Part shown: piece after piece, positions 1-33,813 of the stretch
How the letters are laid out: each line of letters starts with the position of its first letter
How positions within the stretch are numbered: position 1 is the stretch's first letter
Source of the DNA: Bacteroidota bacterium
GTDB taxonomy: Bacteria; Bacteroidota; Bacteroidia; Flavobacteriales; Schleiferiaceae
DNA length: 33,813 nt
Assembly (NCBI GenBank): GCA_003045865.1
Contig: PZPB01000024.1
Span: 1-33,813, forward strand
Reading direction: 5' to 3'
Position numbers and translations under genes: made by a program
The notes under the pieces: model-generated
Databases searched by the model: none
What the model saw: only the letters and a program-made list of their open reading frames with translations
Told to the model about the DNA's origin: nothing

Positions 1-1
1 C

Positions 2-161
2 GAACAGCCGTGGTACGGTCGAAAAATAGTAATATTAACTTAGCGGAGTGTCATTTTTCTTAATGATGAATTACGCCGTTTTTGCGGGATTTGGTCGCTG
101 GTTAAAGGGTTCACAAAAAGCTACTTGGGAGCGAGCTAAAAGAGCCGAGTTAAAAAACTAA
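2..161 (+). CDS. Possible C-terminal end of an upstream membrane protein (glycosyltransferase-like), frame broken
   Basis: The first 42 bases are open in one frame (ends at a TAG at 40-42). A second frame, open from 39 to a TAA at 159-161, encodes a hydrophobic stretch followed by a basic tail (GRWLKGSQ, WERAKRAELKN). Hydrophobic segment plus W-x-x-AKR tail resembles, from memory, the C-termini of Bacteroidota family 2 glycosyltransferases. The two frames would join with a one-base shift near position 40, giving a continuous membrane helix. Only about 50 codons are visible, so a pseudogene end, an unrelated short frame of 32 codons from ATG 66, or coincidence are all possible. It ends 1 base before the next start codon. 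Confidence 0.3.
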
Positions 162-162
162 T

Positions 163-567
163 ATGCGTCACTATTTTCTGGGTTTTTTAGCTTTCTGCTT
201 TATTCCTTTTGCTTGCGCAGATGGGCTTGCAAAGGAAGAAATGCAGTCTAAAGCACAAGGTCTTTACCGCGGGAAAATATCCTTTGTCCAAGGCAAGCAA
301 TACATTGCTTTGGAACTAGGAGAAACTGGCCATTATAGCTTGAGCTATAGCCCTATTACAGATAGCACGAAGCTTGTTAAAGAAAATGGTGTTTACGTTT
401 TAGGCAAAGATGGAATTATTAATTTAGCCCGTCGCTCCATGTTTCTGCGTAACTTTAAGCTTTCACAAGATGATAAAATATTGTTGCTTAATTCGAGTGC
501 TAAACCCTATACCACTTATGCCGATTCGAGCTTTTATTTAAATAAGATTTCTAAAATTGCCGATTAG
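163..567 (+). CDS. Small secreted NlpE-like protein
   Basis: Encodes 134 aa with an N-terminal signal peptide (hydrophobic core about residues 4-16, likely cleavage after ACA at about 19). A single Cys in the signal region could suggest a lipobox, but the context is weak. The mature part has the pattern of NlpE-type small beta-barrels: a GLYRGK opening, alternating strands, a central KENGVYVLGKDGIINL strand pair and a closing DKILLLN strand. The CxxC that gives NlpE its copper/redox role is absent, so only a fold-level assignment is offered. It starts one base after the preceding frame ends and is 42 bases from the following TTG-started ATPase gene, so co-transcription is possible. A cell-envelope location is inferred from the signal peptide. 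Confidence 0.45.
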   Translation: MRHYFLGFLAFCFIPFACADGLAKEEMQSKAQGLYRGKISFVQGKQYIALELGETGHYSLSYSPITDSTKLVKENGVYVLGKDGIINLARRSMFLRNFKLSQDDKILLLNSSAKPYTTYADSSFYLNKISKIAD

Positions 568-609
568 TTTAAAGTCTATTTTTCCTACACTTATTAAATT
601 CAGATCCTT

Positions 610-2406
610 TTGACTACTGTAGACAAACGCCAAATTTTTTTAAATGAGGGCCGTATAACCATTGAGAAAAAGTTAATTTATTTCCGCAAGCGCATTCGCT
701 TAATCAGCAGTTTACGTGTGCTGATGGCTCTAATGGCAATTTTCTGTTTTTACGAGTACCTAAATCTTAGCCAGAATTGGCTTTGGTATTTAAGTCTAGT
801 CTTTTTGGCGGGCTTTATTTTCTTGGTGCGTTTCTATTTTAAATTCAAAGATAAATTTGCTTTAGAACTAGCCTTGCAAGGCGAGTATGAGATGGAAATC
901 AAATACTTAGCGGGGGAATTGCCGAATTTAGAGCATGAGGCGCAGATTGAACTTGAAAATCATCCTTTTGCCCAAGATCTTAACTTATTTGGTCGTCGCT
1001 CACTTTTTCATCATGTAAACCGCAGTTTTAGTAATGAGGGCAAAGTTTTACTGCAAAGTGATTTATCGGAACGGCAACCTTTAGCCGATGTTACTGAGCG
1101 CCAAAACTCTTTAAAAGAATTGGAAATTCATCCAGAATATATTTTGAAGTACCGCTCTTTAGGCCGCGGTATGGAAGAGAAAGGACCAAAAGTTAATGAT
1201 CTTATTGCCATTTGGCGCGAAGAACCTCTAAAAAGAATTTCGCTGCTTCTACGAATCATTATGATTGTAGGGCAGCTATTTGTGGCCTACGCGCTTTTCC
1301 AACTTATTTTCCAGCCCAGTGTGGAAACCTTCAAGGTTTTAAATTACGCCGTAGTCTTCAATTTGATGGTTACTTTTTCTCAGTTTAAGCATCTGCGTAA
1401 GCAACAACTTTTAGTAAGTAAGCTGAGCGATTCTATGGAGCGTTATGCTAATCTTATTGCACATTTAGAGCAGCATCCTTTTAGAAGCAAAGCTTTAACG
1501 GAGCAATTAAACAGTTTGGGAACAAGTTTTAAAGCATCGCAATCATTACGACAGTTAAGTGCTATTTTAAATTCGCTGGAGCAAATGGCGAATGTTTTTG
1601 TCTTGATATTCTTAAATGGCTTTTTTCATTATCACTTGCACCGCTTGCATAGCCTGGCCAAATGGAAGGAGAAATACGCAGCACATTTATCGCAGTGGCT
1701 GCAAGTAACGGCAAATTTTGAGCTCTATTCGTCCTATGCCAATTATGTGCAGAATCACCCTGATTTTCATTGGCCCACACAAAGCGAAATGCAAGTGTTA
1801 AAAGCGCAAAACTTGGCGCATCCTTTAATTCCAGCCACACAAAGGGTAGCTAATAGTTTCAGCTTTGACGACTTCCGGCAAATGATTTTAACGGGTAGTA
1901 ATATGAGCGGTAAAAGCACATTTTTACGCACTGTGGGCCTTAATTTGGTTTTAGCCAAAAGGGGGTTGACAGTTGCGGCGGATGATTTTACTTTTTACCC
2001 CTTCCAAGTTTTATGCAGCATGAATCCTTCCGATAATATTCACGAAAACACCTCTTACTTTCAGGCTGAGGTTATTCGCTTGAAGGGCTTGCTCGATAGT
2101 ATAAATGCCGAAAGAACTTCGCTATTATTATTGGATGAGATTTTGCGAGGTACCAATTCGGATGATAAAAAAGAAGGCACTCGTTTGTTTTTGAAGAAGA
2201 TAGCACAGCTCAATTGTATCGGCATCATTGCAACTCACGATATTGATATTTCCAATCTTAGCGAAAGCGCCGCCGATATTTTCGCGGCCTATTATTTCGA
2301 ATCTACCGTGAGTGGTGGCAACTTAAACTTCGATTATAAATTAAGACAAGGTGTTTGTTTAACGCCCAATGCCACTACATTACTGCGGAACTATGGCATA
2401 ATTTAA
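610..2406 (+). CDS. Membrane-anchored MutS-family ATPase
   Basis: Encodes 598 aa. The C-terminal third is a MutS ATPase domain: Walker A TGSNMSGKST at about residues 429-438, a Walker B LLLLDE at about 506-511 followed by the MutS-typical ILRGTNS, and an ATHDIDIS switch motif near 541. The N-terminal part is unlike classical MutS. It has no mismatch-recognition domain and instead carries hydrophobic helices at about 33-50, 58-75, 210-232 and 240-258. This architecture is common among Bacteroidota 'MutS-related' proteins whose function is unknown. A mismatch-repair role should not be assumed, because the DNA-reading domain is missing and the protein looks membrane-bound. TTG is chosen as start: the frame is closed by TAA at 595-597 and the first ATG lies inside the first helix. 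Mechanistically it is likely a dimeric ATP-driven clamp at the membrane (inference). Confidence 0.8.
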   Translation: MTTVDKRQIFLNEGRITIEKKLIYFRKRIRLISSLRVLMALMAIFCFYEYLNLSQNWLWYLSLVFLAGFIFLVRFYFKFKDKFALELALQGEYEMEIKYLAGELPNLEHEAQIELENHPFAQDLNLFGRRSLFHHVNRSFSNEGKVLLQSDLSERQPLADVTERQNSLKELEIHPEYILKYRSLGRGMEEKGPKVNDLIAIWREEPLKRISLLLRIIMIVGQLFVAYALFQLIFQPSVETFKVLNYAVVFNLMVTFSQFKHLRKQQLLVSKLSDSMERYANLIAHLEQHPFRSKALTEQLNSLGTSFKASQSLRQLSAILNSLEQMANVFVLIFLNGFFHYHLHRLHSLAKWKEKYAAHLSQWLQVTANFELYSSYANYVQNHPDFHWPTQSEMQVLKAQNLAHPLIPATQRVANSFSFDDFRQMILTGSNMSGKSTFLRTVGLNLVLAKRGLTVAADDFTFYPFQVLCSMNPSDNIHENTSYFQAEVIRLKGLLDSINAERTSLLLLDEILRGTNSDDKKEGTRLFLKKIAQLNCIGIIATHDIDISNLSESAADIFAAYYFESTVSGGNLNFDYKLRQGVCLTPNATTLLRNYGII

Positions 2407-2478
2407 GGACGTATATAATTTCCAGCGATGTAATAATAAGGCGAAGCACTATCTGTTATCAATGCTTAAGCTTTAGCG

Positions 2479-2486
2479 TACTTTCG
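2479..2486 (+). promoter_or_regulatory. Putative -7 promoter box of the MATE gene
   Basis: TACTTTCG matches the Bacteroidota -7 consensus TAnnTTTG at 7 of 8 positions and lies 8 bases before the start codon. A transcript starting about 7 bases downstream would be nearly leaderless. No convincing -33 TTG element was found. Confidence 0.45.
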
Positions 2487-2494
2487 CCAAAATT

Positions 2495-3865
2495 ATGTCA
2501 GGACACCTCGATTTCGGAAAAGCTCCTTTGAGTTTATTGCTTCGTAAGCAGGCCCTACCAGCTTCCATTGGTATTTTAGTTATGTCGGTTTATGGTATTA
2601 TCGATACCATTTTTGTAGGCCGCTATGTGGGTGCTTTGGGCATAGGTGCGATTACCGTGGTACTGCCCATTACTTTTTTAATTTCCAGCATTGGTATGGC
2701 CATTGGCATTGGTGGCTCATCGATTATATCGCGTTCTTTTGGAGAAGATAAGCCCGAAAAAGCAGTGCGGGTTTTTGGTAATCAAATAAGCTTAAGCCTT
2801 AGTTTGGCTTTGTTTTTTGTTTTGGTAGGTTGGTTTTTTCAAGATGGGGTTTTAAAAACCTTCGGTGGTAAAGGCGATATTTTAGAGCCCGCCATAGAAT
2901 ATTTTCGAATAATTTTAGTGGGTGTACCCTTTCTGGCTTGGGCCATGATGAGTAATACCGTCATTCGCGCCGAAGGTCATCCGCGTATCGCCATGTTTAC
3001 CATGATAGTGCCGGCCATTACTAACCTAATTCTCGATCCGCTTTTTATTATTGTTTTTGAGATGGGCTTGGCCGGAGCTGCTTGGGCGACTACAATATCC
3101 TACATTTCGAGTGCAATTTTCACCGCTTATTTTTTTATTTTCGGTCCTAGTAATATGTCACTTACGTGGATGTGTTTGAAACCTAAGAAGGCGATTATTA
3201 AAGAAATTACTTCCTTGGGTTCGGTTACTCTGGCAAGACAAGGCACTATCAGCGTGCTTTCAATTGTGCTTAATAATTCCTTGTATAGCTTTGGGGGAGA
3301 ACTGTCCCTAGCCGCTTACGGAATTGTTAGTCGGGTATTGATGTTTGCTAATTTTCCGGTACTAGGAATTTCCCAAGGTTTTTTGCCTATCGTTGGCTTT
3401 AACTTTGGAGCTAAAAAATTAGAGCGCGTTTCTGATGTTACACGCTTAGCCTTAAATACCGCGACTATAATTGCGGGATTTTTATTTTTGGGAATTATGA
3501 TTTTCACCCATCCTTTAGCTTCACTTTTCAGTAATGATCCCGCTTTACTGGAGCGCGCTGTTCCTGCTATTCGCATGGTGTTTTTAGCCACCCCTTTATT
3601 AGCGACTTCACTAATGGGATCGGCCTTTTTCCAAGCCATTGGTCAGGCTCGTTTAGCCATGATTTTAGCTTTGAGCAAGCAAGGCTTTTTATTAATTCCA
3701 TTATTGTTAATTCTCCCGCATTTCTTTGGCATTGAAGGCATCTGGATTTCTTTTCCTTTGGCAGATATAGGGGCGGCAATTATTGCTTTGCGTCAGCTCG
3801 CAAAAACGCCTTATGTGCAAATGCCCTGGCAAAAGAATAAACCAGGTGGCTTAAAATCGGAATAA
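2495..3865 (+). CDS. MATE family multidrug/Na+ antiporter
   Basis: Encodes 456 aa with about 12 hydrophobic segments and the two-bundle organisation of MATE exporters (two homologous six-helix halves, split near residue 235). The N-terminal helix carries the family-typical SVYGIIDTIFVGRYVG segment. The GxxGIGAITVVLPI stretch, a later AAYGIVSRVLMF helix and FLPIVGFNFGA are also recognisable MATE signatures of the MepA/DinF-like branch. Length is normal for the family (440-480 aa). It would sit in the inner membrane and export cationic drugs or metabolites using a Na+ or H+ gradient; substrate cannot be read from sequence. The gene appears intact and has its own -7 box. No terminator hairpin is visible before the insertion sequence that begins 68 bases downstream. 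Confidence 0.9.
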   Translation: MSGHLDFGKAPLSLLLRKQALPASIGILVMSVYGIIDTIFVGRYVGALGIGAITVVLPITFLISSIGMAIGIGGSSIISRSFGEDKPEKAVRVFGNQISLSLSLALFFVLVGWFFQDGVLKTFGGKGDILEPAIEYFRIILVGVPFLAWAMMSNTVIRAEGHPRIAMFTMIVPAITNLILDPLFIIVFEMGLAGAAWATTISYISSAIFTAYFFIFGPSNMSLTWMCLKPKKAIIKEITSLGSVTLARQGTISVLSIVLNNSLYSFGGELSLAAYGIVSRVLMFANFPVLGISQGFLPIVGFNFGAKKLERVSDVTRLALNTATIIAGFLFLGIMIFTHPLASLFSNDPALLERAVPAIRMVFLATPLLATSLMGSAFFQAIGQARLAMILALSKQGFLLIPLLLILPHFFGIEGIWISFPLADIGAAIIALRQLAKTPYVQMPWQKNKPGGLKSE

Positions 3866-3927
3866 AAAAAAGAGCTCGAAGGTTCTTGTTAAGGTGAATT
3901 TTATTTAAATCTAAAACGTCGATTCTC

Positions 3928-3933
3928 TAATTA
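3928..3933 (+). repeat. Target-site duplication TAATTA, left of the IS
   Basis: TAATTA directly precedes the left terminal repeat of the insertion sequence and is repeated directly after its right end at 4729-4734, the expected footprint of a 6-bp staggered insertion. Confidence 0.75.
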
Positions 3934-3975
3934 ACGTGAGTTCGATATAAAAAAGCAAAAGTTTTTGCAAAATAA

Positions 3976-4036
3976 AAGCAGTTATTTAGTATATTTAAGT
4001 TTTTGAATATCAAATATTTAAACTAAATAACTGCTT
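3976..4036. repeat. Perfect 15-bp inverted repeat inside the IS, upstream of the transposase
   Basis: AAGCAGTTATTTAGT at 3976-3990 is the exact reverse complement of 4022-4036, with an AT-rich 31-base loop. It lies between the left terminal repeat and the transposase start. It may act as a terminator blocking read-through into the transposase, or be a binding site. The role is inferred. Confidence 0.6.
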
Positions 4037-4042
4037 AGGCTT

Positions 4043-4717
4043 TTAAAGGATAAAGTCACTGAGATTTTATGCATGACAGACGATTTCTGCAAAGAAATGG
4101 ATCGGGTCATAGATCAAAATTCAATCGTAGAAGATGCCGGTAAAGCGAGACGCAAGAAACCTAGTAGAATGTCAGGTGTTAGCTTAGAACTAGCATGATT
4201 CTCTTTCATTTAAAGGGATACCGCTGCCTAAAGCACTTTTATTTTAATCATATCACCCAGCATATACGGGATGATTTTTCGCAAACTGTCTCCTACAATC
4301 GTTTCGTGAAGCTTCAAAAGAAATGTATTCTCCACATGGTCTTATTCCTACAGACCTGTTGCGTGGGTCAGTGCTCGGGTATTTCTTTTATGGAATCTAC
4401 TGTAATCAAATCTGTCAACCCAAGCGAGAAAAGCAGAACAAGGTCTTCAAAGGCATCGCTTCTAAGGGGCGCAGCACAATGGGTTGGTTCTTTGGTTTTA
4501 AGCTACACATCATCATTAATGAGCGCGGAGAAATCATTGATTTTTTGATCACCCGAGGCAATGTGGATGACAGAAAGCCCCTAAAAGACATGAGTTTCCA
4601 TGATAAAATTATTTGGGAAGCTTTTTGGAGACCGCGGGTATCTTGGAAAAGACCTTTACAGAGGAGCTTTTTGTTAATGGTATTCACCTCCTTTCAGCGA
4701 TTGAGCTAAACTTATAA
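4043..4717 (+). pseudogene. IS982-family transposase, frameshifted and truncated
   Basis: The protein can be pieced together across at least four frame changes. Segment 1 (about 4047-4180) reads DKVTEILCMTDDFCKEMD and RRKKPSRMS. Segment 2 (4195-4410) reads MILFHLKGYRCLKHFYFNHI, QTVSYNRFVKLQKK and GISFMESTVIK. Segment 3 (about 4415-4605) reads REKQNKVFKGIASKG, GWFFGFKLHIIINERGE and GNVDDRKPLKDMSFHDKI. Segments 4 and 5 (to 4717) read LFGKLFGDRGYLGKDLYR and ELFVNGIHLL in two further frames. The order and motifs match IS982 transposases (DDE type). The conserved Asp expected in the SFMDST motif is Glu here. The C-terminal part containing the last catalytic Glu is deleted, so the enzyme cannot be active. 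Confidence 0.85.
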
Positions 4718-4728
4718 CGAACTCACAT

Positions 4729-4734
4729 TAATTA
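4729..4734 (+). repeat. Target-site duplication TAATTA, right of the IS
   Basis: Direct copy of the six bases at 3928-3933, immediately outside the right terminal repeat. Confidence 0.75.
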
Positions 4735-4749
4735 GGGACCATAAACAGT

Positions 4750-4829
4750 AATAAGGGCCTGGGAAAGATTATTAATTAAGGGCTAAAAAAATGTTTCCAA
4801 TAAATTAATAATCCATACCAGGCCTTATT
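4750..4829. repeat. 80-bp nested inverted repeat (long hairpin)
   Basis: Outer arms AATAAGGGCCTGG (4750-4762) and CCAGGCCTTATT (4818-4829) pair with one bulged G. Inner arms GATTATTAATT (4767-4777) and AATTAATAATC (4803-4813) pair perfectly, leaving a 25-base loop. The right arm runs into a T-rich stretch. It sits 16 bases beyond the IS target duplication and 120 bases upstream of the DUF4105 gene. It may be a terminator, a small palindromic repeat element or a structured RNA; only the pairing is directly visible. Confidence 0.6.
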
Positions 4830-4937
4830 TTCGTCGGCCCTCTAAAGCTACTGCTCATTTCGTGTTTTTTTTATAAAAAATCTTGGGCAATAGTTTTTTG
4901 TTAAACTTACTTTAGTTTTAGATTCAACTCAGCTTAG

Positions 4938-4944
4938 TACCTTG
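4938..4944 (+). promoter_or_regulatory. Weak -7 promoter-like box before the DUF4105 gene
   Basis: TACCTTG, a one-base-short version of TAnnTTTG, ends five bases before the ATG at 4950. A second candidate is TACTTTAG further upstream (about 4908). Neither has a clear -33 partner. Confidence 0.3.
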
Positions 4945-4949
4945 CTGCC

Positions 4950-6158
4950 ATGAAAAAACTCCTTCTTTTTTTCCTTTTGCCAGTGCTTCTCAGCGCGCAA
5001 ATACAGCTCAGCGAGAAAGCGGAAATTAGTTTAATTACTTGCGGACCAACCCAAACAGAGCTCTACTCGGCCTTCGGACATTCGGCTCTGCGAGTGTACG
5101 ATCCGATGAAGCAATTGGATTTGGTTTTTAATTATGGAGTATTTGATTTTGATCAGCCTAATTTTTACCTCAATTTCACCCGCGGTAATTTACTCTATAA
5201 ATTGTCAGTAGGACATTTTCCTTCTTTTCGGGCTTATTATATTTCCGAAGATCGATTTCTGCACGAGCAAATACTAAATCTTGACTCCACCCAAAAACAA
5301 GCCTATTTCAACTTTTTACAATGGAACGCACGTCCCGAAAATGCTGATTACCTCTACGATTACTTTTATGATAATTGTGCGACCCGCATTCGCGATGGCC
5401 TCTTAAAAGTTTTGCAAAAGGATATTAAAATTGATTCTAATTATACGGAAGGAGGCGAGACCATTCGCGCCCTCTGCGATATGTATTTGCAGGATCAGCG
5501 TTGGGGCGATTTAGGAATCGATATTTGTCTGGGTCTTCCGATGGATAAAAAAGTGGGCACCTGGGAATATATGTTTCTACCCGATTATTTAGAAGAAGCT
5601 TTTAGCGCCACTCAAATTAAAAGTACCGATACTAGCAACTGGAAACCTTTGGTTAAAAAGCATAATGTATTATACACGGCCAAGTCCACTGCTGTAGATA
5701 CGCCATTAATTAGTCCTTTCGTAGCGGGTGCTCTTATGCTGTTAATAGCTCTCTTTTTCACAATGTGGTCTTACCAAGATCCGCGTAAAGCGAGGTTTTT
5801 CGACCTTTTCCTCTTTTTGGTTTTTGGGCTCATCGGGCTTTTATTAATTGTTTTATGGTTTTTCACCAATCATCAAGCGGCCGCTAATAATTTAAATGTG
5901 CTAATCTTTCTCCCTACGCATCTGCTTTTAGCGATTGCCCTATTTAAAAAGAAATGGTCGCGCTTTACGCAGAAGTTATTGCAGTTCACCCCTTACTATT
6001 ATGCAATTTTACTAGCAGTTTGGATATGGCTCCCACAAGATTTGCATTTGTCTTTTATGCCCCTTTGTGCCGCGATTATTTTAAGGACTTGGCATTTGTC
6101 CTACAAAGACAAAAGGATTAGAAACCTGAGGTCTAATTTTACATCGAAGTCTGGTTAG
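4950..6158 (+). CDS. DUF4105 / Lnb N-terminal domain membrane protein
   Basis: Encodes 402 aa. A signal peptide (about 1-16) leads to a DUF4105 domain (about 20-215), the family now named for the periplasmic domain of Lnb, the lipoprotein N-acyltransferase described in Bacteroides. The two diagnostic motifs are present: FGHSALRV with His44 and YDNCATR with Cys143, the likely catalytic pair of a thiol enzyme. The C-terminal half (about 245-385) has about five hydrophobic segments, so the domain is tethered to the inner membrane and faces the periplasm. A role in lipoprotein acylation or another acyl/peptidyl transfer is plausible from family membership, but the exact reaction is inferred, as several DUF4105 paralogues usually coexist in one genome. 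The stop overlaps the convergent outer-membrane gene by 4 bases. Confidence 0.8.
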   Translation: MKKLLLFFLLPVLLSAQIQLSEKAEISLITCGPTQTELYSAFGHSALRVYDPMKQLDLVFNYGVFDFDQPNFYLNFTRGNLLYKLSVGHFPSFRAYYISEDRFLHEQILNLDSTQKQAYFNFLQWNARPENADYLYDYFYDNCATRIRDGLLKVLQKDIKIDSNYTEGGETIRALCDMYLQDQRWGDLGIDICLGLPMDKKVGTWEYMFLPDYLEEAFSATQIKSTDTSNWKPLVKKHNVLYTAKSTAVDTPLISPFVAGALMLLIALFFTMWSYQDPRKARFFDLFLFLVFGLIGLLLIVLWFFTNHQAAANNLNVLIFLPTHLLLAIALFKKKWSRFTQKLLQFTPYYYAILLAVWIWLPQDLHLSFMPLCAAIILRTWHLSYKDKRIRNLRSNFTSKSG

Positions 6159-7273
6159 AATGCTTCACCGATAAAAAAGTAGAACCCGGGCCCTTCGGCG
6201 GTAAAAGCAAAATCGAGGCGGGTGTAAATGTCTTTTTTGGGGAAAATCAAAAACCGCAAACCGGCACCGCCAGTCAGTAGCATTTTATGTATGGCCAGCT
6301 CATCCCAATTTTGGTAAACGCTTCCGCTAGATGCGAAAACTGTTGCACCCCATCTTTTAGAAAAAGGAAAAGGTAAAATGCGATATTCGGCCTGAAAAGC
6401 CACCAGATTATTGGCCCGATAGCGACCATAGTAATAACCGCGCATTATACTCTCGCCTCCCAAAAGTGACAACATATTAAAAGGGGCCTGCCCATTAATA
6501 AACTGACCGAGCGCTTGTAAGGCAAGAACTTGATTAGAACCTAAGTCGTGGTACCAGCGGTTATCGCTTAAAACACTATTGAAGTTAAAATCGGAGCCAG
6601 TCGTCTTATTGTAATTGAGAAAGCTGAGCTCTGCGAAGGCTCCTTTTCGCTCGTTAAGAACATTATGGCGACTATCGTAAACTAGAGAAAGGCCTAATCC
6701 TAAATTAAAACTGCCATTTGCACCAGAAGGTGAGGTAGTAAGTTCATCTTGCCAAATAAAATTACTCTTGGCCAAATATTGCAGGTCGGTATAAATGCCA
6801 CCATACCAGTAGCCGCTAATTTGCCTCAAGAAATGTTCTTTTAGTAGTAGATAATTAGCATCAACTAATGCTAAAGGTTCACGGGGCGTATTTTGTCCTA
6901 TGCCATGGTAAAAAAGCGGGAAAACCTGATATCGCAATTTACCCAATAACATATATTTATCCTTGTCTCCGTAGTTGGCATGGTCAAGCCAGATGCCAAA
7001 TTGATTTTCTAGGGTATAAAAACCAAAAGCACTAATTTCACTGAGGCGATTGCGTAGGTCGTTATTAGCATAATAAAGGTATAAACTAGCCATGCCAAAC
7101 TCCCACTGTGTTTCGGGAGAGAAAGCTATGGTAGGATAGGCTAAAAAACTGGGTTTGCCATCACTTGCTTCTTCACTATTAAAATTCTTTAAATAGCGAT
7201 CTAGCCGTGACTGTGCCTTTACAGGAGATAAGTTAAAACTTAAAGAGAAAAGGAGAATCAATGAAATTCTCAC
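6155..7273 (-). CDS. BamA/TamA-family outer-membrane beta-barrel protein
   Basis: Encodes 372 aa with a signal peptide (about 1-20, VKAQ cleavage region). Alternating aromatic/polar strands fill the whole mature part, which ends in an aromatic residue (FYFFIGEAF) as expected for an outer-membrane barrel. Family-typical features of Omp85/BamA-like barrels are YDSRHNVLNERKGAFAELSF, then GGESIMRGYYYGRYR, which resembles the conserved RGY(Y) substrate-exit/L6 motif, and later a GGAGLRFLIF strand. There are no POTRA domains, so it is a barrel-only member rather than the essential BamA. Many Bacteroidota carry several such proteins of unknown cargo. Nine bases separate it from the upstream GNAT gene on the same strand, so the two are probably one transcript. 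Confidence 0.8.
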   Translation of the reverse strand: MRISLILLFSLSFNLSPVKAQSRLDRYLKNFNSEEASDGKPSFLAYPTIAFSPETQWEFGMASLYLYYANNDLRNRLSEISAFGFYTLENQFGIWLDHANYGDKDKYMLLGKLRYQVFPLFYHGIGQNTPREPLALVDANYLLLKEHFLRQISGYWYGGIYTDLQYLAKSNFIWQDELTTSPSGANGSFNLGLGLSLVYDSRHNVLNERKGAFAELSFLNYNKTTGSDFNFNSVLSDNRWYHDLGSNQVLALQALGQFINGQAPFNMLSLLGGESIMRGYYYGRYRANNLVAFQAEYRILPFPFSKRWGATVFASSGSVYQNWDELAIHKMLLTGGAGLRFLIFPKKDIYTRLDFAFTAEGPGFYFFIGEAF

Positions 7274-7281
7274 ATGTGAAT

Positions 7282-7566
7282 TTATAAGTGTATCCCAACA
7301 GGAAGCATTGGTTTTAACTCAGGGTGAGCCTTAAAGTGATCTTTCACAAACCGGGTCATTGGAACAACTCGCATGCCTGTTTCTCCAATTTTCGCAAGAG
7401 TAAGAACCAACATTTCTTCGGCTCTGCCGTCATCTTTAAATTTTTTCGGAAAGTCGCAGCGAGTTAAAAAGTATTTACGCTCTTGAATTTGGTATTCAAT
7501 TATGGCTAAGCGTTCACCCACACGAACTTCAAAATGACGCATCTCTTGATTGTCGATAACTTCCAT
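7282..7566 (-). CDS. YjdJ-type small GNAT N-acetyltransferase
   Basis: Encodes 94 aa, matching the short acetyltransferase family typified by YjdJ (Acetyltransf_CG). It has an N-terminal strand pair (RHFEVRVGERLAIIEYQI), a central charged turn where the acetyl-CoA loop would lie (FKDDGRAEEMLVLTLAKIGE), and the closing VVPMTRFVKDHFKAHPE helix. In this family the last segment typically reads VxPxCxFVxxYxxxHPE, so here Cys is replaced by Thr. The family's acceptor is unknown. The -7 box at 7584-7591 gives a short leader. It precedes the barrel gene with a 9-base gap. Confidence 0.75.
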   Translation of the reverse strand: MEVIDNQEMRHFEVRVGERLAIIEYQIQERKYFLTRCDFPKKFKDDGRAEEMLVLTLAKIGETGMRVVPMTRFVKDHFKAHPELKPMLPVGIHL

Positions 7567-7583
7567 AATTCTTCTTTAGTTGA

Positions 7584-7591
7584 CAAAAGTA
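7584..7591 (-). promoter_or_regulatory. -7 promoter box of the GNAT/barrel transcript
   Basis: On the minus strand the sequence reads TACTTTTG, a perfect match to TAnnTTTG, 17 bases before the GNAT start codon. No clear -33 element. Confidence 0.5.
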
Positions 7592-7858
7592 AGCAATCCT
7601 CCATAGATATTTGAAATAGTTATTTCAAGATTTGCCTGTAAGCCTGAGTGAGATTCAATATTTTAAAGTAGCCTCTATAGTAAATTCAGGATTTGACTTG
7701 AAGAAGAGGCAGAAATGGCGGACAAGTAGGAAAAAGGGAACGGCGAAAATTTTTTACTAAAAGGCACCCAGTCTGTCTGACTTACCACCGTGCAGAGTTT
7801 GGCATTTACCTATTTATAAAAGTAGGAAGTTCTGCTTTTAGGTCGATTTGGTTGCTAT
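7592..7858. other. Intergenic stretch without recognisable gene
   Basis: About 270 bases between the GNAT promoter and the MITE. I see no convincing coding frame or RNA gene. A minor inverted repeat TAAAAG/CTTTTA lies at 7817-7840. Confidence 0.5.
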
Positions 7859-7864
7859 TAACTA
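7859..7864 (+). repeat. Target-site duplication TAACTA, left of MITE copy 1
   Basis: TAACTA directly before the element, repeated at 8126-8131 directly after it. Confidence 0.75.
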
Positions 7865-8125
7865 ACGTGAGTTCGACGTAAAATTAGGCCTCAGACCTCT
7901 TATAAATAGTGGGTTTCAAGCCGAAGCAGTGAAGCAATAGCGGGCTATTGTGAGCTGCTGAGGCGTGGAAAGCCGCTTTTTAGAAGGGGCCTAAACGGAT
8001 TTTCCAATAAAAATGAAAATCCTGCATCTAGCTCATTTGCTGTAGCCCGCTACAGCTGCACGATCCAGACTAGTCTTTTCCTTCCATTGAAAATCTGAGG
8101 CTCTAATTTATTGTCGAATTCACGT
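7865..8125. mobile_element. MITE, full-length copy 1 (261 bp), related to the IS982-type element
   Basis: Begins ACGTGAGTTCGACG and ends CGAATTCACGT. The terminal inverted repeat extends imperfectly for about 31 bases: left ...AAATTAGGCCTCAGA, right read inward ...AAATTAGAGCCTCAGA. Internal hairpins include CAATAG/CTATTG nested in GCAG/CTGC and GGGTTTCAAGCC/GGCGTGGAAAGCC, then GGATTTTC/GAAAATCC, then GCTGTAGC/GCTACAGC. It has no coding frame of note. The outer 11 bases match the ends of the IS at 3934-4728, and the copy is about 95% identical to that at 29123-29370. It lies 131 bases before the first giant T9SS gene and could influence its transcription. Confidence 0.85.
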
Positions 8126-8131
8126 TAACTA
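8126..8131 (+). repeat. Target-site duplication TAACTA, right of MITE copy 1
   Basis: Direct copy of the six bases at 7859-7864. Confidence 0.75.
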
Positions 8132-8256
8132 GTACAAACGTAATTTTTCCAAGAAGGTTGGTCTTTTAAATGGTGAATTTTGATATTTTCTGTTTTTCCC
8201 CCTTAAATATTCAATGGAAGTGATAATTTAGGGGCCTTAAATCTAAATGAGAAACT

Positions 8257-11200
8257 ATGAGAAAATTATTACTATTTCTAACTTTATCTTGCGCTTGGCT
8301 GTTCTCGGTCGGGCAGGGTACACTAACCACTTTTCCACCTTTAACAGCTAACAACGGGCAAAGCGGTGTTACTTTTCAGGTAAGCTCCACTTCTCCGGCC
8401 AATATAACGGCGATCGGTTGTGTGGTTAATGCAGGTGTCACATCTGCGGATGTTTGGATTAGAGTGGGTGGTGTTTCCTCTGCCGGTGCGCCTAATATTA
8501 CCGTAGCTGGTGGTTGGACTCAAGTAGTTACCGCCGGTACCGTAACTGGAGCAACAGGTACGAGTATTGCTCCCATAGCCATTGCTACTCCCATTGCTAT
8601 TCCAGCTAATACACCTGTTGGAGTTTATATTGGGGCTGGTTTAAGATATCAGTCAGGTACTGCAGCTGATGTAGTTACTTACACTGATGGCACCTTTACC
8701 GTGGATGTATCGAATGGTGTATCCTATGGAGGAGCTGCTCCAAACCCAACCTTCAATCCAAGAAGATTCTTAGGTTCAGTAACCTATGCTTTAGCGGTTA
8801 CAGGTAACTGTACACCTTTTACTGGATTTTTAATTGATAGTATTTCTTCAAGTGCTTCCAAGTTAAGCTGGACCCCTGGAGCAAGTAACTCATCTTTTAA
8901 AGTTGAGTATGGTGTGGCAGGCTTTACCCCAGGCACAGGAACCACTGTTACAGGAACTTATCCTGGTTCACAGCCTCCGGTAATTTTAACAGGCTTAAAT
9001 CCAAATACTAATTATGATGTATGGTTAGAGGAATATTGTAATACGGGTGCTGATACGGTAGGTTTTCCTGCGCCTCAAAGCTTTACCACTACAAAATTAT
9101 GTGCGGCTCCAACGGCCTTAACCGATTCCAACTTAACTTCTAATTCTATTGATTTAGGATGGGCTCAAGCAGGTTCTTATAACTCAGCTTGGATTCTTTA
9201 TGGTCCTGCAGGAACTACTCCTGGTAGTGCCGGTTGGATGATTGATTCAGTGCTATCGCCAGCCACTACTTTTACTATCACAGGCTTAACCTCTAGTACC
9301 GCTTATGATATTTATTTAGCCACCAATTGTGGTTCTGTAAACGGTATAAGTGATACGGTAGGTCCTATTAGTATAACTACGCCTATTTCTGGTCCGCAAG
9401 GACTTAATTGTACAGTAGGTAGTGCTGGTCCGTTATTCTCTGACGATTTTGAAAGTCAAGGAAGTTGGACTGGTGACTGGGGAACTGGAACTACTGCCTC
9501 TAATTGGAACTACCGCAGTGGGGGAACGGGATCATCTGGTACTGGGCCAAGTGGTGCACATTCAGGTTCTCAATACATTTATGTTGAAACTTCTGGAACG
9601 CCGAGTGGTGCTAACGTGGAAGCGATTTCACCGCGTATTGATTTAAGTACCTCTTTCAATAGTGCAGAATTATCTTTTTGGCTACACGCTTATGGTGCAG
9701 GTATCGATACTGTTAAAGTGCAGGTTGGTAGCACAGCGAGTGGCCCTTGGTCAACCGTGTTTACCAATGTGGGTCAAATCCAAACCAATAATACCGATCC
9801 TTGGCAAAATGTAGGAGTGAATTTAGATGCCTACGTAGGCACAGCTATTCACTTGCGTTTTGTTTATGTACACGGATCTGGCTTTACCGGTGATGTAGGT
9901 ATTGACTTGGTGGAAGTTAATTCTTGCCAAACTTGTCCGAATTCAGGTAATCCAAACTTAGTATTTGTTTCAAGCGATAGTGCTTCTTTCACTTGGTCGG
10001 GTTCAGGAACTTCTTACGATATTAACTGGGGTCCTGCAGGCTTTTCGCAGGGTTCAGGTTCTACTAGTTTTGATAGCACTTCGGTTAATGGTATTTCTAT
10101 AGGCGGATTAATGGGTAATACTAGCTATGACATTTACGTAAGAAATAACTGTAGCGATTCTGCCAATGGTTTTGGCGGCTGGGTTGGTCCTCTAACCTTT
10201 ACTACTTTATGTAATCCTTTTACAGCGCCTTACAGCAATAATTTTGATGCTGATATTCTAGATCAAGCGCCTAACTGTTGGGATAATTTTTTAAGTGGAG
10301 CGAATACTCAATTTTCTGATGCCTATGTATTTACTCCTAGTGCAACCTATCCACCTATTTCTTCACCCAATGTTGTTCAGTTGTATAATTACAACAACGA
10401 TACAACTTGGTTGATTACTCCACAGTTTAGCGATTTAAGTAGTGGCGCAAACCGTATTAGCTTCCACGCGATGACTACGACCACGGCTACCGGTAACGAT
10501 TTAATTATAGGAACAATAGCAAGCCCAAGTGATCGTGCTAGTTTTACCGCAATCGATACAGTTACCGTAACAAGAAACTATGCTCAATTTGTGGTTGATA
10601 TAACTACTGCAAATGGTTATAATGGCACGCATGAGTTTATTGTCTTCAGACATGCCGCTAGTGCATCTTTCCGTACTTACTATATCGATGATTTCGTTTA
10701 CGAAGCCATTCCAAGTTGTAATCCTCCGCTAATTAGCACCTTAGGAGTTAATTATACTACTTCTACCGATGCTGAAGTATTCTGGGGAAGTGGTTCAGAT
10801 GGTGATACCACCTTTATCGAATACGGTCCTTTAGGTTTTACGCCTGGAGTAAACGCATTAGGCACGATTTCGGTTACGGGTTCAATGGACACTGCCTTAA
10901 TTACTGGCTTAACTTCTGAAACAGACTATGAATTTTATATTCAAGATAGCTGCTTTGGCAACGGAACGAGTCCTTATGTAGGACCAGTAGCCTTCAAAAC
11001 CGCTTGTGCTATTAGTAGTGCTGCGATTTTACCATTAGTAGATGGTTTTGAAAATTACACCAGTGGACCAACCTTTACTGGTGCTAACGCTTACTTCTGT
11101 AATCCATCTTATAACTGGACTTTCGTTCCTGCTGGCAACGGTAGAGCGAGATTACAGGCTAATGCTCTTTATTATAATTCTGGTGCGCAAGCCTTCACTA

Positions 11201-14200
11201 TGGATCAAAGCTCATTCCCTTCTCAAGTAGAAACGAATAGCTTAATTATGACCGTTAACCTATCTAACTACACTACCGCCGGTGGGATTGAATTAGGTTT
11301 TGTTATTATGGATCATAGTGCTACGGTTCGTCCAGATGATAAAGTTTATGTGCGTGGTTCGGCTTCGGATCCTTGGATTCAAATCCTTGACTTAATTACT
11401 GCTGTTTCAGGTACAGGTTTCCACGATTCAATAACCAATATTGATATCATGGCCCCAATTACCGCTGCTGGACAAACAGTAGGGGCGGCAACGCAAATCA
11501 TGTTTACTCAGTCAGGCCAATCACAGGCAATTACCGCTACTTGTTGCGAGGGTTATTCATTAGATGACGTAAGTCTAACTGCGGTTTCTTGTCCTAATCC
11601 AACTGGCTTAAATACAAGTGCATTAGTAGATACTTCTGTAACTATGGCTTGGGCCAATAGCGCTTCTGCGGGTCAGTATCAGTACTGGTTTGGTCCTGCT
11701 GGATTCTATCAAGGTACAACTACCGTTGGTGGTGTTAAGCAATATACTACCGCTAGTAGTGTAACAATTGATACTCTTCGTCCTACAACTTGCTATCAAT
11801 TCTTAGTACGCGGTGTTTGTGCACCAGGTGATACTTCGGGTTGGGTAGGTCCCTTTGACTTCTGTACTACCTGTCCAGTAAATTTCAGCATGCCTTACTT
11901 TACTGATTTTGAAATAACAGCTCCAGGTATAGCTCAAGGCAGCCCTGCAGGTTGGGCTAATTGTTGGACAACCTCTGCACCAGGGGGAACTCTAAGATGG
12001 GAATCGGAAGATGCTAGTGGAGCGAATGAGAATTCTTTAAATACAGGTCCTTTCTTGGATAACACCCTTGCGCCTAATACAGGTGGTAAGTATATGTATT
12101 TAGAGACCTCTACTTCAGGAACGTATGCTGATTTAGTTTCTCCAGGAATTAACCTTAATGGTGCCGTAAACCCTCAAGTAGAGTTTGCCTACCATATGTT
12201 CGGAGCTACCATTAATAAATTAGTTTTACTAGCTGAAAACGTTACTACTGGAGCAGTTACTACTTTAGATAGTATCGTTGGTCAGCAACAAACTGCTGGC
12301 TCTGATCCATTTAACACGCATGTGACTAATGTATCTAGTTTAGCTTCAGGATCTTACCGATTCATCTTTAGAGGATATATTGGTACTTCATTTACTGGTG
12401 ATATCTCTATTGATGATGTATTTGTGATGGAAGCGCCTACTTGTCCTCGTCCTGCAGGATTAATGATGGATAGTGCTTCTTTAACAAGTATTACCGCTAG
12501 TTGGACATCTAATGGTACTGGTTCAAGCTGGGCCTTAGAATACGGTCCTTCGGGTTTTACTCCCGGTTCAGGTACTTCAGTAGTAGCAACTTCTAATCCT
12601 TATACCATTACTGGCTTAACTGCAGCTACAGCTTACGATGTTTACGTAGCTGAGATTTGTGGTGCTGGTGATACAAGTATTTCAGTGGGGCCTGTTTTAA
12701 TGAATACTACCCTTTGTAATCCAAGTTCTTTATGCTGGTATCAAATCGATCTTGAAGATTCATTTGGTGATGGTTGGAATGGAGCCCTATTAGATGTGGT
12801 TCAGAATGGTGTGGTTGTAGCAACTTTAGGTCAGAGCTTTACCACTGGAAACCTTTACCAAGATTCTGTACAAGTATGTGATGGCTTAAGCACAGCTTTT
12901 GTTTTATCAGCAGCAGGAGGTTGGCCCTCAGAAGTAGGTATTACGGTTACCACGCCTTACGGTACTCAGGCAGGTCAGTATACTAACTCTCCAGCAACCG
13001 CTCAAGGTGATACCTTAGTTAACGTAGTAATTCAGTGTACTGCTCCAACTTGTCCGCAGCCCACAGGCATTGCAGTTGCAAGTGTTACTGGAACAACGGC
13101 CTCTATTTCTTGGACCAGTATGGGAACAGGAACGGCCTGGGAAATTGAGTACGGAACGGGTACTTTCTTACCTGGTGCAGGTACTACAGTAAGTGCTCCT
13201 ACCAATCCATTTACCCTAACCGGTTTAAATGGTTCTACCAATTACAACGTATATGTACGCGAAATTTGCGGTGCAGGTGATACTTCGGTATGGGCAGGCC
13301 CAATTAACTTCGCTACAGCTTGTGTTACGGTTAATGCTCCTTACTTTACTGATTTTGAAAATATTCCTATCGGTGTTGCTACAGGAACTCCTTTAAGCTG
13401 GAACAACTGTTGGACTGCAAGTACGGGCACTTTCCTTTGGGAGTCTGAGGATGCAACTGGTGCGAATGAGAATTCATTAAATACTGGTCCTTTCTTCGAT
13501 AATACAACTCCTTCTACTGCAGGAGGTACTTATATGTATATCGAAACTTCATCAACAGGTACTGCGGCTGAATTAGTTTCTCCAGCAGTTGACTTTAGTG
13601 GTTTAACTAACCCAGAGTTGAAGTATCATTATCATATGTATGGTGCCACGATTAATAAATTAGTGGTTTATGCTCAAGATGCATCTGGAATAAGAACTGC
13701 CATCGATAGTATTATCGGTCAGCAACAAACGGCGGGTTCTGATAGCTTCCGGGTAGCTACCGTTGATTTATCTACTTTAAGCTCTACTACTTATTCCTTC
13801 GTGTTCGAAGGTCACAGAGGAACAAGCTTTACTGGTGATATCTCTTTAGACGATATTAGCGTAGCAGAGGCTGGTGCAACCACTTCTCCTTGTAATGCTC
13901 CCACTATGTTAGTAGCTACTGCCAATGTAGGTTGTGATTCTGTTGAAGTGAACTGGATGTCTAATACCGGTGGTTCTATTTTAGAATATGGTCCTGCAGG
14001 CTTTGCTCCAGGAACGGGTAGCATGACAGGTATTGTTACTGCACCTTATACTATTACTGGTTTAGCGCCAGGAACAGCATACGATGTGTGGGTTGCAGAT
14101 ACTTGTACTGGTGATACCAGTGCTTATGCTAGTCTTTTAAATACTAGCACTGCAACGGCCCCTGTACCAGTAGCTTCTATTAGTAGCTTTACCGATACCA

Positions 14201-14679
14201 TTATAAATGGACAGTACATTTTAACGGTAGACGCTAGTGGTTCTAATAATGCTACCGCTTACTCTTGGGACTTCGGAAACGGAGTTACTGGTAGCGGTGT
14301 TGCTGATACAGTGGTTTACTTAGGAAATGGTGTTTACACGGTTATTCTTACCGCAACTAATGCTTGTGGTACTTCTACAGATACCATTACCGTAAATGTG
14401 AACATTGGTTTAGAAGATAATCCTCTTGCAAATAGCTTGAATGTTTATCCTAACCCAGCACAATACAGCGTAAATGTTAGTTTCCGAGAAGTAGGAAGTG
14501 CTGATGTACAAATTACTTTACGTGATGCTCAAGGCAGAAACGTAATTAACATGAATGATCGCATGCAAAGTGGAACTTACAGCAATGATATTGATGTATC
14601 TGGTCTAGCACGTGGAATTTACATGTTAGAAATTAAATCTGGTTCTTTAACCGCTCACCGTCGTGTAAGCATTAAATAA
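8257..14679 (+). CDS. Giant T9SS-secreted mosaic of fibronectin-III and MAM-like modules (paralogue 1)
   Basis: Encodes 2140 aa. Signal peptide 1-20; an N-terminal beta-rich domain of unrecognised family (about 21-182). Then eight FN3 modules (about 184-282, 283-378, 565-650, 824-915, 1113-1203, 1398-1485, 1596-1688, 1880-1965), each with the EYGPAGFxPGTGT and TGLxxxTxYDVYVxxxC signature. These alternate with five MAM/cleaved-adhesin-like jelly rolls (about 391-560, 652-823, 922-1112, 1212-1397, 1694-1873). A distinct domain with DSFGDGWNG lies at about 1493-1595. A PKD-like domain is at about 1967-2050 and a type A T9SS sorting domain at 2052-2140 (LNVYPNP, GIYMLEIKSG). It is expected to be exported by the T9SS and attached to the surface or released, acting as adhesin or matrix protein (inference). 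No catalytic motif is seen. MAM-like modules 4 and 5 are clearly recent internal copies. Confidence 0.9.
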   Translation: MRKLLLFLTLSCAWLFSVGQGTLTTFPPLTANNGQSGVTFQVSSTSPANITAIGCVVNAGVTSADVWIRVGGVSSAGAPNITVAGGWTQVVTAGTVTGATGTSIAPIAIATPIAIPANTPVGVYIGAGLRYQSGTAADVVTYTDGTFTVDVSNGVSYGGAAPNPTFNPRRFLGSVTYALAVTGNCTPFTGFLIDSISSSASKLSWTPGASNSSFKVEYGVAGFTPGTGTTVTGTYPGSQPPVILTGLNPNTNYDVWLEEYCNTGADTVGFPAPQSFTTTKLCAAPTALTDSNLTSNSIDLGWAQAGSYNSAWILYGPAGTTPGSAGWMIDSVLSPATTFTITGLTSSTAYDIYLATNCGSVNGISDTVGPISITTPISGPQGLNCTVGSAGPLFSDDFESQGSWTGDWGTGTTASNWNYRSGGTGSSGTGPSGAHSGSQYIYVETSGTPSGANVEAISPRIDLSTSFNSAELSFWLHAYGAGIDTVKVQVGSTASGPWSTVFTNVGQIQTNNTDPWQNVGVNLDAYVGTAIHLRFVYVHGSGFTGDVGIDLVEVNSCQTCPNSGNPNLVFVSSDSASFTWSGSGTSYDINWGPAGFSQGSGSTSFDSTSVNGISIGGLMGNTSYDIYVRNNCSDSANGFGGWVGPLTFTTLCNPFTAPYSNNFDADILDQAPNCWDNFLSGANTQFSDAYVFTPSATYPPISSPNVVQLYNYNNDTTWLITPQFSDLSSGANRISFHAMTTTTATGNDLIIGTIASPSDRASFTAIDTVTVTRNYAQFVVDITTANGYNGTHEFIVFRHAASASFRTYYIDDFVYEAIPSCNPPLISTLGVNYTTSTDAEVFWGSGSDGDTTFIEYGPLGFTPGVNALGTISVTGSMDTALITGLTSETDYEFYIQDSCFGNGTSPYVGPVAFKTACAISSAAILPLVDGFENYTSGPTFTGANAYFCNPSYNWTFVPAGNGRARLQANALYYNSGAQAFTMDQSSFPSQVETNSLIMTVNLSNYTTAGGIELGFVIMDHSATVRPDDKVYVRGSASDPWIQILDLITAVSGTGFHDSITNIDIMAPITAAGQTVGAATQIMFTQSGQSQAITATCCEGYSLDDVSLTAVSCPNPTGLNTSALVDTSVTMAWANSASAGQYQYWFGPAGFYQGTTTVGGVKQYTTASSVTIDTLRPTTCYQFLVRGVCAPGDTSGWVGPFDFCTTCPVNFSMPYFTDFEITAPGIAQGSPAGWANCWTTSAPGGTLRWESEDASGANENSLNTGPFLDNTLAPNTGGKYMYLETSTSGTYADLVSPGINLNGAVNPQVEFAYHMFGATINKLVLLAENVTTGAVTTLDSIVGQQQTAGSDPFNTHVTNVSSLASGSYRFIFRGYIGTSFTGDISIDDVFVMEAPTCPRPAGLMMDSASLTSITASWTSNGTGSSWALEYGPSGFTPGSGTSVVATSNPYTITGLTAATAYDVYVAEICGAGDTSISVGPVLMNTTLCNPSSLCWYQIDLEDSFGDGWNGALLDVVQNGVVVATLGQSFTTGNLYQDSVQVCDGLSTAFVLSAAGGWPSEVGITVTTPYGTQAGQYTNSPATAQGDTLVNVVIQCTAPTCPQPTGIAVASVTGTTASISWTSMGTGTAWEIEYGTGTFLPGAGTTVSAPTNPFTLTGLNGSTNYNVYVREICGAGDTSVWAGPINFATACVTVNAPYFTDFENIPIGVATGTPLSWNNCWTASTGTFLWESEDATGANENSLNTGPFFDNTTPSTAGGTYMYIETSSTGTAAELVSPAVDFSGLTNPELKYHYHMYGATINKLVVYAQDASGIRTAIDSIIGQQQTAGSDSFRVATVDLSTLSSTTYSFVFEGHRGTSFTGDISLDDISVAEAGATTSPCNAPTMLVATANVGCDSVEVNWMSNTGGSILEYGPAGFAPGTGSMTGIVTAPYTITGLAPGTAYDVWVADTCTGDTSAYASLLNTSTATAPVPVASISSFTDTIINGQYILTVDASGSNNATAYSWDFGNGVTGSGVADTVVYLGNGVYTVILTATNACGTSTDTITVNVNIGLEDNPLANSLNVYPNPAQYSVNVSFREVGSADVQITLRDAQGRNVINMNDRMQSGTYSNDIDVSGLARGIYMLEIKSGSLTAHRRVSIK

Positions 14680-14697
14680 GAATTAGTCCCTTTAACT

Positions 14698-14731
14698 AAA
14701 AGCCGCTCAGAAATGAGCGGCTTTTTTTTTT
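14698..14731 (+). terminator. Rho-independent terminator after giant gene 1
   Basis: Perfect 12-bp stem AAAAGCCGCTCA / TGAGCGGCTTTT with a 4-base loop and a run of ten or more T. The stem is identical to that after giant gene 2. Confidence 0.9.
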
Positions 14732-14793
14732 GAATCATTTTAGTGGCTATATTTGAGAAAGTTCGATAGATTATTTAACCCTAAATTTTGATT

Positions 14794-17700
14794 ATGAAAA
14801 AAAAGTTACTACTATTTTTCTCTCTTTTAGCGCTAGTTAGCTGGGGTCAGGGGACAATTACAACCTCTCCGCCACTTACGCCAAATAATGGTCAAAGTGG
14901 GATAACTTTCGCCGTAAGCTCCAATACTCCCACCGAAATCACCGGTATCTCGAACATCTTTTCTACCGGTGCAACTACTGCAAGTGTGTGGGTAAGAGTT
15001 GGTGGTGTAAATGGCCCGCCCACAATTAGCGTAGCCAATGGTTGGCAGGAAGTTATTGTGAATGCACCGCTTACCGGAGCAAACAATACTTCTTTAGTTG
15101 CGATTCCTTTCGGAGCGAATGTGATTAATATTCCCGCCAACACCCCGGTAGGAATTCATATTGCAGGCAATACACGTTATCAAACGGGAACAGCTGCAGA
15201 TGTTGTAACTTATACCGATGGAACCTTTACGGTAAGCACGGCCGACTCAGTTTCTTATGGTGGTGGTCTTCCTAATCCAACGTTTAATCCCCGCCGCTTC
15301 GTAGGCTCGGTGACTTATGCTTTAGGCATAAGTGGAGGCTGTGCTAATTTGTTTTCCAATTTCAACATTGGCAGCATTGCAACGGATAGTGCTCAAATTA
15401 ACTGGACACCGGGTACAGGTAACACAGGATACCGAATAGAATATGGTCAAGCAGGTTTTATACCGGGTAGTGGTACCTTTGTAACAGGAACTTATCCTGC
15501 GAATAACCCTCCCTTAAATATTAGCAGTCTTATTCCCGACACAGATTATGATGTGTACTTTACCGAGTATTGCGGAACAGATTCTGTTTATTTCCCTGCC
15601 GCCCAACCTTTTACGACATTGCCAGTTTGCCCAGCTCCATCTGGGCTTTCTATTATTGCTCTCGATAGTGTTTCTGTAACTTTCGTGTACACAGCAACCA
15701 CCGACTCGCTGAGTTGGGAGTGGGGGCCTGGTGGTTTTACCCAAGGTACCGGTACTTCTGGTACTAGCATTGGCGACACCATTACCATTGGCGGCTTTAT
15801 GCCTAATACTAATTACGATTTAGTGTTAACTTCCGATTGTAGTTTAAGAGGCGATGGATTATCGCGATCAACTACTCTCAATTTTACTACGGATTGTGGT
15901 TATGGTGTAGCGCGCTTTACCGAAAATTTTGATGGCTCTACCTTTCCTTGTTTAAGAGCGTTTACAGATGTTAGCGTAGGAACACCTGTTGTTACCATAA
16001 CAACCGCATTTAATCCCACTTCTGCTCCTCAACAGTTGCAGCTTAACAATAGCTCTGCAACGGGTAGTAATCAAGATGTAATTCTTTACTTCCAACCTTT
16101 CTTTGGGATTTCAGCGCTTAATAAAATGGTAGAGTTTAATGCAAAAACAACTTCTACAACACCTACTACTTTAGATATAATATCAATCCCTAATGCCGAT
16201 TCTGCGGGTATCTATAATGTAATACAAACGGTAACTTTAACCACTTCTAATCAGAGATTTACGATTAATTTAGATGCCGCTTCTAATTATAATGGAACAG
16301 ACGCAACTATAGGTTTTAGACATGGCGCACAAAATACTTTTCAGTCTATTTTAATCGATGATGTGGTCTATGATGTCATTCCTACCTGTTTGCCAATCGA
16401 TCCTTTTACAGTTACTACTTCCGTAGGCGGATCTGATGTTTATTTAAACTGGGCTAGTACGGGTAGTGTTCCCGGAGCAAATGTTCAATATGGAACTGCC
16501 GGCTTTACGCTTGGTACAGGTACTACCGTTGCTACAACCGATACCTTTGCTATTGTTACCGGTTTAGTTGACAATACCCTTTATGATTTTTACATTCAGG
16601 ATTCTTGCGGTGCTAACGACTTATCGGTTTGGGTTGGGCCATTCTCTGTTTTGACCGGTTGCTCTGCACCACTGCCAACGAATTTACCTTTCGCAGACGG
16701 TTTTGAGAACTTTAGCACAGGACCAACTTTTAACGGTACCACTAATTTATGCGCCTCTACTTACGATTGGCGTTTTGACGCTTCCAATGAAACAGCCTCA
16801 CGTATGAGGTTGCAAGCAGGCACAACCTTTTATAGAAATGGTACTCAGGCTTTAACAATGGATCATTCACCCAGTGCCCCTGCGATAGAGTCGAACTTTT
16901 TAACTTTAACGGTTAATTTAACTAATTACACCACTTCTGGAGGTATAGAGTTAGGTTTCTACATCATGTCACATGGTCAAGAAGCTAGTCCTGACAATAG
17001 AGTTTGGGTAAGAGGTAATCCTAGTAATCCTTGGGTAGAAATTGTAAACCTAGACTTAATTCGCTCAGGAAATGGAGTTTATGATTCTGTTCAAAAACTA
17101 GATATTGTAGCACCTCTTAATGCAGCGGGTCAGTCGGTTGGCGCGCTTACGCAGATACGTTTTGGACAAAGGGGAAGATTCTCAGCCAGCAGTATAAACT
17201 TCTCAGATGGATTTACTTTTGATGACGTTACCCTAGACGCAGTTAGTTGTCCTCAGCCATCTGCTTTAAGTATTAGTAATTTGTTTGATACCACCGCTAC
17301 CTTAAATTGGACAGGGACTTCTAGCGCGGGTCAATTCGAATATTGGTTTGGGCCAGGTGGTTTTTACCAAGGAACCACAACGGTAGGCGGCGTAAAAGCC
17401 TTTGCCAATGCCAGTGGAATTTTAGTAGATACGCTAAATGCACAGTCTTGTTACCAGTTTTTAGTGCGCGCTGTATGTGGACCTGGCGATACTAGTACTT
17501 GGGCCGGCCCATTTGAATTCTGCACCCCTTGTTCTCCCATTTCAGCCCCTTATTTTGAAAATTGGGATGCATTGGCGACGGGTAAAGATCTAGGTTGCTT
17601 TGGTAAAATAGAGGACCCTGCATTTTTCACAAGTACTTTTGCTGGAGCTTTAGTAACTCAGTTCGGGGTGCCATTTTCTGGTGCTCGTCAAATTGAATTA

Positions 17701-20700
17701 GATAATAGCAGCTCCAGCTTACCCTTAATGATTGTTTCTCCCCCTACAACCGATCTTACGGCAGGTGACAAGCGCGTAGAAGTGAGAGCAAGACAAAGTT
17801 TTGCGGCTGTTCCGCCCACTCAATTGGTGATTGGTAGTATTGCTAATCCAAATGATGCCAGTACTTTCTATCCTTTAGATACTTTCGATTTAACGGATGC
17901 AAATCCCCATGATCGTTATGTAACTAACTTTACTACGGCCAACGGTTATAATGGCACGGATGCCTACTTTGCCGTTGCACATGGTGCCAATGCTACTTTC
18001 CGAACTTTGTATGTTGATGATCTTACTTATGAAGTAATTCCGTCTTGTCCTCAGCCTTCAAATCTTACTGTTTTGGCGGTTGACTCAATGAATGCCACCG
18101 TTGCATTTAGTCCTTTTGGCGGTAGTGCGGGTAACTTCCAAATTGAATATGGCCCAGGTGGCTTGCAAGGTTCGGTGTTAAATAGCCTGCTATTAGTAAC
18201 AAATGATACTGTTAACTTAAGCAGTCTCTTATCAAATACGAATTATTGTTTCTGGGTGCGTGAAATTTGCGCTCCTGGTGATACTTCTGCTTGGTCAGAC
18301 CCTTTCTGTTTTAAAACACAATGCCAAGCTATTAGTGCGCCTTATTTTAACAATTGGGATAATCTATCGGCAGGTAATGACTTAGGCTGTTTTATAAAAA
18401 TCGAAGATCCTAGTTTGGTTAGTAGTAATTTTTCAGGTTTAACCATTCAAAGTTCAACCTTCAACCAGCCGGTGTCTAATCCAAATGTGGTAGAATTTGA
18501 TAATGGCAGTCCCATTGCCTCTCCTTTAATTATGGTTTCTCCTGCCACAACAGACTTAACCGCTAGCGATAAGCGTTTGCGATTCTTCGCTCGTTCTAAC
18601 TCTGTTTTCAACTTGCGGACCTTAATTGTGGGTTCAATAACCAATCCTGTAGATGCAAGTACCTTTAGTCCTTTAGATACTTTAACAATGACAATTTCAA
18701 TGTTAGAGTATATAGTTGAGCTTACTGCTGCTAATGGTTATAATGGAACAGATCAATACTTTGCTATTGCCCATGGTCAAAATTCTACTTTCCAGACTAT
18801 TTATTTAGATGACCTTAATTATGAAGTAATTCCTTCTTGCGTTCGCCCTAATGCCTTAGCTACTGCTAATATCACACAGTCTACAGCAGATCTTAGCTGG
18901 GCTAATGCGAATGGAAATACTAGTGCATCATATGAAATAGAATATGGCTTAGGCTTATTAGGTGATCCTTCAAATACGAGGGTAATTCAATCAGCAGCTA
19001 GTCTTAATCTTACAGGATTAACTGCTGGTACCGGTTACTGTTTCTGGGTTCGGGAAATTTGTGCTCCCGGAGATTCAAGTTTCTGGGCTGGCCCGGAGTG
19101 TTTCTCTACGCCTTGTCCTACTAGTTATGCGGCTCCTTATTTTACCAACTTCGAAGGTATTACCATTGGAATTGCCGCTGGTACGCCGGCCGGTTGGGAA
19201 AATTGCTGGACGCATAATACCATAACTGGTTCGGTAAGATGGGAGTCGGAAGATGCTTCTGGCGCTAATGAAAACTCTACCGGAACTGGTCCGTTTTATG
19301 ATAATACTTTCCCATCTACTACTGGTGGAACTTATATGTATTTAGAGACATCTACTTCGGGTGGTCCGGCCGAATTAATTTCTCCCGGAATCGATATTAG
19401 TACTGTTTCTAACCCTGAGTTAGAATATCACTACCATTTGTTCGGCGCGACCATTAATAAGCTGGTTATTTACGCAGAAAATGCAACTGGAACCAGAACT
19501 GCCATCGATAGCTTAATTGGAGCTCAGCAGGCTGCTCAGGCCGATCCCTTTGTACGTCGTGCAGTATCTTTAAGTTCTTTAACTTCTGGAGTATATAAGT
19601 TTATCTTCGAAGGGCATCGAGGAACATCCTTTACAGGAGATATATCTATTGACGATGTAAGTGTTCAGCAGGGTGCAAGTTGTGCAAGACCGCTAAGTCT
19701 TAACACTAGCCCTATCTCTACAAATTCTGCCGTAGCACGTTGGACACCCTCTGGCAGCCCAGCTTCTTACCAAGTAGAATACGGTTCCACGGGCTTTACT
19801 TTAGGCACCGGTACTAGTTTAACTAGCACGGCCGATTCTTTAGTAGTAACTTTTGCAACGGCCAATAACCTTTGCCAAGAGATCTATGTGCGAGCTATTT
19901 GTGCGCCTGGTGATACAAGTTTATGGGTTGGTCCAACCGCTATTTGCCCGACTGCTATTCCTTGCGACAGCATTGATCAGTATGATGCGAGCTTGAAACT
20001 TTACGATCAATCGGCTCTATTTGTTCCTTGGGCTGGTAACGCAGGTGATGTAGAAATTTCTACGGCGCAAAGTGCTTCTTCACCACAGTCTTTCCGCATT
20101 CACGATGGAGGAACCGCCGGCTTCTCAGATTTGGTAGCTTTGTTTGATACCATTTCATCTGGAACTTGGGAAGTAGCTTTTGATATGTATGTACCAACAG
20201 GCAAAGGAGCATACTTTAATATTCAGCAAAATTATATTGGTGGAGCAGCTGGTAACCTTTGGGGTGGTGAAGTATATTTCCTCGCAAATGGTACCGCTCA
20301 AGCAGTTTACACGACGGGATCTACTTTGGCAGGCTCATTTAACTATACTCAAGGTCAATGGAATAGTATTTCTACTGTAATTGATCTAGATAATGATAGT
20401 ATCTGGTTTGAGTTGAATGGTAGTTCAACCACTGTTGGTTATACCTATTCTAATGCCAATGCGGGAGGCCCATTACAGTTTAATGGTGTAAACTTCTACT
20501 CTGGTGTTTTAGCGGGTAATACTTACTCAATTGAATACTTTGTAGATAATTTCTGTATTAATCCTCGCGCAACTGCTTGTCCAGATCCGACCAATTTAGT
20601 GGCAACTGCTAATGTTGCTTGTGATAGCATTGAGTTAGATTGGACTAGTAATAGTGGCAGTTCGGCATTGGTTTACGGACCTAGCGGTTTCAATCCTGCT

Positions 20701-21363
20701 ACAGGAGGAACTACGGTAAATAATATTACCGCTCCTTATTCGGTAACGGGATTAACCGCTAATACTGCCTACGATTTCTACGTTTCTGACATCTGCGGAA
20801 GCGATACTAGTAATGCCATAAGTATTACTAATAGTACTGCTAATGCGCCTCAGCCAGTGGCTAGTTTTACAATTGATAGTGCCATTGTGGGTGGGTCTTA
20901 TCAGGTTTACCTAGACGCATCCGCTTCTACCAATGCTACTTCTTATCAATGGAGTTTTGGTAACGGTTCTAGCAGCAGCGCGGCGATTGATACCATGATA
21001 TATAGCGGTAATGGTAACTATACCATCACCCTTATTGTAACAAATGCATGTGGATCCGATACCGCTACGTTCACGACCAATGTAAATATTGGCCTAAACG
21101 AAAATGCATTGGCTAGCAGCCTAAGTGTTTATCCAAACCCAGCTCATCAAACGCTTAATATAAGTTTCCGTGAAGTGGGAAGTGCGGATGTGCAAATCGT
21201 TTTACGCGATGCTCAAGGCAGAAGCGTACTAATGATGAACGATCGAATGGAAAGTGGTACCTATAGCAACGGTTTTGATGTATCAGACTTAGCTAGTGGT
21301 ATTTATATGCTTGAAATTAAGTCGGGTTCTTTAACTGCTCATCGCAGGATAAGTATCAAATAA
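14794..21363 (+). CDS. Giant T9SS-secreted mosaic of fibronectin-III and MAM-like modules (paralogue 2)
   Basis: Encodes 2189 aa from the ATG at 14794; a TTG six bases upstream is less likely because the signal peptide starts MKKKLLLFF. Layout: signal 1-20; the same N-terminal domain (about 21-182) as paralogue 1; FN3 modules near 183-278, 279-367, 533-625, 819-910, 1085-1175, 1351-1440, 1631-1720 and 1929-2015. These alternate with MAM-like jelly rolls near 373-532, 632-818, 918-1084, 1182-1350 and 1447-1630. A concanavalin/LamG-like domain (about 1728-1926, with GTWEVAFDMYVP and YFVDNFCIN) replaces the DSFGDGWNG domain of paralogue 1. PKD-like 2018-2098; T9SS type A tail 2100-2189, nearly identical to that of paralogue 1. 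MAM-like modules 3 and 4 are close internal duplicates. The role is probably adhesion or surface matrix; ligand unknown. Confidence 0.9.
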   Translation: MKKKLLLFFSLLALVSWGQGTITTSPPLTPNNGQSGITFAVSSNTPTEITGISNIFSTGATTASVWVRVGGVNGPPTISVANGWQEVIVNAPLTGANNTSLVAIPFGANVINIPANTPVGIHIAGNTRYQTGTAADVVTYTDGTFTVSTADSVSYGGGLPNPTFNPRRFVGSVTYALGISGGCANLFSNFNIGSIATDSAQINWTPGTGNTGYRIEYGQAGFIPGSGTFVTGTYPANNPPLNISSLIPDTDYDVYFTEYCGTDSVYFPAAQPFTTLPVCPAPSGLSIIALDSVSVTFVYTATTDSLSWEWGPGGFTQGTGTSGTSIGDTITIGGFMPNTNYDLVLTSDCSLRGDGLSRSTTLNFTTDCGYGVARFTENFDGSTFPCLRAFTDVSVGTPVVTITTAFNPTSAPQQLQLNNSSATGSNQDVILYFQPFFGISALNKMVEFNAKTTSTTPTTLDIISIPNADSAGIYNVIQTVTLTTSNQRFTINLDAASNYNGTDATIGFRHGAQNTFQSILIDDVVYDVIPTCLPIDPFTVTTSVGGSDVYLNWASTGSVPGANVQYGTAGFTLGTGTTVATTDTFAIVTGLVDNTLYDFYIQDSCGANDLSVWVGPFSVLTGCSAPLPTNLPFADGFENFSTGPTFNGTTNLCASTYDWRFDASNETASRMRLQAGTTFYRNGTQALTMDHSPSAPAIESNFLTLTVNLTNYTTSGGIELGFYIMSHGQEASPDNRVWVRGNPSNPWVEIVNLDLIRSGNGVYDSVQKLDIVAPLNAAGQSVGALTQIRFGQRGRFSASSINFSDGFTFDDVTLDAVSCPQPSALSISNLFDTTATLNWTGTSSAGQFEYWFGPGGFYQGTTTVGGVKAFANASGILVDTLNAQSCYQFLVRAVCGPGDTSTWAGPFEFCTPCSPISAPYFENWDALATGKDLGCFGKIEDPAFFTSTFAGALVTQFGVPFSGARQIELDNSSSSLPLMIVSPPTTDLTAGDKRVEVRARQSFAAVPPTQLVIGSIANPNDASTFYPLDTFDLTDANPHDRYVTNFTTANGYNGTDAYFAVAHGANATFRTLYVDDLTYEVIPSCPQPSNLTVLAVDSMNATVAFSPFGGSAGNFQIEYGPGGLQGSVLNSLLLVTNDTVNLSSLLSNTNYCFWVREICAPGDTSAWSDPFCFKTQCQAISAPYFNNWDNLSAGNDLGCFIKIEDPSLVSSNFSGLTIQSSTFNQPVSNPNVVEFDNGSPIASPLIMVSPATTDLTASDKRLRFFARSNSVFNLRTLIVGSITNPVDASTFSPLDTLTMTISMLEYIVELTAANGYNGTDQYFAIAHGQNSTFQTIYLDDLNYEVIPSCVRPNALATANITQSTADLSWANANGNTSASYEIEYGLGLLGDPSNTRVIQSAASLNLTGLTAGTGYCFWVREICAPGDSSFWAGPECFSTPCPTSYAAPYFTNFEGITIGIAAGTPAGWENCWTHNTITGSVRWESEDASGANENSTGTGPFYDNTFPSTTGGTYMYLETSTSGGPAELISPGIDISTVSNPELEYHYHLFGATINKLVIYAENATGTRTAIDSLIGAQQAAQADPFVRRAVSLSSLTSGVYKFIFEGHRGTSFTGDISIDDVSVQQGASCARPLSLNTSPISTNSAVARWTPSGSPASYQVEYGSTGFTLGTGTSLTSTADSLVVTFATANNLCQEIYVRAICAPGDTSLWVGPTAICPTAIPCDSIDQYDASLKLYDQSALFVPWAGNAGDVEISTAQSASSPQSFRIHDGGTAGFSDLVALFDTISSGTWEVAFDMYVPTGKGAYFNIQQNYIGGAAGNLWGGEVYFLANGTAQAVYTTGSTLAGSFNYTQGQWNSISTVIDLDNDSIWFELNGSSTTVGYTYSNANAGGPLQFNGVNFYSGVLAGNTYSIEYFVDNFCINPRATACPDPTNLVATANVACDSIELDWTSNSGSSALVYGPSGFNPATGGTTVNNITAPYSVTGLTANTAYDFYVSDICGSDTSNAISITNSTANAPQPVASFTIDSAIVGGSYQVYLDASASTNATSYQWSFGNGSSSSAAIDTMIYSGNGNYTITLIVTNACGSDTATFTTNVNIGLNENALASSLSVYPNPAHQTLNISFREVGSADVQIVLRDAQGRSVLMMNDRMESGTYSNGFDVSDLASGIYMLEIKSGSLTAHRRISIK

Positions 21364-21382
21364 GATTTAATTAGTAATACCT

Positions 21383-21415
21383 AAAAGCCGCTCAGAAATG
21401 AGCGGCTTTTTTTTT
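21383..21415 (+). terminator. Rho-independent terminator after giant gene 2
   Basis: Same 12-bp stem and loop as at 14698-14731, followed by nine T. It was probably copied with the gene in the tandem duplication. Confidence 0.9.
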
Positions 21416-21470
21416 GAAATTGATTTCAAAAATTTAGCACTAGGATTTTCTTTTTCACCTCAGGAAGGCT

Positions 21471-21478
21471 GAACTTTG
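21471..21478 (+). promoter_or_regulatory. Putative -7 box of the Smr gene
   Basis: GAACTTTG matches TAnnTTTG at 7 of 8 positions, 4 bases before the ATG. A transcript from here would be leaderless or start inside the codon, so this is tentative. Confidence 0.25.
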
Positions 21479-21482
21479 CCCT

Positions 21483-21992
21483 ATGAGTTTTAAAGTGGGA
21501 GATATTGTAGCATTCTTAGATGAAGAAGGAACGGGAACTATTATCGCTATAAATGGCGATACGGCCGAAGTGGCCTGTGATCATGGCTTTGATGATCGCT
21601 ATCCACTCAGCAGCTTAATTTTACGTAAAGCCATTCAAGTAGGTGAGGTTATCCAAAAGGATAAGCCAAATAGCGCCAAAATATTAGGCGCTGGAAATAA
21701 AAATATTAAACCAGGCTTTTTGGAAATAGACCTTCATTTTGAAGCTTTAGTAGATTTTCCTAAAAACTTTAATGCCCACGAAAAGTTACAGATTCAATTG
21801 CGAGAATGTCGTAAAACCTTGGATAAAGCTGCTAGAGCGGGAATTAAAAAGGTAGTGCTTATACATGGGGTAGGGCAGGGGCGCTTAAGAGAAGAGATTT
21901 ACTCGATGCTCGAAAGAATGGATAAGATCCGTTTTTACGATGCCAGTTATGCCCAATACGGAAAAGGAGCAACAGAGGTGGAGCTGCTATAA
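21483..21992 (+). CDS. Smr-domain protein
   Basis: Encodes 169 aa. The N-terminal part (about 1-50) is a small SH3-like/KOW-like barrel (VGDIVAFLDEEGTGTIIAI). The C-terminal part (about 82-169) is an Smr domain with the two hallmark motifs EIDLHFE near 81-87 and HGVGQGRLREEI near 122-133, the latter forming the active loop of Smr nucleases. Bacteroidota commonly have a larger DUF2027-Smr protein; this one is shorter. A structure-selective or RNA endonuclease activity is known for Smr domains in general, while the substrate here is unknown. The stop at 21992 is 22 bases from the mature 5' end of RNase P RNA, whose promoter lies in between. Confidence 0.85.
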   Translation: MSFKVGDIVAFLDEEGTGTIIAINGDTAEVACDHGFDDRYPLSSLILRKAIQVGEVIQKDKPNSAKILGAGNKNIKPGFLEIDLHFEALVDFPKNFNAHEKLQIQLRECRKTLDKAARAGIKKVVLIHGVGQGRLREEIYSMLERMDKIRFYDASYAQYGKGATEVELL

Positions 21993-21999
21993 TTTGACT

Positions 22000-22007
22000 T
22001 ACTTTTG
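22000..22007 (+). promoter_or_regulatory. -7 promoter box of rnpB
   Basis: TACTTTTG is a perfect TAnnTTTG box, 6 bases upstream of the first paired base of RNase P helix P1. The spacing fits transcription starting at about 22013. Confidence 0.6.
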
Positions 22008-22013
22008 CAGCGA

Positions 22014-22379
22014 AACAGGCCGCCTTATCGCTCCAATTTATTGGGGAGGAAAGTCCGGACAACATAGAGCACCGTGCTTCCTGAAAGGGGAGGATCTGCG
22101 TTAAGCGGAGACAGAAAGTGCCACAGAAAATATACCGCCTTGGCCGGTTATGCTGGTTTAGGTAAGGGTGAAATGGTGCGGTAAGAGCGCACCGCGTTTT
22201 TGGTAACAAAAACGGCAGGGTAAACCTCGCGGGTTGCAATGCCATGTAAACTGAGGATTGAGCGCTGCTCGCGCGATCTCAGAGGGTAGGCAGCATTAGA
22301 TAAATGATAAGGGTTTTTAACAATTTGGTTTACCAAGGGTTAAGAATACAGAATCTGGCTTATAGGCCTGTTTTTTTTT
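22014..22379 (+). ncRNA. rnpB: RNase P RNA, bacterial class A
   Basis: The catalytic RNA that trims tRNA 5' leaders. Recognisable conserved blocks in order: GGAGGAAAGTCCGGAC near 22044 (P4 5' strand/CR I), the ACAGAAA block near 22110, AAGGGTGAAATGGTGCGGTAAGAGCGCACCGC near 22161-22194 in which the GTAAGAGC core is universal, AGGGTAAACC near 22217, and ACAGAATCTGGCTTATAGGCC near 22348 (P4 3' strand and end). Helix P1 is closed by AACAGGCC (22014-22021) and GGCCTGTT (22365-22372), with the T-run to 22379 acting as terminator. Length of about 360 nt is usual. It has its own -7 box just after the Smr gene. Confidence 0.95.
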
Positions 22380-22541
22380 ATGATTAAGAAGTATCGCCAA
22401 ATAATAAAAGAAAAAGGCTGGAAGGGCCTGAGGCAAGAAGCCGGCTGGGGAGTAGTATTGCTTCTCTTTACCTTCTTTTTAGTAAAGGGCCTAATCTGGC
22501 TCGCGATTTTTTATGGCCTTATTAATCTCGGTACGGATTAG
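22380..22541 (+). CDS. Small single-helix membrane protein
   Basis: Encodes 53 aa: a basic N-terminal segment (MIKKYRQIIKEKGWKGLRQE) followed by one hydrophobic helix (about 25-48, VVLLLFTFFLVKGLIWLAIFYGL) and a short tail. This pattern fits a one-span inner-membrane protein with a cytoplasmic N-terminus. I do not recognise a family, but short proteins of this design are frequent in Bacteroidota. The ATG begins directly after the T-run of RNase P RNA, with no room for a separate promoter or leader. Expression would need read-through or an internal promoter, which lowers confidence. Confidence 0.5.
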   Translation: MIKKYRQIIKEKGWKGLRQEAGWGVVLLLFTFFLVKGLIWLAIFYGLINLGTD

Positions 22542-22575
22542 AAGTCCTCATTAGAGCATTTTGTCTAAATCCAAT

Positions 22576-22604
22576 AAAAAAAGGCCACCCATTGGTGACC
22601 TTTT
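22576..22604 (-). terminator. Terminator of the thioredoxin reductase gene
   Basis: Read on the minus strand, AAAAGGTCACC pairs with GGTGGCCTTTT (one mismatch) around a short loop and is followed by a T-run. It is 30 bases beyond the stop codon. Confidence 0.75.
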
Positions 22605-22633
22605 ACAATATACTCTTAAAAATAAGAGAGGTT

Positions 22634-23584
22634 TTAAGCCTCTACCACTTCTTCGTATTCTGAGAGGTAACGCTCGGCTTCTAAAGCTCCCATGCAACCA
22701 GATCCAGCGGCCGTAATGGCCTGACGGTAAATTTTATCTTGCGCATCGCCGGTAGCAAATACACCAGGTAAATTTGTGCTAGCCGTACCAGGCTTAGTTT
22801 TTAAATAGCCAACTTCATCCATATCGAGCTGACCTTTAAAAATATCCGTGTTTGGTTTGTGACCAATAGCAACAAAAAAGCCTTCTGCTTCCACTATTTG
22901 TTCTTCCCCTGTTTGGTTATTCTTAACACGTACACCACTAACTGTTTTTTCTCCCAATACTTCTAAGGTATCAGTGTTGTACATAATGGTAATATTCGGT
23001 GTGTTTTCTACGCGCTTTATCATAATCTGTGAAGCACGCATCTCATCTTTACGAACCAATAGGGTAACCTTCGGGCATAATTTGGCTAAATAGGTTGCTT
23101 CTTCGGCGGCAGAATCTCCACCACCAACTACAACTACATCTTTACCTTTAAAAAAGAAACCATCACAAATAGCGCAAGCACTAACGCCGTGGCCCATCAT
23201 TTTCTTTTCCGATTCTAAGCCCAAATACTTGGCAGTTGCTCCGGTAGCAATAATTACTGTACGAGCCTCAATTTTATTGGTTTCGTCGATGGTTAGTATA
23301 TGACTTGCTCCGGGAATTTTGCTAAATTCGGTTTTGGTAACCATTCCGAAACGAACATCTGTTCCAAAGCGTTCCGCTTGCTTTCTAAAATCTTCCATCA
23401 TTTCGGGTCCCATAATACCTTCTGGGTAACCGGGGAAGTTTTCAACATCAGTGGTAGTGGTCAATTGTCCACCGGGCTCTAAGCCCGTATACATAATAGG
23501 TTTTAAGTCGGCACGTGCCGCATAAACGGCTGCAGTATATCCTGCTGGCCCCGAACCTATAATCACACATTCGTGTTTTTCCAT
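22634..23584 (-). CDS. trxB: Thioredoxin-disulfide reductase
   Basis: Encodes 316 aa from the ATG at 23584. Transfers electrons from NADPH through FAD to thioredoxin in the cytosol. FAD-binding GSGPAG is at residues 10-15. The redox-active CAIC (Cys137, Cys140) has the usual TrxB spacing, the NADPH-binding GGGDSAAEEA starts near 158, and the C-terminal GVFATGDAQD FAD motif is present. Length is normal. An in-frame TTG at 23602 is rejected as start because it lies in the -7 promoter box. It is separated from the downstream small membrane gene by a terminator, so it is a single-gene transcript. Confidence 0.97.
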   Translation of the reverse strand: MEKHECVIIGSGPAGYTAAVYAARADLKPIMYTGLEPGGQLTTTTDVENFPGYPEGIMGPEMMEDFRKQAERFGTDVRFGMVTKTEFSKIPGASHILTIDETNKIEARTVIIATGATAKYLGLESEKKMMGHGVSACAICDGFFFKGKDVVVVGGGDSAAEEATYLAKLCPKVTLLVRKDEMRASQIMIKRVENTPNITIMYNTDTLEVLGEKTVSGVRVKNNQTGEEQIVEAEGFFVAIGHKPNTDIFKGQLDMDEVGYLKTKPGTASTNLPGVFATGDAQDKIYRQAITAAGSGCMGALEAERYLSEYEEVVEA

Positions 23585-23599
23585 TTCTAAAATTTTAAG

Positions 23600-23607
23600 C
23601 AAAGTTA
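23600..23607 (-). promoter_or_regulatory. -7 promoter box of trxB
   Basis: The minus strand reads TAACTTTG, a perfect TAnnTTTG match, 15 bases before the ATG. It fixes the start at 23584 rather than the upstream TTG. Confidence 0.55.
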
Positions 23608-23625
23608 ATTTATTAAAGCAGCTAT

Positions 23626-23671
23626 AAAAGCCACTTTAGTCACCTATCTATATTTCTATAGATGGGCTTTT
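23626..23671 (-). terminator. Nested hairpin at the 3' end of the pyruvate carboxylase remnant
   Basis: AAAAGCC (23626-23632) pairs with GGCTTTT (23665-23671), and ATCTATA (23646-23652) pairs with TATAGAT (23657-23663) inside. It overlaps the old stop codon by two bases. On the minus strand it ends in GGCTTTTATAG, a modest T-run. Likely the former terminator. Confidence 0.4.
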
Positions 23672-25024
23672 ACTGCAATGTCAGGATTAAGTCATCTTGG
23701 TGAACCATTGCATTGGCTTTCAATGCTATTCGGCCCACTTCTCCCGCAAAGGGTGCTAAAATGGTACTTTCCATTTTCATGGCTTCAATAACAAAAAGGG
23801 GATCATTTTTTTCTACTTTTTATCCTTTTGTAACCACAACACTCACCAATTTGCTTGGTAAAGGTGCGCCAATATCTTTATCGCTGCCAATTTTTTCCTT
23901 TGAAACTTCATTAGAGAAAATGCTTTGGTCCTTCATTTCAATGTGGCGGTTTTGACCATTGAGCTTGAAGTAAACATGTCGGTTTCCATTGGGATAAGGT
24001 TCATTTACGCTCAAGAAGCGAATGAGAATGTTTTTTCCTTGATCAATTTCCACCATAAACTCTTGGTCTGGCTGCATACCGTACCAAAAAATTAGACTAG
24101 GGATGCGCCAAACTTCACCATAGGAATCTTTAAAAGTGGCGTAATCCTTAAATACTTTGGGATAAAGTTTAGAGGAAAGGAAATCTAAAAAGGTATAACT
24201 CTGCCCAAGGTCCTTCTGAAATTCTGGAAACTCCTTATCAAAGTTAATAGGATCCAAATGGGCATTCGGTCTGTCGGTGTAAGCCTTTTCGTTTTTTAGG
24301 ACCGCTTTTTGAAATTCTTTTGGGAATCCGCCGAAAGGCTGACCTAAATCGCCTTTAAAAAAGCTTATGACCGAATCGGGGAAGGAGATCTCATTCGCTT
24401 TCGCTAAGATGTCTTCCTTCGAGTAATTATTGGTGGTCATAAACATCGCCAAGTCGCCACTACCTTGGAGCTGGGCGTAACTTTTACCACATCGCCCATT
24501 AGCTGATTGGCAGCGCGGTAATTGGTTTTAATCGTATTAAATTTATCCTCGATGCCAAGTCCACGCGCTTGAGGCCTAAGGTTGCTGTATTGCCCGCCGG
24601 GAATTTCATGCTCGTATAATTGCGCTGTTCCCGATTTTAAGCCCGACTCGAAGGGATAATACCAATCTCTCACATCTTCCCAATAATTACTAAATTCAGT
24701 GAGGCGACGGAGCTTGATAGGGTTTTCTCTTTCGAGGCCTTTAAGGCTGGCTACTAGAGAGTTAAAATTGGGCTGAGAGGTAAGTCCACTCATCGAGTCG
24801 ATGGCTACATCTACCACATTAACTCCCGCTTCAATCGCCTTTAAATAGGTAGCCGATTGCATACCAGAGGTGTCATGCGTATGCAGATGCAGATGAATAG
24901 GAATATCAACGACCTTTTTCAATTCGGTAATTAAGGTATAAGCCGCATAGGGTTTTAGTAAACCCGCCATATCCTTGATGGCTAAAATATGAGCACCCAT
25001 ATCTTCAATTCCCCGCGCTAAATC

Positions 25025-25030
25025 TAAATA
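25025..25030 (+). repeat. Single remaining target site TAAATA at the MITE scar in pyc
   Basis: TAAATA (TATTTA on the coding strand, a Tyr-Leu codon pair) abuts the left MITE end and fits the TAANTA pattern of the other copies. The right-hand duplicate was lost with the deletion. Confidence 0.6.
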
Positions 25031-25070
25031 ACGTGAGTTCGACGTAAAATTAGGCCTCAGACCTCTTGTA
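25031..25070. mobile_element. Truncated MITE copy 3 (left 40 bp only)
   Basis: Identical to the left end of copy 1 through GACCTCTT, and to copy 2 through GACCTCTTGTA, then breaks directly into pyc sequence. It lies exactly at the deletion in the carboxyltransferase domain of the pyc pseudogene. Confidence 0.85.
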
Positions 25071-26771
25071 CGAATAACTCTCGGCTACTTTAAGCATATC
25101 AATTGTGCGCATGCGGGTGGCAAGCAGCGATTGGTGCGCATCTTTAAAAGTAGTATCGGTATAATAGATTTTCTTCTCCTTAGCCAACCACTGACTGAAT
25201 TTTTCGGGACCGAGTTCTGTCAGAAGATTTTTTGTGCCCGGGGTATGGGCTGCATGTTTATCAAAATCGGGAACTTTTGCGTTACGGAAGCGTCGATTGG
25301 GGTCTGGGTTTTTGACTTCGGGATTGCCGTTTACAATAAGGTCGGCTGTAAAGTTTAGAATACGGGTGCCTCGGTTTCGGCTAAGTTTTAATTGCAGTAA
25401 CTCGGGATGCTTTTCAATAAAGCTTCCCCCTTGCAATCCTGCTCTAAACTCGGGATGTGAAATTACATTTTGTAAAAAAGGAATATTGTTTTTTACACCG
25501 CGTATGCGAAATTCGGACAAGGCTCTTTCCATGCGGCTTGCAGCTACATCAAGGCTGCTTCCCTAGGCTGATACTTTTAGTAAGCGTGTAGTCGAAAAAA
25601 GGTGAAATTTTTACGCCGGGATGGCTACTGCCTTCGTCTAAGCGAATTCTCATCCCTGCGGCATTGCGATAGGCGATGATAGTGCCATAATCGAGCATGA
25701 AATTATTCTCGGGATCCTCGGTAGTGATGCGACATTGAATGGCAAAACCAATGAGTTTTATTTCTTCCTGAGCAGGTATATTAAGCACAGAGCCATTTAA
25801 AGATTCACCTGCGGCAATTTGAATTTGCGCCTTCACTAAGTCGTAGCCCGTAACCTCTTCGGTAATGGTGAGTTCCACTTGAATGCGCGGATTAACTTCA
25901 ATAAAAAAAATATTTTCCTCCTTATCTAATAAAACTCTTCGGTACCCGCATGGGTGTAAGAAACGGCTCGGCCAATATCAAGGGCATATTGATGCAAAGC
26001 TTGGCGTGTTTTATCACTTAAGGTAGATGCGGGAGCTACTTCCACTACTTTTTGAAAGCGCCTTTGCCCGGAACAATCACGCTCATGCAGATGCACTAAA
26101 TTTCCGTGTAAGTCTCCGAGTAGTTGTACTTCAATGTGTTTGGGATCTTCTACTTATTTTTCTAAAAACACGGTAGGATCTCCAAAGGCTTTGGCCGCTT
26201 CATTGGCGGCCTCACTGAAGGATTTTTTCAGTTCATCTTTGCTTCGTACCATCCGCATTCCGCGACCACCACCACCCGAAGCGGCTTTTAAAATCATAGG
26301 AAAACCAATATCATCGGCCGCCACTAGGGCTTCTTCCGTATTTTTTAAATTACTAGCACCTTTTATTATCGGAACATTCACTTTAAGGGCTAGTTCCTTG
26401 GCGGCAATTTTATTTCCCAGTTGTTCCATTATTTCGGGAGCGGGTCCAATGAAGATTATCCCTTCTTTGGGGCAGCGACGGGCAAACGCCATGTTTTCAC
26501 TAAGAAAACCATAGCTAGGGTGAATCGCATCAATTTTTTGGTTGCGAGCGATGCGCAGTATTTCTTCAATGTCGAGATAAGGTTTTAAGGGATCCTCGTC
26601 TGGACCAATTTGATAGGCTTCAACCGCTTTGTCGCGATGCAACGAATAACGGTCTTCAAAACTATATACTGCAACAGTGGTAATTTTTAGTTCGCTCGCG
26701 GCACGAAACACGCGAATAGCGATTTCTGCACGGTTCGCAACAAGTAGTCTTTGGATGGATTTTGATGGCAT

Positions 26772-27000
26772 AAAGGATGGTTTTTTTAGGAGTTCTCAAT
26801 TTACAGAATTTCCCGCCTTGGATCGAGAGATATAGAGTGAAATTCAGTGAAGAATACGTCTGAAATAGGCTTTTACGTTAATTTTCCCCTATCCCTAGAT
26901 AATTTTAGTCTCTGTTGAAAACTCGATGTTTTTTTTCGCATGGGCTGAACCCTTATCTAAATTTATTACTAATTTGGAGGGCCGATATAGCTTATTGAAA
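26772..27000. other. Divergent intergenic region between pyc remnant and sensor kinase
   Basis: About 230 bases that should hold the former pyc promoter (minus) and the kinase promoter (plus). I cannot point to a clear -7 box for either; ACTAATTTGG near 26968 is a partial match for the kinase. Confidence 0.35.
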
Positions 27001-29109
27001 ATGCAAATCCGACCATTTTTTTCGAGACTATTCAACAGTCTCTCTTTACTATTAATTTTTAGCTTTTGTCAAACTGCCATGGCACAAAGTGCCGAGCTGA
27101 AAGGCAGGATAAAAAAAATGTGGATTGCATTGGACTCTGTAGATGCACAAGATCAGGTTTTGATCCTAAATACTTTAGCACAGTCTTATGCAAGTTTCAA
27201 TTTAGATTCATCTATTCTTACTATTAATAAGGCTATCGAAATTGGTCGCGTTAATGGCTTAGACAGGTCCATAGCGAATAGTTATAATAACTATGGGATT
27301 ATTAGTTTTATGGCTGGAAATTTAGATTCTGCCTTGGCCTTTTATGATGTAGCCTTGAAACTTAACATGAAGACTTCTAATGGGAATGGTGTTGCTCAAA
27401 ATTATAGCAATATGGCCAATGTCTATTTTGTGCGCGGTGATGCCTTTACGGCAGTAGAAAACTATTTAAAGGCCGAACAATACGCTGATTCCATGGGAGA
27501 CTTCAGTGTGTTAGCAGACGTTTACAATAATCTTAGTCAATATTTCCTTGCGGTAAACAACTATAACGACGCTAAGAAATATATTGACAAGTCGATCCTC
27601 ATGGATTATAAAAAAAATGAAGATGAGTTGGTGGCGCAATACATGAATCTAGCTTTGGTTTTTCGCAAAATGGGCCTTATAGATTCGGCCTATTCTTATA
27701 ATAGAAAGGCTTTTAAAGTTACTTATAAAAATAAGCTTCAAGACTCCAAAGCATTGGCCTGTAATGCCTTGGGTAGGATTTTTTTAGACTTGAATAATGT
27801 AGACTCGGCCAATTACTACTATGCTAAGAGCTACGAAGAATCGAAGAATATTGATTTCTACAACCAAAGAGCTAATGCGTTGTGTGGCCTCGGTCAGGTC
27901 GCTCTCCTTCGAAAAGACTTGGCCACTGCGCTTGAATATCTTAAGCAATCCTATAAAGTGGCGCTTGAAATGAAGTTGAAACGGGAGGAACTTGTGGCGC
28001 TCTTCTTTTTAGCTGAAACAAAATACCAACTCAAAAATTACAAAGAAGCCTATCAAGATTTCGCCAAGGCTTCCGAACTAAACGATTCTTTAAATAGTCA
28101 GGAGCAAGTGCGGAAAATGGCAGAATTAGAGCAGCGCTATAAATTTGAGAAGATTCGGGCCTTGGAAAATCAAGAGAGTGATTACCGCGAAGCAGAACTC
28201 CGCCACGAAATAGATGACCAGAGATCGAAACAAATTTTAGTGGTAGTTTTTTTGCTGGTAACTATTCTACTACTGAGCTTAAATATTTACTCAAGACGAA
28301 AAAATAACAAACTTTTAGTTTCCAAAAATTACCGCATTGAAACTCAAAATAAAGAGATTTCAAAACAAAAAGACGCTCTTGATTTACAGCACCACAATTT
28401 GGAAGAGTTGAATACCTTTAAAGACAAGATTTTAGCAGTTTTTGCGCATGATTTACGCAGTCCTCTTTCATCGATACAGGCTTTATTGGAACTAATTGGA
28501 GATGCTAATTTAGACGATTTAAAGCTCTTTCAAAGTCTTACCAAGAAGCTCAATGGGCAAACCATAATTTTATTGCAAAATTTGGAAAACCTACTGGCAT
28601 GGTCTAAAATACAGCTTGGGGCCAAAGAATTAAACAGTTCAATGCTTGTTCATAACGTTGAGAAGGAAATACAATTAGTAGTCGATTTATTTCAGCCCGT
28701 GGCTAATCAAAAAGAAGTAAGCTTAAAACTTTTGGTGCTTAAATCTGAGGGTGATAAATTTATGAACTTTGAAGTCGCACGTTTAATTCTACGAAACTTT
28801 ATTTCAAACGCTATAAAATACAGCGAGAACAGTTCAGAAATTCTAATTAGTGCCGCCTGTGAAAATCAAGTTTGCCACTTTAGTGTAAAAGATTCTGGCT
28901 TAGGAATAGATGAAAAAAGCCAGCACGAAATTTTTAGCGAATCTGTTGTCAGTACTTTAGGAACAGAAAAGGAAAAAGGTAATGGTTTAGGACTCATGCT
29001 TTGCTCCTATTTTGTGAAAGAAGCAGGCGGTAAAATTGGCTTCGAAAGTACCTTAGGTGAGGGTAGTAACTTTTGGTTTGAGCTCCCTCTAGAGGAGCAA
29101 AAGAGTTAG
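27001..29109 (+). CDS. TPR-containing sensor histidine kinase
   Basis: Encodes 702 aa from ATG 27001, chosen because a clean signal peptide follows (about 1-26, ending TAMAQ); the frame stays open to an earlier ATG at 26926. The periplasmic part (about 30-400) is helical tetratricopeptide-like repeats (NNYGIISFMAGNLDSALAFYDVALKL, NMANVYFVRGDAFTAVENYLKAE, and further copies). One membrane helix is at about 412-431, a coiled coil at about 440-475, and HisKA with phospho-acceptor His483 (FAHDLRSPLSSIQ). The HATPase domain has its N box (NFISNAIKYS, about 599), G1 (DSGLGID, about 631) and G2 (GNGLGLML, about 661). This is a well-known Bacteroidota architecture. No response regulator is adjacent, so it is an orphan here. 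Signal and target are unknown. Confidence 0.9.
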   Translation: MQIRPFFSRLFNSLSLLLIFSFCQTAMAQSAELKGRIKKMWIALDSVDAQDQVLILNTLAQSYASFNLDSSILTINKAIEIGRVNGLDRSIANSYNNYGIISFMAGNLDSALAFYDVALKLNMKTSNGNGVAQNYSNMANVYFVRGDAFTAVENYLKAEQYADSMGDFSVLADVYNNLSQYFLAVNNYNDAKKYIDKSILMDYKKNEDELVAQYMNLALVFRKMGLIDSAYSYNRKAFKVTYKNKLQDSKALACNALGRIFLDLNNVDSANYYYAKSYEESKNIDFYNQRANALCGLGQVALLRKDLATALEYLKQSYKVALEMKLKREELVALFFLAETKYQLKNYKEAYQDFAKASELNDSLNSQEQVRKMAELEQRYKFEKIRALENQESDYREAELRHEIDDQRSKQILVVVFLLVTILLLSLNIYSRRKNNKLLVSKNYRIETQNKEISKQKDALDLQHHNLEELNTFKDKILAVFAHDLRSPLSSIQALLELIGDANLDDLKLFQSLTKKLNGQTIILLQNLENLLAWSKIQLGAKELNSSMLVHNVEKEIQLVVDLFQPVANQKEVSLKLLVLKSEGDKFMNFEVARLILRNFISNAIKYSENSSEILISAACENQVCHFSVKDSGLGIDEKSQHEIFSESVVSTLGTEKEKGNGLGLMLCSYFVKEAGGKIGFESTLGEGSNFWFELPLEEQKS

Positions 29110-29116
29110 TCTTTAC

Positions 29117-29122
29117 TAAGTA
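29117..29122 (+). repeat. Target-site duplication TAAGTA, left of MITE copy 2
   Basis: TAAGTA directly before the element, repeated at 29371-29376. Confidence 0.75.
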
Positions 29123-29370
29123 ACGTTAAATTAGGCCTCAGACCTCTTGTATTAGTGGGTTTCAAGCCGAAGCAGTGAAGCAATAGCGGGCTATTGTGAG
29201 CTACTAAGGCGTGGAAAGCCTCTTTTTAGAAGAGGCCTAAACGGATTTTCCAATAAAATGAAAATCCTGCATCTAGCTAATTTGCTGTAGCCCGCTACAG
29301 CTGCACGATCCAGACTAGTATTTTCCTTCCATTGAAAATCTGAGGCTCTAATTTATTGTCGAATTCACGT
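29123..29370. mobile_element. MITE, copy 2 (248 bp)
   Basis: Same element and same orientation as 7865-8125, about 95% identical. The left terminal repeat has lost 11 bases between two ACGT tetramers, so it now starts ACGTTAAATTAGG. The right end is intact (GTCGAATTCACGT). The internal hairpins are kept, and CCTCTT/GAAGAGG near 29217 pairs better here than in copy 1. It sits 13 bases after the kinase stop. Confidence 0.85.
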
Positions 29371-29376
29371 TAAGTA
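29371..29376 (+). repeat. Target-site duplication TAAGTA, right of MITE copy 2
   Basis: Direct copy of the six bases at 29117-29122. Confidence 0.75.
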
Positions 29377-29380
29377 GCAC

Positions 29381-29428
29381 AAAAAAAAATCTGAAGCTGA
29401 TTATTAATCAGGCTTCAGATTTTTTTTG
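29381..29428. terminator. Bidirectional terminator between the kinase and the LOG gene
   Basis: AATCTGAAGC (29388-29397) pairs perfectly with GCTTCAGATT (29412-29421), with inner TGATTA/TAATCA, an A-run before and a T-run after. It can therefore end transcripts from both sides. The MITE was inserted between it and the kinase stop. Confidence 0.85.
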
Positions 29429-29459
29429 TTCATCCAAAATTTTAGAAAGCCGCGCTTGG

Positions 29460-30179
29460 CTAAAAATTAGGTTTTAACATGTATTTCAAGTAGAAGTCCT
29501 CAATTACGTCAACCGCCTCTTCGGCTGTATCTACAACCTTAAAAAGATTTAAATCCTTTTCGGCGATATTGTTTTCTTTTTCTAAAAGTTGCTCTTTAAT
29601 CCAGTCTAGTAAACCACCCCAAAACTTGCTGCCTACTAGAACGATGGGGAAGCGTCCGATTTTTTTAGTTTGAATTAAAGTTAAAGCCTCAAATAATTCA
29701 TCAAGGGTTCCTAAGCCACCTGGCATAACAATAAAGCCTTGTGAATACTTGACAAAAATCACCTTGCGAACAAAGAAGTAGTCGAAGTCTAAGCTTTTAT
29801 CACGATCGATATAGGGATTAGGCATTTGCTCGAAAGGCAGATCGATGTTTAATCCTACGGAGTTTCCATTGCCTTCTTGCGCACCCGCATTCCCCGCTTC
29901 CATAATCCCTGGCCCGCCGCCAGTAATAATTCCAAAACCCGATTGGGTTAAGCGATAAGCAATGTCCTTGGCCAATTGGTAATAAGGGTTATCGGGCTTT
30001 GTACGCGCGGAGCCAAAAATGCTTACACAAGGTCCCATCCGGGCCATGCTTTCGTAGCCATTAACAAACTCGCTCATAATTTTAAAAATCCCCCAACTGT
30101 CGTTGGTACGAATCTCATTCCAGCTTTTCTGTTCAAAAGCCTTATTTACTTTGGGGTCTCTTTCCTCCATAAATTTCAT
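29460..30179 (-). CDS. LOG family protein (nucleotide phosphoribohydrolase fold)
   Basis: Encodes 239 aa with the Rossmann-like LOG/lysine-decarboxylase-like fold (TIGR00730). Motif 1 ITGGGPGIMEAGNAGA is near residues 85-100 and motif 2 PGGLGTLDELFEALT near 150-165. Family members cleave nucleoside 5'-monophosphates (in plants, cytokinin ribotides) to base and ribose 5-phosphate, and annotation as lysine decarboxylase is a historic error. In bacteria the physiological substrate is usually unclear. The start overlaps the uvrA stop by 4 bases, so the gene is translationally coupled to and co-transcribed with uvrA. It ends 32 bases before a strong terminator. Confidence 0.9.
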   Translation of the reverse strand: MKFMEERDPKVNKAFEQKSWNEIRTNDSWGIFKIMSEFVNGYESMARMGPCVSIFGSARTKPDNPYYQLAKDIAYRLTQSGFGIITGGGPGIMEAGNAGAQEGNGNSVGLNIDLPFEQMPNPYIDRDKSLDFDYFFVRKVIFVKYSQGFIVMPGGLGTLDELFEALTLIQTKKIGRFPIVLVGSKFWGGLLDWIKEQLLEKENNIAEKDLNLFKVVDTAEEAVDVIEDFYLKYMLKPNF

Positions 30180-32998
30180 CTCTGTAATTCTACTTCTAAA
30201 AACTTAGCGGTGTAACTTTTCTTGTCGGCTACCATTTGTTCGGGGGTGCCTTCAAAAACAATTTTACCCCCTTTTCCTCCGCCATCAGGACCAATATCTA
30301 CAATGTGATCCGCTAGTTTAATTACGTCCATATTGTGCTCGATAATAACCACGGTATTGCCACGATCTACTAGTTTTTGTAGCACATCCATCAAAACGCG
30401 CACATCCTCAAAGTGAAGTCCTGTAGTAGGCTCGTCTAAGATATAAAAAGTTTTGCCTGTATCGCGCTTACTTAATTCGGTTGCTAATTTCACCCTTTGT
30501 GCTTCACCACCAGAAAGGGTTGTAGATTGCTGCCCCAGTGTGATATAGCCTAAACCTACATCCTGTAAGGTTTTTAACTTGCTGTAAATTTTAGGAATAC
30601 TTTCAAAGAATATTACCGACTGATCAATACTCATATTAAGCACATCTGAAATCGATTTTCCTTTGTAGCGGATTTCTAAGGTTTCACGATTAAATCGTTT
30701 GCCTTGGCACGTTTCGCAGTTGACATAAACATCGGGAAGGAAGTTCATTTCAATCAGGCGTAAGCCCGCACCTTCACAAGTTTCGCAACGTCCACCTTTT
30801 ACATTAAAACTAAATCGACCAGGTTTATAGCCTCTTACTTTAGATTCGGGAATCTGTGTAAACAAATCGCGAATAGAAGAAAGTACGCCCGTGTATGTGG
30901 CAGGATTGCTCCGAGGGGTGCGACCAATGGGACTTTGGTCAATATCAATAACCTTATCAATATTCCCTAAACCTTCAAGTTTAGTGTAGGGAAGGGGCTC
31001 CTTTACCGATTGGTAAAAATGCTTGCTAATGGCTGGGTAAAGTGTCTCATTAATTAGGGTCGATTTCCCGCTACCCGAAACGCCGGTAATCACTACCAAT
31101 TCTCCCAGAGGTAATTTTAGATTAACTTTTTTTAGGTTATTTCCTGTTGCTCCACTTAATTTTATAAAATCACCATTGCCCTTTCTACGCTCTTTGGGAA
31201 CAGCAATTTCACGTTCACCGTTAAGGTATTGGGCGGTCATGCTTTCGCTAGATTGGATATCAACGAGACTTCCTGCTGCCACAATTTCACCGCCGTGAAT
31301 TCCAGCGCCAGGGCCAATGTCAATAATATAATCGGCTTCTTCAATCATATCGCGATCGTGCTCAACCACAATTACCGAGTTGCCTAAATCGCGTAGATCT
31401 TTGAGCGATTTTATTAGTTTTTCATTATCTCTTTGGTGCAGGCCAATGCTAGGCTCATCTAAAATGTAAAGCACATTAACTAACTGTGAACCAATCTGCG
31501 TAGCTAAACGAATACGCTGTGCCTCACCGCCCGATAGACTTTTGGCCGAGCGATTAAGACTTAAATAGCTTAAACCAACATTCAGGAGGAAGTTACTGCG
31601 CACAGCCAATTCCTTGATTATCTCGTGACCAATTTTCTTTTGGTTTTCGGTCATTTCATTCTCTGCTTTCGCCAGCCATTTATGCAGGCTTTCGATATCA
31701 AATCGGGCTAAGTCTGAAATGTTTTTTCCACCAATCTTAAAGTGCAAAGATTCTTTTCGAAGTCTATCTCCCTTGCACTCCGAACACTCTACTTCGTTCA
31801 TATAGCTTTCCGACCAGCGCTTTATGCTGCGACTTTTCGCCTCTTCATTTTGGCTTTGAATAAAGTTTACGACGCCTTCAAAGTTGAGACTGTATTTGCG
31901 GGTGATGCCAAGGGTTTTGTTTTCTACTTCAAAAACTTCATCCGCTCCGTAAAGCACTACATCTAAACCTTCCTTGGGTATGTCTTTTATGGGTGTATTA
32001 ACGGAGAAACCATAGCGATCACCAATAATTTCTATCTGATTGAAAATCCAGCTTTGCTTATAATCTCCGAGTGGCTCTAAACCACCTTTCTTAATTGTTT
32101 TTCGATCGTCGGGGATCACCTTTTTAAGATCAATTTCATTCACTTGTCCCAAGCCATTACAGCGCGGGCAAGCCCCTTTCGGAGAATTGAAAGAGAAAGT
32201 ATTTGGCTCCGGTTGCGGATATGCGATTCCTGTGGTGGGACACATTAAATTTTTACTGTAAAAGGCAGCCTTTTCTTGATCTTTTTCTAAAACCATGAGA
32301 ATACCACTTCCTTGCGATAAGGCAATATCAATGGACTCTTCAATGCGTTTGGCATCTTTAATATCCACTTTCAACCGATCAATTACCACTTCAATATCGT
32401 GGGTTTTATAACGATCTAAGCGCATGCCAGCGCTAATATTTTGAATCTCGCCGTCTACGCGCACTTTTAAAAAACCTTGCTTGGCAATTTGGGTGAAGAG
32501 CTCCCGGTAATGCCCTTTGCGAGAGCGAACTAAAGGCGCGAGAATGCTAATGTTTTTTTCTTGATATTTCTCAATCAATAATTCTTTAATCTGCTCCCCC
32601 GTATAACTAATCATTTCTTCGCCCGTATTATAACTATAGGCGGTAGAAGCGCGGGCATAGAGTAAGCGGAGGAAATCGTAAATCTCGGTTACGGTTCCAA
32701 CGGTAGAGCGCGGATTTTTACTAGTAGTTTTTTGCTCGATAGAAATCACGGGACTCAGTCCGTTAATTTTATCGACATCTGGTCGCTCCAAGTTTCCTAA
32801 AAACTGGCGAGCATAAGCTGAGAAAGTTTCTATATAGCGTCGCTGACCTTCAGCATAAATGGTGTCAAAGGCCAATGACGACTTTCCACTGCCACTTAAA
32901 CCCGTAATTACCACCAGCTGGTCGCGCGGTATTGTTAAATCAAGGTTTTTAAGATTATGTACTCGTGCACCAAGCACTTCGATTTTTCCTGACTCCAA
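30176..32998 (-). CDS. uvrA: Excinuclease ABC subunit A
   Basis: Encodes 940 aa, normal UvrA length. DNA damage sensor of nucleotide excision repair, working with UvrB. It has two ABC ATPase modules: Walker [10 protein letters not shown] at 33-41 and GVSGSGKST at 639-647; signatures [12 protein letters not shown] near 487 and [12 protein letters not shown] near 827; Walker B/Asp-Glu [15 protein letters not shown] and [15 protein letters not shown]. Zinc sites: the C-terminal CETCEG...CETCQG module is complete, while the N-terminal module reads CPTT...CPRC, lacking one Cys of the usual four. The start is TTG at 32998, since no ATG lies at the conserved N-terminus and a -7 box sits 24 bases upstream. 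Confidence 0.97.
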
Positions 32999-33021
32999 AA
33001 GCGAGAGATTGAAATTAAGGG

Positions 33022-33029
33022 CAAAAATA
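33022..33029 (-). promoter_or_regulatory. -7 promoter box of uvrA
   Basis: The minus strand reads TATTTTTG, a perfect TAnnTTTG match, 24 bases before the TTG start. Together with the A-rich leader it supports that start. Confidence 0.45.
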
Positions 33030-33162
33030 CCGCCTTTTTAACCACTTACATAGCAATAAAGTTTCTCTTTTATCATTCACTTTAAACTGTGGATTACTTC
33101 TGGACAATTATTAGATTGGCATTAAAGGAGTCAATACCTTAGACGCCACTATACAATTACCT

Positions 33163-33813
33163 ATGCGAGCCTTATTTATCCGGATCATTGCGGTCTATTT
33201 CGGAGTGTTAACATTTGCTCAAGGGCAGATGAACAGCGCAGTATTTATGCAGGAGAAGTCAGCCTGGGTGGACAGCCTAATGACAAGCATGACCTTAGAC
33301 GAGAAAATAGGGCAACTTTTTATGGTGGCCGCTTATTCCAATAAAGGCGAAAGCCATCAAAATGAAATTCTTAATTTAATTAAGAATGAGAACCTAGGAG
33401 GCCTTATTTTCTTTCAAGGAACCGCCCAGCGCCAAGCAGAATTAACCAACTTTTATCAGCAAGCAGCCAAAGTGCCTTTAATGATTGCCATGGATGCCGA
33501 ATGGGGTTTAGCCATGCGCCTCCCTGAAACTTTTAAATTTCCATGGCCCCTAACCGTTGGCGCCATTAGCGATGAAAAATGGGCTTACGAATACGGAAAA
33601 GCCATGGCTGTTCACTGCAAGCGATTGGGAGTACATATTAATTTTGCGCCGGCGGTAGATATTAACACCAATCCTTTAAACCCTATCATTGGTGCCCGCT
33701 CTTTTGGTGAAAACCCACAAAAAGTAACGGAAATGGCTACCGCTTTTATGAATGGCTTGCAGTCGGAACACGTTCTTGCTTGTGCTAAACATTTTCCTGG
33801 GCATGGTGATACC
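33163..33813 (+). CDS. Glycoside hydrolase family 3 (NagZ-like), 5' part only
   Basis: The first 217 codons are visible and the gene runs off the window. A signal peptide (about 1-20, LTFAQG) is followed by a GH3 N-terminal TIM barrel: MTLDEKIGQLFMVAAY, GGLIFFQGT, PLMIAMDAEWGLAMRL, NFAPAVDINTNP, IGARSFGENP. It ends in KHFPGHGDT, the signature of beta-N-acetylglucosaminidases of the NagZ type, whose His is the acid/base. The catalytic Asp lies beyond the window. In Bacteroidota this protein is often about 950-1000 aa with a C-terminal beta-lactamase-like domain, which cannot be checked here. Export suggests periplasmic or surface breakdown of peptidoglycan or chitin-derived sugars (inference). 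Confidence 0.9.
   Translation, partial: MRALFIRIIAVYFGVLTFAQGQMNSAVFMQEKSAWVDSLMTSMTLDEKIGQLFMVAAYSNKGESHQNEILNLIKNENLGGLIFFQGTAQRQAELTNFYQQAAKVPLMIAMDAEWGLAMRLPETFKFPWPLTVGAISDEKWAYEYGKAMAVHCKRLGVHINFAPAVDINTNPLNPIIGARSFGENPQKVTEMATAFMNGLQSEHVLACAKHFPGHGDT

Follow-up and report, generated by a model that had tools for sequence, protein, structure and literature searches.

A MITE family with IS982-type ends in a Schleiferiaceae genome and a candidate TA-anchored target rule

We describe a family of MITEs in the genome of a Schleiferiaceae bacterium that carries the ends of IS982 elements. These MITEs were very probably moved in trans by an IS982 transposase of a Bacteroidota clade with ACGTGAGTTCGA repeats, with joints at TA steps setting the target duplications. 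This reading draws, at the level of sequence, on the shared ends, the copy number, the duplications, one empty site, the pairing of TA steps and the variable duplication length. New are this MITE family and the TA-anchored target rule, although the TA-pair rule may already stand in ISfinder notes or subscription papers. We regard the TA-pair rule as the part deserving specialist attention.

The elements in the window

The window analyzed here comprises 33,813 nucleotides and is an entire contig (C160) of an assembly of 3.05 Mb in 169 contigs, which is 89.9% complete. The end motif A(C/T)GTGA(G/A)TTCG has six exact matches in the window, every one at the IS or MITE elements listed in Table 1, with a chance expectation of about 0.06 by rough estimate. 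A sequence-only reading of the window had assigned these 11-bp ends to the IS and to all three MITEs. The ends are located where it had placed them, with two reservations: the left motif of the MITE at 29123-29370 is mostly deleted, this end reading ACGTTAAATTAGG, and the element at 25031 is only a left-end remnant. Also, the exact TAANTA duplications claimed for the three two-sided elements of the window (TAATTA, TAACTA, and TAAGTA) were confirmed by direct reading. Folding of the full-length MITE was far stronger than that of its shuffles (z −9.9), and no open reading frame of at least 80 aa was present for it in the ORF list. The stub sits in the region of a carboxylase gene.

Table 1. Coordinates of the IS982-type element, the MITEs, and their target sequences in the window.
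Feature	Position	Strand	Basis
Defective IS982-type element, 795 bp	3934..4728	+	direct reading and IS982 model match
Target duplication TAATTA, IS left side	3928..3933	.	direct reading
Target duplication TAATTA, IS right side	4729..4734	.	direct reading
IS982 transposase gene remnant, three frames, without 3′ part	4061..4709	+	
Full-length 261-bp MITE, foldback	7865..8125	+	
Target duplication TAACTA, left	7859..7864	.	direct reading
Target duplication TAACTA, right	8126..8131	.	direct reading
MITE left-end stub, MITE positions 1-40 (40 bp)	25031..25070	+	
Target sequence TAAATA, left side only (no second side)	25025..25030	.	
MITE copy, deletion just inside left end	29123..29370	+	
Target duplication TAAGTA, left	29117..29122	.	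read by hand
Target duplication TAAGTA, right	29371..29376	.	read by hand

For the window IS, the IS982 model was the top transposase model (E 4.4e-23 vs 0.0038 for the runner-up IS5). Its best fragment reached 82.1 bits at a model cut-off of 130, still the best among all models, and a relative with the same ends scored 252.9 bits on the IS982 model. Membership of elements with these ends in IS5 was rejected on the transposase models. The transposase remnant matches residues 7-46, 52-212, and 193-226 of a 298-aa relative. The left inverted repeat, ACGTGAGTTCG, begins with AC as in the IS982 family, the right end, ATGTGAGTTCG, differs by one base, and the direct repeat of 6 bp is inside the family range of 2-10 bp. 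The element departs from the IS982 norm, which is a length of about 1 kb and a single intact gene for the DDE transposase; most relatives with the same ends measure about 1010-1050 bp. Because it is broken in frame and its 3′ part is missing, it was not counted as a working IS982 element and is regarded as a defective derivative.

Searching the genome with the IS yielded one full match and a right-end piece of about 46-48 bp bordering a contig edge; a third hit was the IS matching itself internally. The IS982 model search of the assembly returned fragments only, both from the window IS, and no intact IS982 copy. An intact IS982 element with these ends, as envisaged in the sequence-only reading, is thus absent from this assembly and present, with intact genes, in other Bacteroidota.

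The MITE family in the genome

In a BLAST search of the whole genome, 47 matches to the MITE were obtained, which correspond to about 41 places once six second pieces of places already counted are subtracted; this bears out the earlier proposal of a short non-coding repeat family with IS982-type ends. A contig edge is reached by at least 12 of the matches, as is expected in a fragmented assembly, in which multicopy repeats are poorly assembled. The MITE ends are those of IS982 elements elsewhere and of the defective window IS. Copies of 98-100% identity are present. Young copies have ends of the ACGTGAG...CTCACGT type, and diverged copies (about 73-88% identical) mostly ACCTGAG-type ends. Shorter forms occur as well, with 160 bp at several places and also with 74 bp and 49 bp. 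Since short repeats (GGCCT, AGGC) are found at their breakpoints, these forms may be deletions, some of them perhaps post-insertion. A MITE search of 58 related genomes gave one match only, a 30-bp piece. The family is new here and, among the 59 genomes compared, was seen only in this species.

Target duplications in the genome

Fifteen young two-sided copies, the IS included, were available for analysis of target duplications. Eight of them have an exact 6-bp duplication (TAACTA twice, TAAATA three times, TAAGTA, TAGTTA, and TAATTA) and three an exact 7-bp duplication (TAATTTA, TAAACTA, and GTTTATA). The four copies without an exact duplication of 6-7 bp comprise one with TAAA (4 bp), L013 with a mismatch in 6 bp, and L007 and L037 with none. 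TAANTA fits 7 of the 11 exact duplications. The strict TAANTA rule proposed from the window therefore fails, since TAGTTA, TAATTTA, TAAACTA, and GTTTATA occur in the same genome; the sequence-only reading had itself named copies lacking TAANTA duplications as evidence against it. The fixed 6-bp stagger had to be abandoned too because of the exact 7-bp duplications in 3 of the 15 young copies. From the proposed tight target motif it can be retained that a motif exists; instead of TAANTA, it consists of two TA steps at a variable distance and is found across a Bacteroidota clade.

TA adjoins 41 of the 48 tabulated ends of young MITEs and the IS with a flank of at least 6 bp, a count that scores one end of L008 as a miss owing to a wrong left bound and to which L005 and L006, with a 2-bp flank on one side, contribute one end each; the TA frequency in the window is 0.081. 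Outside these 48 are the solitary ends L038, L075, L076, L080, L090, L255, L256, L261, L263, L264, L265, and L269, of which, judged by eye, 9/12 are adjoined by TA. Fourteen older two-sided copies, whose bounds are less sure, show an exact 5-bp duplication in two cases (TTATA, TTAAA), a 4-bp match in three, and none in nine.

An empty site was obtained for one copy. The MITE at C148:26597-26857 interrupts a methyltransferase gene (domain assigned on the relative L248), which is uninterrupted at the insertion site in all six other species of the genus searched. When the flanks were joined with one TAAATA, the translation aligned to the six sister species without gaps, which fixes the duplication of this copy at 6 bp. 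The own methyltransferase gene contains stop codons further downstream of the insertion. Also, for the IS200-like gene into which L023 has inserted, the own genome was searched for an uninterrupted version; only the interrupted one was found, so that no second empty site is available.

IS982 elements and single ends in other genomes

The ends described above occur widely among related IS982 elements of Bacteroidota. The analysis of related IS982 elements took in 45 of 80 loci. The 28 tabulated elements with ACG ends, two rows of which were entered one base off, include 18 with exact duplications of 6-8 bp and 10 without an exact duplication. TA bounds 16 of these 18 on both sides, the exceptions being ATATTTA and TTTATTA. 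Identical transposases were found next to duplications of different length: in one genome, L145, L146, and L147 have TAAATA, TATAATA, and TAAACTTA (6, 7, and 8 bp), and in another, L168 and L173 have TAAATTA (7 bp) and TATTTA (6 bp). In the transposase tree, the ACG-end elements cluster except for L226, with modest support (82/67).

Other end types were included. Bacteroidota elements with ACCTG ends show a 5-bp duplication in the 7 rows with an exact one, two of which are one insertion in inverted copy (L224 and L231, identical flanks in inverted orientation, should count as one), and none in 4 further rows, one of which is a base off. Among these exact 5-bp duplications only TATTA is TA-bounded. 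For Bacteroidota IS982 elements, 5-bp duplications thus go with ACCTGAGTTCGA ends, and the ACCCG-end element L220 of the same order has one of 9 bp. ACC-end types outside Bacteroidota contradict a 5-bp split, with 7 bp in Thiothrix and 6-7 bp in Rhodobacteraceae. In G046, a genome of the same order, many ACCTG ends are paired about 220-250 bp apart and are read as a further MITE; those of the pairs that were compared by eye showed no matching 5-bp flanks.

Single ends were counted in two samples. In genomes of other Bacteroidota selected for IS982 (150 plus 93 of 245 end matches; 112 ACGTG rows from about 16 genomes), TA adjoins 103 of 112 ACGTG ends, or 83 of 92 when distinct 9-base flanks are counted once. 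The outer TA is located at 6 bp (40), 7 bp (50), or 8 bp (6) among the 112 ends, and at the next three offsets TA was found at 1 to 9 of 112. The second sample, drawn from the phylum irrespective of IS982 (33 other genomes), covers the first places per genome (10 of 15 for G372); here TA adjoins 48 of 69 listed ends, and 41 of the 48 have an outer TA at 6-8. Part of the 21 ends without adjoining TA are chance matches, which this draw includes (in 395 genomes, the reversed control pattern matched 11 times). ACCTG ends (56 rows, counted without 75 ACC rows of G046 and G204) follow a looser pattern, with T at −5 in 45/56, adjoining TA in 32/56, and full TANTA in 20/56.

Beyond the clade, the TA rule is weaker in Rhodobacteraceae and absent in lactic-acid bacteria. 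The alphaproteobacterial sample of 38 loci contained 26 with both ends and 18 exact duplications of 6-7 bp (16 distinct), and Rhodobacteraceae copies have TA at both ends in 4 of the 16 distinct ones. The duplications of lactic-acid bacteria (ATATTTTT, AGCCAGAT, AAGAGACT, and ATTAAT) show no TA rule. Among 10 plasmid loci and 1 viral locus, 6 of 11 have a duplication, and two of these fit the rule (TAGTATA of Thiothrix and TAATATA of Parageobacillus). The scan of viral contigs gave one locus, without recognizable ends.

Proposed mechanism and alternative explanations

In the proposed mechanism, both strand transfers would attach the ...CGT-3′ end of the element to a TA step at its 5′ side. Where two such steps lie on opposite strands at a distance of 6 or 7 nt, sometimes 8 nt, TA-N2-TA, TA-N3-TA, and TA-N4-TA duplications would result. 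The abutting bases sometimes differ and are nevertheless duplicated (GTTTATA and several alphaproteobacterial cases), which identifies the TA as target sequence and not as part of the element. Together with ATATTTA and TTTATTA from elsewhere, GTTTATA is an exception to the rule. Reading of TA by the enzyme at each joint, and the strand-transfer chemistry itself, are presumed here, as is an intact IS982 copy that would be, or would once have been, present in this genome. In a broader version, which we rate somewhat below an even chance, the stagger in this clade would not be fixed: the two transfers would be independent of each other, and the length (6, 7, or 8 bp) would be read from the target. 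Bacteroidota IS982 elements with ACCTGAGTTCGA ends have 5-bp duplications, as do 2 of the 14 older MITE copies, whose ends are mostly of the ACCTGAG type; the MITE may then have switched the transposase subfamily, ends and length together. What weakens this version is that, among the 14 older copies, 3 show a match over 4 bp only and 9 show none.

A strictly TAANTA target cut with a constant 6-bp stagger would account for the window, whose three two-sided elements all comply, and genome-wide for 7 of 11 exact duplications. It is refuted by TAGTTA and by the TA-bounded 7- and 8-bp duplications: TAATTTA and TAAACTA, like GTTTATA, stand beside it in the same genome, relatives add TATTTA and TA-bounded 7-8 bp, and lengths differ between copies of identical transposases. 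We consider this explanation extremely improbable. Equally improbable is an element of the Tc1/mariner/IS630 type with a 2-bp TA duplication and a chance match of the remaining flank. Adjacency of TA to nearly every end would suit such an element, but the duplication extends to the inner bases and the outer TA, and these ends flank elements encoding IS982 transposases. Moreover, the methyltransferase frame is regained when one 6-bp copy is taken out together with the element, while removal of only 2 bp would leave four extra bases. A TA duplication of this type was rejected on account of the duplicated inner bases and the in-frame 6-bp empty site.

That the stagger varies and that flexible, A+T-rich DNA is favored in general, with TA enriched as a flexible step and not specifically read, is unlikely, though to be taken more seriously. 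The central bases are A+T-rich too (AA 9, TT 7, AT 4, and AG 1 in the 6-bp class of the phylum draw, n=21), and the pattern in the related alphaproteobacterial copies is a looser T..A. Against this, TA reaches 92% at the joint and 0.9-8% at offsets −3 to −5 in the same A+T-rich flanks. The elements might also be extinct fossils whose transposase source has been lost from the lineage, for which we see a chance somewhat short of even. The sole assembled IS copy is frame-shifted and 3′-truncated, and the MITE matched 1 of 58 related genomes, by a 30-bp piece. This is countered by the MITE copies of 98-100% identity, by the contig-edge position of at least 12 MITE matches, multicopy repeats being poorly assembled, and by the second IS end at a contig edge.

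Mobilization in trans with TA-anchored joints would, by its variable spacing, explain the variable duplication length of IS982 in one clade. The TA-pair rule also gives a simple check for true insertions. If it is true, the target sequence, and no fixed geometry, would determine the stagger, which to our knowledge is unusual for a DDE transposase.

Comparison with known systems

For Porphyromonas gingivalis, MITE239 with the ends ACGTGAGTTCGATATAAAGGAA...TCGAACTGGCGT and ISPg3 with the ends ACGTCAGTTCGA have been described (PMC4596501). As far as they are described there, MITE239/MITE700 and ISPg3 of this member of the same phylum have nearly the ends of the present MITE, a likeness seen in a comparison of the ends. 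IS195 and ISPg3 of this species are probably one element. ISPg3 was assigned to IS5 in PMC4596501, the available part of which gives no target rule, whereas the present ends are of the IS982 type; IS195 of P. gingivalis is listed in the IS982 family (PMC7335449). MITECca01 of Cardinium, about 240 bp long, lineage-specific, and present in 169 copies, has as its parent ISCca4 of the IS982 family (PMC9769881). Like the present MITE, it is IS982-derived, with ends common to an IS982 element. Unlike in this assembly, intact copies of the parent ISCca4 are present in Cardinium, and a target motif is not described in the available part of that report (PMC9769881). IS982-related MITEs in Bacteroidota are thus already known, and the present family is one more ordinary case among them.

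With respect to the target, no IS982 motif was found in the open-licence literature searched, including the available parts of PMC7335449, PMC9769881, PMC4596501, PMC9330008, and PMC10969869. Members of the IS982 family measure about 1 kb, encode one DDE transposase, and have inverted repeats that mostly begin with AC (PMC7335449). The direct repeats of the family are variable, with 2-10 bp when present, and its mode of transposition is called unknown in the same review (PMC7335449). In its available part, this review gives variable repeats without a target motif (PMC7335449), whereas in the elements analyzed here the repeat length varies with the distance between two TA steps.

MITE insertions and large ORFs

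The MITE stub lies within a pyruvate-carboxylase-like gene that is split over several frames, its biotin carboxylase N, biotin carboxylase C, HMGL-like and PYC_OADA domains falling in separate ORFs. These frame breaks reflect either gene decay or assembly errors. Elsewhere in the source genome (G000), a MITE of 160 bp has inserted into an IS200-like transposase gene (named by eye), splitting it; the target duplication there, TAAA, is 4 bp long, shorter than the rule gives. Two giant ORFs adjoin each other in the window and were similar at both start and end when compared by eye; judged likewise, their products resemble repeat proteins that are secreted and carry a sorting domain at the C-terminus.

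Locations of the features described
Feature	Location	Strand	Basis
Giant ORF, 2140 aa	window 8257-14679		ORF listing
Giant ORF, 2191 aa	window 14788-21363		ORF listing
Pyruvate-carboxylase-like gene	window 24437-26771	-	ORF listing and domain matches
MITE stub	window 25031-25070		
160-bp MITE (L023)	G000:C66:6143-6306		
188-aa ORF	L186 1165-1731 and related loci		

IS982-type ends in other genomes

In one Rhodobacteraceae assembly, an IS982 element of 1521 bp (L186 and related loci) is present in many copies; inside it a second ORF, encoding 188 aa, runs on the opposite strand and had no match in Pfam or NCBIfam. In six compared Bacteroidota genomes (G490, G348, G191, G372, G493 and G046), IS982-type ends are paired at a spacing of ~200-500 bp, and these pairs are probably additional MITE families. 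The outer ends of neighbouring pairs in G493 have flanks that match by eye, which suggests composite transposition.

Follow-up and report, generated by a model that had tools for sequence, protein, structure and literature searches.

Probable segmental concerted evolution of old tandem genes encoding giant T9SS proteins in a genus of Bacteroidota

RESULTS

The tandem genes and their products

The features of the locus are itemized in Table 1. The window (the whole stretch of DNA that was analysed, 33 813 nt) contains two full-length open reading frames arranged in tandem, with Lnb, Omp85-like, Smr and RNase P RNA genes as neighbours. The reading frame of gene 2 extends from 14788 to 21363, and its likely start is the ATG at 14794.

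Table 1. Positions of the features of the tandem pair within the window
Feature	Position	Strand	Remarks
Gene 1	8257..14679	+	2140-aa modular protein; signal peptide, type A T9SS sorting tail
Gene 1 N domain	8311..8802	+	~160 aa, beta-sandwich
Gene 1 FN3_1-FN3_2	8809..9384	+	Together with N, corresponds to the block that relatives exchange
Gene 1 MAM/choice-of-anchor J, position 3	9415..9930	+	Absent from gene 2
Gene 1 module II	10210..10716	+	NCBIfam choice_anch_J match, E = 9.7e-9
Gene 1 module E	11005..11589	+	No known family
Gene 1 second MAM	11878..12438	+	
Gene 1 module D	12727..13035	+	Contains FGDGWNG motif; of no known family; not in gene 2
Gene 1 third MAM	13324..13875	+	
Gene 1 PKD and Por_Secre sorting tail	14167..14676	+	
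Terminator hairpin after gene 1	14699..14724	+	Intrinsic
TATATTTG	14748..14755	+	Resembles Bacteroidota -7 element
Gene 2	14794..21363	+	2189-aa modular protein of 'last gene' type; signal peptide, type A T9SS tail
Gene 2 N domain	14845..15333	+	62% aa identity to gene 1 N
Gene 2 FN3_1-FN3_2	15340..15894	+	FN3_2 groups in last-gene clade
Gene 2 first module II	15895..16386	+	No family match of its own
Gene 2 module E	16660..17247	+	Last-gene clade, support 100/100
Gene 2 second module II	17530..18045	+	
Gene 2 third module II	18322..18837	+	
Gene 2 MAM	19120..19677	+	
Gene 2 module L	19966..20568	+	Weak SPRY match below cut-off; in the genus, last genes only
Gene 2 PKD and Por_Secre tail	20854..21360	+	Tail 78% aa identity to gene 1 (59% for the next best one in the genome)
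Terminator hairpin after gene 2	21384..21409	+	Second, identical copy

Starting at the N terminus, gene 1 has the order N-F-F-MAM-F-II-F-E-F-MAM-F-D-F-MAM-F-PKD-tail (where F is FN3), and gene 2 the order N-F-F-II-F-E-F-II-F-II-F-MAM-F-L-F-PKD-tail. An earlier reading of the sequence alone (the sequence-only reading) had described two mosaics with differing cassettes. Both points are borne out, with FN3 domains alternating with MAM or choice-of-anchor-J-like modules in both genes. Searches of both proteins against Pfam and NCBIfam gave matches to FN3, MAM/choice-of-anchor J, PKD and Por_Secre_tail domains. NF038128, in gene 1, is the only choice_anch_J match over the cut-off, and neither protein has a Pfam match to Cleaved_Adhesin (CAD, IPR011628). 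For the N domain no Pfam family reached the cut-off and no PDB sequence match was significant. Its fold is closest to PHR-type beta-sandwiches (TM up to 0.6, with no E below 1e-3), so it is named simply as a beta-sandwich.

The sorting tails score 53.9 and 53.2 bits against PF18962 (cut-off 27), and 40.5 and 47.3 bits against TIGR04183 (cut-off 23). The translocon gene SprA is present in the same genome (SprA_N, PF14349, E = 5.6e-161, in an ORF of 2453 aa), and with sorting domains above the curated cut-offs the two proteins are placed in T9SS type A. The products are predicted to be giant adhesin-like proteins exported by the T9SS, with a putative role as adhesins.

Each gene is followed by the hairpin AAAGCCGCTCAGAAATGAGCGGCTTT, the two copies being the same at 26/26 positions. 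The 3.05-Mb assembly has exactly these two copies even when three mismatches are allowed, and a generic terminator was ruled out, the stems being locus-specific. The -7 element of Bacteroidota has the consensus TAnnTTTG, and the likeness of the intergenic TATATTTG to it suggests that gene 2 may have its own promoter.

Similarity of the two genes in the window

The similarity of the two proteins is well past chance (blastp E down to 1e-176). In addition to the values for the N domain and tail in Table 1, amino acid identity is 52% for FN3_1 and 54% for PKD. A DNA comparison, as the sequence-only reading had proposed, aligns the ends and MAM modules of the genes along with a small number of other stretches. 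Outside the tail, identity at fourfold-degenerate sites is 17–36% per module, with 33% expected by chance, so the shared modules are old.

The tails have a fourfold identity of 45% (9/20 sites), not clearly above the chance level. They are 75% identical in DNA between the paralogs, no other tail exceeding 72%. In the sorting-tail tree plain last-gene monophyly is not rejected (AU p = 0.375); conversion of the tail in the window was therefore not significant by tree test. The common tail and terminator appear to be the only recent sharing visible in the window pair, and give direct but moderate evidence that sharing was renewed after the origin of the genus.

The locus across the genus

The comparison covered the seven sequenced species of the genus with one genome each, and gave module maps of 17 genes. 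Two to three tandem copies are found at the same place in all seven genomes, supporting the tandem duplication originally proposed, and the order of Lnb, Omp85-like gene, giants and Smr is conserved where the contig extends far enough. In module trees the last-gene modules (L, E, FN3 and MAM) are orthologous across species, so the duplication predates the genus. The E modules fall into a gene-1 clade and a last-gene clade with 100/100 support, G001 and G006 hybrids excepted, and the MAM and FN3 modules cluster mostly by position.

The order of modules in the last gene is identical in five of the seven species; in the remaining two (G001 and G006) it is a hybrid of gene 1 and the last gene. The first and middle genes have four layouts over the seven species, with a II-FN3-MAM cassette present in gene 1 of three (G002, G004 and G005), and rare cassette exchange must therefore have happened. 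Module order thus varies among species in the first gene, while that of the last gene is largely constant. The sequence-only reading had supposed fixed ends and exchanged middles. Exchange of middles exists but is rare; the middles are the more faithfully inherited part, and the history is nearly the reverse of that proposed.

Copying at the ends of the genes

Exchange is clearest at the gene ends. In the relative G005, codons ~20–375 of G005.1 and G005.2, comprising N-FN3-FN3, are 93–100% identical in DNA, including a perfectly identical run of 849 bp, and fourfold sites are likewise 93–100% identical. Outside the tract the signal peptide is only 51% identical, and the next MAM module 82% (56% at fourfold sites). 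The N domain of the third copy, G005.3, groups with those of its own neighbours, and placement with the last genes is rejected (AU p = 1.65e-5). The switch point lies at the N/FN3 edge.

In the sister species G001 and G006 the N-FN3-FN3 block has lost positional orthology. Informative sites divide between orthology and swap as 37:1 in codons 0–50, 2:23 in codons 50–200 and 262:16 beyond codon 400. A clade of G001.2 and G006.2 is rejected over codons 40–200 (AU p = 5.6e-5), while the grouping of G001.1 with G006.1 is not (p = 0.10), and the clade of swapped N copies has support of just 85/88. In another genus, the tails of the tandem pair of G083 are ~96% identical, in a tract located at the contig end and confined to that pair. 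The heads and tails of the tandem pair of G019 contain no recent shared tract. Likeness of paralogs exceeding that of orthologs, silent sites included and with sharp edges, is seen in relatives and not in the window pair.

Matching terminators, with two copies at the tandem genes, occur in G000, G005, G001 and G006. They are alike between neighbours within a genome and unlike between genomes. The gene-1 terminators of G000 and G005 have 23/26 bases in common; such slow evolution means that identity could be partly conservation.

Recombination between neighbours, as first suggested, is real, given the tract in G005 and the block swap in G001 and G006. The further proposal that shared ends and terminator date from the tandem duplication need not hold, as later copying is seen. 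Since the duplication predates the genus, the terminators are genome-specific and blocks have been replaced, the likeness of the ends has been at least partly renewed by copying.

DISCUSSION

The locus is probably best explained by segmental concerted evolution, through ectopic gene conversion, of old tandem T9SS paralogs (a trio in some relatives), to which we assign a probability of about three in four. This is based upon the synteny and module maps of the genus, the conversion tract of one relative, the block swap of two others and the locus-specific terminators. Recombination between adjacent direct copies would take the form of ectopic gene conversion and, now and then, of unequal crossing-over, presumably through RecA-type homologous recombination. 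The copying would be kept or tolerated chiefly where the proteins are interchangeable, that is in N and the first two FN3 domains, and in the sorting tail and terminator. The FN3, MAM and choice-of-anchor-J modules of the middles differ between copies and are for the most part passed on by position. The exceptions are one hybrid gene and, rarely, cassettes moved in frame; this pattern may be due to selection acting against conversion there.

If the donors of the replaced N-FN3-FN3 blocks were other strains or species (horizontal allelic recombination) and not the neighbouring gene, this would account for the N domains of G001.2 and G006.1, which are diverged from all others with no visible donor within the genome. 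Such an origin is unlikely, given that the partner of the 849-bp identity in G005 is the adjacent gene, and that terminators are common to neighbours and not to species. The ends might be alike only through stronger purifying selection on the sorting tail and N domain, and in the window fourfold sites are indeed at or near saturation in ends and middles both. Constraint at the protein level cannot, however, explain the fall in fourfold identity at the edge of the G005 tract; for that genome the explanation is already refuted. It may still apply to the window pair outside the tail and terminator, but overall it is very improbable. The least probable alternative is that there was no conversion, with separate, recent duplications in individual species. 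The N domains common to neighbours in G005 and the terminators common to neighbours in several genomes could be read in this way, but the module trees already contradict it, placing the pair before the genus, and the G005 identity has sharp internal edges, beyond which the signal peptide and the downstream modules have diverged.

The sequence-only reading saw the locus as possibly generating diversity. On such a view repeated modules would recombine to reshuffle the middles, antigenic or adhesive variation being favoured by selection. The four layouts of first and middle genes, the hybrid last gene and the II-FN3-MAM cassette are consistent with this, and domain rearrangement has been reported for T9SS adhesins of Porphyromonas gingivalis (PMC5266723). 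Yet in the one sister-species pair compared dN/dS is 0.01–0.1 in nearly all modules, which gives no hint of diversifying selection; the middles are mostly positional orthologs, last-gene order is constant in five of the seven species, and recent events make neighbours more alike. No inverted repeats of at least 40 nt were detected in the window, and no silent cassettes, invertible DNA, or dedicated recombination or switch machinery were seen at the locus. We therefore find no support for this role and consider it quite unlikely. Rather than making diversity, concerted evolution of the paralogs seems to homogenise them slowly under purifying selection, and a story of swapped middles gives way to a better supported one, in which copying keeps heads and tails alike and middles distinct. 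It is conceivable, though doubtful, that the N-FN3-FN3 head is a recombination cassette, exchange being channelled to domain boundaries so that heads and tails are swapped or equalised and middles kept separate, as segment-specific concerted evolution across genera of one Bacteroidota family. The locus also warns against dating a duplication by common terminators or tails. With two or three copies in each of seven species, it offers a clear natural case for measuring how gene conversion is confined in modular secreted proteins.

With other T9SS type A cargo (Por_Secre_tail, PF18962/TIGR04183) the window proteins share the C-terminal sorting tail, the signal peptide and a genomic SprA, and are otherwise ordinary, there being 82 matches to the sorting tail in the same genome. 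HagA, RgpA and Kgp of P. gingivalis are likewise modular surface proteins exported by the T9SS; their adhesin domains are repeated, the module order is combinatorial, and recombination and gene conversion have been invoked for them (PMC5266723). There it is the strains of a single species that differ, in the adhesin domains, and two of the three proteins contain proteases (PMC5266723). The window genes are in tandem with no protease domain found, and among recent copying events here it is those at the N-terminal end, under purifying selection, that are resolved best. Lacking a Cleaved_Adhesin match, and with only NF038128 matched, the likeness to the HagA type is one of kind and not of membership. 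A survey of prokaryotic concerted evolution by gene conversion described 26 genes, mostly encoding members of protein complexes (PMC6053082). As in those paralogs, copies within a genome can be closer than orthologs, recurrently in several lineages; in contrast to them, only segments the size of domains take part here, within genes for giant surface proteins.

Architecture and neighbourhood of the tandem genes

The window carries two giant genes, within an assembly (G000) of a member of the Bacteroidota comprising 3.05 Mb in 169 contigs. Both encode a signal peptide, an N-terminal domain (N, ~160 residues) and two FN3 domains (F), after which FN3 alternates with larger modules, ending in an FN3–PKD–Por_Secre tail. 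Across the two genes the larger modules are MAM/choice-of-anchor J, II, E, D and L. Module II is a second choice-of-anchor-J-like type (NF038128, E = 9.7e-9); the family search gave no match above cut-off for E, D or L. The order is N-F-F-MAM-F-II-F-E-F-MAM-F-D-F-MAM-F-PKD-tail in gene 1 and N-F-F-II-F-E-F-II-F-II-F-MAM-F-L-F-PKD-tail in gene 2. Surface export of both proteins is likely, since both pass the curated sorting-domain cut-offs and SprA, a gene of the T9SS translocon, is present in the genome; they may act as adhesins.

Features of the window and their positions
Feature	Position	Strand	Remark
Transposase DDE-domain remnant	4323-4709		short; between MatE gene and Lnb
Dispersed repeat	7859-8138		immediately upstream of gene 1
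Gene 1	8257-14679	+	head to tail with gene 2
N domain, gene 1	8311-8802		
Gene 2	14794-21363	+	head to tail with gene 1
N domain, gene 2	14845-15333		
128-aa ORF	21859-22245		overlaps RNase P RNA, so probably not a gene
RNase P RNA	22012-22378	+	bacterial class A; downstream of Smr gene
Pyruvate carboxylase-like gene	23820-26771		split into at least 4 ORFs
Fragment of dispersed repeat	25025-25070		46 nt; inside the broken pyruvate carboxylase-like region
Dispersed repeat	29106-29383		

The N domain is modelled confidently by AlphaFold as all-beta (pLDDT 95.8). Comparison with the PDB gave weak matches only, to PHR domains, with TM values of at most 0.6 and no E-value under 1e-3. With no Pfam match reaching the family cut-off, the N domain appears to belong to an undescribed family, present in 30 of the 88 genomes of the bacterial family that were searched, mostly in very large ORFs. 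Further tandem pairs exist (G007, G019 and G083).

The dispersed intergenic repeat (~280 bp, with inverted-repeat ends) is present about 40 times in the genome, and several of these copies lie at contig ends; it is MITE-like and folds as a single long hairpin (z = -6.9). At the place of the broken pyruvate carboxylase-like gene the sister species G001 and G006 have an ORF of 1146 aa.

Age of the duplication

Each of the seven genomes of the genus has the N domain in tandem, with two copies in four species and three in the remaining three. Wherever contigs extend far enough the tandem genes lie between the Lnb/Omp85-like genes and Smr; the G002 contig lacks the upstream part. In a rooted UvrA tree the window species branches first, G005 next and the rest after. 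Fourfold identity between genes 1 and 2 is 17-36% per module and 45% in the tail (chance, 33%), so that silent sites are saturated in all modules but the tail. This saturation, together with the tandem copies throughout the genus, indicates that the duplication predates the genus.

Exchange in the middles

Seventeen genes from the seven species were segmented with HMMs built from the window, and one tree was calculated per module type. Most modules cluster by gene position across species rather than by genome. In the tree of module E a gene-1 clade is separated from a last-gene clade with support of 100/100, the hybrid genes of G001 and G006 falling within the former. The sequence-only reading had proposed fixed ends and exchanged middles. 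Exchange of middle cassettes does occur, as the exceptions show: G001 and G006 have a hybrid last gene, of gene-1 type from N to E and of last-gene type behind; in G002, G004 and G005, gene 1 contains a II-FN3-MAM cassette that most resembles the last gene; and four layouts exist among the first and middle genes. Yet the events are few over the age of the genus; positional clustering dominates, and the last gene keeps a single layout in five of the seven species.

A tandem pair in another genus (G019, L167, contig C36) is composed of the same module types, but there L lies in the first gene rather than the last, and cassettes have therefore moved at deeper time depth too.

Exchange at the ends

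Exchange of heads is seen in G005, where copies are numbered by rank in the array. G005.1 and G005.2 are 93-100% identical in DNA over codons ~20-375, including one perfect run of ~849 bp; outside this tract the signal peptides are 51% identical and the next MAM module 82%. Fourfold identity falls from 93-100% inside to 56% at the edge. This marks the tract as one of gene conversion, spanning N-FN3-FN3. The N domain of G005.3 is 65-83% identical to its own neighbours, above its orthologs in other species, the preference flipping in FN3_1; its placement with other last genes is rejected (AU, p = 1.65e-5), which shows an older event confined to N.

Between G001 and G006, sites for positional orthology outnumber those for a gene-1/gene-2 swap by 37:1 over codons 0-50 and by 262:16 past codon 400; over codons 50-200 the count is 2:23. 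Over codons 40-200 a grouping of G001.2 with G006.2 is rejected (AU, p = 5.6e-5). Exchange here is well supported, though its exact path is not, because the test does not reject a G001.1/G006.1 grouping (p = 0.10) and support for the swapped clade is only 85/88.

At the other end, the terminator stems 3′ of genes 1 and 2 consist of one identical 26-base sequence, which occurs only twice in the window genome also when three mismatches are tolerated. G000, G005, G001 and G006 each have two matching terminator stems at the tandem genes, identical within the genome in the first three and with two differences in G006. Genome-wide searches in these four found none elsewhere at that similarity, except one three-mismatch match in G005. 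The stem sequence varies from species to species. The gene 2 tail is by a wide margin the nearest to that of gene 1 among T9SS tails of the genome (78% in amino acids, next 59%); in DNA the two are 75% identical, and no tail from another species exceeds 72%. In the window species renewed sharing is indicated by tail and terminator only, and the evidence is moderate, because the tail tree leaves ordinary orthology standing (AU, p = 0.375). In a tandem pair of another genus of the bacterial family (G083, L165, contig C132) the last ~70 tail codons are ~96% alike and the preceding 200 codons 23-73%. This tail sequence has no other place in that genome; the tract touches the contig end, where the second gene is cut.

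Discussion

The simplest account is segmental concerted evolution of the tandem giants. Adjacent direct copies would recombine with each other, presumably by homologous recombination; conversion would persist where the two proteins are interchangeable, in the head and sorting tail, and be lost where they have diverged, in the middles, where we infer counter-selection on converted copies. The suggestion that the locus generates surface-protein diversity finds no support in dN/dS between G001 and G006: almost all modules have values of 0.01-0.1 (gene 1 N, where haplotypes are mixed, has 0.19). This is purifying selection, at odds with selection for variation at the locus.

A literature search, with subscription papers mostly outside its scope, returned no account either of the locus or of tandem T9SS giants in which conversion is limited to the ends. 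Long-lasting concerted evolution is documented in prokaryotes for other genes (PMC6053082). The closest precedent found for the tandem giants is Kgp/RgpA/HagA of P. gingivalis, T9SS proteins whose adhesin modules recombine (PMC5266723).
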